From assembly GCA_017430235.1 (NCBI GenBank), contig JAFRNH010000104.1, positions 1-51,115 on the forward strand: 51,115 nucleotides of DNA, given 5' to 3'. The notes under the pieces are model-generated. The model had not been told where the DNA came from. It searched no databases and was given only the letters and a program-made list of their open reading frames with translations. Of this stretch, positions 1 to 51,115 are shown piece after piece. The stretch's first letter is position 1. Each line of letters opens with the position of its first letter. This DNA is from Paludibacteraceae bacterium. GTDB lineage: Bacteria > Bacteroidota > Bacteroidia > Bacteroidales > Paludibacteraceae. A program made the position numbers and the translations under genes.

Positions 1-319
1 CCAAGATGCCATTTTTCAAGATGAAAGAGACGGGCTCCTTTTCATAAGAATCTAACAAGAAGTTGGAGTTTGCAACCATGGTATCTTCCGTTTCAATGTA
101 ACGAGAAGACATCTCAATCTCTTCGATCTCCTCTTCCTCCTGAATGTAAATTTTCAGGAATTGCTCCAATTCCGACTCTGTTTCCGGAGCAACATTATTC
201 AAGTCAATCCATACAAAATTACTCAAAGGAATCTCTTTTAAAATTTCAATATCCTTTGCTATCTTCAATCTGTTATTATCAAAGTAAAACAATCTGACTT
301 GTTGTGTGTTTTGTTGCAT
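1..319 (-). CDS. CorA-like divalent cation transporter, N-terminal part (runs off window)
   Basis: An open frame of 106 codons starts at ATG 319-317 and leaves the left edge without a stop. It encodes a soluble, acidic N-terminal segment with the pattern FVWIDLNN (about residues 35-42), a Glu-rich stretch, then EIEMSSRYIE (67-76), then PVSFILKNGIL. This order fits the cytoplasmic domain of CorA-family Mg2+/Co2+ channels, where a 'W-I-D-L' strand is followed by an 'SSRY-E' helix. The membrane part and its GMN motif would lie outside the window, so the assignment rests on the N-terminus only. An AAGTAAGG stretch just before the start is a plausible ribosome binding site. It lies 63 nt downstream of rsmA on the same strand. 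A Mg2+ transporter next to rsmA is a common Bacteroidales neighbourhood, although I recall it as MgtE there. Confidence 0.65.
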   Translation of the reverse strand, partial: MQQNTQQVRLFYFDNNRLKIAKDIEILKEIPLSNFVWIDLNNVAPETESELEQFLKIYIQEEEEIEEIEMSSRYIETEDTMVANSNFLLDSYEKEPVSFILKNGIL

Positions 320-382
320 ACCTTACTTTTTATTTTGTCTGTGCCGTCATTTGACAACCACATAGTCAGTACCACAAATTAT

Positions 383-1165
383 TTATTTCATTTCATTTTC
401 TATTCGATTCGTCAAAGAAACAAATTCCTGCACACTTAATTGCTCCGGTCGTTTCGTGGCAATTGGGTCTTGCAACAACGAAGAATCTTTGGGAACCAAC
501 GGCGCTATTGAGTTTCGGAGCATCTTACGCCTTTGATTGAACGAGGTCTTGACCACCTTTATGAACAACGACTCATCACAGTCCAACCGCTGCACACCAT
601 TCCGACGCATTCGAATCACCGCCGATTTCACCTTCGGAGGTGGGTCGAATACATGCTCGTGTACGGTAAACAAATATTCTATATCATAAAAAGCCTGCAA
701 CAGCACGCTTAATATACCATAAGCTTTACTATTCGGTTTGGCTGCAATCCGCTCCGCCACCTCTTTCTGTATCATTCCAGAACACACTGGCACTAAATCA
801 CGATGTTCCAACACCTTGAAAAATATCTGACTAGAGATATTATACGGATAATTGCCAATGACACAGAACGATTCACCTCCAAACAAATTGGAGATGTCTA
901 ATTTCAGAAAATCTTCTGCTAAAATTCGTCCCTTCAGATCTGGGAAATTTTCATTTAAATAGACAACAGACTCCCGATCTAACTCAACGACCTTTAAATT
1001 GATTTGCGGATTTTTTAATAAGAATTGTGTCAAAACACCCATTCCAGGACCCACCTCAAGTACATTCGTAGGTCCCGTTACAGCCAGACTATCGGCAATA
1101 TTCTGGGCAATATTCAGATCTTTCAAAAAATGTTGCCCTAAGAATTTCTTGGGCGTAACTATCAT
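383..1165 (-). CDS. rsmA: 16S rRNA (adenine1518-N6/adenine1519-N6)-dimethyltransferase RsmA (KsgA)
   Basis: This enzyme dimethylates two adjacent adenines near the 3' end of 16S rRNA during 30S subunit maturation, using S-adenosylmethionine. The 260-residue product has the family start FLGQHFLKD (residues 8-16), the SAM-binding loop LEVGPGMG (36-43), an acidic ribose-binding position (VVELD, 59-63) and the catalytic NYPYN motif (105-109; NLPYN in many homologues). Length is normal for the family. The frame stays open for 66 codons upstream, but that extension is hydrophobic and unlike KsgA, and it would run through the promoter and into the divergent gene. The ATG at 1165 is therefore preferred. 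A minus-strand TACCTTTG element lies about 40 nt upstream. It is divergent from the flippase-like gene and co-oriented with the corA-like gene. Confidence 0.95.
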   Translation of the reverse strand: MIVTPKKFLGQHFLKDLNIAQNIADSLAVTGPTNVLEVGPGMGVLTQFLLKNPQINLKVVELDRESVVYLNENFPDLKGRILAEDFLKLDISNLFGGESFCVIGNYPYNISSQIFFKVLEHRDLVPVCSGMIQKEVAERIAAKPNSKAYGILSVLLQAFYDIEYLFTVHEHVFDPPPKVKSAVIRMRRNGVQRLDCDESLFIKVVKTSFNQRRKMLRNSIAPLVPKDSSLLQDPIATKRPEQLSVQEFVSLTNRIENEMK

Positions 1166-1205
1166 CTTCCATTGATTAACTAGAGTTGACACATTTATAA
1201 TCACG

Positions 1206-1234
1206 CAAAGGTAATAAAAAGGTTTAAAAACGAA
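1206..1234 (-). promoter_or_regulatory. Predicted rsmA promoter (Bacteroidetes type)
   Basis: On the minus strand TACCTTTG (1213-1206) matches the Bacteroidetes -7 consensus TAnnTTTG exactly. TTCG (1234-1231) is a 3-of-4 match to the -33 TTTG box, at 17 nt spacing. The expected start lies about 35 nt before the rsmA ATG. Confidence 0.5.
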
Positions 1235-1273
1235 CCATTTTATCGAAAAAAATACCATCTTGAATGCCACATT

Positions 1274-1304
1274 TTCGAATCGAATGAAAAAAAAAGTATC
1301 TTTG
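1274..1304 (+). promoter_or_regulatory. Predicted promoter of the flippase-like/Mur ligase pair
   Basis: TATCTTTG (1297-1304) matches TAnnTTTG exactly. TTCG (1274-1277) sits 19 nt upstream, the usual spacing for a -33 box, with one mismatch to TTTG. It lies 21 nt before the ATG at 1326, giving a very short leader, and it is back-to-back with the rsmA promoter. Confidence 0.5.
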
Positions 1305-1325
1305 CATATTATTTGATTAATAAAG

Positions 1326-2333
1326 ATGAATAAGAAGCTTAAAAACACCATACAGATAATCATATCATTAGGATTAGGTATCCTAATTTTTTATCTCGTA
1401 TATAAACAGATTGATCTTAATGATGTAAAGGAGAACCTAAAAAATGCGCACTGGGGATTTATTATTTTTCCCATCATCATCTGTTTTCTCAGCACCTGGT
1501 TTCGTGCTTTACGTTGGAATATGCTAATTGAACCTGTTGCCAAAGTACCCAAAACAAAGAATACACTCGTGGCTGTGATGATCGGATATTTCGTCAATCA
1601 CCTCATACCAAGGGGGGGCGAGATTGCTCGCTGTGGTGTCCTCACTAAATACGAAGGAATTCCGATGAGTGAATTGGTGGGAACCGTCATAACGGAACGC
1701 GCCTTCGACCTAATCATCACCTTCTCCATTGTCTTCCTTGCCGCCTTGTTTGAATATGATGTCATGGCTAACTTTTTAGCCAATGTTCATTTGTTAGACA
1801 AACTTGTCAATTTAGTTACCAACCCCTATCTATGGGGGGTAATCCTTTTATTCGCCATCATCTTTATCTTTTTCAGAAAGAAAATTGCACAATTGAAATT
1901 TTTCCAAAAATTCAAAGGTGTGGGCGTGGGTATCTGGAACGGACTCAAATCATTCACGAAGATAAAAAAGAAGGGATTGTTCCTACTTTATAGCTTTCTC
2001 ATCTTTTTCATGTATTATCTGATGCTCTACACCACCTTCTGGCTGTTCGACTTCTCCAAAGACCTATCTATGGAGGCTGGATTGGTGACATACGTGTTTG
2101 GCGCACTGGGTATGATCGTTCCTACTCAAGGAGGTATCGGCGCCTATGAATACATGACGATACAAGCACTCATGCTGTATGGCATTACGCAATCACAAGC
2201 GGGCACCTTCGCTGCTATCGCACACGTCATAGAAATCGTATTCTTCTGCGTATTCGGTTTCTTATGTACATTGATATTACCCATCATCAACAAAGAGACA
2301 ACAAAAGTAAACAACAATGACGAATCAATATGA
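1326..2333 (+). CDS. Lysylphosphatidylglycerol synthase TM region / flippase-like membrane protein
   Basis: This 335-residue polytopic inner-membrane protein has about seven or eight hydrophobic segments. The first is IIISLGLGILIFYLVY (about 11-26). It carries the motif HLIPRGGEIARCG followed by a TVITERAFDL segment, the hallmark of the LPG_synthase_TM (PF03706, YbhN/AglD-like) family. The soluble aminoacyl-transferase domain of true MprF is absent, so lipid lysylation should not be assumed. Stand-alone members are usually annotated as flippase-like and may move lipids or lipid-linked intermediates. Its last 17 nt overlap the start of the Mur ligase gene, which suggests translational coupling and a possible envelope role, though the substrate is unknown. 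It is divergent from rsmA across a 160-nt spacer. Confidence 0.85.
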   Translation: MNKKLKNTIQIIISLGLGILIFYLVYKQIDLNDVKENLKNAHWGFIIFPIIICFLSTWFRALRWNMLIEPVAKVPKTKNTLVAVMIGYFVNHLIPRGGEIARCGVLTKYEGIPMSELVGTVITERAFDLIITFSIVFLAALFEYDVMANFLANVHLLDKLVNLVTNPYLWGVILLFAIIFIFFRKKIAQLKFFQKFKGVGVGIWNGLKSFTKIKKKGLFLLYSFLIFFMYYLMLYTTFWLFDFSKDLSMEAGLVTYVFGALGMIVPTQGGIGAYEYMTIQALMLYGITQSQAGTFAAIAHVIEIVFFCVFGFLCTLILPIINKETTKVNNNDESI

Positions 2334-3699
2334 CTACCAAGTCCACCAACATTTCTTCTTCGTGGGCATTGCCGGTACAGGCATGAGTGCCATCGCTCAA
2401 TATCTGAGAGGCACAGGAAAGAAGGTGTCTGGAAGCGACAGACTCTTCAACAAAGAGAATAAAATGCTCATTCAAGAGCAATTCGAACAACAAGGCATTC
2501 AATGTTATTTTCAGGATGCGTCAGGGGTCACACCAGACGTCGACGTTCTAGTTGTATCCACTGCCATAGAAGAGACAAACATTGAATATCAAAAAGCGAA
2601 AGAATTAAACATTCCCATCATAAAAAGATCTGAATTGTTGGCTTCCATATCAAGAACAAAGCGAACAATTGCGGTGGGTGGAACATCTGGCAAATCCACC
2701 ACTACTGCCATGATTTTTCATATCTTAGAAGAGAATGGTGTCTCCCCCTCTATCATGAGCGGTGCCGGACTCACCTCTCTACAAGAGAAAGGATTACCTG
2801 GCAATGCTTGGGTGGGCAAAAGTGATTGGTTGGTGATCGAAGCCGACGAGTCGGATGGCTCTATCGTCAACTACACTTCTGAGATTGCTCTCTTATTGAA
2901 CATGGACCGCGACCACAAGGAGTATGACGAACTGACAGCCTTGTTTAAGACCTTCCGCGACCATACCACACAACGATTCATCGTCAATCAAAGTCATCCG
3001 AAAAGCAAGGAGTTGTCTGTCGACAAGCAATATGACTTTGGAGTCAATGTTTCCTGCGGATTTAACGGAACAGATTTCAAGCAAGAAGGTTTTTCCATCT
3101 CCTTCAAATGTAATGGAGAGGAGGTAACAATACCCGTTATTGGAAAGCACAATATGGAGAACGCATTGGCAGCCATAGCTTGTTGTCAGTCGATTGGCGT
3201 CAGCATTGCCGATTGTGCCAAAGCATTAAGTCATTACAGAGGTATCTACCGCCGCACGCAATTAGCAGGCACGGCTAATGGAATAACGGTGATCGACGAT
3301 TTCGCCCACAATCCAGCAGAGGTTGTCTGCGCCATCAAAGCATGTCAGACAGTTGGTGAGAGAGTCTTCGCATGGTTTCAACCTCACGGATTTGGTCCGC
3401 TGAAATTCATGCATAAAGAGTTGGAAACAGAGACCATCACAGTCCTACGTCCTACCGACGCACTGATCCTTTCTGATGTCTATTATGCAGGAGGAACAGT
3501 CACAAGAGAAGTAACCACAGCCGATGTGGTGAAAGAGATGGAGAAGAAGAGTCAGCAAGTCATCTACTTTCCAGACAGGAAAGATATGATTCCGTTCCTT
3601 CAACAAAACGCCAAAAGCGGTGATGTCATTCTGATTATGGGAGCGAGAGACACTACGCTCTCCGACTTTGCTAAGGAGATTGTAAAGGCGTTGGCGTAA
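2317..3699 (+). CDS. Mur ligase family protein (Mpl/MurC-like)
   Basis: This is an ATP-dependent ligase of the MurC/Mpl group acting on UDP-MurNAc substrates in the cytoplasm. The 460-residue product shows the N-terminal nucleotide-binding loop GIAGTGMSAIA (17-27), the ATP P-loop GGTSGKSTT (121-129), EADESD (175-180), HNMENALAA (278-286), YRRTQ (311-315) and DDFAHNP (327-333). MurC usually carries DDYAHHP, and recycling ligase Mpl carries DDFAHHP. The Phe here and the absence of neighbouring mur/fts cell-wall genes point to an Mpl-type or accessory ligase rather than the essential MurC, but I cannot fix the amino-acid or peptide substrate. The ATG at 2317 overlaps the upstream membrane protein by 17 nt. 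A hairpin terminator and a REP-like palindrome follow. Confidence 0.85.
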   Translation: MTNQYDYQVHQHFFFVGIAGTGMSAIAQYLRGTGKKVSGSDRLFNKENKMLIQEQFEQQGIQCYFQDASGVTPDVDVLVVSTAIEETNIEYQKAKELNIPIIKRSELLASISRTKRTIAVGGTSGKSTTTAMIFHILEENGVSPSIMSGAGLTSLQEKGLPGNAWVGKSDWLVIEADESDGSIVNYTSEIALLLNMDRDHKEYDELTALFKTFRDHTTQRFIVNQSHPKSKELSVDKQYDFGVNVSCGFNGTDFKQEGFSISFKCNGEEVTIPVIGKHNMENALAAIACCQSIGVSIADCAKALSHYRGIYRRTQLAGTANGITVIDDFAHNPAEVVCAIKACQTVGERVFAWFQPHGFGPLKFMHKELETETITVLRPTDALILSDVYYAGGTVTREVTTADVVKEMEKKSQQVIYFPDRKDMIPFLQQNAKSGDVILIMGARDTTLSDFAKEIVKALA

Positions 3700-3724
3700 G
3701 GTACAGCAACAGATGAGGATGAAA

Positions 3725-3750
3725 CGGACGCGGCACGCCACGTCCCTACA
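3725..3750. repeat. REP-like extragenic palindrome 1
   Basis: Between two convergent genes, GGACG (3726-3730) pairs with CGTCC (3741-3745) and inner GGC (3732-3734) pairs with GCC (3737-3739). The right flank reads CCCTAC, giving GTAGGGACG on the minus strand. The element near 20474 has the same kind of arm, GTAGGGGCG. It is more GC-rich than its surroundings. Confidence 0.55.
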
Positions 3751-3794
3751 AGACTAAAATCCAACGAAATAGAGTTTTAAGACAAAACATAATC

Positions 3795-3834
3795 GAAAAG
3801 GGGAATGTTCAACCGAGCATTCCCCTTTCGTTTT
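3795..3834. terminator. Intrinsic terminator between Mur ligase and mltD-like genes
   Basis: AAAGGGGAATG (3797-3807) pairs with CATTCCCCTTT (3818-3828), an 11-bp perfect stem with a 10-nt loop. T-rich sequence follows on the plus strand. It sits between convergent genes and probably serves both directions. Confidence 0.8.
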
Positions 3835-3849
3835 AGGTATCTATAATCA

Positions 3850-5163
3850 TTAATAAATCTTCAGCTTTTGACCGATGTAGATATGGTCTGAACGTAGGTT
3901 ATTCCATTTCTTAATCTTACTTACAGGCACTTTCTTTTTCTTGGCGATGGAATACAACGTATCACCCTTACGAACAACATACGTACCCTTTCCTCCTCCA
4001 CCAGGAGCTCTAAAGTAAGGATCGGCAGCAGCAGGCAATACTTGAACACGCGTGATAACATTAAACGAGTCTGCCTTATACGCAGCAATAGAATCCTTTA
4101 AACTGATGAAATCATTCACCTTACGTTGAGGAAGACACAATGTGTAGGTCTCTCCATTTCCAGGAATGATATCTTTTCTATACTGAGGATTAAGGTTTCT
4201 CAGTACTTCAAGGTTAATATCCATCACTTCAGAAATTTGAGCCAAATGAAGACGTTCATTTAAGCGGATGGTATCACAGATGAATGGCAATTCCACGCGA
4301 GCTGGACAAATCTTATGTTCCTTATAGTAGGTCATAGCATACGTAGCTGCAATGAAAGCAGGCACGTAACCTCTTGTCTCTTTTGGAAGATAAGGGTAGA
4401 TAGCCCAATAATCTTTTTTACCATTAGAACGACGGATAGCCTTGTTCACATTACCCGGACCACAGTTGTAAGCTGCGATAACGAGCGACCAATCATTGTA
4501 AATACGATAAAGATCTTTCAGATAGCGAACAGCAGCAGTGGTTGCCTTAATCGGATCCCTACGTTCGTCAATTAAACTATTTCCTTGCAAGCCGTACAAT
4601 TTACCTGTTCCGTACATAAACTGCCACAGACCAGATGCACCAGCAGGAGAGAAAGCTCGCGGATTCAAAGCAGATTCTATCACAGGAAGATATTTCAGTT
4701 CCATTGGAAGTTCCGCTGCATCCAACGCTTGTTCGAAAATAGGGAAATAATAGTTACTAACACCCAACATATACTCCATCTGTTTACGACGACGGAGGGT
4801 ATACAATTCGATATATTTTTTTACGATTGGATTGTAAACCAACTCAAAGAGAGCTGGAATTTTTTGTAATCTCGACATTGTCAGGGAGTCATCGATTTGT
4901 GGTCCGACGCTATCGGAGACACAATTCGAAGAGAGCATCGTATTAGGATAAATGCTTAAAAGAGCATTCAGATTAGATTCTAACGATTCAGGATAATCTT
5001 TTTCCATCTGATTAACAACAGAATCAGGTGTAGAAGACAAAAGAGAATCTGCAGCCAAAGCATCTTCAGTAAAAACTTCATCAAGAGACAAAGTATCAGA
5101 CATCTCTACTGCATGCAAAGAAAAAGAAAAACCAATAGATAAAATTAAAAGCGCACGTTTCAT
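3850..5163 (-). CDS. MltD-like membrane-bound lytic murein transglycosylase with LysM
   Basis: This enzyme cleaves the glycan backbone of peptidoglycan in the periplasm, forming 1,6-anhydro-MurNAc ends. The 437-residue product has a signal peptide (1-18) and an acidic Ser/Asp-rich linker. The SLT goose-lysozyme-type domain is at about 140-290, with YLPVIESALNPRA giving the catalytic Glu163 and GASGLWQFM and AAYNCGPGNV following. A degenerate LysM-like segment is at about 298-345 and a clear LysM at 394-437 (YVVRKGDTLYSIA...IGQKLKIY) for glycan binding. No lipobox Cys is visible, unlike E. coli MltD. It is last in the block parA-parB-DUF5683-mltD, 6 nt after the DUF5683 gene, so it is probably co-transcribed with chromosome partition genes. 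This order is common in Bacteroidales, where a relA/spoT homologue often follows; here a terminator follows instead. Confidence 0.9.
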   Translation of the reverse strand: MKRALLILSIGFSFSLHAVEMSDTLSLDEVFTEDALAADSLLSSTPDSVVNQMEKDYPESLESNLNALLSIYPNTMLSSNCVSDSVGPQIDDSLTMSRLQKIPALFELVYNPIVKKYIELYTLRRRKQMEYMLGVSNYYFPIFEQALDAAELPMELKYLPVIESALNPRAFSPAGASGLWQFMYGTGKLYGLQGNSLIDERRDPIKATTAAVRYLKDLYRIYNDWSLVIAAYNCGPGNVNKAIRRSNGKKDYWAIYPYLPKETRGYVPAFIAATYAMTYYKEHKICPARVELPFICDTIRLNERLHLAQISEVMDINLEVLRNLNPQYRKDIIPGNGETYTLCLPQRKVNDFISLKDSIAAYKADSFNVITRVQVLPAAADPYFRAPGGGGKGTYVVRKGDTLYSIAKKKKVPVSKIKKWNNLRSDHIYIGQKLKIY

Positions 5164-5169
5164 TATATA

Positions 5170-5961
5170 TTATTTAAAACTAAAACTACATTGAAGTCCG
5201 ACGTACATTGGTTGACTATCATACATAGAACCACCAAAGCCATTCGTATTAAAGACAGGTTCCAACCTCATTGTGAGGTCGTCCGTCACCGTGAAATCAT
5301 AAAGGTGAGCATCAACAAATGCGTCGACAACACTAACAAGATACAAAGCGACCATACCAAACGTGCTCAAATCACGTGCACGGCGATAACGTTCTGTTTT
5401 GGATTTCAAAGTGGATTGAAGCCATGTCTGCGAACCATCATATTCTGGAACCAACGAAAGATAACTCTGAGTGTTCGGATCGGAGTCCAAAATATCATGA
5501 TAAGCATTATGATAATCGTTATACATACCTCCATTCCAACGAATCAGGTAAGTAAACGTCAACATTCCGCCATAAAGTATAGGCAATTTCCAGTAACTAC
5601 GATTGTATATCTGTCCCAATCCAGGGCAAACAATAGCATACCAAGTTGCTTTCTTAGGATCTGGTTTGAAGTAATCCTTCTTTATCGGTTGTTCTTCAAT
5701 CTTTTTTTTCGTATTTGCTTGTGTATTTTTTATGGTATCATCCATATTATCCTCAATAACATAGAGTTCAGGGACAACAGCCTCTATGGTATCGGTCAAA
5801 ATGGAATCGGCAGCAGAAGGTGAGACACCATCCACCGCATAAGAAAAGCCACAATGCAGTGAAAAAAGAAAAACAAATAATATGCGAAAATACTTCAACA
5901 AAAAACTATCATTTTTGTATGGAATCAAAGATTTCCATGATTTTAGCGAACTCATCATCAT
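5170..5961 (-). CDS. DUF5683-family envelope protein
   Basis: This protein of unknown biochemical function is nearly always found beside parAB in Bacteroidetes. From ATG 5961 it has 263 residues. A basic N-region precedes a hydrophobic signal segment, YFRILFVFLFSLHCGFSYA. An acidic linker follows, then the DUF5683 core: KKATWYAIVCPGLGQIYNRSYWKLPILYGG, a YNDYHNAY segment, a second membrane-like stretch and VVDAFVDAHLYDF. The PGLGQIYN...YWKLP segment resembles short TM2-type membrane hairpins. The start is uncertain. The ATG codons at 5955-5961 overlap the parB 3' end by about 50 nt. A TTG at 5898 or 5901, just after the parB stop, would give a more typical signal peptide. It is placed between parB and mltD and is presumably in one operon. 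Confidence 0.75.
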   Translation of the reverse strand: MMMSSLKSWKSLIPYKNDSFLLKYFRILFVFLFSLHCGFSYAVDGVSPSAADSILTDTIEAVVPELYVIEDNMDDTIKNTQANTKKKIEEQPIKKDYFKPDPKKATWYAIVCPGLGQIYNRSYWKLPILYGGMLTFTYLIRWNGGMYNDYHNAYHDILDSDPNTQSYLSLVPEYDGSQTWLQSTLKSKTERYRRARDLSTFGMVALYLVSVVDAFVDAHLYDFTVTDDLTMRLEPVFNTNGFGGSMYDSQPMYVGLQCSFSFK

Positions 5962-6826
5962 TTTTGAAAGGAATGGTGATTTTCCCTTTTCCTTTTGAAT
6001 CGCATGACAAATCAACTTTGGATTCAAACAAAGAAGAGAGACGAGACTTTAGAGAATCGTATTCCACTGGCAAACTCTTACTTTCCTTATTGGTTTTTGA
6101 AGATTTCTTACCAATGTTACGAATCATCTCTTCCACCTTTCTGACAGAGAGTCCGTTTTTTAATATTTCGTTATAGATGGATAATTGATCAACAGAGTTT
6201 TCCGCACCAAGCAACGCTCTTGCGTGACCCATATCGATTTTTTTATCCTTGATGCCCATTTGAATTTCAGCAGGTAAGCGAAGCAAACGCACGTAGTTGG
6301 CTACTGTCGCACGTTTCTTTCCAACACGGTCGCTCAACTGATCTTGTGTGTAGTCACACTTATCCATCAAATTCTGGTAGGAAAGCGCAATTTCAATGGC
6401 ATTCAAATCTTCACGTTGAATGTTCTCAATCAAAGCCATCTCCATCACCTGTTCGTCCGTCACCTCACGAACATAGGCAGGAATCTTTTTCAATCCAGCC
6501 TTCTGAGAAGCACGGAAACGACGTTCACCAGCAATAATTTGATATTTATGTTCAGCTAACTTACGCAAAGTGATAGGTTGAATGACACCCAATTGCTTGA
6601 TAGAATCTGCCAATTCATCTAACGCCTCTTCATCAAACTCGCGACGAGGTTGGTCTGGATTGGCTTCGATATCAGCCATCTCTATTTCGTTGATGGAAGA
6701 TGCACCATCCACCTTCACATTCGTATCTCCGAAAAGAGCATTCACACCGCCACCTTTTCTCAAAGAAGATGTGTCGATGTCCATATCATCCAAACCACTA
6801 CTTAAACCGCCTAATTTCTTTGCCAT
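5909..6826 (-). CDS. parB: Chromosome-partitioning protein ParB (Spo0J)
   Basis: ParB is a CTP-dependent DNA clamp that loads at parS sites and works with ParA to segregate replication origins. The 305-residue product has a flexible N-terminus. The ParB/Srx-like nucleotide-binding domain is at about 46-140, with PDQPRREF (58-64), the GERRFRAS box (100-107) and ENIQREDLN (134-142). The central helix-turn-helix (about 155-200) for parS recognition includes LSDRVGKKRATVANYVRLL. A lysine-rich linker leads to the C-terminal dimerisation region ending near DDEFAKIMEIFDSIQK. It follows parA by 11 nt. No convincing full parS palindrome (TGTTTCACGTGAAACA) was found in the window, so the centromere sites are probably elsewhere. 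Confidence 0.95.
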   Translation of the reverse strand: MAKKLGGLSSGLDDMDIDTSSLRKGGGVNALFGDTNVKVDGASSINEIEMADIEANPDQPRREFDEEALDELADSIKQLGVIQPITLRKLAEHKYQIIAGERRFRASQKAGLKKIPAYVREVTDEQVMEMALIENIQREDLNAIEIALSYQNLMDKCDYTQDQLSDRVGKKRATVANYVRLLRLPAEIQMGIKDKKIDMGHARALLGAENSVDQLSIYNEILKNGLSVRKVEEMIRNIGKKSSKTNKESKSLPVEYDSLKSRLSSLFESKVDLSCDSKGKGKITIPFKNDDEFAKIMEIFDSIQK

Positions 6827-6837
6827 ATCACCTTCGA

Positions 6838-7620
6838 TTAATTATTTACCTTATTACGTTCCAACAACTCCTGCGCCAACTGCATATAACACTGTGCACC
6901 TTTCGACTCTGCATCATACGTTATGACTGGCTTATGGAAACTAGGAGCCTCACTCAATTTAATGTTTCGTTGAATGATGGTCTTAAACACCATATCATCG
7001 AAGTGAGAACGCACATCCTCCACCACTTGGTTGTTGAGTCTCGTACGTGGGTCATACATTGTCAGTACAAATCCTTCTATCTCTAATTCAGGATTCAACT
7101 TACTCTTAACCAACTTAATCGTATTCAACAACTTAGAGATTCCCTCCAAGGCAAAAAACTCACATTGCACAGGAATAATCACTGAATCCGTTGCCGTTAG
7201 AGCATTCAATGTAATCAATCCTAATGATGGAGAACAATCGATGAAAATATAATCATATTCATCTTTCAATTTGCCCAATGTATTTCTCATATACATCTCA
7301 CGATTCTCCATCGATACCAATTCAACCTCCGCTCCAACAAGATTTATATGAGAAGGGATAATCTTCAAATTATCCAATTCGGTATCTAAAACTGCATCGT
7401 GCGGATCTATCGATCCTAACAAACACTCATAAACAGTCTTATCTGGATGTGCCAATCTACGTACATCATACCCAAACGTAGAGGAGGCATTCGCCTGCGG
7501 ATCTGCATCCACAATCAACACCTTTTTCTCTAAAACAGCTAATGATGCCGCCAGATTGACTGTCGTGGTTGTTTTTCCCACGCCACCCTTCTGATTTGCT
7601 AATGATATTATCTTTCCCAT
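6838..7620 (-). CDS. parA: Chromosome-partitioning ATPase ParA (Soj)
   Basis: ParA is a deviant-Walker ATPase that binds DNA as an ATP dimer and is released by ParB, pulling origins apart. The 260-residue product begins almost directly with the Walker A box KGGVGKTTT (10-18), including the signature lysine. It also has the IVDADPQANAS segment (Walker A') and the Walker B-like YIFIDCSPSLG. It lacks the N-terminal DNA-binding extension of plasmid type Ia ParA, so it is the short chromosomal type. It is first in the parA-parB-DUF5683-mltD operon. A TATCTTTG promoter box lies about 30 nt upstream. Confidence 0.95.
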   Translation of the reverse strand: MGKIISLANQKGGVGKTTTTVNLAASLAVLEKKVLIVDADPQANASSTFGYDVRRLAHPDKTVYECLLGSIDPHDAVLDTELDNLKIIPSHINLVGAEVELVSMENREMYMRNTLGKLKDEYDYIFIDCSPSLGLITLNALTATDSVIIPVQCEFFALEGISKLLNTIKLVKSKLNPELEIEGFVLTMYDPRTRLNNQVVEDVRSHFDDMVFKTIIQRNIKLSEAPSFHKPVITYDAESKGAQCYMQLAQELLERNKVNN

Positions 7621-7647
7621 ACAAAAGTATCTTTTTAATTGTTAGCG

Positions 7648-7678
7648 CAAAGATAAAATATTTTTTGACTATAGAAAA
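7648..7678 (-). promoter_or_regulatory. Predicted parA operon promoter
   Basis: On the minus strand TATCTTTG (7655-7648) matches TAnnTTTG exactly. TTTT (7678-7675), a 3-of-4 match to the -33 box, is 19 nt upstream. The predicted leader before the parA ATG (7620) is about 20 nt. Confidence 0.55.
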
Positions 7679-7786
7679 GAATGTCAAGTGGTCTCTTTCG
7701 TTTTTATTTTGCTTAAAGTCCTGATTTTGCTATCCCTGAAATAGTTTTCAACCTTTTTTTGTTAATAACTATCTGCCTTTTGTTAA

Positions 7787-8662
7787 TTAGTCCCGATAAC
7801 GTCTCAAGATCTCCGTATAAGAATCAATGCGACGATCTCGAAGGAATGGCCATATACGACGCACATCCTCCGAACGTTTCAAAGAGACCTCCACAACGGC
7901 AATCTGCTCCTCCGTATTGGACAAGCGGGCAAGGAACTCTCCTTGCGGACCAGCCACAAAGCTATCTCCCCAGAAGGTAATGCCATTGGTAACACCCGAT
8001 GGATCAGCCTCATACCCCACTCGATTCACAGAGACAACTGGCAAACCGTTCGCAACTGCATGTCCTCTTTGTGAGATAATCCACGCATCCAACTGTCGAT
8101 CTTTCTCATCTTGCGGATCGGTACTCTCCCATCCTATAGCAGTCGGATAAATAAGTAAATCAGCACCAGCCAATGCCATCAAACGGGCTGCTTCTGGATA
8201 CCATTGATCCCAACACACCAAGACGCCCAACGTACCGACAGAGGTCTTGATCGGATTGAATCCTAAATCACCTGGCGTGAAATAGAACTTCTCGTAATAG
8301 GCTGGGTCATCTGGTATATGCATCTTACGGTATTTTCCTGCAATGGTTCCATCTTTCTCGATCACCACCGCTGTATTATGATAGAGTCCGACTGCCCTCT
8401 TCTCGAACAATGAAAGGACAATCACCACCTTCAGTTCCTTTGCCAAAGCGGAGAATGTGTCGGTCGACGGACCAGGTATCGTTTCTGCCAAATCAAACTG
8501 ATTGACATCCTCTTCCTGACAGAAATAGAGTGCGTTGTGCAACTCTTGCATAACAACCAGTTCTGCACCTTGTGCAGCACATTCTCTAACTTTTTGAACC
8601 AAACGCTGAATGTTATCTTTAACATCAGACGTGTTATGTTGTTGAATCAAACCTACCTTCAT
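7787..8662 (-). CDS. aguB: N-carbamoylputrescine amidase (nitrilase superfamily)
   Basis: This enzyme hydrolyses N-carbamoylputrescine to putrescine, CO2 and ammonia, the last step of the agmatine route to polyamines. The 291-residue protein has the Glu-Lys-Cys triad of carbon-nitrogen hydrolases: Glu40 in VVMQELHN, Lys113 in KYRKMHIPDDP and Cys150 in GVLVCWDQWYPEAAR. The segment YYEKFYFTPGD and the overall length match plant and bacterial AguB rather than beta-ureidopropionase or omega-amidase. It lies 29 nt downstream of the agmatine deiminase gene, which makes the substrate assignment much firmer. It is the last gene of the apparent dxs-unknown-aguA-aguB operon. No hairpin terminator is visible in the 166 nt before parA. 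Confidence 0.92.
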   Translation of the reverse strand: MKVGLIQQHNTSDVKDNIQRLVQKVRECAAQGAELVVMQELHNALYFCQEEDVNQFDLAETIPGPSTDTFSALAKELKVVIVLSLFEKRAVGLYHNTAVVIEKDGTIAGKYRKMHIPDDPAYYEKFYFTPGDLGFNPIKTSVGTLGVLVCWDQWYPEAARLMALAGADLLIYPTAIGWESTDPQDEKDRQLDAWIISQRGHAVANGLPVVSVNRVGYEADPSGVTNGITFWGDSFVAGPQGEFLARLSNTEEQIAVVEVSLKRSEDVRRIWPFLRDRRIDSYTEILRRYRD

Positions 8663-8691
8663 AGAACGTAAATTTTATGAATAGAACCTAA

Positions 8692-9708
8692 CTATAAAAC
8701 GCCCAATGGCAACTGCATTGTCACGCAATGCAAAGAGCCATGCTGACGTATCAATGTGGTACAATCCACTCCGACCACCTCATGATTTGGAAAGGCTTTC
8801 TGTAACCTTTCTAATGCTACTGTATCTTGCTTACACTGATAGGTCGGTACAAGAACCGCACCATTGATAATCAAAAAATTAGCATACGTTGCTGGCAAAC
8901 GGAAATCATCTTCATATTGAGCATCCGGCATAGGAAGCGGTATCAAGGAATAAGGTGAGCCATCCTCCATCTTGAACGTTTTCAGTTCCTCTTCCATCGC
9001 TTTTAACTCCTCGTAATGTTCATCATTTTTATCCGTACACTGAACATACGCGATGGCATCCTTGCCACAAAAACGAGCTAAGGTGTCAATATGACTATCT
9101 GTATCATCGCCAGCCAACCAACCATGACTAAGCCATAAGATCCGTTTTAAACCAAATATATCTTTTAGAAATGCCTCAATCTCTTCTTGTTGCAGATGTT
9201 CATTTCTGTTTTTCGACAACAAACACTCCTTAGTCGTCAGCAAAGTTCCGTCTCCATCGGATTCGATACTTCCACCCTCCAACACATAATGTAGGAAGTT
9301 GAAATATCCTGTATTAGCAGAAAAAAGGTCTGAAGCATACAAATTACGAGTGATTTGATTATCTAAATTAGCAGCAAACTTGAGTCCCCATCCATTGAAT
9401 TGGAAATCGTACATACAAGGCTGACCATCCACATAGACAGTTATCGGACCGTGGTCGCGTGCCCATGTATCATTCGTATTCATTTGACAGAACAAGATTC
9501 GGTCTTCTATATCAGACAATAACGAACGAACTTTTTTCTCATTCTGACAAACAATCAGCAAACGCTCACGTTTAGCAATTTCATGTGCGATGTTGATATA
9601 GCACCGGGTGACATCCTCTAATATGTAATTCCAATCCGTTTCCTCGTGGGGCCATGTCAGCATGACACAACACTGTGGAATCCATTCGGGTGGTAATTGT
9701 ATAGCCAT
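8692..9708 (-). CDS. aguA: Agmatine deiminase
   Basis: This enzyme converts agmatine to N-carbamoylputrescine and ammonia in the cytoplasm. It belongs to the peptidyl-arginine-deiminase/porphyromonas-type fold (PF04371). The 338-residue protein shows TWPHEETDWN (18-27), the substrate-binding TWARDHGP (81-88), GGSIESDGDG (145-154), GDDTDSHID with the catalytic His206-region, and the nucleophile Cys328 in HGSLHC near the C-terminus. No signal peptide is present, which separates it from secreted P. gingivalis peptidyl-arginine deiminase. It is paired with aguB 29 nt downstream, giving a complete agmatine-to-putrescine route. Four nt separate it from the unknown membrane-anchored gene upstream. 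Confidence 0.93.
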   Translation of the reverse strand: MAIQLPPEWIPQCCVMLTWPHEETDWNYILEDVTRCYINIAHEIAKRERLLIVCQNEKKVRSLLSDIEDRILFCQMNTNDTWARDHGPITVYVDGQPCMYDFQFNGWGLKFAANLDNQITRNLYASDLFSANTGYFNFLHYVLEGGSIESDGDGTLLTTKECLLSKNRNEHLQQEEIEAFLKDIFGLKRILWLSHGWLAGDDTDSHIDTLARFCGKDAIAYVQCTDKNDEHYEELKAMEEELKTFKMEDGSPYSLIPLPMPDAQYEDDFRLPATYANFLIINGAVLVPTYQCKQDTVALERLQKAFPNHEVVGVDCTTLIRQHGSLHCVTMQLPLGVL

Positions 9709-9712
9709 TTTT

Positions 9713-10489
9713 TTAATTTTTATGGAACATTTCAGATCTTGAACTTGACTTATATGAATTTTTACGTTGTCGCATACTTAAGCGATAGGTAATCACCTCA
9801 TTAGCCAATGAGACAGGGTCATCTTTCGAATAGGTTTCGTTTCTCACGAAACCACCCAATACGCCGTCTTCCATCTTCTTATTAGGGTTCCATCCATTGC
9901 CTATGTAGAAGAACATCTGATATTTTCCATTATCGAGATTGAATGTATACGTACTGTCAGCTGCCACGTAAGCATGAGCCACCACCTTTCCGTTCTCATC
10001 ATTCTCCTTAATCATGGCAATCATATCAAATGCGACAGGAGCAACCACAACAACGTCTGTATTGAATTTTTTCGTTGACTTTGCATTATCTCCGAAAAAG
10101 GCTTGATAAGGAAGTTCTCCATTAGGCAAAGTGTTGTTACCATATTTTTCAATGTCACTTTGTATTTGCAAAAGAGAGTCTCTCAATCGAGTTGCCTCTG
10201 CCGTGTATTTATCAGCTGGGAAGGCATGCAAGAACTCCTCATACGCACGGAGATCATCCTTTTTACGTTTTTGTGCAAAGTAATCTTCTTCCAACAAAGA
10301 TTTCCTCTCATTCGTCTCCTTAATATATTTTCCATTTGGATATCTATCTCGGAATGAAACGTATGATGGCACCGTGTTATCCCACACTGCTTCATAATAG
10401 TCGAGAGTCTCAGTAAAAACAAAATTCAATAACAAGAAAATAGCCAATATGGCACCAGCCACAATCGCAATAATTTTTGTTCCACTCAT
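9713..10489 (-). CDS. Membrane-anchored protein of unknown function
   Basis: I do not recognise this 258-residue protein. A single hydrophobic helix near the N-terminus (about 5-26, IIAIVAGAILAIFLLLNFVF) acts as an anchor or uncleaved signal. Next comes a helical, charged segment (about 30-115) with spaced Tyr and Ala and the pattern YPNGKYI...FPADKYTAEA, which looks like two tetratricopeptide-type helical hairpins as in outer-membrane lipoprotein assembly factors. A beta-rich C-terminal half (about 120-245) contains VVVVAPVAFDMIAMIKEND and KYQMFFYIGNGWNPNKKM. It is embedded between dxs (55 nt upstream) and aguA (4 nt downstream) on the same strand, so it is almost certainly co-expressed. The context does not reveal a role. 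Confidence 0.6.
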   Translation of the reverse strand: MSGTKIIAIVAGAILAIFLLLNFVFTETLDYYEAVWDNTVPSYVSFRDRYPNGKYIKETNERKSLLEEDYFAQKRKKDDLRAYEEFLHAFPADKYTAEATRLRDSLLQIQSDIEKYGNNTLPNGELPYQAFFGDNAKSTKKFNTDVVVVAPVAFDMIAMIKENDENGKVVAHAYVAADSTYTFNLDNGKYQMFFYIGNGWNPNKKMEDGVLGGFVRNETYSKDDPVSLANEVITYRLSMRQRKNSYKSSSRSEMFHKN

Positions 10490-10544
10490 AGTCGTGTAAA
10501 TTAAAAATTTTCGTTATTTCTCTCTTTATAGTGAGTTCTAAAAA

Positions 10545-12452
10545 TCAAATCTTGTGATTTATCTCTTGTATAGTCTTCAAGATGCCATCCACATCCATTC
10601 CATAGAGATGATATAGCTCATCTGGCGTACCATGCGTGGCAAATTGATCTGGCAAACCGACACGTGACACAATGTGACCCGTGTAGTTATTGTCTGCAAG
10701 AAACTCCAACACAGCAGAGCCAAAACCTCCTTTTATGGAACCATCTTCCACCGTCACAATCTTCTTGAACTTCTTAGCCACTTCATGCAAAAGAGTCTCA
10801 TCTAAAGGTTTTAGGAAGAGCATGTTGTAATGTGCAACCGAGATTCCTAATTCTTTTGCCTTTGGAATGGTCTTTTGCACCATGTATCCCAACGGACCGA
10901 GCGACAAGACAGCGACATCATCACCCTCCGTCACACAATATCCCTTACCCACTTCCATCGTTTGGAAAGGCAAATGCCAATCAAGCAAAACGCCTTTTCC
11001 TCTTGGATAACGAATCATGAATGGTCCGTGTCCGGGTTGAGAGGCCGTATACATCAGGTTTCTCAGTTCGATAACATTCATAGGCGACGCTATCGTCAGA
11101 TTCGGAACGCAACGGAAGGCAGCCAAATCGAAGGCACCATGATGAGTAGCACCATCTGCGCCCACTAAACCTGCGCGATCCAAGCATAAAACCATGTCCA
11201 GATTCTGCAAAGCCACGTCATGAATCACATTGTCGAAGGCACGTTGCATGAAAGAGGAATAGATATTACAGAACGGCATCATTCCCTCCTTGGCCAATCC
11301 TGCCGAGAAGGTCACTGCATGGCCCTCCGATATACCTACGTCATAGACACGATCTGGCATCTCATGCATCATAAATGACATAGAGCAACCCGAAGGCATA
11401 GCAGGCGTGATTCCGATAATCTTCTCATTTTCACGAGCCAGTTCCAACAAAGCATGTCCAAAGACATCCTGAAACAAAGGTGGTGTATCCTTTGTGATTG
11501 GCGGGATGATACGCTCACCCGTCTCTTTATTGAATTTACCAGGGGCGTGCCACTCTGCAGCAGACTCCTCTGCTGGTTTAAAGCCTTTTCCCTTTGTCGT
11601 TTTGATATGAAGAACTTTCGGTCCCTCATAATCTTTTATCTCACGAAGGATCTTCACCAATTGCTGAACATCATGACCATCAACAGGTCCGAAGTAACGG
11701 ATGTTTAATCCTTCGAAAATATTATGTTGTTTCGTAATAGCCGCCTTTAATGAGTTGTTACGACGAATCATCATTCCCTTTTTCTTCTCATTGATCAACC
11801 CCCATTTCTGCAGCAATTGAGAAAAACGGTAACGCCACTTATTGTAAGTCTTAGAGGTAGTCAGACGAACTAGATAATCGCTCAATCCACCAACGGGCGT
11901 ATCAATAGCCATGTGATTATCATTCAAGACAATCAGCAGATTATTCTTATAGAAGGAGGTGTTGTTCAATCCTTCAAAAGCCAAACCGCCACTGATAGCT
12001 GCATCACCAATCACCGCCACTGTATGTTTACTTTCTTTTAATTTGGCGGATGCTATATCAAGTCCCAAAGCCGCCGAGATGGAATTAGAGGCATGTCCAG
12101 CGATAAAAGAGTCATACTCACTCTCCGAAGGATTCGGGAATCCACACAAGCCCCCCAATTGACGGTTGGTGTGAAACAACGTTCTACGTCCCGTTATAAT
12201 CTTATGTCCATAAGCCTGATGTCCCACATCCCATACGATATTATCATTTGGCATATCATAGACATAGTGGAGTGCCACTGTCAACTCCACCACACCCAAA
12301 CTCGCACCCAAATGACCCGGATTATGCGACAATTCATCAATAATAAACTGACGTAATTCTTGGCAAAATTGAGGCAACTCCTCTTCCTTCAGTTTTTTCA
12401 AATCTGAAGGATATTCAACCTTCTGCAATAATGCACCAACAGTATCCGACAT
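10545..12452 (-). CDS. dxs: 1-deoxy-D-xylulose-5-phosphate synthase
   Basis: This enzyme condenses pyruvate and glyceraldehyde 3-phosphate to 1-deoxy-D-xylulose 5-phosphate, the entry step of the MEP isoprenoid pathway and a precursor supply for thiamine and pyridoxal. The 635-residue protein has the thiamine-diphosphate fold. [11 protein letters not shown] is at 43-53, [11 protein letters not shown] at 75-85, the diphosphate/Mg motif GDAAISGG at 149-156 with NDNHMAID at 177-184, and the transketolase central region with [34 protein letters not shown] and a C-terminal transketolase domain follow. Length is normal. It is the first gene of the dxs-unknown-aguA-aguB operon. Only a weak promoter candidate, TATCTTCG on the minus strand at 12581-12574, is seen upstream. 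Confidence 0.95.
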
Positions 12453-12665
12453 CGTCTTCTCTAATTATTTCATTTTGAGGATTACCCTCTACTTAACGTT
12501 TTTATTTTTTTTCGTTTTATAATGGTGAATTTATAAATCTCAACTTTAAAACGGTCTTTTCCATAAATCCGCACGAAGATACAAAAAAAAAAGTTAGCTA
12601 TGTGAAATGTAACATTTTTTGACAAAAATATTCTTCATTCTCCCATTCTTCTCATATAATTTATG

Positions 12666-12673
12666 TAAGTTTG
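12666..12673 (+). promoter_or_regulatory. Predicted -7 box for OmpA lipoprotein/GSCFA operon
   Basis: TAAGTTTG matches TAnnTTTG exactly. No good -33 box is seen 17-21 nt upstream. Transcription from here would place the inverted repeat at 12689-12722 at the start of the leader. Confidence 0.4.
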
Positions 12674-12688
12674 CATAAGAAAAGGCAA

Positions 12689-12727
12689 GTTCTATAAAAT
12701 TTCACGAAATGAATTATAGAACCCACC
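12689..12727 (+). repeat. Inverted repeat, copy A of a dispersed element
   Basis: GTTCTATAA (12689-12697) pairs with TTATAGAAC (12714-12722). The right half, CGAAATGAATT-ATAGAACC (from 12705), is almost identical to the element at 16760 and related to that at 41031-41056. It lies in the predicted leader about 45 nt before the lipoprotein start. Confidence 0.5.
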
Positions 12728-12768
12728 TAATGATAAATTCAAATTCTCGAAACAAATTCTATTTTTCA

Positions 12769-13719
12769 ATGAATAAACTCACAACCATTTTTCTAATAGG
12801 CGCTCTTGCCACATCCTGTGTTAGTAAAAAGGAGTTAACCACAGCTAATTCTAAGCTTCAAGATTGTCAAACCACGCGCGAAGCTCAACGGGTTGACATC
12901 AATGATATGAAAAAGCATATCACACAACTGCAATATGACTCTGCCGCAGCGCAAAAAACTATCCACAAATTGATGGCAGACTCTATTTCTCAATCAAAAA
13001 CGCTTCATCAAGCTGAAATGGAACTACGCGATCTAAAGGCGGCAAACAAACAGTTGTCCGACAGAATCACCTCTTCTACCAACTCCGCCGAAGTGAAGGC
13101 GCTCTTGGCTGATTTGCAAAAAACACAGGAAAAATTGCAGAAAAGAGAAGATGATTTAAAAGCATCTGAAAAACAATTGGCAGAGAAAGAGAAAAAGGTA
13201 AACGAACTGAGCAGCATCATCAGCAAGCAAGATAGTATCTTGAAAGACCTAAGAAACAAGATTGCTGCTGCATTCGCTAATTTCAAAGGAAAAGGAATTG
13301 AAGTTGTCAATAAAAACGGAAAAGTATACGTCAGTCTTGATGAAAAACTGATGTTTAAATCTGGTAAATGGGAAGTGGAAGAAAAGGGAGGCACTGCTCT
13401 CACGACGCTATCCAACTTCTTAGCCGAGAACAAAGATATCAACGTCATCGTGGAAGGTCATACAGATAGCCTTGCCTACAGAGGAAACGGATACATTCTC
13501 GACAACTGGGACCTAAGCACAAAACGTGCTACCGCCATCGTACGTATCTTATTGCAAAATCCAAATGTGGATCCTGCTAAAATATCAGCGACTGGTCGTG
13601 CTGAGTTTTGCCCTGTCAATGATAACCTAACATCTGAATCTCGTAGCAAGAACAGACGTACGGAAATCATTCTCAGTCCAAATCTCGACGAACTGATGGA
13701 AGCTATGCTCGAAAAATAA
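12769..13719 (+). CDS. OmpA-family outer-membrane lipoprotein with coiled coil
   Basis: This is a peptidoglycan-anchoring envelope lipoprotein. From the ATG at 12769 the 316-residue product starts with a lipoprotein signal, MNKLTTIFLIGALATSC, with the acylated Cys at 17. A long helical coiled-coil stretch rich in Lys, Gln and Glu covers about 20-165. The C-terminal OmpA domain is at about 185-305, with NVIVEGHTDS, NWDLSTKRATAIVRILL and SKNRRTEIILSP, the residues that bind meso-diaminopimelate. A 20-codon upstream extension to 12709 is in frame but would bury the signal peptide and cross an inverted repeat, so it is rejected. The GSCFA gene follows after 7 nt, and the two are likely one operon. 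The role is probably to tether the outer membrane to the wall. Confidence 0.9.
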   Translation: MNKLTTIFLIGALATSCVSKKELTTANSKLQDCQTTREAQRVDINDMKKHITQLQYDSAAAQKTIHKLMADSISQSKTLHQAEMELRDLKAANKQLSDRITSSTNSAEVKALLADLQKTQEKLQKREDDLKASEKQLAEKEKKVNELSSIISKQDSILKDLRNKIAAAFANFKGKGIEVVNKNGKVYVSLDEKLMFKSGKWEVEEKGGTALTTLSNFLAENKDINVIVEGHTDSLAYRGNGYILDNWDLSTKRATAIVRILLQNPNVDPAKISATGRAEFCPVNDNLTSESRSKNRRTEIILSPNLDELMEAMLEK

Positions 13720-13726
13720 GCTATAG

Positions 13727-14674
13727 ATGGATTCTTTTCGAACAATTATTCCGATACCAAAAGAACTGGACATCAAGCACACGAACAAGGTGATGATGTT
13801 CGGTTCTTGTTTTACTGAGAACATCGGTCAAAAACTGATTGACCATAAATTTTCTGTCTCCTGCAATCCGTTAGGGATTCTTTTTAATCCCATCTCCATT
13901 CTCCAAACAATCAACAGAATCGTAGACAACAAAAAAGTGACTGAGAAGGAACTGTTCGAATACGAAGGAGTGTGGAACTCATTCTCCTTCCATAGTCAAT
14001 TCGCACAATTATCTGCCTCCGATTATTTGGCAAACATCAATCCCATCATTGAAGCATCACATCAGTTCATAAAGTCATGCGATTTCCTCTTTATCACATT
14101 AGGAACCTCATGGATCTATGAAGACACTGTGACAAACGAGATTGTTGCCAACTGCCACAAGGTTGCAAGTACCAGATTCAACAGGCGAAGAATATCTTCC
14201 ACCGAATGCTGCGACGCTATTCTCAGTGCAATCGAAAAGATTCATAAAGTAAATGAGCACGTCAACTTCATATTTACAGTTAGTCCCATCCGTCACTGGA
14301 AAGATGGAGCACACGGCAACCAACTGAGTAAAGCTACCCTACTGCTTGCTATCGATAAGATATGTGAGATGTATTCTAATTGTTCCTATTTCCCTTCTTA
14401 CGAGATTATGATGGACGAGCTACGCGACTATCGTTTCTATGCAGACGATATGCTTCATCCAAGCGAGTTTGCCTTAAAATATATTTGGGAAAGATTCTCT
14501 GATTGTTATTTCTCTGAAGAGACTCAAGCTATCAACAAAGAGGTGGAAAGCTTGAATCAAGCCCTCCACCACAAACCTTTCAATTCCGAAAGTCAGTCTT
14601 ACAAAACTTTTCAAGAAAAGACGCTCAACAGAATTGCCGAACTAGAAAAAAAATATCCTTTTATCAAATTTTAA
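13727..14674 (+). CDS. GSCFA domain protein
   Basis: This 315-residue protein contains MMFGSCFTENIG (about 23-34), the GSCFA signature (PF08885). It also has FNPISI, a second conserved block FITLGTSWIYED, FTVSPIRHWKDG and a C-terminal DDMLHPSEFALKYIWERF. The serine in GSCF and the D-x-x-H pair near the C-terminus resemble an SGNH-type hydrolase/esterase site, so an acyl- or acetyl-ester hydrolase activity is a reasonable inference. The family has no firmly established substrate that I know. No signal peptide is seen, so it is probably cytoplasmic. It follows the OmpA lipoprotein by 7 nt and ends exactly one base before the stop of the convergent glgB, leaving no room for a terminator between them. 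Confidence 0.88.
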   Translation: MDSFRTIIPIPKELDIKHTNKVMMFGSCFTENIGQKLIDHKFSVSCNPLGILFNPISILQTINRIVDNKKVTEKELFEYEGVWNSFSFHSQFAQLSASDYLANINPIIEASHQFIKSCDFLFITLGTSWIYEDTVTNEIVANCHKVASTRFNRRRISSTECCDAILSAIEKIHKVNEHVNFIFTVSPIRHWKDGAHGNQLSKATLLLAIDKICEMYSNCSYFPSYEIMMDELRDYRFYADDMLHPSEFALKYIWERFSDCYFSEETQAINKEVESLNQALHHKPFNSESQSYKTFQEKTLNRIAELEKKYPFIKF

Positions 14675-16684
14675 TCAATCCACTTTACGGAAGACGAACG
14701 CCGTACGTGAAGGAAGGTATAATTGCAACCAACCTTTGCCGACAGCTGTCTTATTCACATCCTCTATAGTAAAATGTTTTTGGTTATCATCCACCAATCC
14801 AAAACCTCCGTAGCACGGATCATCTGTATTCAACACCATTTCATAGGCACCCTCTTCTGCCAAGATGCCGTATCCGTCAAACGATTTATACGGATGGAAG
14901 TTATAAACAAAAACCAAATCACCTCTTTGGTAAGCTAGCACTTGATCGTCTGATTTATCCCACAACTGATAGATTGGGGTCTCATTAAATTTAGCGACCG
15001 ACTTCACCAAATTCACCATGGCCTTATCAAAGTCGCCCAAATACATATATTTCAAATCATGATCATCAACCAAATGCCACTGTCTGCGTGCATGTTTGTA
15101 CGACCATCCGTTTCCTTCACGAGGGAAATCGATCCATTCCGGATGACCGAACTCATTGCCCATGAAATTCAAGTATCCACCATTGATAGTAGAAATAGTA
15201 ATCAAACGTATGATTTTATGTAATGCAATAGCACGGTCTACCATGTAAGAAGATGGGAACAAACGAGACATGTGCCAATACATATCGGCATCCGCCAAAC
15301 GGAACATCAATGTTTTATCGCCCACCAAAGCCTGATCATGACTTTCTGCATAACTGATTACCTTTTCATCCGCGCGATGATTTGTCAATGTATATAGAAT
15401 ATGTCCAGGCTTCCAGTCCTCATCTCTACACTCCTTGATCATCTTAATCCAAAAATCTGGAATACCCATTGCCAAACGATAATCAAAGCCCATACCACCA
15501 TCTTTTATTCTAGACGCCAAGCCTGGCATACCGCTGACATCCTCCGCTATAGTGATTGCTTTAGGATTCACCTCATGAATCAAGGCATTAGCCATTGTCA
15601 GATAGCAAATAGCATCGCCATCCTGATTAGGGCTATAATAATCTGAGTAAGTACCAAAAGAGGTTCCCATACCATGGTCTAAGTAGATCATGGAAGTGAC
15701 ACCATCAAAACGGAATCCATCAAATTTGAATTCATCCAACCAATATTTACAATTAGATAGAAGGAAATGGATTACCTCATTTTTACCGTAGTTGAAGCAA
15801 TATGAATCCCATTGATGATGTTCGCCACGCTCTCCCTCATGGAAATATTGATAACGAGTTCCATCGAATAGTCCAAGTCCCTCGTTCTCATTTTTCACAG
15901 CATGAGAATGAACCAAGTCCATGATGACAGTCAATCCCAGTTCGTGAGCGCGATCGATCAATGCCTTCAACTCTTCCGGTGTACCGAAACGAGAGGAAGG
16001 GGCGAAGAAACTGGAGACATGATATCCAAAAGAGCCATAATAAGGGTGTTCTTGGATAGCCATCAATTGAACACAGTTATAGCCATCCGCCACGATTCTT
16101 GGCAGAACATTATCTTTAAACTCTGTATATGTAGAGACCTTCTCTTCCTCACCTGCCATACCTATATGAGCTTCATAGATAAGAAGAGGAGATACTGTTG
16201 GTTTGAATTTTTTTATTGAAAACTTATACGGTTGTTGAGGAGCCCACACCTGAGCGCAGAACACCTTTGTATAATCATCCTGAACCACACGTCGACACCA
16301 AGCGGGGATTCTTTCTCCACATCCACCATTCCAATAGACCTTCAACTTATATAAATCCATATGTTTCATGGCAGATTCAGGCAATTCTAATTCCCAAACG
16401 CCATTAGCCAATGGTTTCATTTGATAAGACTCCGATTCTTTCCAATCATTGAATGTACCAATGATAAAAATAGCAGTAGCGTTAGGAGCCCATTCTCTCA
16501 GCACCCAGTGTTTAGCAATCTTATGTAATCCGAAGTAGAGATATCCTGTTGCAAAATCAGATAGAGATCCTTGTTTTAGCTCTATCTCGGTTTTCCTTTT
16601 AAGATAGTATTTATATCTACCCACAATTGCATCCTGAAAAGGTTTCAACCACGGGTCGTTTTTAATTAGTTTCAACATTTCCAT
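14675..16684 (-). CDS. glgB: 1,4-alpha-glucan branching enzyme, eukaryote-like GH13_8 type
   Basis: This enzyme cuts alpha-1,4 chains of glycogen and rejoins them in alpha-1,6 linkage. The 669-residue protein has an N-terminal helical segment, a CBM48/E-set domain (about 45-155), a GH13 barrel and an all-beta C-terminal domain. Catalytic residues are Asp327 in FDGFRFDGVTS and Glu381 in TIAEDVSGMPG, with the third acidic residue in AESHDQALVGDK. The segments MGNEFGHPEWIDFPREGN, NNG-less GYLNFMG and LPSRTAFVF closely follow eukaryotic branching enzymes (GBE1, GH13_8) rather than typical GlgB of proteobacteria (GH13_9), which is longer at the N-terminus. GH13_8 members are, to my knowledge, usual in Bacteroidales. 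No other glycogen gene is nearby. Upstream lies dispersed element copy B (16760-16785). Confidence 0.93.
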   Translation of the reverse strand: MEMLKLIKNDPWLKPFQDAIVGRYKYYLKRKTEIELKQGSLSDFATGYLYFGLHKIAKHWVLREWAPNATAIFIIGTFNDWKESESYQMKPLANGVWELELPESAMKHMDLYKLKVYWNGGCGERIPAWCRRVVQDDYTKVFCAQVWAPQQPYKFSIKKFKPTVSPLLIYEAHIGMAGEEEKVSTYTEFKDNVLPRIVADGYNCVQLMAIQEHPYYGSFGYHVSSFFAPSSRFGTPEELKALIDRAHELGLTVIMDLVHSHAVKNENEGLGLFDGTRYQYFHEGERGEHHQWDSYCFNYGKNEVIHFLLSNCKYWLDEFKFDGFRFDGVTSMIYLDHGMGTSFGTYSDYYSPNQDGDAICYLTMANALIHEVNPKAITIAEDVSGMPGLASRIKDGGMGFDYRLAMGIPDFWIKMIKECRDEDWKPGHILYTLTNHRADEKVISYAESHDQALVGDKTLMFRLADADMYWHMSRLFPSSYMVDRAIALHKIIRLITISTINGGYLNFMGNEFGHPEWIDFPREGNGWSYKHARRQWHLVDDHDLKYMYLGDFDKAMVNLVKSVAKFNETPIYQLWDKSDDQVLAYQRGDLVFVYNFHPYKSFDGYGILAEEGAYEMVLNTDDPCYGGFGLVDDNQKHFTIEDVNKTAVGKGWLQLYLPSRTAFVFRKVD

Positions 16685-16759
16685 ATAGCATCCAAATTAG
16701 TATTCGGTAAATATAAGAAATTTTTTTGAATTTGAATTCAATTTTCATTTGAAATCATG

Positions 16760-16785
16760 CGAAATGAATTTATAGAACCCACCTT
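16760..16785 (+). repeat. Dispersed element, copy B
   Basis: CGAAATGAATTTATAGAACC and the following CACCTT closely match copy A at 12705-12727, with one inserted T in this copy. It lies in the spacer between glgB and the major OmpA gene and is not in any plausible coding sequence. Confidence 0.5.
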
Positions 16786-16807
16786 TAGAATGCACTATTA
16801 GGAAAAC

Positions 16808-16840
16808 AAAAAAAAGAGGGAACCCGAAAGTTCCCTCTCT
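16808..16840 (-). terminator. Intrinsic terminator of the major OmpA gene
   Basis: Read on the minus strand, GAGGGAAC (16837-16830) pairs with GTTCCCTC (16823-16816) around a 6-nt loop, followed by a run of eight T. It lies 20 nt past the ompA stop. Confidence 0.88.
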
Positions 16841-16860
16841 CTATTAGATTGAATCTATTT

Positions 16861-18327
16861 TTATTTTTCGAATCTTACGATAAACTCAACACGGCGGTTT
16901 TTAGCCTTACCAGCAGCAGTACTGTTAGAAGCAACTGGTTTGTCTTGACCAAATCCTGCAGAAGTCAAACGGCTCTCTTCGACACCTTTGTTTACCAAGT
17001 AAGCCTTAACAGCTGCGGCACGATCCTCAGACAATTTTTGGTTCTTATCTGGTTTACCAGAGTTATCAGTGTGACCGTTGATAGACAACTTCCAGCTTGG
17101 GTTCTCTTTCATAACTGTAACCACTTGATCCAAGATACCGTTAGAAGATTTCTTGATTTTAGCAGAACCTGTTTCGAATTGGATACCATTCAAAGCCTTT
17201 TCGAAGATTTGTTTAACCTCAGCCTTGATTTCTGGGCAACCATTGTTAGCCTTTACACCTGGTTGATCTGGGCAAACATCCTCGTAATCGAAGATTCCAT
17301 CGCCATCTTTATCAGTAGGGCAACCCTTCTCGTCTACGAAACCTCTAGCCTCAGCTGGAGTACCTGGACATTGATCAAGATAATCAAATACACCATCGCC
17401 ATCAGAATCCAATGGACAACCGTTTGCGTCTACAAAGCCTCTTGCAGCTTCTGGAGTATCACGACACTGATCGATGTCATCTGTTACACCATCACCATCA
17501 GAATCAACTGGGCAACCAAGAGAATCCACTTTGATACCAGAAGGAGTGTTAGCACATTTATCCAAATAGTCAGGAACACCATCACCATCTGAATCCTTAT
17601 CACAACCATTCTCGTTTACAAACTTGATAGCCTCTGGCAATGTGTTAGGACATCTATCTAACTTGTTAGGTACACCATCACCATCTTTATCATTGTTGAA
17701 TGGGATGTTGAAGTATACACCCAAGCTATGAATCAAATGTTGGTCGTTGAACTTACCACATTCACGATTATCGTTTGCATCAGCAGTACCGCCAATAGGA
17801 TAACCATATTTTAAGAAGTAACGAAGACCCCACTTATCAGTAACTCTGAAATCAACACCAACACCACCACCGATAACGAAATTGAAACCTTCATTATCTG
17901 CTTGTGTAGTTTGGAAATCAGCGCTTTCGCCCAATCCATAGATAGCTCTTGCGCCTAAGCTCAAAAATACATACGGACTAAGACGTGTTGTATCAGCATG
18001 AATGAATTTATACTTTCCAGATAGGTCTACATAGCCCATTCCAGCCTTGAAATCAGGATCTGTTGCATTGAAGTCGCCACCTTTTGTTCCATAACGGCCC
18101 CACAAAGCTTGCAACTCTGCATCAAAATACTCATTCAAATAGTGAGACACTGTAAAAGAGGCACCACCATAAAAGCCATCTGCAATGTGGAAAAACTTGT
18201 TTCCCCAATCGTTGGCAGCCTCGATTTTATTGCCGTATACACCAATAGACCAAGGTGTATCCTTTGTTTGTGCAAATAATGACATAGATGCCAATGCTGC
18301 ACATGCTGCTAAGAAAACTTTCTTCAT
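16861..18327 (-). CDS. ompA: Major outer-membrane porin, OmpA family with TSP3 calcium-binding repeats
   Basis: This abundant outer-membrane protein links the barrel to peptidoglycan. The 488-residue precursor has a signal peptide (MKKVFLAACAALASMSLFAQ). An N-terminal beta-barrel domain (about 20-210) has alternating aromatic strands. Five thrombospondin type 3-like repeats (about 212-355) have the pattern DxDGDGVxDxxDxCP, with Asp-rich calcium loops. The C-terminal OmpA peptidoglycan-binding domain (about 370-488) includes WKLSINGHTDNSG, LSEDRAAAVKAYLV and AKNRRVEFIVRFEK. This architecture matches the major OmpA/P60-type proteins of Bacteroides, Prevotella and Porphyromonas. It appears to be a single-gene unit with its own promoter box (18401-18408), a long leader of about 70 nt and a strong terminator. 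Confidence 0.95.
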   Translation of the reverse strand: MKKVFLAACAALASMSLFAQTKDTPWSIGVYGNKIEAANDWGNKFFHIADGFYGGASFTVSHYLNEYFDAELQALWGRYGTKGGDFNATDPDFKAGMGYVDLSGKYKFIHADTTRLSPYVFLSLGARAIYGLGESADFQTTQADNEGFNFVIGGGVGVDFRVTDKWGLRYFLKYGYPIGGTADANDNRECGKFNDQHLIHSLGVYFNIPFNNDKDGDGVPNKLDRCPNTLPEAIKFVNENGCDKDSDGDGVPDYLDKCANTPSGIKVDSLGCPVDSDGDGVTDDIDQCRDTPEAARGFVDANGCPLDSDGDGVFDYLDQCPGTPAEARGFVDEKGCPTDKDGDGIFDYEDVCPDQPGVKANNGCPEIKAEVKQIFEKALNGIQFETGSAKIKKSSNGILDQVVTVMKENPSWKLSINGHTDNSGKPDKNQKLSEDRAAAVKAYLVNKGVEESRLTSAGFGQDKPVASNSTAAGKAKNRRVEFIVRFEK

Positions 18328-18400
18328 TGTTTAAGAATTTCTATTATATTTAACTTTAATTGTTTCCTTACAAGATTTCAAAACACACATAAACTATTTG

Positions 18401-18408
18401 CAAATATA
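18401..18408 (-). promoter_or_regulatory. Predicted -7 box of the major OmpA gene
   Basis: TATATTTG on the minus strand matches TAnnTTTG exactly. It lies about 75 nt before the ATG, implying a 5' leader of about 65-70 nt that is long for this genome. No clear -33 box at 19 nt. Confidence 0.45.
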
Positions 18409-18544
18409 CTATAAAAATTCACAAATAAAACTTAATTAATGAAAATTTTATCATTCTCACTTTCTTGTCAAAAATCTCTTCCAACCCACTATAATTCTTA
18501 ACAGATTATTCCCATATCAGTAGTTCATATTTAAAAATTTTATA

Positions 18545-18552
18545 TAAATTTG
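18545..18552 (+). promoter_or_regulatory. Predicted -7 box of the GH44 gene
   Basis: TAAATTTG matches TAnnTTTG exactly and lies 33 nt before the ATG at 18586. The -33 region is weak. Confidence 0.45.
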
Positions 18553-18585
18553 TCTAAACTAAAACCATAAATTCATAGATAGAAA

Positions 18586-20448
18586 ATGAAACACGAACTA
18601 TTTACATCTCTACTCATGGCTCTTGCCATAAGCTCTCAAGCTCAACAAGCCCCTATTTCCATTACGATTGACTCTGAAACTGACAACATTGCCATTTCAC
18701 CTTACATGTATGGCAGAAACGGAGCTCCTTCTTCTACGGCGGAATACTCATTAATAAAAGAGGCTGGAATTCGCTTTGAGCGCATGAACGACGGAAACAA
18801 TTGTACCAAATACAATTGGAGAAAGAAACTGACTTGTCACCCCGACTGGTACAATAACGTATATGACTGTGATTGGGACAAACGTGCAAGCGATTTTCAG
18901 ACAAATCTGCCTAATTTGAAAGGAATGTTTGCCCTCCAGCTATTGGGCAAAGTGGCAAAAACCAAAGATTACAATTTTAACGATTGGGGATACAACCGTT
19001 CTCAATGGTGGAGCGGATGCTCCAAGAAGATGTGCGGAGGTGGTTCCTTTGACGAAAACGGAAACGTTGTTCAATTAGGCGATACCAGTCTATTCCTACA
19101 GGATTGGCCAGCCGACTCCACCGTAGGCATCTACAACCATTGGAAAAACGATCTGAATCTCAATATGAGTCAATTCGAATATTGGAACATGGACAATGAA
19201 ATGGAGATCTGGGGTGGCACTCACAGCGACGTCATAACTGATGTCTATACCAATGAAACGTATGAGGAAATCATGCAAAAATATTTCGCTGTGGCAAAGG
19301 CAATTCGTAAAATCAACCCGAATGTGAAACTTTGTGGTCCTGCCGCAGCTTCCGAATGGACATGGTACAACGGATGTGGAAACACACAACCTACAGTCGA
19401 CGGAAAAACCTACTCATGGTTGGAATATTTCATCATGCGATGCGCTCAAGAGGAAAAAGCAACGGGTGTTCGAATGATTGATGTTTTAGACATCCACAAC
19501 TACCCAGAGGTATCCACCGAAGCTCAAATGCTACAAACACACAGAATGTTTTACGATAAAAATTACAACTACCCAGGAGCTAACGGTGTAAAGAAAATTA
19601 ACGGTGGTTGGGATAATACACAAACCAAAGAGTATATCTTCGAGCGATGCAAGGATTGGATCATCGAATACTTCGGTTCGGACAACGGAATCACCTTTGG
19701 CGTGGGTGAATACAACATCAAAAACACTGCCACGCAAATGACACAAGCACTCTCCTACGCTTCTTGTATCGGCGAAGGCTCTCGTCATGGTATGGAATAT
19801 TTTACACCATGGACATGGTATGATAGCATGTGGGAAGTGGTTCACCTCTTTAGCAGTTGTGCAAAGGAGATCAATGTGGGAGCCGTTTCAAGTGATGAGA
19901 AAAACGTTTCCGCCTACACATCCAAAAACAGTAAAGGTGACTCTATCACCGTTATCTTTGTCAACCGAAGCAACAAGGTTCAAAACGCATTAACACAAGT
20001 GTTGCACACAAAATTCCAAGACGGAGTTTACACCACCTATACGCTTCAAAATCTTCCGGAAACCAAGACATTCAATTCACACACAAGCAATGCTTTGGAA
20101 ACTGGCACGATTGAGTTAACTGGCAACACCCTCGGAATGACCCTGCCTGCTTATTCTATCACTGCGGTGATATTGGGCAATGGAGAGACCAGTGTCAACA
20201 ACACATTGGCCAAAGAAAAACCAATTCTCTATCCTAACCCAGCGTCACAAGTGGTAAATGTATCAAGCGACTTTATCATCAACAACATAGAATTATACAA
20301 CACCGTTGGCACCCTCTGTAAAAGCATGTCATGCAATGCCAGACAAGCAAAACTGACGATTTCAGACCTTCCGAACGGCATCTATGTGGTGATGATCCAC
20401 ACAACTGACGGAATCCAATCCTCTCTACTAAATGTACGGGCGGATTAA
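18586..20448 (+). CDS. Secreted GH44 family glucanase with T9SS C-terminal sorting domain
   Basis: This is a predicted extracellular endo-beta-1,4-glucanase or xyloglucanase. The 620-residue precursor has a signal peptide (1-19, ending SSQAQ). A catalytic region of glycoside hydrolase family 44 type follows: SPYMYGRNG (38-46), FEYWNMDNEMEIW with candidate acid/base Glu205, KLCGPAAAS (248-256), VLDIHNYPE (300-308) and FGVGEY with candidate nucleophile Glu375. An all-beta domain (about 400-535) comes next. The last 75 or so residues, starting ILYPNPASQVVNV and containing GIYVVMIHT, are a classic type A T9SS sorting domain, so the enzyme should be exported by the Por system and attached to the cell surface or released. 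It is a single-gene unit with no sus-like neighbours, which is unusual for a Bacteroidales polysaccharide-degrading enzyme. It is convergent with tyrA. Confidence 0.85.
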   Translation: MKHELFTSLLMALAISSQAQQAPISITIDSETDNIAISPYMYGRNGAPSSTAEYSLIKEAGIRFERMNDGNNCTKYNWRKKLTCHPDWYNNVYDCDWDKRASDFQTNLPNLKGMFALQLLGKVAKTKDYNFNDWGYNRSQWWSGCSKKMCGGGSFDENGNVVQLGDTSLFLQDWPADSTVGIYNHWKNDLNLNMSQFEYWNMDNEMEIWGGTHSDVITDVYTNETYEEIMQKYFAVAKAIRKINPNVKLCGPAAASEWTWYNGCGNTQPTVDGKTYSWLEYFIMRCAQEEKATGVRMIDVLDIHNYPEVSTEAQMLQTHRMFYDKNYNYPGANGVKKINGGWDNTQTKEYIFERCKDWIIEYFGSDNGITFGVGEYNIKNTATQMTQALSYASCIGEGSRHGMEYFTPWTWYDSMWEVVHLFSSCAKEINVGAVSSDEKNVSAYTSKNSKGDSITVIFVNRSNKVQNALTQVLHTKFQDGVYTTYTLQNLPETKTFNSHTSNALETGTIELTGNTLGMTLPAYSITAVILGNGETSVNNTLAKEKPILYPNPASQVVNVSSDFIINNIELYNTVGTLCKSMSCNARQAKLTISDLPNGIYVVMIHTTDGIQSSLLNVRAD

Positions 20449-20471
20449 ACCTATCATACATGTACAAAAAA

Positions 20472-20500
20472 CGTAGGGGCGAATAACATTCGTCCCTATT
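20472..20500. repeat. REP-like extragenic palindrome 2
   Basis: TAGGGGCGAAT (20474-20484) pairs with ATTCGTCCCTA (20488-20498), an 11-bp stem with one G-T wobble and a 3-nt loop AAC. The GTAGGG arm is shared with the palindrome at 3725-3750. It sits between the GH44 stop and the terminator. Confidence 0.6.
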
Positions 20501-20510
20501 AATATTATCA

Positions 20511-20542
20511 CAAAAAAGGCGAATTAAATTCGCCTTTTTTTT
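20511..20542. terminator. Bidirectional intrinsic terminator between GH44 and tyrA
   Basis: AAAAAAGGCGAATTT-type arms (AAAAAAGGCGAATT and AATTCGCCTTTTTT) pair with almost no loop and are flanked by A and T runs. This gives terminators on both strands for the two convergent genes. Confidence 0.88.
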
Positions 20543-20543
20543 A

Positions 20544-21386
20544 TTAACGTAAAATACGTTTAATACGATTTGCCTCTTCGATCAAATGACGCAATGCAGT
20601 ATCGTCATTTTCCTCCATAGCCACCTTGAATTGTTTTAATTTATCCATATACGCATCAAGGACGGAAAGCACATTCTCTTTGTTTTGCAAGAAGATTGGC
20701 ACCCACATGTCTGCATTACTCTTAGACAAACGAGCTGTAGATGCAAAACCTCCGGAAGCCAAATCAAAGATATTCTTTTCGTTTTTCTCCTTATCCAAAA
20801 CGGTCAATGCCAAAGCAAACGAAATCACATGCGAGATATGGGAAACATACGCCACATGAACGTCATGATGAGCAGCACGCATGTAGATGATACGCATGTT
20901 AAGACTATCATACATTCTGCGCACCAATTCAACGGCTTTACTGTCTGAATCCTCTGCATTACAGATGATTCCGGCACGACCAGCAAACAAGTTAGGGATA
21001 GCTGCCCACGGACCATTAAACTCTGTTCCTGCCATCGGGTGCGATGCCACATAATTCTTGCGACGTGGATGATAATGAACAGAATCATTCAACTTCTCCT
21101 TAGTAGAACAAACATCCACCACATACTGATTGTCAGATATCTTATCCAAAATATCTGAAAGCATGCGAATGGCAGCACTAACTGGAACAGACAGCAAAAT
21201 CAAATCACTCTTGGCAATCAGTTCATCCATCGTGACGATTTCATCCACCAATCCAATACGTTGTGCAGTCAACGCATTCAACTCCACATTATCACATCCC
21301 AGGAAATGGTCTGCAAACTTATTTCTACGTAAATCGATGGCCATAGAGCCACCGATCAATCCTAATCCGATAATTCCTATTGTCAT
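20544..21386 (-). CDS. tyrA: Prephenate dehydrogenase
   Basis: This enzyme performs oxidative decarboxylation of prephenate to 4-hydroxyphenylpyruvate in tyrosine synthesis. The 280-residue product has the NAD-binding loop IGLGLIGGS (5-13) and VVDVCSTKE. It has HPMAGTEFNGPWAA, with the family His, and a helical C-terminal dimerisation domain with HDVHVAYVSHISHVISFALA. No fused chorismate mutase or ACT domain is present, so feedback by tyrosine may be weak or use another protein. Other aromatic-pathway genes are not in the window, unlike the pheA-tyrA-aroF clusters of many Bacteroides. It is downstream of the Crp/Fnr gene by 57 nt on the same strand. Confidence 0.92.
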   Translation of the reverse strand: MTIGIIGLGLIGGSMAIDLRRNKFADHFLGCDNVELNALTAQRIGLVDEIVTMDELIAKSDLILLSVPVSAAIRMLSDILDKISDNQYVVDVCSTKEKLNDSVHYHPRRKNYVASHPMAGTEFNGPWAAIPNLFAGRAGIICNAEDSDSKAVELVRRMYDSLNMRIIYMRAAHHDVHVAYVSHISHVISFALALTVLDKEKNEKNIFDLASGGFASTARLSKSNADMWVPIFLQNKENVLSVLDAYMDKLKQFKVAMEENDDTALRHLIEEANRIKRILR

Positions 21387-21443
21387 ATTTTACAAATAAT
21401 AATCAATTATATCCATTCAGAAACTTCAACACAACATGAGTGT

Positions 21444-22145
21444 TTATCCGTTTCTACTCAAAAAAGACAAGTAATTCTCATCAACAATCTTAATCTTACG
21501 TCCGTCGATCTGAATAATATTCTCATGCGCCATCCACGAGAGTGTGCGTATTGCATTAGAGGTCGTCATATTGGAAAGACTAGCAATATCCTCACGCGAC
21601 AAGCTCACATCCAAAGTGGCACCATCTTCTTCTAATCCGAAATTATCTCTTAAGAAAATAAGTGATTCTGCCAATCTTCCACGTACATGCTTCTGCGTCA
21701 ACGAAACAGCTCGTTTATCCGCAATACCTAAATCGACAGATAGTTTATGAATAAAATACCATGACAATTCGCTATTCTGCATCAATAAGTTTTTGATCAC
21801 ATCCCTTGGTATCATGTATATCACCACAGGCTCGAATGCACATGCATTCGTCACAAAATTCTCCATGGCAAACATTGCACGATATGCCAACATCTCACCT
21901 GGCTTTACCACTCGAACAATCTGGCTTCTTCCCCCTACTCCAGTACGGAATATCTTCAGTTTGCCCTGTGCAACACACAACACATGCGTAGGAAGCTCAC
22001 CCTCACAATATACCATCTCATTCTTCTTAAACTTACGGATCATACAGTTACGATTGAGATAAGTCAACTGCTCCTGAGTCAACACTCTCCACACGTCAGA
22101 TATCTCCTCTATACCGACATAATCGGACTCATATTTTTTTACCAT
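21444..22145 (-). CDS. Crp/Fnr family transcriptional regulator
   Basis: This is a 233-residue regulator from the ATG at 22145. The N-terminal cyclic-nucleotide-binding-like beta roll covers about 25-145 (FKKNEMVYCEGELPTHVLCVAQGKLKIF, then GGRSQIVRVVKPGEMLAYRAMF). A dimer helix follows, then a C-terminal winged helix-turn-helix (about 175-225, SREDIASLSNMTTSNAIRTLSWM). The four-Cys iron-sulfur cluster of Fnr is absent and the cAMP-contact pattern RxS is not obvious, so the ligand is unknown. It resembles the Crp/Fnr regulators that respond to redox or carbon signals in Bacteroidales. The frame is open for 8 more codons to a TTG at 22169, but the promoter box at 22171-22178 makes that start unlikely. 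It may be transcribed with tyrA downstream. Confidence 0.88.
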   Translation of the reverse strand: MVKKYESDYVGIEEISDVWRVLTQEQLTYLNRNCMIRKFKKNEMVYCEGELPTHVLCVAQGKLKIFRTGVGGRSQIVRVVKPGEMLAYRAMFAMENFVTNACAFEPVVIYMIPRDVIKNLLMQNSELSWYFIHKLSVDLGIADKRAVSLTQKHVRGRLAESLIFLRDNFGLEEDGATLDVSLSREDIASLSNMTTSNAIRTLSWMAHENIIQIDGRKIKIVDENYLSFLSRNG

Positions 22146-22170
22146 AAACTTAAATTTCGTAAAAGACAAA

Positions 22171-22201
22171 CAAAAATAGTAAAATAATGTTAATTAACAT
22201 A
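22171..22201 (-). promoter_or_regulatory. Predicted Crp/Fnr gene promoter
   Basis: On the minus strand TATTTTTG (22178-22171) matches TAnnTTTG and TATG (22201-22198) lies 19 nt upstream. The implied start point just downstream favours the ATG at 22145 over an earlier TTG. Confidence 0.45.
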
Positions 22202-22228
22202 ATTTCAGACTTAAAAAGTTGTAAAGCA

Positions 22229-22262
22229 TCAAAAAAGGCAGCCTCAACAGCTGCCTTTTTCT
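22229..22262 (-). terminator. Intrinsic terminator of the DUF4197 gene
   Basis: AAAAAGGCAGC (minus strand) pairs with GCTGCCTTTTTT around a short loop, followed by T on the minus strand. It begins 20 nt past the stop of the DUF4197 gene. The A-rich left flank could also support termination on the plus strand. Confidence 0.85.
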
Positions 22263-22281
22263 CTTCAATATGATAAAATTT

Positions 22282-23151
22282 TTAATTGTTCGTATCCAAT
22301 CTACCAAATACTTTTTTCAGCAAATCAGAGGTACGCTCTGCTACGTTATGACGAATGCCAGACTCCTTATCTGCCACCTTAACAAACAATCCATCCAACG
22401 CTTTCGCTGTCACATACTCTCCCAAGTTGGTATTCACTTGTTGAATTGAATTAACGGTATTATACAAGTTTTCATCATAAATTTTAAGTCCTTCAAAAGC
22501 TAAATTAACAGCAATTCTTTTAGCAGTACTTCCATTCTTTGCAGATTGAATCAAACCAGGGATCTTATTGTAATACTGAGTGAAACCTGTCCAAGCATCA
22601 TTCAAAGAACGACCGCTCACCTTCACTTGATCGAAAGTACCAGTTACTACCTTACCGAAAGTCTTTGTCAAATCTGCTGATGTTTTCTCTTGCAAATACT
22701 CTGTAGCTGCATGTTCCGATCCGAATAGGATTGCTTCACCATCGGAAATAGACATACCGGTAATTGCAGTCTTGAAGATACCTGCGGCCTCTGGAGCTGC
22801 AGTTTCAGCTGCTTGATTCATCAAGGTAACAAGGTTTTCCTCATCGAATGCTTCTGCGCCAATAGCAGAAAGCACTGCTTTTCCTTTTTCTGAGCTACAT
22901 AGTTTCATGATGGTTTGCACCTCTTCTGGAGCCTCAATTCGAACAGCAAGGTCATTCAAATAACCACCTTCTTGTCCTAAATTCTGAGAAGCTGTTTGTG
23001 CACCAATGGTCAAAGCCTCTTTCAAGGCCAGTACGGTATCATCTGTTGTTAAACTTTGCAATGTCTCCTCATCGCATGAGGTAAATGTACATGTTGCCAC
23101 ACCCAATGTTGCATACATGGCAATGTGTTTAATCTTTGAAGTTAGTTTCAT
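22282..23151 (-). CDS. DUF4197 lipoprotein
   Basis: This 289-residue protein of unknown function starts with a lipoprotein signal (MKLTSKIKHIAMYATLGVATCTFTSC, acylated Cys about 26), so it is probably membrane-anchored in the periplasm or on the outer membrane. The body is helical and fits DUF4197 (PF13852): ALKEALTIGAQTASQNLG, NQAAETAAPEAAGIFKTAITGMSISDGEAIL, AATEYLQEKTSADLTKTF and a C-terminal ALDGLF...VADKESGIRHN. The last segment matches the end of the family, which usually reads 'AldGlf..i..eE..IR.nP'. It is a single-gene unit with its own strong promoter (23205-23235) and terminator. Confidence 0.87.
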   Translation of the reverse strand: MKLTSKIKHIAMYATLGVATCTFTSCDEETLQSLTTDDTVLALKEALTIGAQTASQNLGQEGGYLNDLAVRIEAPEEVQTIMKLCSSEKGKAVLSAIGAEAFDEENLVTLMNQAAETAAPEAAGIFKTAITGMSISDGEAILFGSEHAATEYLQEKTSADLTKTFGKVVTGTFDQVKVSGRSLNDAWTGFTQYYNKIPGLIQSAKNGSTAKRIAVNLAFEGLKIYDENLYNTVNSIQQVNTNLGEYVTAKALDGLFVKVADKESGIRHNVAERTSDLLKKVFGRLDTNN

Positions 23152-23204
23152 ATTCGCTTAATTTTATTTTTCATTCTTTTATAATACAAGATAAAAACTC
23201 TCCG

Positions 23205-23235
23205 CAAATCTACTGAAAAGAGACGTCATAACAAA
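23205..23235 (-). promoter_or_regulatory. Consensus Bacteroidetes promoter of the DUF4197 gene
   Basis: On the minus strand TTTG (23235-23232), a 19-nt spacer and TAGATTTG (23212-23205) give an exact match to both boxes. This is the best promoter match noted in the window. The leader would be about 45 nt. Confidence 0.7.
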
Positions 23236-23284
23236 TTAAAAAAATATAAAATTAATCATCGAGGATTTCATTTCTTGTATTTTT

Positions 23285-24790
23285 TCATCCTACTCCTCGT
23301 TTACCTGTGGAAAGAATCTCTATCTTCTGAAAGACAATTTCATGTGGCATCTCGGCTCTCGCCAGCTTCGGCTTAAGCCATGCTTTCAGTTCATCGGTTG
23401 TGAGATGGGAATCTTTTGCTAGTTCCACTTGCGCTTTTAGCACGAAACCAAACGTCTCGTCTGCTACAGGATAGACTTTAGTATTGACCACCTCTGGATA
23501 TTGTGCAATCACCTGTTCGACATTTTCCGGATAGACATTTTCGCCACCACAGACAACCATTTTTCCTGCACTCTCATGAAAGAAATAGCCCCCTTCATCA
23601 CATCGCACTCTATCTCCCGTACTCTGCCATTTGTTTTGTTGTCCGATCATTGCCCATTTGGACCGAACCCATAGTGTTCCAACTCCATTACCATCCTTAT
23701 CACGCACTTCACACTCCACACCTGTTATCGGTCTTCCTAATGTCACCTCTGCTTTAGATGAGAGGTCCTTCGGTGTAGCCATCATAAAGAAACCTGCCTC
23801 CGACGTTCCATATAGATTGAACAAGACATCTCCCAGTTTCTCACGGGTAGTGTCCAATAATTTTTTACTCAAACGGTCGCCACCACTAATCACACACTGC
23901 ACACTTTTCATTTTTTCTTCCGATCCCTCTGTTTGCCAAATTCGGGCAAGCATGGCTGGCACGGTTGGCATCACCTCAACTTGTTCTTTCGCAATCATCT
24001 CCAATGCACTTTCTTCTTTGAAACGTCTCGCCAGACATATCTTCTTACCCATTGCCATCGATATGACAAGTGTGCCCAAACCAAAACCATGATAAAAAGG
24101 AAGTGATAAGTATACGCTTTGGTAATTTTGAATGCAGATATCTTTCAACAATGCTAAAAAAGGAGGAAGAAACTGCAACACACCCGTCTTACGTGAAGCC
24201 TCTTTGTACTTTCCGCTGGACCCACCTGTAAAGACTGAGATTTGTCCGCCTCTGATAATTCTTGGTCGTTTCACCTCTCCAACGAGTCCTCTTTGCACCT
24301 TTTCACAGACGGATTCTATGGTGATACTTTCGCACGGAATCTCAGCAGGCAGGCATCGCTGCTGCAACTCTTCATCATATACAATAGCATTCAAGTGCCA
24401 TTTTTGCAGGGAAGCCTCCATTTTTTCAGAACCCATATCGCTATTCAACAGTCTGATATTCACACCTAATCGAGACAGTGCTGTGAACAAGGCAACCGAC
24501 GCAGAATGATTTCTGCATAAGATGCCTACATGATCATGGGGACGAAAATGATATTCCGAATACAACACATCCGTCACTTGCAAGGCATAGTCATATAATT
24601 GTTTATACGTCAACCGTTCGCCTTCCGACACGATGGCACAACAATCAGGATAGTATCGTGAAGCGAAACGCAATACTGCCATCAATGTCACACCCTCTTT
24701 AATGAAGCAACCAGCCAATCGAAACAACCCTCTTGGTGTGATTAAATGAAGTTTATATAGAGCCTTTAATATAGATGTTTTCTTTGTCAT
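23285..24790 (-). CDS. AMP-dependent acyl/aryl-acid ligase (ANL superfamily)
   Basis: This enzyme adenylates a carboxylic acid and probably transfers it to CoA or a carrier protein. The 501-residue protein has the phosphate loop FTGGSSGKYKEAS (about 189-201), a variant of TSGTTGxPK. It also has the FYHGFGL block, the adenine motif NLYGTSEAGFF, the STGDRVRCDEGGYFFHESAGKMVVCGGENVYPENVE hinge region, and a C-terminal STGKRG whose lysine would be the catalytic one. The chain ends four residues after that lysine. Substrate cannot be told. Its start overlaps the stop of the SDR gene by 4 nt (ATGA), and a phosphopantetheinyl transferase lies two genes upstream. This suggests a carrier-protein-linked acyl pathway such as a lipid or pigment, though no ketosynthase or ACP is in the window. 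Confidence 0.82.
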   Translation of the reverse strand: MTKKTSILKALYKLHLITPRGLFRLAGCFIKEGVTLMAVLRFASRYYPDCCAIVSEGERLTYKQLYDYALQVTDVLYSEYHFRPHDHVGILCRNHSASVALFTALSRLGVNIRLLNSDMGSEKMEASLQKWHLNAIVYDEELQQRCLPAEIPCESITIESVCEKVQRGLVGEVKRPRIIRGGQISVFTGGSSGKYKEASRKTGVLQFLPPFLALLKDICIQNYQSVYLSLPFYHGFGLGTLVISMAMGKKICLARRFKEESALEMIAKEQVEVMPTVPAMLARIWQTEGSEEKMKSVQCVISGGDRLSKKLLDTTREKLGDVLFNLYGTSEAGFFMMATPKDLSSKAEVTLGRPITGVECEVRDKDGNGVGTLWVRSKWAMIGQQNKWQSTGDRVRCDEGGYFFHESAGKMVVCGGENVYPENVEQVIAQYPEVVNTKVYPVADETFGFVLKAQVELAKDSHLTTDELKAWLKPKLARAEMPHEIVFQKIEILSTGKRGVG

Positions 24791-25605
24791 GAGATATGTT
24801 TATATGCGAAACGAATGATTGGTGATAATAATGTAGCCAATGGAGCTGTGATACGTGTCCACCAAGGCTTGTACGAATCACGACATTCCACTGCGAGACG
24901 GATTAACAGTTCTGCCGCCTCCGCTGCCGTATAGGCAGGCATCTTTTTATATGTAGTGTTAACGTCAGACATCTGAGTATGTACAAGTGGCATATAGGCT
25001 ATTTTAATGTGGATACCATGTTTACTCAGTTCCGCATTGGCAGTCTCGCACCATGTGTTACCTGCACATTTGGATGCATGATAAGCCGACCACCCGGGAG
25101 CAGGTGGATAGAGGGAACTGACAGATGAAGTATAGACCATTGTTCCCTTCACTGGTTTCATCAAAGGAATGCAGGTCAAGGCAAGTGCAACCATTGCACG
25201 ATAATTGACATCCATGGTACGGTCATAATCATGAAGGCGGTCTAACGCGCTCGTAATCTCTCTATGAATAGACTTGCCTGCATTAGCGAAATAATAGTCG
25301 ATTGGAGTGTTTTGCTGACGAAGTTCATCACACAAGGCATCCAATGCCGTTCTGTCACGAAGGTCAACAGATCTGCACTCCGCCTCACACCCCATAGCGA
25401 CTGCTTTTTCACACAGTCCTTGCAGTTCATTTATATCACGAGCCACCAACAGCAATTTAGTCTGACACGACATAAGACGGCAAGCCAGTTCCCTACCAAT
25501 ACCATGAGAAGCGCCAGTAATCAACACCCGTTTGTTTTTAAACTTCGAATGCAGTTTCTCGTCGCTCAACTTCCAACACGGATATAATAGCTTTTTTATT
25601 AACAT
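24787..25605 (-). CDS. Short-chain dehydrogenase/reductase
   Basis: This NAD(P)-dependent oxidoreductase of the classical SDR type has 272 residues. It has the cofactor motif TGASHGIG (30-37), NAG (108-110), Ser at 160-161 and the catalytic pair Tyr175-Lys179 in YHASK. A 20-residue N-terminal extension precedes the fold, and the C-terminus (about 225-272, RITAPLATLLSPIIRFAYKHI) is hydrophobic and might touch the membrane, as in long-chain lipid reductases. It is translationally coupled to the AMP ligase (ATGA overlap), so the two probably work on the same acyl substrate, for example reduction of an activated acyl or keto group. It lies 44 nt downstream of the phosphopantetheinyl transferase gene. 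Confidence 0.88.
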   Translation of the reverse strand: MLIKKLLYPCWKLSDEKLHSKFKNKRVLITGASHGIGRELACRLMSCQTKLLLVARDINELQGLCEKAVAMGCEAECRSVDLRDRTALDALCDELRQQNTPIDYYFANAGKSIHREITSALDRLHDYDRTMDVNYRAMVALALTCIPLMKPVKGTMVYTSSVSSLYPPAPGWSAYHASKCAGNTWCETANAELSKHGIHIKIAYMPLVHTQMSDVNTTYKKMPAYTAAEAAELLIRLAVECRDSYKPWWTRITAPLATLLSPIIRFAYKHIS

Positions 25606-25649
25606 AAAGAGTATGTGTGTTTAATCTATAATATAACACGCCAATTGAC

Positions 25650-26270
25650 TTAACGAACAGCGTATACCAACACACAATCTTCCATCACACGATAATGTAA
25701 CAAGAAAGAGTGATGTTGTTTGGTTTCGTAAGCTTGGAATGTCCCTTCGTCATTCACCGCAAACGGATTGACAATGATATCTTCTGAGAACTCTGGCAAT
25801 GAAACATCTGACAGTTTGAAGATGGTCTCTTTGGCACACCAATGTAACAGAAGAGAGTCTAAAGTTCTGTTCTCATCAATTATCTCCTTGGGTGAAAGAA
25901 TCTTATGCTTTACACGAAATATTTTTTCTTTTTTCATTTCGATATCGATTCCCACATCATGCGATTCACTGATGATTACCGCCACATAACGATTCGTATG
26001 GGAGATACTGATTCGCAAAGAGGAATTTTCAATCGAAGGTCGACCCTCTTCATCATGAACGATAACAGGTTCTTGATGAATTAAATGCAACAATAGCAGG
26101 CGGACAGTGAGCATTTCCAACCGTCTATGTTTATTTGAGACTGAGCGGAGTTCCTCTTCGTATCGTTCTCGCTGTTCGTGGAAAGATGACCAGAGTTCTT
26201 CCTCTGTTTCCTCCATTTGCCAGACAGCCAAACGGGCATCATCGTCAAGTGATTGTTCCAGCAACAGCAT
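25650..26270 (-). CDS. 4'-phosphopantetheinyl transferase, Sfp-like
   Basis: This enzyme moves the phosphopantetheine arm of CoA to a serine of an acyl carrier or peptidyl carrier protein. The 206-residue protein has the Mg2+-binding GIDIE (107-111) and the second motif WCAKETIFK (144-152). A basic CoA-binding His-Thr-Asn region SHTNRYVAV (90-98) is also present. The size and two-lobe layout match Sfp/HetI-type rather than the short AcpS. It starts 2 nt after the gldF stop, implying co-translation. The downstream SDR and AMP ligase are possible users of the activated carrier. Alternatively it may serve the housekeeping ACP, as it does in many Bacteroidales. Confidence 0.88.
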   Translation of the reverse strand: MLLLEQSLDDDARLAVWQMEETEEELWSSFHEQRERYEEELRSVSNKHRRLEMLTVRLLLLHLIHQEPVIVHDEEGRPSIENSSLRISISHTNRYVAVIISESHDVGIDIEMKKEKIFRVKHKILSPKEIIDENRTLDSLLLHWCAKETIFKLSDVSLPEFSEDIIVNPFAVNDEGTFQAYETKQHHSFLLHYRVMEDCVLVYAVR

Positions 26271-26272
26271 AA

Positions 26273-27001
26273 CTATTTTTTACGAGCTAACATTTCTCTT
26301 GTCAAGAAGAGGAAGGAGGCCGTCACCACCAAGAAGTAGATAACGTCACGACTATCGATAACACCGCGACTCATCGACTTATAATGAGCATCAATACCGA
26401 TGGAGGCGATGAAACTTTCCGTTCCTCCATTAGAAGCCATTCCCGACATGATATCAAATCCTGCATAGAGGAAGAAGCAAGCCACAGCGGCAATGATAAA
26501 AGAGATGATCTGATTGTCCGTCAACGAAGAGGCGAACAATCCTATAGCAACATAAATAGCAGCCAAAAAGATCAAACCGATGTAAGAGCCCCAAAAGCCA
26601 CCAGTGTCTATATTACCTTGAGGATCGCCCAAGAACCAAACCGAGAGGAAATAAACAAGGGTTGGAATCAATGAGAAGATGACCAATAGCAAGCCAGCCA
26701 GATATTTGGATAGAACGATGTTTTGAACAGTAATTGGATGAGTTAAAAGCAGTTCCATTGTTCCTGTCTTTTTCTCCTCTGCGAACAAACGCATGGTAAC
26801 AGCGGGCACTAAAAAGAGATACAGCCAAGGAGCGAAATAGAAGAGTCCGTCCAGATTGGCATAACCAGCCTGCATCACATTGTATTCACCAGGGAAGACC
26901 CACAAAAACAATCCCGTAATCACCAGGAAGACACCTATCACTATATACCCCATAGCAGAGGCGAAGAAGTTACTGAATTCTTTTTTTAACAACGTTAACA
27001 T
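26273..27001 (-). CDS. gldF: Gliding motility-associated ABC transporter permease GldF
   Basis: This 242-residue ABC-2 type permease has six hydrophobic segments. Its start, LLKKEFSNFFASAMGYI, and the FYFAPWLYLFLVPAVTMRLFAEEKKTGTMELLLTHPI segment are typical of GldF. In flavobacteria GldF works with GldA (ATPase) and GldG in a transporter linked to gliding and T9SS-bearing organisms. Here no gldG or ATPase gene is adjacent, and the next gene downstream is a phosphopantetheinyl transferase. A partner may lie elsewhere or the transporter may serve another envelope function. It belongs to the operon starting at the mltF-like gene. Confidence 0.85.
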   Translation of the reverse strand: MLTLLKKEFSNFFASAMGYIVIGVFLVITGLFLWVFPGEYNVMQAGYANLDGLFYFAPWLYLFLVPAVTMRLFAEEKKTGTMELLLTHPITVQNIVLSKYLAGLLLVIFSLIPTLVYFLSVWFLGDPQGNIDTGGFWGSYIGLIFLAAIYVAIGLFASSLTDNQIISFIIAAVACFFLYAGFDIMSGMASNGGTESFIASIGIDAHYKSMSRGVIDSRDVIYFLVVTASFLFLTREMLARKK

Positions 27002-27026
27002 ACGATCAATATCTAATTATTTCGTT

Positions 27027-27812
27027 TCAAGATAGTATAAATAGTTGTGGAACATTACGATTCAATGCATCAACGGGCACCTTGTCACCCAATGCGTTGC
27101 GCATTGTTGCGACGGCCAACTCAGGTGTATTATTCTCCACACTAAGATGACATAGGAAGACATGACGAAGGGAGTCTTTTCGATAAGTAGCCACCAGTTG
27201 TGCAGCATCTTCGTTACACATGTGACCAACGTCGCTCGCCACACGTTTCTTCAGTTCCATGGGATAGCTTCCATTCTCGAGCATTTGACGGTCGTGGTTC
27301 GACTCCACGATTAAATAATCTGCCTCTTTCACCGCCTGAATCAACTGTGGAGTGGCATGTCCAATATCTGTAGCAAGAACCAATTTTATGCCCTTATATT
27401 CGATGATGAAACCCGAATTATCGACTGCATCATGAGGCACAAAGAAAGAGGTGATATAGAAGTCGCCTAATTGAATCCGATCCTCATGTTCGATGTAACG
27501 GCGGTTGATTTTAGAGACTTTCTTATGGATGTAGTTGGCCTCATCAATCATCACATGGACTTTACGGGTAGTATAGACGGGTATGTTCCATCGGTTACCG
27601 AATACGCTCATCGACTTGGTGTGATCTTTATGAATATGAGTAACGAATAAAGCGCGAACCTGAGTCAAGTCCACGTTAATCGCCTTCAAATGTTTCACAA
27701 TAGCACGTCCACTGATACCAGCATCAATCAAGAAACCATACTGACCATTGCCAATATAGTAACTATTGCCGCTACTACCGCTCGCCATGCTATAAAAAAC
27801 GAAATCACCCAT
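27027..27812 (-). CDS. MBL-fold metallo-hydrolase, YycJ/WalJ-like
   Basis: This cytoplasmic metallo-beta-lactamase-fold protein has 261 residues from the ATG at 27812. SMASGSSGNSYYI near the start, the metal motif THIHKDH (58-64), FFVPHDAVDNSGF, VLATDIGHAT, VESNHD and FLCHLSVENNT give the full set of His/Asp ligands. The SGSSGNS opening is typical of the YycJ branch, which is tied to DNA processing and to coordination of cell division with cell-wall work in Gram-positives. Its role in Bacteroidota is not settled. The frame stays open three codons upstream to a TTG (27821), but the ATG is preferred. It lies between the mltF-like gene (32 nt) and gldF (25 nt). Confidence 0.87.
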   Translation of the reverse strand: MGDFVFYSMASGSSGNSYYIGNGQYGFLIDAGISGRAIVKHLKAINVDLTQVRALFVTHIHKDHTKSMSVFGNRWNIPVYTTRKVHVMIDEANYIHKKVSKINRRYIEHEDRIQLGDFYITSFFVPHDAVDNSGFIIEYKGIKLVLATDIGHATPQLIQAVKEADYLIVESNHDRQMLENGSYPMELKKRVASDVGHMCNEDAAQLVATYRKDSLRHVFLCHLSVENNTPELAVATMRNALGDKVPVDALNRNVPQLFILS

Positions 27813-27844
27813 TTTATTCAACTTTCTGTTGCAAAGATATGAAA

Positions 27845-29218
27845 TTAATCGATGATTACATCATTATATTCTTTATATCGCAAAATGATTTCAGCTACAA
27901 AATTATCAGTTTCCTCTCCTCTTAAATATCCATGGCGCACGACAGGGTCGTTAAAAAATTCCGGTTTGGCTTTCATCAGCATGAATACGCGAACGTCGCT
28001 CCATTTTTCTGGACTCTTACCATGTTTCTCAGCAAGAGCCATGGCGTCTCTCACATGACCTACGCCCGCATTATAACTAGCTAGGACAAATTTCGTTCGT
28101 TCTTCTTCATTCTCAATATATTTAAAGGCAGCATCCACATTACTCAAATATTTGACAGCAGCCTTAATATTCTGTTCCGGATTAGATATCGACGCACTAT
28201 CCACGCCGAATCGTTTCGCCGTATTGGGCATCAATTGCATAATTCCCATAGCGCCCGCCCATGATTTGGCATCAGGGTTGAAGCGCGACTCCTGATAGGC
28301 AATGGAAGCAAGCATCTTCCAATCCCATCGTACGGTATTAGCATACTTTTTGAACAAGGGATCGTATGCGGATATCTTTTTAGAATTGATGTATTTAGGT
28401 ACATCCTGCGCATATCTTTTCTTGTTCTTCTCAAAATATTTATTGTGTAAATATTGGTATGTGAAATCGCCCTGGATTTCTGTAAACCAACTATTAATGG
28501 TATCCCTCAAATCGGATGCGCCTTTACGTACCGCCCACGCAGAGCGCTGCGGATGACTCATTCCCATTCTCACGTCGATGTTACTATAATAAGTCTTATT
28601 GACAGCAGCAATATTGTCGTCCGAAACAGTGAACGCAATCTCTCCTTTGGAAACCTTCTCAATCAACGATTCTTCATCCTCCTCATTGGAGACGGTTTGA
28701 ATTAAGATTCCACCACCAATCTCATCATCCACTTGAAGCAGATGCTTATGATACTTGGAGTTTTCCACCACATAGATTTCCTTTCCTATCAAATCCAAGG
28801 CATCTTGTATCACAGCTTTCTTTTTCTCTTTACGCTGTACCAAGACCTGTTTTGTTCGGTACTCATGTGGGACAAATTCAATTCGCTCCTTCATCTCCGG
28901 CGAGATCGTCACAGGATAAGCAATCAAATCCACCTGCTCTTTTTCCAACATATCCACCATCTGATTTTCATCCCTTGCCGTAATCACTTTCAGATTGACA
29001 CTCAGCGAATGAGCCAGTTGCTGAGCTAATTCAAATTCATAACCCATCTCTACACCCTTGTAATCAAAATAAGAAGTGGATCGCGACAAAGTGACAACAC
29101 GCAAAGTGTCCGACATTATGATTTTCTCCAAATCAGAATATCGTTCACCCCTGTCATTTTTCGAAACGCATGCGAATAATAGAGGGATAACAAACCACAT
29201 CCATTTCATCCTTTTCAT
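27845..29218 (-). CDS. MltF-like lytic transglycosylase with periplasmic-binding domain
   Basis: This lipoprotein acts on peptidoglycan. The 457 residues start with a lipoprotein signal (MKRMKWMWFVIPLLFAC, Cys17). A solute-binding protein family 3 domain covers about 35-265 (LRVVTLSRSTSYFDYKGVEMGYEFELAQQLA... DLIAYPVTISPEMKERIEF). A C-terminal SLT domain at about 290-457 has catalytic Glu310 in IAYQESRFNPDAKSW, GAMGIMQLMPNTAKRFG and LASYNAGVGHVRDAM. The binding domain in E. coli MltF senses muropeptides and controls activity. It is first in a tight six-gene operon (to 23285). A TATCTTTG promoter box lies about 36 nt upstream. Confidence 0.92.
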   Translation of the reverse strand: MKRMKWMWFVIPLLFACVSKNDRGERYSDLEKIIMSDTLRVVTLSRSTSYFDYKGVEMGYEFELAQQLAHSLSVNLKVITARDENQMVDMLEKEQVDLIAYPVTISPEMKERIEFVPHEYRTKQVLVQRKEKKKAVIQDALDLIGKEIYVVENSKYHKHLLQVDDEIGGGILIQTVSNEEDEESLIEKVSKGEIAFTVSDDNIAAVNKTYYSNIDVRMGMSHPQRSAWAVRKGASDLRDTINSWFTEIQGDFTYQYLHNKYFEKNKKRYAQDVPKYINSKKISAYDPLFKKYANTVRWDWKMLASIAYQESRFNPDAKSWAGAMGIMQLMPNTAKRFGVDSASISNPEQNIKAAVKYLSNVDAAFKYIENEEERTKFVLASYNAGVGHVRDAMALAEKHGKSPEKWSDVRVFMLMKAKPEFFNDPVVRHGYLRGEETDNFVAEIILRYKEYNDVIID

Positions 29219-29253
29219 ATCATTGCGTTTTTCATGGTTAGTTACTCTAATAA

Positions 29254-29284
29254 CAAAGATATATTAATTTTTTTCAATAAAAAA
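29254..29284 (-). promoter_or_regulatory. Predicted promoter of the mltF-gldF-PPTase-SDR-ligase operon
   Basis: On the minus strand TATCTTTG (29261-29254) matches TAnnTTTG exactly, with TTTT (29284-29281) at 19 nt as a 3-of-4 -33 box. In the rest of the spacer to the J-domain gene a weak plus-strand candidate (CTTG 29303-29306, GAATTTTG 29327-29334) is the only other signal. Confidence 0.5.
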
Positions 29285-29468
29285 ATCAGAATGAAACAAT
29301 TGCTTGCATTTCACAAGATTTTTTCTGAATTTTGCATTACGAATGTGCTCATTCATAGCAATGACCACCGATCAATAAAAATAATTAAAATATTAAAAAT
29401 CAATCATATACAAATCAATATCAATTCAAGCATCCTACAATACAACAATAAATCATTTATCATTGAAT

Positions 29469-30353
29469 ATGCATAACAAAATAAAATCAATCGAGGATTA
29501 CAAAAACGCATTAGAGGAAAGTCTATTCGACGATACAACAATGGGCCGCATACTCTCATTTTGTATACTCATCGGCATTTTCCTTATTATCAGCCATTTT
29601 ACCATATTAGCAATCATTGTCATACCAATTGTTCTATATTTTTATATACCAAAAAAAAGAAAAGAGGACAATTTCCTGAATGAAGTTAATATGAGTAAGG
29701 AAGACGCTCAAGACTGTTACCGCTCACTATTGGATATTGAGCCCTATATGCCAGTCATTCAATCTATTTGTAAGTTCAATCAAGAGGAGACAGACAATCA
29801 GATGAAAGCTCTAAAAAAATGGTACGACATTGACTTCAACGCCGTTAAATATGTTAAACATGATCTCATCACTGGTTACAGAGAGAACAAATGGGAAACG
29901 TCCATAGCCTATATAAAATCGCAAGATATATCCGAACAGAAAAAACTAGTCGACAGACTTTTCCTTCTCTCTACTTTAGAAGATGGTATTCATAACGACG
30001 AGTGGCAGATGTTGATGCAAATCATGTATGCGTTGAATTTCAACAAGCACTACTTAGCCTACTATAAGGATCGATACGGATCTCTGCGCACCGAGTTCGA
30101 AGACTATGAACGGGAAGAGAAAACCACCACTATTGAATATTCATCCTCCAATTTAAAAGAGTATTACGCCATTTTAGGTTTGGAAGAGGGAGCCTCAATC
30201 GAAGAGGTCAAACGCGCCTACCACGAGTTGGCACTGCAGCACCATCCCGACCTTCCGAAAAACGCAGATCGTGTGAAGGAATGCGAAGAAATGATGGTCA
30301 AAATCAACAAAGCATACGACATCGTAAAGGATAATTGTAGCCGTACATCATAA
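29469..30353 (+). CDS. Membrane-anchored J-domain co-chaperone (TerB/DjlA-like layout)
   Basis: This 294-residue protein starts at ATG 29469; a TTG two codons earlier is less likely. Two adjacent hydrophobic stretches (about 25-58, ILSFCILIGIFLIISHF and TILAIIVIPIVLYFYI) form a membrane hairpin. A helical middle region (about 75-215) contains LVDRLFLLSTLEDGIHNDEWQMLMQIMYALNF, which resembles a TerB/DjlA central domain. A C-terminal J-domain (about 230-292) has YYAILGLEEGASIEEVKRAYHELALQHHPD. The HPD motif that stimulates Hsp70 ATPase is intact. The C-terminal position of the J-domain with a membrane anchor is like DjlA. No chaperone gene is close. It converges on the barrel protein gene at 30376 with only 22 nt between stops and no visible terminator. 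Confidence 0.85.
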   Translation: MHNKIKSIEDYKNALEESLFDDTTMGRILSFCILIGIFLIISHFTILAIIVIPIVLYFYIPKKRKEDNFLNEVNMSKEDAQDCYRSLLDIEPYMPVIQSICKFNQEETDNQMKALKKWYDIDFNAVKYVKHDLITGYRENKWETSIAYIKSQDISEQKKLVDRLFLLSTLEDGIHNDEWQMLMQIMYALNFNKHYLAYYKDRYGSLRTEFEDYEREEKTTTIEYSSSNLKEYYAILGLEEGASIEEVKRAYHELALQHHPDLPKNADRVKECEEMMVKINKAYDIVKDNCSRTS

Positions 30354-30375
30354 AACGTGTTTCACAACGACTTCG

Positions 30376-31203
30376 CTAAAAGCCATCATACGCTATTGAC
30401 CTCCTTCTCAGTCTTTGAAGAGGGAATGTGACGCCCATCTTCAATCCTGCGCAGATAGTAGTCACCTTACCTGTAAGGGTAGTATTCAAAATGCTTTTAT
30501 TATCAAATCCAAACTGAGCATCGTGATTCGACACCAAATCGTTCAATCCATACGAGAAATAGGCTCCAATGTGTAGCACACACGAATTTTTGACAACATA
30601 GCTCCACTTCACATCCATAGAAAGTGAGATAATAAGAATTTCTGTATCTATATCGCCCCACTTATTCTCATTTTGCTCGTCGACTCTATCGGGTGAGACA
30701 TCCAACAACTCCGTATTTATATTATTACCATTTCCCAAAGATCCTGTTACATATTCGAATTTGGAAATGAGAGGGAAGGATAATTTCGGACCAACTCCAA
30801 AGAAAAAATGGGAACGACGATTTATTTTGTGACGAAGATTAAAGAGTACGGGCACATCAATATGAAGAAATCTTTGCTTTTCGTAAACATTACCATAAAA
30901 CACCTCATCACTTTCTTCATCTGATTTTTCGTAGATATCTTTAAAATCACAACCTGCAGCGAAATATGAAAATTGTACGCCCACAGCATAGCCTAGTTTT
31001 TTCGAGAAGAACTGCTGATACAGTCCCTCTAACATCACATTTCCACCTACATATCTTCTTCCCATTTCCTGAGTATAAAGCAAGTCATCAAATCCACCAC
31101 CGACAGAGATGTTAAACAACTTGTCCTGCGCTCCAACATACTGCGGTAGAAAAGCCAACAGTACCCATAGAAATTTAAAAAATACCCTTTTCTCTAATTT
31201 CAT
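30376..31203 (-). CDS. Outer-membrane beta-barrel protein paired with the giant surface protein (cassette 1)
   Basis: This 275-residue precursor has a signal peptide (ending about AFLPQYVGA) and KLFNISVGGGFDDLLYT at the mature start. Amphipathic, aromatic-rich strands follow, such as LGYAVGVQFSYFAAG, FFFGVGPKLSFPLISKFEYV, VLHIGAYFSYGLNDLVSNHD and AGLKMGVTFPL. The pattern fits a PorT-like outer-membrane beta-barrel (PF13568 type), though the chain ends with a short basic tail. It is a paralogue of the protein at 41133-41984. By eye roughly 40-45% of residues match, best at the mature start and around YFSYGxxDxVSNHDA. Its ATG shares one base with the stop of the 3266-residue gene (TAATG), implying translational coupling. 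I infer an export or anchoring partner for that protein. Confidence 0.8.
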   Translation of the reverse strand: MKLEKRVFFKFLWVLLAFLPQYVGAQDKLFNISVGGGFDDLLYTQEMGRRYVGGNVMLEGLYQQFFSKKLGYAVGVQFSYFAAGCDFKDIYEKSDEESDEVFYGNVYEKQRFLHIDVPVLFNLRHKINRRSHFFFGVGPKLSFPLISKFEYVTGSLGNGNNINTELLDVSPDRVDEQNENKWGDIDTEILIISLSMDVKWSYVVKNSCVLHIGAYFSYGLNDLVSNHDAQFGFDNKSILNTTLTGKVTTICAGLKMGVTFPLQRLRRRSIAYDGF

Positions 31204-31950
31204 TATTTAATCAACACTTTACAATTCGCATTTTTACCATCACTCACAGTCAATACAATGACATATTCACCCAAACCTAAACGCATTTCATTCTCTACCT
31301 CCACATCATCTATAATGCGTGCCACCACACCATCTGAACGATAGATCACGATACGTGCATCTTTCAGGTGATAATCATCCACACCCGACACGGAGATAAT
31401 GAAGTCTGTTCCTCTATCCACAACATTTGGATGTGCAGAGACCGAGTATCCCGCCTCCTCTATTTGGAATGACGTTGGTTCTATGAAGTAACACTTACCA
31501 TAGACATCACATACATAAACCATATATTCGCCATTCAAAAGAGTTATATCATTGTAATACTGGTGAGATTCTTTTTCTTGCTTTCTTCTGTCTTTATACC
31601 ACAAGTATGATTGGAAGATGCCATCACCGTTGCGACAAATCACCACATCGTTCCACACCTTCACATAGTAGCTGTTCTCCTTGTTGTCTGGCAACATAAC
31701 GTTGAACTCAAAATCACTGGACGCACGTCCGTTACGTCCATCATACATCACCAATGTAGCGGTATAGGCACCCGGTGTGAAGTCCTCCGGACAGATCAAC
31801 TGTACGGTGCTGTCATTCGTCACAGCACCCTCGGTAATTATCACTCCCTCGTACCATATCTCATAGCGTGAACCACCGCCCTCCAATAGCTCATAGCCGA
31901 TGGTCTCCGAGCCACCTGGCAACACCAGATAGAGAGTATCATCCACGGTC
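31203..31950 (-). other. C-terminal region of giant 1 with T9SS-like sorting domain
   Basis: This codes for the segment from LHLTVDDTLYLVLPGG to the stop. The final 80 or so residues have the PN-x-x-x-x-G-x-x-F start, DARIVIYRSDGVVARI centre, LGEYVIVLTVSDGK strand and KVLIK end expected of a type A sorting domain. Over the last 157 residues it differs from giant 2 at only about 9 positions. Confidence 0.65.
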
Positions 31951-34900
31951 AGGTGAAGAGACTTGTACTTATTGAGGTCCTCATACACTGCTGTGATATA
32001 ATATACTGACTCATCTCCCACTGCTGTCAATTCCTTATCCCAGCCAATGAAGAAATAATCTTCACCCATAGTCGGTGTCTCTCCTTTGTATTCTGGGACT
32101 TCATTACAATTGATAGTATCCTTCCATAACACCGTACTGTCTGGATTTTGGAAGATGACTATCACCGCACCCCTCATTATCTCAAAGTCATCTGGCACCT
32201 CAGACACTCCATGCTTGTCGTACGTGCTACCGCATGGGAAGATGAACACACCTGGTCCATCCACACCAGAAACCCAGTCTCTTGTTGCGCCATACTCAAA
32301 ATTATTATCCAGACTCATCACACCCACTTTGATGTAATTCAGACTGTGACATTCTCCAAACATACCATTATAGCATTCATTCACCAACTCTGCCGCTGGC
32401 AATTCCGGTGCAGTTGTCAGATTAGAACATCCATTGAACATGTTTCCATAACAATATTCTGCCAAGGTAGTAGCTGGTAATTCAGGAGCATCCGTCAAAG
32501 ATGAACATTTTGAGAACATTCCAGCATAACAGCTATGCGCCAAAGTTGTCGCAGGTAGTTCTGGAGCTTTTGTCAAACTTGTACATTCACGGAACATCCA
32601 TCTATAGCACTCATCAGATAGCGTCGTTGCAATTAACTTCGGTGTTTCTGTAAGACTCGTACACCCTGAAAACATAGAAGCATAACAAGCATTTGCCAAT
32701 TGGGTAGCAGGAAGCTCAGGTGCCGCAACCAAACTTTCACAGGAATAAAACATAGAAGCATAACAACTAGGAGCCAATTCTGTAGCTGGAAGTTGTGGTG
32801 CCTCAGTAAGATTTGAACACAATTCAAACATAGAAAGATAACATCTGTCTGCCATCTTTGTAGCAAGCAATGCTGGAGCTTGTGTCAGAGATGTGCACTG
32901 ATAGAACATAGATTCATAACAACTTTCTTTCAAAGTAGTGGCCGACAATTCTGGTGCTTGAATCAAAGAGGAGCATTCCTCAAATAATTTATAAAAGCAA
33001 TTCTCATTAGGGATTTCTATCGTCTCTCCTACCTCATCAATCAAACTCATCACACTACCAGAAGCAGTAATCGAACCTGTCATTCCAAAATGAGTATAAA
33101 TGCCAGGCATAATCAAGTCTAGCGCAGAACGGTCTCTTTCATGAGAGAAACCAGATGGGTTATTACCTCGAAGATAAACCTTATCACCCACAGAAGTCAA
33201 AACCACATGTTCTTCTGGTGCTAACACGTTCCAGGTACGTCCTCCATCTACAGAATACTGTACATCCGGAGCATTATCCATTTCATTCACATACCACACT
33301 TCAGACCCAGCCTCTTCTGCCGTGAAGCACAAACACTTACTAACATCCGTGATCGATGCTTGTTCCTCTTCATACACTGCCGTATAATAGAACGTGTCTG
33401 GTTCTGGATGTATCGTCAATTCAGGATCCCAACCTTTGAAGACAAGTCCTTCGCCATAAGTTGGTGTCTCACCTCTATACTCAGGCAACACATCGCAACC
33501 AATCGTATCACGATACAGCTCCTCGCCATCTGGATTTTGGAATATGACAACAGGAGAACTGATGATCTTGAAATTATCTGGAACCTCCGAAATACCATGT
33601 TTATCATACTTGCTGCCACATGGGAAGATAAAGGTACCAGGACCGTTCACTCCAGTAACCCACTCATTGGTAGCTGCAAAATCATTATCCAGAGTCATGA
33701 CACCCACCTTGATATAATTCAGGTTGCTGCAACCTGCGAACATTCCTTCATAGCAACCTGGTTTCAACTCTGTAGCAAGCAGTTCGGGTGCTGATTCCAT
33801 ATTCTTACATAAACGGAACATACCCCAATAGCATGAATCCATCAGATCCGTGGCTGGCAACTCTGGGGCTACTACAATGCCACTATTACTGAACATACCT
33901 TCGTAGCAGTACTTCGACAACTTCGTAGCTGGCAAGGCTGGTGCTATTTCCAAGCTACGACAATTATTGAACATGGAGACATAACATGAAGAAGCCAACT
34001 CCGTAGCTGGCAAGACAGGAGCTTCCTTCAACAAACTACAAGTTCCAAACATATCTAAATAACATCCCATGGTCAAAGTAGTGGCTGGCAGCTCTGGCGC
34101 CTTTGTAAGCGCAGTTGTCATAACATCTTCATGTTGCTGAGGATTTCTTGTACTATTAAACAAATGAGCGAAGCAGTAATCACAAGGTATGACTAAAGAT
34201 TCTCCCTTCCCATCAATCAAGCTCATCACACTACCACTTGCAGCAATTTCTCCCGACATTTTAAAATTTGTAAACTGACCTACTTCCTCACCATCTGATT
34301 TTTGTAAGTTCGCCATGTGAGAGAAACCATCGGGATTAGTACCTCTTACATAAATTTTTTCACCTACATTCTTTAAGATTAGAACTTCATTTTCACCCCA
34401 TGACTGCCATGTTCTTCCTTCATCTATAGAGTATTGTACATCTGGAGAGTTTCCTCCATGGTTCTGATAATACACATATGAATTAGCTTTTTCTGCCGTA
34501 AAACAAAGGCACTTGCTAACATCCGTGATCGATGTCTGTCCCTCTTCATACACTGCCGTATAATAGAACGTATCTGGTTCTGGATGTATCGTCAATTCAG
34601 GATTCCAACCTTTGAAGACAAGTCCTTCGCCATAAGTTGGTGTCTCACCTCTATACTCAGGCAACACATCGCAACCAATCGTATCACGATACAGCTCCTC
34701 GCCATCTGGATTTTGGAAGATGACAACAGGAGAACTGATGATTTTGAAATGATCAGGGACTTCCGAAATACCATGTTTATCATACTTGCTGCCGCATGGG
34801 AAGATGAAGACGCCCTCACCATCTATTTCTTGCACCCAATTCAATGTGGCATCAAAATCATTGTCCAAGGTCATAACACCCACCTTGATGTAATTTAAAC

Positions 34901-37900
34901 GAGAGCAATCGAGGAACATAGCCTCATAACAACCAGCCTTCAATTCAGTAGCAAGCAATTCAGGCGCTTCCGTCAGACGATGGCAACCAACGAACATATG
35001 CGAATAGCAATAAGCTGCCAATGTAGTGGCAGGAAGAACAGGAGCAGTCTCCAGATTCTCACAAATATAAAACATACCCGAGTAACAACTATCCGCCAAT
35101 GTGGTACTCAACAATTCTGGCGCTGTTTGTAACATCTGACAACCAGCGAACATCATATGATAGCAAGATTCAGCTAATGTAGTGGCAGGTAAAGTTGGAG
35201 ATTGGGTTAAATTCGTGCATTCATTAAACATAGCATCATAACATCCTCTCGTCAAGGTAGTAGCTGTCAGTTCTGGTGCTTGAGTCAAACTACAAGATTC
35301 GAACAACGAACTGAAACAATATTCACTTGGAATCACGTTGTAGTATCCTTCTCCATCTATCAAACTCATCACACTACCAGATGCAGCGACCTTACCCGAA
35401 ATATGGAATTGGGTCGGGTGTTCCCTACTAAAGGAAAAACCATCTGGATTAACTCCTCTAACATAAATTTTATCACCTACATTGTCAAATACCAGTTTAT
35501 TTTCTCCCCATGTTTCACTTCTCACAAATGGTTGCCATGTTACTCCACTATCTATGGAATACTCTATATTCGGAATATGATCGTCAGGACTTTCATACCA
35601 TATCCACGAGCCAGCCTCCTCAATAGTGAAGCAGAGACATCTACTAACATCCCTGATAGGTGTCAGTTCCTTTTCATACACTGCCGTATAATAGAACGTA
35701 TCTGGTTCTGGATGTATCGTCAGTTCAGGATCCCAACCTTTGAAGACAAGTCCTTCTTTATAAGTTGGTGTCTCGCCTCTATACACAGGCAACACATCGC
35801 AACCAATTGTGTCGCGATATAGTTCCTCGCCATCTGGATTCTGGAATACGACAACAGGAGAACTGATAATCGTGAAATTATCGGGAACCTCCGACCTACC
35901 ATGTTTGTCATACTTGCTGCCACATGGGAAGACGAAGACTCCAAAACCATCGATACCAGCAACCCAGTTAGTTGTAGCATCGAAACTATTATCCAAAGAC
36001 AGAACACCCACTTTGATATAAATCAAATTGGAACATCCCTCGAACATATACATATAACACGCAGGAGCCAGTTCTTGAGCAGGTAATTCTGGTGCCTCCG
36101 TCAGATTTTCACATCCAAGAAACATAGAATTGTAACAATACATTGCCAATTTAGTGGCAGGTAATTCAGGTGCCTCAAGTAATTTTTCACATCCTGAAAA
36201 CATACTCGAATAGCAAAAGTCTTTCATAACAGTAGCAGGCAATGCTGGTGCTTTCGTCAGATTTCCACATTCAGTAAACATACCCTCGTAACAAGACTCC
36301 TCCAATTCAGTTGCCGGTAATGCTGGAGCGACCTCTAAATTCCAACAATCCCAGAACATATTACTATAACAACTCTTAGCTAAATGAGTCGCTGGCAATG
36401 CTGGTGCTTCCGTCAGTCCATAGCAACCACTAAACATGCCATAATAGCAAGAATCGGCCATTACGGTTGCAGGCAGTAGAGGTGCTTCTGTCACCTCCAT
36501 ACAAGAAGAAAACATTGTATAGTAACACTCTTTTGCCAATGTAGTAGCTGGCAACATAGGTGTTTCTTTTATCTTGTAACATTGTCCAAACATATTCTTA
36601 TAACACCGATCCGCCAACGTAGTCGCAGGTAATGCAGGAACTTTTTCCAAAACAGCACAATTTTCGAACATTCCTTCGTAACAAGATTTTTTTAATTCCG
36701 TAGCAGGTAATTCCGGTGCTGTCACCAATGCTGGTGAATTGGCAAACAGATGATAAAAACAATAATCAGTAGGTATCTCTAAGGAAACTCCCTCTTCATC
36801 AATCAGGCTCATCACACTTCCTGATGCAGAAACTTTTCCTCTCGTCCATATATGTGTATAATTATTTTCATCCTTTGAGAAACCTGTTGGATTATCACCT
36901 TTTAAATAGACCTTATCGCCTTGTTTTTCTAGTTTAACGTCTTCATCTTCCTGCAATGGTTTCCACGTTTTCCCTTCATCTACAGAGTACATCACATCTG
37001 GTTGGTTATTTCCGACGCTAATATATGACACAACAGAGTTATCCTCTTCTGCCGTAAAACAGAGCCAATTACCTAAAATCGGCTGATATTCCTCATATAC
37101 TGCAGTATAATAATACGTATCAGGTTTCTCATGAATCGTCAGTTCCTTGTCCCAACCTTTGAAGACAAGACCTTCTCCATAAGTTGGTGTCTCACCTCTA
37201 TACACAGGCATCACATCGCAACCGATCGTGTCACGATACAGTTCCTCTCCATCTGGGTTTTGGAAGACTACGATTGGAGAACTGATGATGGTAAAGTTCT
37301 CTGGTACTTCAGAGACTCCATGTTTGTCATACTTGCTACCACATGGGAAGACAAAGACACCATCTCCATCTATGCCGTCAACCCAATTTTTTGTCGCATT
37401 GAAATTATTATCTAACGTCAAGACATTCACCTTGATATAATTCAAACTAGTACAGCCTTTGAACATTTCCAAATAACAATCTTTCGCCCATGTGGTAGCT
37501 AGCAATTCTGGAGCTTTGGTCAAGCTAGTACACTCACCAAACATTTTTATATAACAACTATCTCGTAATGTAGTTGCCGGCAAATCAGGAACTTCTGTCA
37601 AACTGCTACAACCATAGAACATACAATTATAGCACTGAGACGTTAATTGCGTTGCAGGCAACGCCGATGCTTTTTTCAAACCGTCACAGAAAATGAACAT
37701 GCCCGAATAGCATCCCAATGCCAGTTGCGTAGCTGGCAATTCAGGTGCTTGAATTAGGTTGGAACAGCTCCTAAACATACTCACATAACAATATCTCTTC
37801 ATTGTAGTTGCCGTCAATTCAGGTGCTGACACAAGTGCAGTCTGGTTAGAAAACAGATAAGAGAAACAATGCTCACAAGGTATCTCCTTCGCTTCACCTA

Positions 37901-40900
37901 CTCCGTCAATTAGACTCATCAAGCTACCGGAAGCAGCAATGCGTCCTGTCAGACGGAAGCTAGTATTATGAACGGATGACGGATTACTTTGCAGAAGTGC
38001 TACTAGTCCAATAGTATGAGAGAACCCATCTGGATTAACTCCCTTCACATAGACCTTGTCTCCTACATTTTTCAAAGTCACGACATCCGTTTCTGCCCAT
38101 GGCACCCATGTCTGTCCGCTATCCAAAGAGTAATGGATATCTGGTTCATTGTTCACGTTATAAAGTCCTACCGTAGAACCAGCCTCTTCAGCTGTAAAGC
38201 AAAGCCAATTGTTCTTTGCGACAGGTTTTTCTTCGTAAACAGCCGTATAGTAATAAGTGCCTGAAGTATCATGAATAGCCAACGCTGGATCCCAGCCATT
38301 GAAGACAAGATTCTCCCCATAGGTTGGTGTCTCACCCTTATACTCAGGCAATTCATTGCAACCAATCGTGTCTCGATACAATTCCTCTCCGTCTGGATTT
38401 TGGAACACTACGATTGGAGAACTGATGATGGTAAAGTTCTCTGGTACTTCAGAGACTCCATGTTTGTCATACTTGCTACCACAAGGGAAGACAAACACTC
38501 CTTCATAATCAATGCCTTCAACCCAATTTGTTGTAGCATTGAATTGATTATCCAAGGACATAACACCCACTTTGATGCTATCCAAGACAAAAACTTTCGT
38601 AAACATCTCTTCATAACAACCTTCCACCAATACAGTAGCAGGCAATTCAACATTTCCATGCTTAATACTACCTCCTTCTTTGAACATTCCCGCATAGCAA
38701 TATTCTGACAACTCTGTTGCTGGCAATGTTGGAATTCCGTTTAACAGAGTTCCGAAAAACATATAGGCGTAACATCTGCTTGCCAATGTTGTGGCTGGTA
38801 ATGTAGGTGTCTGTTCAATACTACCACAACCATAAAACATGCTCTCATAGCAAGAAGGAGCTAATTCTATTGCTGGCAATTCAGGTATATTTTCTAAAGA
38901 CGAACACATCACAAACATATCTTTATAGCAAGACGGAGCCAATTCTGTTGCTGGCAATTCAGGTGCCTTTTCTAATTTATAACAGTTATAAAACATGCCT
39001 TGATAACAAGATTCTGCCAAGATGGTGGCTGGCAGCTTTGGTGCCTGAAGCAAGTTCTCACAAGCACCAAACATCCTATTGTAACATGATTTTTCCATCA
39101 CAACAGCAGGTAATTCTGGCGCATTTTCTAATTTATCACACATATAAAACATACCAGCGTAACAACTCTCTGCCAAAGTGGTGGCTGGCAGTTGTGGCAC
39201 TTCTTGAAGGTTTTCACACATACAAAACATGTCAGCACAACAACTCTCTGCCAAAGTAGTGGCTGGAATTATTTCTGGTCCTTTTTGTAGATTTGAACAG
39301 CCATAAAACATACTAGCATAACAGTGTTTTTTCAATTTTGTAGCCGTTAATTCCGGTGCTTGTACAATTCCATCTTGAAGTGAGAACAAGCTGTAAAAAC
39401 AATAGTCGTTCGGAATCTCCGTCGCTTCTCCTTTTTGATCGATTAAACTCATCACACTTCCCGATGCTGCTATCCAACCCAAATTAAACACGCTATATTG
39501 AGATTCACTAAACGAAAAGCCATCTGGATTATCGCCTCTTAAATACATCTTGTCTCCTTTGTTTTTTAAAACGACTGCCTCTCCATGGCGTAAATAATGC
39601 CACGTTATTCCACTATCCAAAGTATACTCCACATCAGGATAATTATTTCCAAAATTATTATATAACACTGAGGAACCATCCTTGACCGCAGTAAAGCAAA
39701 GTACTTTATCAAGACTTGGTGTTTTTTTCTCGATCTCTTTAAATATTCCGGTATAGTAATAGACCCCTGGAACTGAATGTCTCGTCACTTCCTTATCCCA
39801 ATCCACAAACTCATAGTCATCCCTCCAATATGGTGGTTCTATTCCTCGATATACTGGCATCACATCGCATCCAATCGTATCTCGATATATTTCCGTACTA
39901 TCTGGATTCTGAAAGACAACAATTGGAGAACTGACAATTGTAAAGTTTGTTGGCACTTCCGACGCACCATGCTTGTCATATTTACTACCGCAAAGGAAGA
40001 TAAAGACTCCCTCTCCATCTATACCGTCGACCCATTTTTTTGTTGCATCCAAATCATTATCCAACGTCAAGACATTCACCTTGATATAATTCAAACTAGT
40101 ACAGCCACTGAACATTTCCGAATAACATCCTTTCTTCCACGAATCAGCTGGCAACTCAGGAGCCTTAACCAAACTGGTACAGCCACTGAACATTTTGTAA
40201 TAACAAGAGTCTGCCAACTCTGTAGCAACCAATTTCGGAGCTTCAGCTAGACTTTCGCAACCTATGAACATAGAATTATAACATCTCGGTGCCAATTTTG
40301 TAGCTGACAACTCTGGCGATTTAATCAATTTTGAACAGTACGCAAACATACCCCAATAGCTACCTGTCTCCATCTTAGTGGCAGGCAACGATGCTGGTAC
40401 ATCTGTCAAACTTGAGCAATTGAGGAACATGCTTATATAACATCTAGCAGCCAACTCTGTAGCAGGCAGTTCGGGTGCGTTGGTCAAGTTGGTACATTTC
40501 TGGAACATCAACGCATAGCAATTCGGAGCCAACTCAGTGGCAGGCAACTCTGGTGCTTTCGTGAGGGAAACACAGTCACGGAACAAATCAGAGAAACAGT
40601 AGGCACATGGTATTTTGGTAGAGGTACCCACTCCATCTATCAAGCTCATCACACTACCGCTGGCTGCAATACGACCCGACATTTTGAAGCGAGAGTTGGT
40701 CGTTCCTGGTCCATTCGCATCATTAGATGAATTATCATGAGAAAAGCCATCTGGATTATCACCACGAACATAGACTTTATCACCTATATTCGCTAACGTC
40801 ACAGGTGTATCTGCAGGCCAATCAGACCAGTTCACACCATTTAAAGAGTATTGTACATTCGGTTCGTTGTCAGCCCCATTCACATACCACACACTGGACC

Positions 40901-41003
40901 CTGCCATCTCTGCCGTAAAACATAGATAATTAGCGGCCATTCCCCAGCAACAGCTAAGAATAAGGAACAGCAATAGCGTGTTTATTCTACCAATGTTTTT
41001 CAT
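31203..41003 (-). CDS. Giant secreted repeat protein 1 (3266 aa): seven LRR super-modules plus T9SS-like tail
   Basis: This predicted cell-surface adhesin or fibre protein has a signal peptide (1 to about 23, ending CCWGMAA). Seven super-modules follow, starting near 40925, 39700, 38205, 37065, 35640, 34510 and 33330. Each contains (i) a beta domain of about 90 residues with LCFTAEEAGS, VQYSxDxGxTW, VGDKVYxRGxNPxGFS and IAASGSVMSLIDG; (ii) an array of 26-residue repeats CYxxMFxxCxxLxxAPELPATxL, 48 in total (6, 10, 5, 9, 5, 5, 8); and (iii) LNYIKVGVMTLDN, FPCGSKYDKHG and a beta-grasp domain VVFQNPDGEELYRDT...GLVFKGWDxELT resembling Listeria-Bacteroides (Flg_new) repeats. The last 250 or so residues carry two beta domains and a terminal region (AHPNVVDRGTDF...GEYVIVLT...KVLIK) like a T9SS type A sorting domain. 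The repeats resemble BspA-type/DUF285 LRRs. The gene is coupled by TAATG to the barrel gene downstream. The ligand is unknown. Confidence 0.88.
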   Translation of the reverse strand: MKNIGRINTLLLFLILSCCWGMAANYLCFTAEMAGSSVWYVNGADNEPNVQYSLNGVNWSDWPADTPVTLANIGDKVYVRGDNPDGFSHDNSSNDANGPGTTNSRFKMSGRIAASGSVMSLIDGVGTSTKIPCAYCFSDLFRDCVSLTKAPELPATELAPNCYALMFQKCTNLTNAPELPATELAARCYISMFLNCSSLTDVPASLPATKMETGSYWGMFAYCSKLIKSPELSATKLAPRCYNSMFIGCESLAEAPKLVATELADSCYYKMFSGCTSLVKAPELPADSWKKGCYSEMFSGCTSLNYIKVNVLTLDNDLDATKKWVDGIDGEGVFIFLCGSKYDKHGASEVPTNFTIVSSPIVVFQNPDSTEIYRDTIGCDVMPVYRGIEPPYWRDDYEFVDWDKEVTRHSVPGVYYYTGIFKEIEKKTPSLDKVLCFTAVKDGSSVLYNNFGNNYPDVEYTLDSGITWHYLRHGEAVVLKNKGDKMYLRGDNPDGFSFSESQYSVFNLGWIAASGSVMSLIDQKGEATEIPNDYCFYSLFSLQDGIVQAPELTATKLKKHCYASMFYGCSNLQKGPEIIPATTLAESCCADMFCMCENLQEVPQLPATTLAESCYAGMFYMCDKLENAPELPAVVMEKSCYNRMFGACENLLQAPKLPATILAESCYQGMFYNCYKLEKAPELPATELAPSCYKDMFVMCSSLENIPELPAIELAPSCYESMFYGCGSIEQTPTLPATTLASRCYAYMFFGTLLNGIPTLPATELSEYCYAGMFKEGGSIKHGNVELPATVLVEGCYEEMFTKVFVLDSIKVGVMSLDNQFNATTNWVEGIDYEGVFVFPCGSKYDKHGVSEVPENFTIISSPIVVFQNPDGEELYRDTIGCNELPEYKGETPTYGENLVFNGWDPALAIHDTSGTYYYTAVYEEKPVAKNNWLCFTAEEAGSTVGLYNVNNEPDIHYSLDSGQTWVPWAETDVVTLKNVGDKVYVKGVNPDGFSHTIGLVALLQSNPSSVHNTSFRLTGRIAASGSLMSLIDGVGEAKEIPCEHCFSYLFSNQTALVSAPELTATTMKRYCYVSMFRSCSNLIQAPELPATQLALGCYSGMFIFCDGLKKASALPATQLTSQCYNCMFYGCSSLTEVPDLPATTLRDSCYIKMFGECTSLTKAPELLATTWAKDCYLEMFKGCTSLNYIKVNVLTLDNNFNATKNWVDGIDGDGVFVFPCGSKYDKHGVSEVPENFTIISSPIVVFQNPDGEELYRDTIGCDVMPVYRGETPTYGEGLVFKGWDKELTIHEKPDTYYYTAVYEEYQPILGNWLCFTAEEDNSVVSYISVGNNQPDVMYSVDEGKTWKPLQEDEDVKLEKQGDKVYLKGDNPTGFSKDENNYTHIWTRGKVSASGSVMSLIDEEGVSLEIPTDYCFYHLFANSPALVTAPELPATELKKSCYEGMFENCAVLEKVPALPATTLADRCYKNMFGQCYKIKETPMLPATTLAKECYYTMFSSCMEVTEAPLLPATVMADSCYYGMFSGCYGLTEAPALPATHLAKSCYSNMFWDCWNLEVAPALPATELEESCYEGMFTECGNLTKAPALPATVMKDFCYSSMFSGCEKLLEAPELPATKLAMYCYNSMFLGCENLTEAPELPAQELAPACYMYMFEGCSNLIYIKVGVLSLDNSFDATTNWVAGIDGFGVFVFPCGSKYDKHGRSEVPDNFTIISSPVVVFQNPDGEELYRDTIGCDVLPVYRGETPTYKEGLVFKGWDPELTIHPEPDTFYYTAVYEKELTPIRDVSRCLCFTIEEAGSWIWYESPDDHIPNIEYSIDSGVTWQPFVRSETWGENKLVFDNVGDKIYVRGVNPDGFSFSREHPTQFHISGKVAASGSVMSLIDGEGYYNVIPSEYCFSSLFESCSLTQAPELTATTLTRGCYDAMFNECTNLTQSPTLPATTLAESCYHMMFAGCQMLQTAPELLSTTLADSCYSGMFYICENLETAPVLPATTLAAYCYSHMFVGCHRLTEAPELLATELKAGCYEAMFLDCSRLNYIKVGVMTLDNDFDATLNWVQEIDGEGVFIFPCGSKYDKHGISEVPDHFKIISSPVVIFQNPDGEELYRDTIGCDVLPEYRGETPTYGEGLVFKGWNPELTIHPEPDTFYYTAVYEEGQTSITDVSKCLCFTAEKANSYVYYQNHGGNSPDVQYSIDEGRTWQSWGENEVLILKNVGEKIYVRGTNPDGFSHMANLQKSDGEEVGQFTNFKMSGEIAASGSVMSLIDGKGESLVIPCDYCFAHLFNSTRNPQQHEDVMTTALTKAPELPATTLTMGCYLDMFGTCSLLKEAPVLPATELASSCYVSMFNNCRSLEIAPALPATKLSKYCYEGMFSNSGIVVAPELPATDLMDSCYWGMFRLCKNMESAPELLATELKPGCYEGMFAGCSNLNYIKVGVMTLDNDFAATNEWVTGVNGPGTFIFPCGSKYDKHGISEVPDNFKIISSPVVIFQNPDGEELYRDTIGCDVLPEYRGETPTYGEGLVFKGWDPELTIHPEPDTFYYTAVYEEEQASITDVSKCLCFTAEEAGSEVWYVNEMDNAPDVQYSVDGGRTWNVLAPEEHVVLTSVGDKVYLRGNNPSGFSHERDRSALDLIMPGIYTHFGMTGSITASGSVMSLIDEVGETIEIPNENCFYKLFEECSSLIQAPELSATTLKESCYESMFYQCTSLTQAPALLATKMADRCYLSMFELCSNLTEAPQLPATELAPSCYASMFYSCESLVAAPELPATQLANACYASMFSGCTSLTETPKLIATTLSDECYRWMFRECTSLTKAPELPATTLAHSCYAGMFSKCSSLTDAPELPATTLAEYCYGNMFNGCSNLTTAPELPAAELVNECYNGMFGECHSLNYIKVGVMSLDNNFEYGATRDWVSGVDGPGVFIFPCGSTYDKHGVSEVPDDFEIMRGAVIVIFQNPDSTVLWKDTINCNEVPEYKGETPTMGEDYFFIGWDKELTAVGDESVYYITAVYEDLNKYKSLHLTVDDTLYLVLPGGSETIGYELLEGGGSRYEIWYEGVIITEGAVTNDSTVQLICPEDFTPGAYTATLVMYDGRNGRASSDFEFNVMLPDNKENSYYVKVWNDVVICRNGDGIFQSYLWYKDRRKQEKESHQYYNDITLLNGEYMVYVCDVYGKCYFIEPTSFQIEEAGYSVSAHPNVVDRGTDFIISVSGVDDYHLKDARIVIYRSDGVVARIIDDVEVENEMRLGLGEYVIVLTVSDGKNANCKVLIK
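32331..33002 (-). repeat. 78-bp LRR array, giant 1 module 7 (8 repeats)
   Basis: Eight CYxxMF repeats follow the cap CFYKLFEECSSL. This is the last array before the C-terminal region. Most repeats are full 26-residue copies ending in LPATxLA. Confidence 0.8.
33429..33542 (-). repeat. 114-nt block identical to 34605-34718
   Basis: This part of the beta-grasp linker after module 6 is identical base for base to 34605-34718. The match continues on the 5' and 3' sides with single mismatches. Synonymous sites are also conserved, so this is recent duplication or conversion rather than protein-level constraint. Confidence 0.85.
33712..34178 (-). repeat. 78-bp LRR array, giant 1 module 6 (5 repeats)
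   Basis: Five CYxxMF repeats. The cap repeat after CFAHLF carries an insertion (STRNPQQHEDVMTTALT) of about 10 residues before the first AP-LPAT segment, and one repeat is shortened to SNSGIVVAPELPAT. Confidence 0.8.
34605..34718 (-). repeat. 114-nt block identical to 33429-33542
   Basis: This is the partner copy of the identical linker segment, here after module 5, about 1.18 kb away. Related but less exact copies lie after other modules and in giant 2 (around 44100-44210). Confidence 0.85.
34885..35322 (-). repeat. 78-bp LRR array, giant 1 module 5 (5 repeats)
   Basis: Five CYxxMF repeats after the cap CFSSLFES; the cap has lost one residue (CSLTQ). The preceding beta domain differs from the others (CFTIEEAGSWIWYES and an insert VRSETWGENKLVF). 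Confidence 0.8.
36012..36765 (-). repeat. 78-bp LRR array, giant 1 module 4 (9 repeats)
   Basis: Nine CYxxMF repeats after the cap CFYHLFANSPALVTAPELPAT. The repeats are regular at 78 bp, with Cys at positions 1 and 9 in nearly all. Confidence 0.82.
37435..37875 (-). repeat. 78-bp LRR array, giant 1 module 3 (5 repeats)
   Basis: Five CYxxMF repeats after the cap CFSYLFSNQTALVSAPEL. The beta domain ahead of it carries an extra loop (IGLVALLQSNPSSVHN). Confidence 0.8.
38575..39405 (-). repeat. 78-bp LRR array, giant 1 module 2 (10 repeats, most degenerate)
   Basis: Ten repeats, the longest array in giant 1. Several are degraded: CCADMFCMC carries an extra Cys, GPEIIPATTL has an inserted residue, MFFGTLLNGIPTLP has lost the second Cys and one residue, and the last two (MFKEGGSIKHG, MFTKVFVLDSI) have lost the second Cys. 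Confidence 0.8.
40080..40600 (-). repeat. 78-bp LRR array, giant 1 module 1 (6 repeats)
   Basis: Six repeats following the cap CFSDLFRDCVSL. One has Ser instead of the first Cys (SYWGMFAYC) and is preceded by an inserted residue (VPASLPAT). Confidence 0.8.
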
Positions 41004-41030
41004 TTCATTCTAAATTTACATTCCCTTATC

Positions 41031-41056
41031 AAGATGAATCCTATAAATCCATTTCG
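41031..41056 (-). repeat. Dispersed element, copy C (diverged)
   Basis: On the minus strand CGAAATGGATTTATAGGATT (41056-41037) followed by CATCTT matches copy B with five mismatches in 26 nt, all transitions. It lies in the leader about 30 nt before the giant 1 start and can form a small hairpin AATCC/GGATT with its flank. Confidence 0.4.
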
Positions 41057-41132
41057 TGGGATTTTGAAACGACAGAACTCATCTGATATAACTAAATATA
41101 TGTTTATTTATTTTCCCCCTTATATCATTTTA

Positions 41133-41984
41133 TCACCATCCGTCAGAAGCAAATCGTTTACCACCCTTCTTCAATGGAAGGGAAACACCTACTTTCGCGC
41201 CCACACAGATAGGAACAATCTTCTCCGTCAAACTGCTGTTCAGGATACTTTTCCGACTGATACCCATGGTGGCATCATGATTCGACACCATATCGGTGAT
41301 GCCATACGAGAAATAAAGTCCCATGTGCAACATACATGAATTATTAATGCTGTAGGTCCACATCATATCTCCGAAGATAGAGAGCAGCACTATATTCCGA
41401 TCTATGTCATTTCGTCCGTTGGCATCTTGTTTATGCAGTCCATGATGTGGTATCTCCGAAAGTTCTGCTTCGATATCTCCACCGAAATAGGCTCTTGTCT
41501 CCACCGAACCTCTCGAATATTTATATTTGGAAACGAGAGGAAAAGCCACCTTTGGACCCGCACCAATAATGAAATGCGTACGGGAGTTCAGTTCAAACTG
41601 TCCGTAGAGTCCTACGGGAACCTCCAACTGGAAGGTCTGTTGCTTCTCATTGAAATCATTGAAGATGGTACGAAGCGTATAAGGAACACCCGCATCCGTC
41701 TCGTCAACAATCTGTTTCTCGATTGTCTCATTGATATAGTAGTTGGCTGTAAAATAAGATAAGCCAAGGCCCACTCCATATCCCAAATTTTTCAGGAAGA
41801 ATTGCTGATACTGCCACTCGAACAATACTCCTCCACCGGGTTTTGGTTTTCCTATTTCCGGCGTGTAACTCAATATCTCCATTCCCCCACCGAGAGAGAT
41901 GTTGAACAACTTTTCCTGTGCTGGGACCAACTGTGGCAACAGTGCCACGGCAGTCCACATCAATCGCTTAAATAATCTATTCAT
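41133..41984 (-). CDS. Outer-membrane beta-barrel protein paired with the giant surface protein (cassette 2)
   Basis: This 283-residue paralogue of the protein at 30376-31203 has a signal peptide (ending ALLPQLVPA) and the mature start QEKLFNISLGGGMEILSYT. Barrel-like strands include YQQFFLKNLGYGVGLGLSYF, FIIGAGPKVAFPLVSKYKYS, MLHMGLYFSYGITDMVSNHD and VGAKVGVSLPL. The end (KKGGKRFASDGW) differs from the paralogue (RLRRRSIAYDGF) but both stop with an aromatic residue, as expected for barrel assembly by the BAM complex. It starts 10 nt after the stop of giant 2. Between it and giant 1 lie 129 nt with no clear terminator, so all four genes may form one transcript. Confidence 0.8.
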   Translation of the reverse strand: MNRLFKRLMWTAVALLPQLVPAQEKLFNISLGGGMEILSYTPEIGKPKPGGGVLFEWQYQQFFLKNLGYGVGLGLSYFTANYYINETIEKQIVDETDAGVPYTLRTIFNDFNEKQQTFQLEVPVGLYGQFELNSRTHFIIGAGPKVAFPLVSKYKYSRGSVETRAYFGGDIEAELSEIPHHGLHKQDANGRNDIDRNIVLLSIFGDMMWTYSINNSCMLHMGLYFSYGITDMVSNHDATMGISRKSILNSSLTEKIVPICVGAKVGVSLPLKKGGKRFASDGW

Positions 41985-41994
41985 AATTATGCCT

Positions 41995-42760
41995 CTATTT
42001 TATCAATACCTTACAATTTGCATTTTTACCATCACTCACGGTCAATACAATCACATATTCACCCAAACCTAAATGCATCTCATTTTCTACCTCCACCTCA
42101 TCTATGATGCGTGCCACCACACCATCTGAGCGATAAATTACGATACGAGCATCTTTCAAGTGAGAATCATCCACACCCGACACTGTGATAATGAAGTCTG
42201 TACCTCTATCCACAACATTTGGATGTGCAGAAACCGCATATTCTGCCTCTTCTATCTGGAATGAGGTTGGTTCTATGAAGTAACACTTACCGTAGACATC
42301 ACATACATAAACCATATATTCACCATCCAACAGTGTTATATCATTGTAATACTGGTGAGATCCATTCTCTTGTTTTCTTCTGTCTTTATACCACAAGTAT
42401 GATTGGAAGATGCCATCGCCGTTGCGACAGATCACCACATCGTTCCACACCTTCACATAGTAACTGTTCTCCTTGTTGTCTGGCAACATGACGTTGAATT
42501 CAAAATCGCTGGACGCACGTTCGTCATTCTCATCATACATCACCAAGGTTGCCTCATAGGAGCCTGGAGTCAGTTCTGCAGGGCATTTCAGCAGAACGAT
42601 GCTGTCATTCGTCACCACTCCATCACTAATCTTCACCCCATCGTACCATATCTCATAGCGTGAGCCTCCGCCCTCCAACAGTTCATAACCAATGTTCTCT
42701 GAGCCACCAGGCAACACCAAGTAGAGATCATCGTCTACAATCAGATGAAGTGGATCATTC
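41995..42760 (-). other. C-terminal region of giant 2 with T9SS-like sorting domain
   Basis: This is the coding segment for LHLIVDDDLYL to the stop, nearly identical in DNA to 31203-31950. Substitutions concentrate in the first 80 residues (for example NGRASSD versus NDERASSD). Confidence 0.65.
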
Positions 42761-45700
42761 TGCATATCCTCGTACACTGCCGTATAATAATAAACGCCAG
42801 GGCTCTCATGGATGGTTGGTTCTTTGTCCCAGCCTCTAAAGTAATATCCACTCATGGATGGGGTCTCTCCTCCATAGACAGGCACCACGTCGCAACCGAT
42901 GGTGTCGCGCCACAGTTCCGTACTGTCAGGATTTTGGAAGATAACAATCGGAGAACTGATAATCTCGAAATTATCAGGAACCTCCGAAATACCATGTTTG
43001 TCATACTTGCTACCGCATGGGAAGATGAAGACACCTTCGCCATCAATACCCGTCACCCACTCTTCTGTGGCATCAAATTCATTATCCAAGGTCATGACAC
43101 CCACCTTGATGTAATTTAAGTTGGAACAAGCAGAGAACATATACATATAACATTTCTCAACCAATTCAGTCGCTGGCAATTCAGGTGCTTTAGTCAAACT
43201 CGTACAAGCAGAGAACATCTTTACATAACATTCCTCAACCAATTCAGTCGCAGGCAATTCTGGTGCATTAATCAAACCTGTACAAACAGCGAACATATAT
43301 GAATAACAACTTTTAGACAAAGTCTTTGCTGGCAACTCAGGCGCTTGAGTCAAACTTGTACATCCCAAAAACATAGCAGAATAACAACCTTCCATCATGG
43401 TAGTGGCAGGCAACTCTGGAACTTTAGTCAAACTCTTACACCCTGTGAACATTAAATAATAACAATATTCCGCCAAGGTAGTGGCAGGCAACTCAAGCAC
43501 CGAGGTCAAACCTGTACAACCTGAGAACATTTCAGAATAACAATTTTCCGTCAAAGTTGTGGCAGGCAATTTTGGTGTCTGAATCAAACTTGTACATTCA
43601 TGGAACATAGCAGAATAACAGTTTTTACTCAAAACCGTAGCAGGCAATTCGGGTGCCTGTGTTAGAGAACTACACGCTTGAAATAATCCCCAAAAACATC
43701 CATCATTTGGAATGACTGTCGATTCACCTACACCATCAATCAAACTCATCACGCTACCACTGGCTGCAATAGAACCATTCATTGTAAAATGAGTAGAAAC
43801 ACCTTCAGCTTTCGAGAAGCCATTAGGATTGAATCCTCTAAAATAGACCTTGTCTCCTACATTTGCGAGTACTACCATTTCATCTCTCAACAAAATCTGC
43901 CATGTTTTTCCTTCGTCAATAGAATACTGCACATCTGGAGCTGAACTACCATACCACACTCCCACTTCAGACCCAGCCTCTTCTGCCGTGAAGCACAAGC
44001 ACTTGCTAACATCCGTGATAGGTGTCAGTTCCTCTTCATACACTGCCGTATAATAGAACGTGTCTGGTTCTGGATGTATTGTCAGTTCCTTGTCCCAACC
44101 TTTGAAAACAAGTCCTTCTTTATAAGTTGGTGTCTCACCTCTATACTCAGGCAATACATCGCAACCGATTGTATCACGATACAGCTCCTCTCCATCTGGA
44201 TTTTGGAAGATGACAACATTTGAACCTATTATCCTGAAATTAACAGGGACCTGAGAAGCGCCATGCTTGTCATACTTACTGCCGCATGGGAAGATAAAGA
44301 CGCCCTCTTTTTTCACGTCATAAACCCAGTAGCTTGTTGAATTATTCAACGTCATAACGCCCACCTTAATATAATTTAAATTAGAGCATTCACGGAACAT
44401 GTTGTGGTAACAACTACTCACCAATTCCTTGGCTGGTAATTCAGGTGCTTTTTCAAGGGATTTACATCTTTCAAACATACCATAATAGCAACCAATATTT
44501 AACTTCGTAGCTGGCAATTCAGGTGCAACTCTCAAGTTTGTACATCCATAGAACATAAAAGAATAACATGCACTGTCCAATTCTGTAGCTGGCAATTCGG
44601 GTGCAACAGTCAAACTTGTACATCCATAGAACATTTCTCGATAACACAAATCACTCAAATGTGTGGCTGGCAGTTCAGGTGCATTTACCAAGCTCGTACA
44701 TCCTCTGAACATATCAGCATAACATGCACTGTCCAATTCTGTAGCCGGCAATTCGGGTGCTTGAGTCAGATGCGTACAACCGTTAAACATATAATAATAA
44801 CATTCATCAGCCAATTTTGTAGCAGGTAATTCGGGTGCTTGTGTCAAATGGGCACATTCAGAAAACATAGAAGAATAACAACCCTTTTTCAACTCTATTG
44901 CGGGTAATTCAGGTGTTTGAGTCAAACCATCGCATCCAGAAAACATATGAGAATAACATCTATCAGCCAATTCCGTAGCGGGTAATTCGGGGGCTTGAGT
45001 CAAATAATCACAGCCAGAAAACATAGAAGAATAACAACCCTCTTTTAACTCTGTTGCGGGTAATTCAGGTGCTTGAGTCAAACCATCGCATCCAGAAAAC
45101 ATATAAGAATAACATCTATCAGCCAATTCTGTAGCAGGTAATTCGGGTGCTTTCTCTATGGATTTGCAGGAGCTAAACATACCATGATAGCAATCCTCTT
45201 TTAACTCTGTAGCAGGTAGTTTTGGAGCCTTAGTTAGTTCAAAACAATTTTGGAACATTTGGTAATAACAACTATCCGTCAAAGTTGTAGCAGGCAATTC
45301 GGGTGCTTGAGTCAGAGTTTCACAATTATTAAACAAATATGCGAAACAACCGTTATTAGGAATCACATTCGTAACACCAATGCCATCAATCAAACTCATC
45401 ACACTTCCACTTGCCGCTATCCTTCCTGACATTCGGAAATTCACGTCACCGCTTTCTTCACTAACATTCGAAAATCCTTCAGGATTATATCCTTTGAAAT
45501 AGACTTTGTCTCCTTTAGAGTATAGGACTACATGTTCCTCTGAATTCAAGGAATTCCATGTAAGTCCTTCATCCAACGAATACTGCACATCAGGACTATC
45601 TTCACTATAATACCACACTTCCGAGTTATCCTCTTCTGCCGTAAAACAAAGCCAATTGCCGGTTTCAGGTGTTTTCTCTTCCTCATATACAGCCGTATAA

Positions 45701-48700
45701 TAATACGTATCAGGCACTTCATGCACCGTCAGTTCCTTATCCCAACCTTTGAAGATGAGTCCGTCGCCATAAGTTGGCATCTCCCCCCTGTACACAGGCA
45801 ACACATTACAACCAATTGTGTCACGATACAACTCCTCTCTGTCTGGATTTTGGAAGACTACAATTGGGGAACCGACAATCTTGAAATTATCTGGCACTTC
45901 GGAGACACCATGTTTGTCATACTTGCTGCCGCACGGGAAGATGAAGGTACCATCGCCTTCAACTCCTTGCACCCAATTCCTTGTTGCAAAAAAGAAATTG
46001 TCCAAGGACATGACACCCACCTTGATGTAATTCAAACTAGAACAATTATTGAACATAAGAGAATAACATTCTCGAACCAACTCAGAAGCAGGTAGTTCAG
46101 GCGCTTCTATCAAATTTGTACAACCATCAAACATCTGGCTATAACAATTTATCTCTAACTGAGTAGCAGGCAACTGTGGAGCTTCAATCAAATTGACGCA
46201 ATCATAGAACATAGCACTATAACATCCGTGTGCCAATATCATAGCCGGAAGTTGAGGTGCTTTCGTCAAACTATGACAGCCTGCGAACATTGCAAAATAG
46301 CAAAAGTCAGCCATTGTTTTAGCTGGTAATTCAGCAACATGAGTAAGACTTTCACATTGGGCAAACATATTTGCATAACATTTATTTGCCAATGTGGTCG
46401 CAGGCAATTCAGGCATCTCCATTAAGTCGAGACATCCCACAAACATATATTGATAACAAGCCTCCGACATAATAGTTGCAGGTAAATCAGGGGCTTTCTT
46501 CAAAGAAGTACATCCTAAAAACATATTGGAATAACAACTATCCATCAATGTAGTGGCTGGTAATTCAGGAGCTTGTGTGAGAGACTCACAATTGGCGAAC
46601 AGATAAGAAAAACAATTTTTATTCGGGATAATCGTGGATCTGCCTGTTTCGTCGATCAGACTCATTACACTACCACTGGCGGAGAGACGACCACTCATAG
46701 AAAATGTGCATCCCATTTGATAGTCTCCACTGTAGTTTCCATTCAACCCATTTGGATTGTCACCTTTCAAATAAACCTTATCCCCTATATTCTCCAACGT
46801 GATTTTCTCTTCTTGTTTCAATGTTTGCCATGACTTACCTTCATCGATAGAGTATTGTATAGTAATATTTCCGCCATCCAGACCGCGATACCACACTTGC
46901 GAGCCAGCTTCCTCAGCCGTGAAGCATAGCCAGTTACCTATCTCATGAGGACCCTCTTCCACATATTCAGCAGTATAATAAAACGTATCAGGCACCTCAT
47001 GTATCGTCAGTTCCTTATCCCAACCAGTAAACACATAACCATCCTTCCAATAAGGGGGGTCAACCCCTCGATAGACAGGCACTACATCACAAGGAATCGT
47101 ATCTCGATAAAGCTCTACACTATCAGGGTTTTGGAAAATCACAATCGGAGAACTGATAATCTTAAAATCATATGGCACTTCTGAATCTCCATGCTTGTCA
47201 TACTTGCTACCACATGGGAAGATAAAGGTACCTTGATTATATATGTCAGAGACCCAATTAGAGGTCGCATAAACATCATTATCCAAAGTGAGAACGCCAA
47301 CTTTGATATAATTTAGGCTGGAACATTTATAAAACATTTCAGAGTAACATTCGTAAGTCAAATTCGTAGCAGGCAATTCGGGTGCTTTTTCAAGGCTACT
47401 ACATTCAAAGAACATAGCCAAATAGCATCTTTTTGCCAAATTCACAGCAGGCAATTCAGGTGCTTTAGTAAGAGATTTGCAGCCAAGGAACATCGACAAA
47501 TAACACTCATCTTTCAACGTCGTAGCTGGCAATTCGGGAGCATACGTGAGAGATTCACAAACTTGGAACATGTGTGCATAACAATCCTCTTCCAAATTTG
47601 TGGCAGGTAAAATATCAGGAATGGTGGTCAAATTCTTACAATATTCAAACATGCCAAAATAGCAAGACTCAGCCAATCGTGTAGCTGGCAATTCTGGTGC
47701 AGTTATAAGATCAAGACAATAATTAAACATACAGTAATAGCAATATCCTTTCAAAGAAAGAGCAGGCAATTCTGGAGCAGTTGTAATGGAGGTTCTTTCA
47801 AACAATTGATAAAAACAATAGTCATTTGGTATCACCTGAGTTTCACCAGTTTCATCAATCAGACTCATCACGCTACCACTAGCTGCTAATTTTCCTTTCG
47901 TTACAAAACGGGTGAGTTGCAGTGAACCATGAGAGAATCCTGTCGGGTTATTTCCCCGAACATAGACTTTATCACCTACATTTGCCAATGTAATCTGTGC
48001 ATTGGGTTCCCACTTAAACCAATTTTCACCTCCATCTATGGAATATTGCATATCAGGTTTATTTTCAAACATATTCTCATAAGAGACATAGGCTCCAGCC
48101 TCCTCAGCAGTAAAACAGAGCCAATTACCTGTTTGCGAAGAAGATGTTGATTCATATATAGCAACGTAATAATAAACGTCAGGTATCTCATGGACTGTTA
48201 GTTCCTTATCCCATTTTTTAAACTCATATCCATCCTTCCAATAAGGAGGCTGTACGCCTCTATATTCTGCTTTCACATCACAACCGATTGTATCACGCCA
48301 TAGCTCTGTACCATCCGGATTTTGGAAGATGATAATTGGAGATGCTTTAATATCAAAGTTGGTTGGCACTTCCGACTCACCATGTTTGTCGTATTTGCTA
48401 CCACAAGGGAATTCAAAAAGTCCTGGTCCATCTATATTGGCAACCCAATTGTTCGTTGCATCCAAATCATTATCCAACGACATGACTCCCACTTTGATGC
48501 GGAACAAGTTTTCACAAGCGTAGAACATCATAAGATAACATTCCGACACTAACTCTGTAGCAGGCAACTCAGGTGCCACAGACAGACTTTTACAACCCAA
48601 GAACATCTCTGCATAACAGCTCGGCTTCAAAACAGTGGCTGGCAACTCTGGCGCAACACGCAAATTCGTGCATCCCCAAAACATTCCGTAATAACAAGAA

Positions 48701-51115
48701 GGAGAAAGGTTCATAGCAGGTAATGCAGGAGCCTCTTCCAAACTTTCACATTGGCCAAACATAGCACCGTAACAACCATCAGCCAAATTCGTCGAAGCCA
48801 ATGTAGGTGCCTCCACAAGAGAACTACATCCATAAAACATAGAACCATAACAGGTTTCTGTCAAATCTAATGCAGGCAAAGCTGGAGCCGATATCAAAGA
48901 CGAACAATTAAAATACATATTCGCATAGCATGCATCCGCTAATTGGGTCGCAGGCAAAACCTTAACCGTCGACACAATGTTTCTACAGTTCATGAACATA
49001 CCATTATAACACTCCGTAGCCAAATTCGTAGCAGGCAATTCTGGAGTAGAGGTCAGTCCCATACAATTAGCGAACATGTTTTCATAACAATTGTCTTTCA
49101 AAGTAAGAGCCGTCAACTTAGGTGCTCGCGTAAGAGCGGAACAATGCATAAACAAACCGTGGAAGCATGATTTATTCGGAATCTCAGTAGTTCTTCCTGT
49201 TCCATCAATCAAACTCATCACAGTACCCGAAGCGGAAACAGAACCTCCTAATCCAATATAAGTATATACATTGGCGCCTTGAGAGAATCCATTCGGATTA
49301 TTTCCTCTAACATAGATTCTGTCACCCACATTTCCGAACGTAACCGTAACATTTGCTTCCAAATCTTGCCATGTTTCACCTTCATCCGTAGAATATTGCA
49401 CATTCGGGTTATTGTCTCCTTGGTTTCTATAGAAGAAATAACAATCTACATCTTCGGCAGTAAAACAGAGCCAATCTCCTTTCGAAGGATCCGTTGATTC
49501 ATACTCAGCGGTATAATAATACACACCTGGTTCCTCATGGATAGTTAGTTCTTTATCCCATTTTTTAAATACAAATCCTTCTTTCCAGTAAGGTGGCTCA
49601 ACACCTTTATATTCTGCCTTCACATCACAACCGATGGTATCTCGCCACAACTCCGTATTATCAGGGTTTTGGAAGACGATAATTGGAGATGATTTAATCT
49701 CAAAGTTGATTGGCACCTCAGAAACTCCATGTTTGTCGTACTTACTACCACAAGGGAAGACAAAAAGACCGGGTCCATCCACATTGCTCACCCATCGTTC
49801 TGTAGCTCTTGGTACAATATCCAAAGAATAGACTGCCACCTCCATATAATTCAAACTCGTACAGCCATCGAACATATACCAATAACAGAAATCAGCCCAC
49901 TCAGTAGCAGGCAACATCGGAGCCTTCTCCAAACTAGTGCATTTTGTGAACATGTAAGCATAACAATACGGTTCCAACTTTTCCGCAGGCAATACGGGAG
50001 CATAGTTAAGACTTTCACATTGTCCAAACATGGCGTAATAGCATTTTTCTTTCAGAATTTTTGCCGGCAAATTCGGAGCTACAACAAGACTCTTGCACCC
50101 ATAAAACATATTTGAATAACAACTTTCAGCTAACGTCACAGATGACAATATAGGTGCTGTCTTCAGACTGGTACAATTCTGAAACATGCGGAAATAACAG
50201 CGACTCTCCATTATATTCGAAGGCAATTCCGGAGATTCAAGCAAGCTCGAACATCCGTAAAAAAGATCTTCATAACAATTAGGAGCTAACGTCGTTGCAG
50301 GAAGTTCAGGTGCTTTAGTCAGATTGACACATTCCTGAAACATTTGCATATAACATCCCTTAGTCAAACTGAGAGCTGGAAGCTTCGGGGCTTGTGTTAA
50401 TGATTCACAGTATTCAAACAAACTGTAGAAACAGGAATCAGAAGGAATGACATTCGTCATACCCGCTCCATCAATCAAACTCATCACACTACCACTTGCA
50501 GCTATACGCCCCGTCATCTCAAAATAAGTATAATCATGAGTTCCAAAAGAGAAACCTGCCTCATTGAATCCACGAAGGTATACCTTATCACCTGCATCCT
50601 CCAGTGTCACCACCTCTTTTTCATTCAATTTATACCATTTCGTTTCATCTAAGGAATATTCAATATCAGGACTATTGTCCCTTACATTTTCATACCAAAA
50701 TTGTGATCCGTCCTCTTCTGCCGTGAAACAGAGATAATCCGTATATATGGGAGATGTTGTTCCCCCATATATAGCCGTATAATAATAGACGCCAGGTTCC
50801 GAAATAGGTTCAATTTGTTTATCCCACCCCAGAAAAGGATGATCATCATCCAAGTAAGGATCTATATCTCCATCATCAGGTTTTTCATCGCACTTGATGG
50901 TATCTGTTTTCCATATCTTACCATCTGAATTTTGGAAGATTATTATTGGAGAACCTACAATTGAAAAGTTTGTCGGAGCTTCTGATATTCCATGCTTATT
51001 GTATCTACTGCCACAAGGGAAGATGATGACACCCTCACCATCTACTCCTTCTACCCAATCTGATGTCGCATTAATGGAATTATCCAAAGACATAACACCC
51101 ACCTTGATATACTTC
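41995..51115 (-). CDS. Giant secreted repeat protein 2, 5' end outside the window (more than 3037 aa): LRR super-modules plus T9SS-like tail
   Basis: The frame is open from the right edge (KYIKVGVMSLDN, the end of an array) to the stop at 41995, so at least one further module and the signal peptide lie beyond the window. Six complete super-modules start near 50735, 49475, 48120, 46930, 45650 and 44000, with 7, 8, 6, 7, 12 and 7 repeats (47 in total). Domain order is the same as in giant 1: CFTAEE beta domain, CYxxMF array, beta-grasp with VVFQNPDxxELYRDT. The C-terminal part (from LHLIVDDDLYLVLPGG) is almost the same as in giant 1 and ends KNANCKVLIK, a T9SS type A-like sorting end. Several linkers use a PPYWKDGYEFKKWDKELT version common in this protein and rare in giant 1. 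It is followed after 10 nt by the barrel gene. I infer a surface adhesin; it might instead be a structural fibre. Confidence 0.88.
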   Translation of the reverse strand, partial: KYIKVGVMSLDNSINATSDWVEGVDGEGVIIFPCGSRYNKHGISEAPTNFSIVGSPIIIFQNSDGKIWKTDTIKCDEKPDDGDIDPYLDDDHPFLGWDKQIEPISEPGVYYYTAIYGGTTSPIYTDYLCFTAEEDGSQFWYENVRDNSPDIEYSLDETKWYKLNEKEVVTLEDAGDKVYLRGFNEAGFSFGTHDYTYFEMTGRIAASGSVMSLIDGAGMTNVIPSDSCFYSLFEYCESLTQAPKLPALSLTKGCYMQMFQECVNLTKAPELPATTLAPNCYEDLFYGCSSLLESPELPSNIMESRCYFRMFQNCTSLKTAPILSSVTLAESCYSNMFYGCKSLVVAPNLPAKILKEKCYYAMFGQCESLNYAPVLPAEKLEPYCYAYMFTKCTSLEKAPMLPATEWADFCYWYMFDGCTSLNYMEVAVYSLDIVPRATERWVSNVDGPGLFVFPCGSKYDKHGVSEVPINFEIKSSPIIVFQNPDNTELWRDTIGCDVKAEYKGVEPPYWKEGFVFKKWDKELTIHEEPGVYYYTAEYESTDPSKGDWLCFTAEDVDCYFFYRNQGDNNPNVQYSTDEGETWQDLEANVTVTFGNVGDRIYVRGNNPNGFSQGANVYTYIGLGGSVSASGTVMSLIDGTGRTTEIPNKSCFHGLFMHCSALTRAPKLTALTLKDNCYENMFANCMGLTSTPELPATNLATECYNGMFMNCRNIVSTVKVLPATQLADACYANMYFNCSSLISAPALPALDLTETCYGSMFYGCSSLVEAPTLASTNLADGCYGAMFGQCESLEEAPALPAMNLSPSCYYGMFWGCTNLRVAPELPATVLKPSCYAEMFLGCKSLSVAPELPATELVSECYLMMFYACENLFRIKVGVMSLDNDLDATNNWVANIDGPGLFEFPCGSKYDKHGESEVPTNFDIKASPIIIFQNPDGTELWRDTIGCDVKAEYRGVQPPYWKDGYEFKKWDKELTVHEIPDVYYYVAIYESTSSSQTGNWLCFTAEEAGAYVSYENMFENKPDMQYSIDGGENWFKWEPNAQITLANVGDKVYVRGNNPTGFSHGSLQLTRFVTKGKLAASGSVMSLIDETGETQVIPNDYCFYQLFERTSITTAPELPALSLKGYCYYCMFNYCLDLITAPELPATRLAESCYFGMFEYCKNLTTIPDILPATNLEEDCYAHMFQVCESLTYAPELPATTLKDECYLSMFLGCKSLTKAPELPAVNLAKRCYLAMFFECSSLEKAPELPATNLTYECYSEMFYKCSSLNYIKVGVLTLDNDVYATSNWVSDIYNQGTFIFPCGSKYDKHGDSEVPYDFKIISSPIVIFQNPDSVELYRDTIPCDVVPVYRGVDPPYWKDGYVFTGWDKELTIHEVPDTFYYTAEYVEEGPHEIGNWLCFTAEEAGSQVWYRGLDGGNITIQYSIDEGKSWQTLKQEEKITLENIGDKVYLKGDNPNGLNGNYSGDYQMGCTFSMSGRLSASGSVMSLIDETGRSTIIPNKNCFSYLFANCESLTQAPELPATTLMDSCYSNMFLGCTSLKKAPDLPATIMSEACYQYMFVGCLDLMEMPELPATTLANKCYANMFAQCESLTHVAELPAKTMADFCYFAMFAGCHSLTKAPQLPAMILAHGCYSAMFYDCVNLIEAPQLPATQLEINCYSQMFDGCTNLIEAPELPASELVRECYSLMFNNCSSLNYIKVGVMSLDNFFFATRNWVQGVEGDGTFIFPCGSKYDKHGVSEVPDNFKIVGSPIVVFQNPDREELYRDTIGCNVLPVYRGEMPTYGDGLIFKGWDKELTVHEVPDTYYYTAVYEEEKTPETGNWLCFTAEEDNSEVWYYSEDSPDVQYSLDEGLTWNSLNSEEHVVLYSKGDKVYFKGYNPEGFSNVSEESGDVNFRMSGRIAASGSVMSLIDGIGVTNVIPNNGCFAYLFNNCETLTQAPELPATTLTDSCYYQMFQNCFELTKAPKLPATELKEDCYHGMFSSCKSIEKAPELPATELADRCYSYMFSGCDGLTQAPELPATELKEGCYSSMFSGCDYLTQAPELPATELADRCYSHMFSGCDGLTQTPELPAIELKKGCYSSMFSECAHLTQAPELPATKLADECYYYMFNGCTHLTQAPELPATELDSACYADMFRGCTSLVNAPELPATHLSDLCYREMFYGCTSLTVAPELPATELDSACYSFMFYGCTNLRVAPELPATKLNIGCYYGMFERCKSLEKAPELPAKELVSSCYHNMFRECSNLNYIKVGVMTLNNSTSYWVYDVKKEGVFIFPCGSKYDKHGASQVPVNFRIIGSNVVIFQNPDGEELYRDTIGCDVLPEYRGETPTYKEGLVFKGWDKELTIHPEPDTFYYTAVYEEELTPITDVSKCLCFTAEEAGSEVGVWYGSSAPDVQYSIDEGKTWQILLRDEMVVLANVGDKVYFRGFNPNGFSKAEGVSTHFTMNGSIAASGSVMSLIDGVGESTVIPNDGCFWGLFQACSSLTQAPELPATVLSKNCYSAMFHECTSLIQTPKLPATTLTENCYSEMFSGCTGLTSVLELPATTLAEYCYYLMFTGCKSLTKVPELPATTMMEGCYSAMFLGCTSLTQAPELPAKTLSKSCYSYMFAVCTGLINAPELPATELVEECYVKMFSACTSLTKAPELPATELVEKCYMYMFSACSNLNYIKVGVMTLDNEFDATEEWVTGIDGEGVFIFPCGSKYDKHGISEVPDNFEIISSPIVIFQNPDSTELWRDTIGCDVVPVYGGETPSMSGYYFRGWDKEPTIHESPGVYYYTAVYEDMQNDPLHLIVDDDLYLVLPGGSENIGYELLEGGGSRYEIWYDGVKISDGVVTNDSIVLLKCPAELTPGSYEATLVMYDENDERASSDFEFNVMLPDNKENSYYVKVWNDVVICRNGDGIFQSYLWYKDRRKQENGSHQYYNDITLLDGEYMVYVCDVYGKCYFIEPTSFQIEEAEYAVSAHPNVVDRGTDFIITVSGVDDSHLKDARIVIYRSDGVVARIIDEVEVENEMHLGLGEYVIVLTVSDGKNANCKVLIK
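43107..43704 (-). repeat. 78-bp LRR array, giant 2 module next to the C-terminus (7 repeats)
   Basis: Seven regular repeats after the cap CFWGLFQACSSL. The final two are nearly the same (ATELVEECYVKMFSACTSL and ATELVEKCYMYMFSACSNL), pointing to a recent single-repeat duplication. Confidence 0.8.
44367..45352 (-). repeat. 78-bp LRR array, giant 2 (12 repeats, longest array)
   Basis: Twelve repeats after the cap CFAYLFNNCETL. A two-repeat unit is duplicated inside (44861-45172). ADRCYS and KEGCYS or KKGCYS repeats alternate there. The linker after the array has lost several residues (TLNNSTSYWVYDVKKEG). Confidence 0.85.
44861..45172 (-). repeat. Tandem 156-bp duplication (two LRR units)
   Basis: Segments 44861-45016 and 45017-45172 align without gaps and with only scattered differences, including at synonymous sites. 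GAAAACATAGAAGAATAACA begins both copies. This is far closer than neighbouring repeats and indicates recent unequal exchange or slippage. Confidence 0.8.
46021..46618 (-). repeat. 78-bp LRR array, giant 2 (7 repeats)
   Basis: Seven repeats after the cap CFSYLFANCESL, including a variant HVAELPAKTM and MEMPELPATTL. The second Cys is kept in every repeat. Confidence 0.8.
47302..47822 (-). repeat. 78-bp LRR array, giant 2 (6 repeats)
   Basis: Six repeats after a cap CFYQLFERTSITTAPEL that has lost its Cys. One repeat carries an inserted residue (IPDILPATNL). Confidence 0.8.
48494..49172 (-). repeat. 78-bp LRR array, giant 2 (8 repeats)
   Basis: Eight repeats after the cap CFHGLFMHCSAL. One has MY in place of MF (CYANMYFNC), and another has an insert (STVKVLPATQL). 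Confidence 0.8.
49841..50435 (-). repeat. 78-bp LRR array, giant 2 first complete module in the window (7 repeats)
   Basis: Seven repeats after the cap CFYSLFEYCESL. CYEDLFYGC replaces Met by Leu. The end differs from the usual KVGVMTLDN (MEVAVYSLDIVPRATERW). Confidence 0.8.

Follow-up and report, generated by a model that had tools for sequence, protein, structure and literature searches.

Giant Bacteroidota proteins with an Ig-like module and a type-A-like T9SS tail are usually encoded directly upstream of a small OMP_b-brl_2 barrel

A gene pair that is present in many Bacteroidota could be firmly established, in which a giant protein with one particular C-terminal tail is followed by a small barrel protein. 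The mark of the pair is an Ig-like module plus a type-A-like T9SS tail at the C-terminus of the first protein, combined with one subfamily of barrels. The reading that we favour, with a probability of roughly 0.55, is that the barrel acts as a dedicated outer-membrane receptor and anchor for the giant, similar to the PG1035-PorP-PorE arrangement but recruited from another barrel family; the anchoring role is what we infer from the sequences.

The window, i.e. the whole stretch of 51,115 nucleotides that was analysed, is the entire contig C102 of a Paludibacteraceae genome (G000; 2.7 Mb, estimated to be 88% complete). It contains two adjacent cassettes with the same gene order, both on the minus strand:

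41995..51114, minus strand: giant A, at least 3039 residues, truncated at its 5' end where the contig stops; super-modules of LRR_5 (BspA)
42253..42474, minus strand: Ig-like 'YQWYK' module of giant A, profile score 93.4 bits
41998..42252, minus strand: C-terminal T9SS tail of giant A, type-A-like from its alignment with the tail of the C65 paralogue
41133..41984, minus strand: barrel A, 283 residues, PF13568 (OMP_b-brl_2), 30.5 bits (cut-off 27)
41004..41132, no strand: spacer separating the cassettes, 129 nt
31203..41003, minus strand: giant B, 3266 residues, built as giant A
31461..31682, minus strand: Ig-like 'YQWYK' module of giant B, profile score 93.3 bits
31206..31460, minus strand: C-terminal T9SS tail of giant B, type-A-like from its alignment with other such tails
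30376..31203, minus strand: barrel B, 275 residues, PF13568 (OMP_b-brl_2), 33.7 bits (cut-off 27)

This layout agrees with a preliminary description of the locus, which had reported two units of the same order and strand, giants of over 3000 residues built of LRR super-modules, barrels of about 280 residues, and spacings that all proved correct: 10 nt between giant A and barrel A, an overlap of the barrel B start codon with the giant B stop codon (TAATG), and 129 nt between the units. Both giants match LRR_5 (BspA-type) in Pfam, and motif counts give six to seven super-modules in each, composed of LRRs and an InlB-like piece. Each ends in the Ig-like module (YQWYK or similar) followed by the type-A-like tail. 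The N-termini of giant B and barrel A are signal-like by eye, and giant A is nearly complete, as its counterpart in a related genome (G050) has 3096 residues. The paralogy proposed for both parts also holds, with 45% identity between the two barrels and, between the two giants, 88% over the last 251 residues and 66% over the preceding 500. Two such cassettes occur on one contig of G050 in the same order as in the window, and in MAG RUG12969 one contig encodes two barrels, with 99% and 43% identity to barrel A; the tandem order is therefore not an assembly artefact of the window genome. The 20 loci nearest to the window barrels belong to MAGs of Bacteroidales and Paludibacteraceae from the ruminant gut, RUG12969 being the best (99% identity). 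Elsewhere in the window (18586-20448) a GH44 protein with a type A T9SS tail (PF18962, 39.3 bits) represents ordinary cargo without a barrel.

Assignment of the giants' tails as type-A-like is by way of paralogues, as neither TIGR04183 (the NCBIfam type A tail, at E<=1) nor PF18962 (the Pfam type A CTD) matched giants A and B. The tails align with that of the paralogue on contig C65 of the same genome, which scores 35.6 bits with TIGR04183 (cut-off 23); a second paralogue, on contig C18, stays below this cut-off with 19.1 bits, and partner proteins in two other genomes (G107:C42 and G026:C24) exceed it. A type B CTD was rejected for the window giants, which match neither TIGR04131 nor PF13585, in a search sensitive enough to detect a type B protein on C18 at 45.7 bits. 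A PDB sequence search with the Ig-tail profile returned only Ig-like domains of other proteins. The genome encodes SprA (2376 bits) and PorV (family scores of 389 and 184.7 bits), and contains 75 TIGR04183 matches at E<=0.01, which together indicate a T9SS; the presence of PorV implies that ordinary type A export is available.

The window barrels both exceed the curated cut-off of PF13568, and in an hhalign comparison the barrel profile matched nine other OMP_b-brl_2 members with a probability of 97.6%. Membership of the PorP/SprF family was rejected: no NCBIfam model, TIGR03519 included, matched the window barrels up to E=1, and neither did PF11751, and hhalign of barrel profile A4 against three PorP/SprF proteins, a thin profile, gave a probability of 2.9%. 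A comparison with the twin-cysteine C-tail of SprF and PorG gave no lead, a CxC within the last 60 residues being present in 5 of 44 short barrels. The barrel profile had no match in a PDB sequence search, and a PHROGs comparison yielded nothing informative. Two size classes could be recognized in 106 barrels among those listed: 61 have at least 390 residues and thus a long extra tail, 44 have at most 340, and one has 350. No OmpA domain (PF00691) was matched in the window barrels in a Pfam scan, while two long barrels that were scanned score 42.9 bits (C65) and 19.5 bits (C18) against a cut-off of 27.2. In OmpA, peptidoglycan is bound by the Asp after the G-H-T motif position together with a conserved Arg. 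In the 61 long tails the G-H-T (G-H/Y-T) motif is followed by Asp in 23 cases, by Cys in 22 and by another residue in 12, with a gap in 4, and an Arg is conserved in 48 of 57; the Cys variant was found in 18 genomes among the barrels listed. Wall binding is not assured, because the residue after the motif varies.

Four barrels were found in the window genome at E<=1, namely the window pair and single ones on C65 and C18, and each directly follows a protein with an Ig module and a type-A-like C-terminus. On C65 (L018) a 3073-residue InlB/LRR giant is followed by a 500-residue barrel (L018:14331-15830) with an OmpA domain, and on C18 (L020) a 1212-residue protein is followed by a 526-residue barrel, the genes overlapping by 4 nt. 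Five such C-termini were found in this genome and four of them precede a barrel; the fifth belongs to a giant of 3156 residues on C29 (L019:2135-11605), after which no barrel lies in the stretch seen. By eye, a small lipoprotein-like gene comes next to this giant and also to its counterpart in G050 (G050:C6, L160), which likewise lacks a barrel. The pair on C18 is followed, at L020:3-5537, by a classical type B protein (1539 residues; TIGR04131) and a PorP/SprF barrel (119.5 bits), and two kinds of cargo-barrel pair thus stand side by side in one gene row.

Three further arrangements were observed in these genomes. Just downstream of the C65 barrel, a 232-residue protein (L018:16095-16793) duplicates, by eye, only the OmpA-like part of that barrel. 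Contig C28 (L024:2-10128) encodes five proteins of 315-1051 residues with similar N-termini and LRR-type repeats; no T9SS tail was seen in them by eye, and the barrel profile had no match on this contig. In G050 another PF13568 barrel (G050:C47:199639-200178, L273) lies 188 nt after a 402-residue protein, the end of which resembles a type B tail by eye.

Within the family, a barrel match was found in 77 of 120 genomes. Among the 150 family barrel matches listed, 107 are directly preceded by an Ig-bearing protein, and ten by a protein in which the profile detects the tail but no Ig module scored; for 26 neither Ig module nor tail was scored, and seven lie at contig edges. Hence 117 of the 143 assessable barrels among those listed directly follow cargo. 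The preliminary description had named barrel homologues lying mostly away from giants as an outcome that would refute its proposal, and this outcome did not occur. The gap to the cargo gene has a median of 19 nt in 93 paired barrels among those listed. Seven of these 26, each of about 500 residues, belong to one genus, g19 (genomes G018, G044, G064, G081, G104, G111 and G119), and look like one cargo-free lineage; for nine others, the end of the upstream ORF resembles a type A tail by eye but did not score. At the level of the order, a barrel match was found in at least 48 of 247 genomes and at least 35 of 167 genera, in a search that scored at most ten candidates per genome, so that absences mean little. 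Cargo was present at 27 of 29 loci inspected from the 73 listed matches outside the window genome, and at 25 of 26 inspected loci outside the family. In the phylum, where at most six candidates per genome were scored and absences again mean little, at least 17 of 392 genomes had a match, and 18 of 20 matches outside the window genome had cargo. These 18 pairs all belong to 14 species of one genus, g41, which is part of another family outside the order and which may be Flavobacterium.

The converse relation was examined with an Ig profile (A3); as this profile derives from proteins encoded next to family barrels, its recovery inside the family is partly circular. In 14 family genomes 89 matches were listed, divided into strong (at least 60 bits) and weak (below 60 bits) ones. 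A barrel is adjacent to 51 of the 59 strong modules (49 listed barrels and two divergent ones), which runs counter to the other outcome named as refuting, that giants would commonly lack a following barrel. The eight unpaired strong modules comprise one at a contig edge, three in giants of tandem arrays in genome G107, and four without a barrel in the stretch seen. Two of the three array giants share the barrel of the next giants, and one precedes a giant that is cut by the contig end. Such tandem arrays of Ig-tail giants lie on two contigs of this genome (G107:C44 and G107:C2; L156 and L158), with three giants before one barrel on C44, and several giants may thus share one barrel. The 30 weak matches are no clean negative control: two directly precede a divergent barrel (G014:C26:12505 and G004:C9:34711), one (G014:C26:15808) lies in a giant that precedes the G014:C26:12505 giant in tandem, two run off their contigs (G086:C33 and G018:C13), five are followed by no barrel in the stretch seen, and the remaining 20 have none (E<=1e-4) within 3 kb. 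Outside the family, all 25 Ig matches at E<=1e-10 sit before a barrel, in 20 genomes that had been chosen for having a barrel, 17 of them with such an Ig match and three without.

Neither half of the pair shows this association when taken more broadly. None of 16 other PF13568 barrels from the window genome and G050 has such cargo, while five out of five barrels of the paired subfamily have it in the same search; the two source genomes of these 16 are related, and some of the 16 are orthologues. The idea that any PF13568 barrel would do was rejected on this count. In four genomes 349 TIGR04183 tails were found; among the 150 of these that were listed, 148 do not precede a barrel, and the two that do both carry the Ig module. 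Since other PF13568 barrels and ordinary type A tails are unpaired, the combination of Ig module and tail with one barrel subfamily is the signal. Neither the LRR body nor the size of the giant could be retained as the partner feature: the partner bodies scanned consist of LRRs, of InlB repeats with LRRs, or of GLUG, and the 75 complete cargo ORFs among the 93 paired family barrels listed have a median of 2343 residues, 13 of them being shorter than 1000. The preliminary proposal of an adhesin-export pair was thus right about the pairing, but the LRR body and giant size are not its mark, this being the Ig module and tail instead.

On the favoured reading, the giant, a repetitive and adhesin-like protein, would use its signal peptide to cross the inner membrane, and its type-A-like tail would then guide it through SprA across the outer membrane, as suggested by the tail itself and by the SprA and PorV genes. 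Outside, the Ig module and tail would dock on the barrel encoded by the neighbouring gene, to which gene pairing and co-divergence point, and this docking would replace, or come after, the general PorV/PorU route. The barrel would presumably keep the giant at the cell surface. Long barrels may tie it to the cell wall by their OmpA-like tails, and the window barrels, without such a tail, would hold it by the outer membrane alone. We consider anchoring at least as likely as a need for the barrel in export, because long OmpA-like tails are frequent and PorV is encoded in the genome. Several observations weigh against this reading: four strong Ig giants lack a barrel in the stretch seen, tandem giants can share one, ten of the listed family barrels come after a protein with a tail but no scored Ig module, the seven g19 barrels look cargo-free, and PorV makes ordinary type A export available.

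Precedents for such an arrangement exist. According to PMC12618676 and PMC9143113, the cognate PorP/SprF barrel is needed for the export of large surface cargo and also holds it. The likeness to SprB-SprF is that a large surface protein is followed by the gene for its cognate barrel; the difference is that the tail here is type-A-like rather than type B, and that the barrel is of the OMP_b-brl_2 type without a PorP/SprF match. The SprB-SprF parallel drawn in the preliminary description therefore stands as an analogy and not as kinship, in line with its own remark that the families differ. PG1035 is described in PMC9143113 as being held by a PorP barrel that PorE ties to peptidoglycan, and non-moving cargo is considered in PMC9143113 and PMC12618676 to be further tied to peptidoglycan by PorE; the former source offers precedents for barrel-anchored cargo both with and without a wall tie. 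In the pairs described here, a single protein comprises the barrel and, where there is one, the OmpA-like domain, and the barrel is of another family. PorZ keeps its T9SS tail uncleaved on a dedicated barrel, PorQ, and a review suggests that cognate barrels may protect the tail from cleavage in a similar way (PMC10202324); PorQ differs in being described as PorV-like and in being one part of the machine, not a many-copy cargo system. A giant adhesin with a periplasmic helper that strengthens anchoring is also known from Acinetobacter (AtaA-TpgA; PMC13082670), although AtaA, a trimeric autotransporter, has a membrane part of its own and involves no T9SS. BspA-type LRR_5 surface proteins share the repeat body of the window giants, but the pairing is independent of that body.

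The main rival is a carrier role in place of PorV, in which the barrel would sit at SprA and pull its own giant from the translocon, in the way that SprF acts for SprB, anchoring being secondary. We regard this as rather unlikely, even though the gene order is that of type B cargo with its PorP/SprF export partners (PMC12618676) and the barrel is strongly paired with its cargo. PMC9143113 describes PorV and the PorP-like shuttles as FadL-type barrels with 14 strands, whereas the barrel described here lacks any NCBIfam match and matches three PorP/SprF proteins neither (hhalign 2.9%, a thin profile) but matches ordinary OMP_b-brl_2 barrels (97.6%). For type A cargo, one general carrier, PorV, is described in PMC10202324, PMC12635249 and PMC12618676. 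The likeness of the present giants to cargo of the PorV/PorU route lies in the tail and the difference in a neighbouring barrel for each cargo. Their tail is type-A-like and the known carrier PorV is encoded in the genome itself, which argues against a substitute carrier, as do the four strong Ig giants that have no barrel in the stretch seen.

Comparison of the divergence of the two partners bears on whether they touch at all. Rank correlations over 70 non-redundant pairs (from 81) were 0.46 between barrel distances and Ig distances, and equally 0.46 between barrel and tail distances, and each was 0.35 with the other held constant. When partners were re-dealt within genomes, the correlation for the Ig module had a mean of 0.18 and a maximum of 0.40 (p=0.001). 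Co-divergence is expected for interacting partners, and equally for linked genes without interaction. OmpA-type proteins are general envelope stabilizers, and the barrel could similarly be an OmpA-like stabilizer that is co-expressed with the giants, or a sensor of their export, and never make contact with them. That one barrel can serve tandem giants would suit this alternative, and so would the different rates at which window barrels and giant tails diverge: relative to G050, the last 251 residues of giant B are 86.5% identical to those of its counterpart, barrel A is conserved at 95.8% and barrel B at 59.6%. We nevertheless judge it unlikely, because the pairing tracks one C-terminal build, and neither the size of the giant nor T9SS cargo as a whole (among the listed type A tails 148 of 150 are unpaired, as are all 16 other PF13568 barrels), and because co-divergence lies above the within-genome shuffles. 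A strict one-to-one lock is not needed in the window, given that the barrels share 45% identity and the giants' ends 88%, a value close to that between giant B and its G050 counterpart. The tails may have been homogenized between the cassettes, as their similarity suggests, in which case either barrel could perhaps serve either giant.

Two-partner (type V) secretion, with the barrel itself as the export pore, fits the adjacency of cargo and barrel genes but is highly improbable for a barrel of about 275 residues without a transporter-family match (no Pfam or NCBIfam match to a transporter-type barrel with POTRA domains at E<=1 in the window barrels) and for cargo with a T9SS-like tail in a genome that encodes SprA.

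A broader extension of the receptor-and-anchor reading, which is possible though doubtful, would be a further class of T9SS cargo, in which an Ig module plus an uncleaved type-A-like tail is recognized by its own OmpA-superfamily barrel, replacing PorV/PorU, and in which the long form of the barrel fixes or moves the giant via its built-in periplasmic tail. If real, this class of cargo would span the order to which the window organism belongs and, within the same taxonomic class, one or more other families.

Cargo with a barrel of its own is a known principle, of which the type-A-like tail with an OMP_b-brl_2/OmpA-type barrel is a variant. No paper recognizable as describing this combination came up in searches of open-licence PMC papers, consistent with the earlier suggestion that the pair is undescribed. 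The current view, as given in PMC12618676 and PMC12635249, is that a single general carrier serves all type A cargo, and that cognate barrels are found with type B cargo. The rule of Ig module, tail and barrel would predict from sequence which giants stay on the cell, and the pairs in genus g41 would make knock-out tests feasible if this genus is culturable. Finally, the presence of a second barrel family across many genera, with no detectable kinship to PorP/SprF and tied to one C-terminal build, points to repeated origins of cargo-specific receptors.
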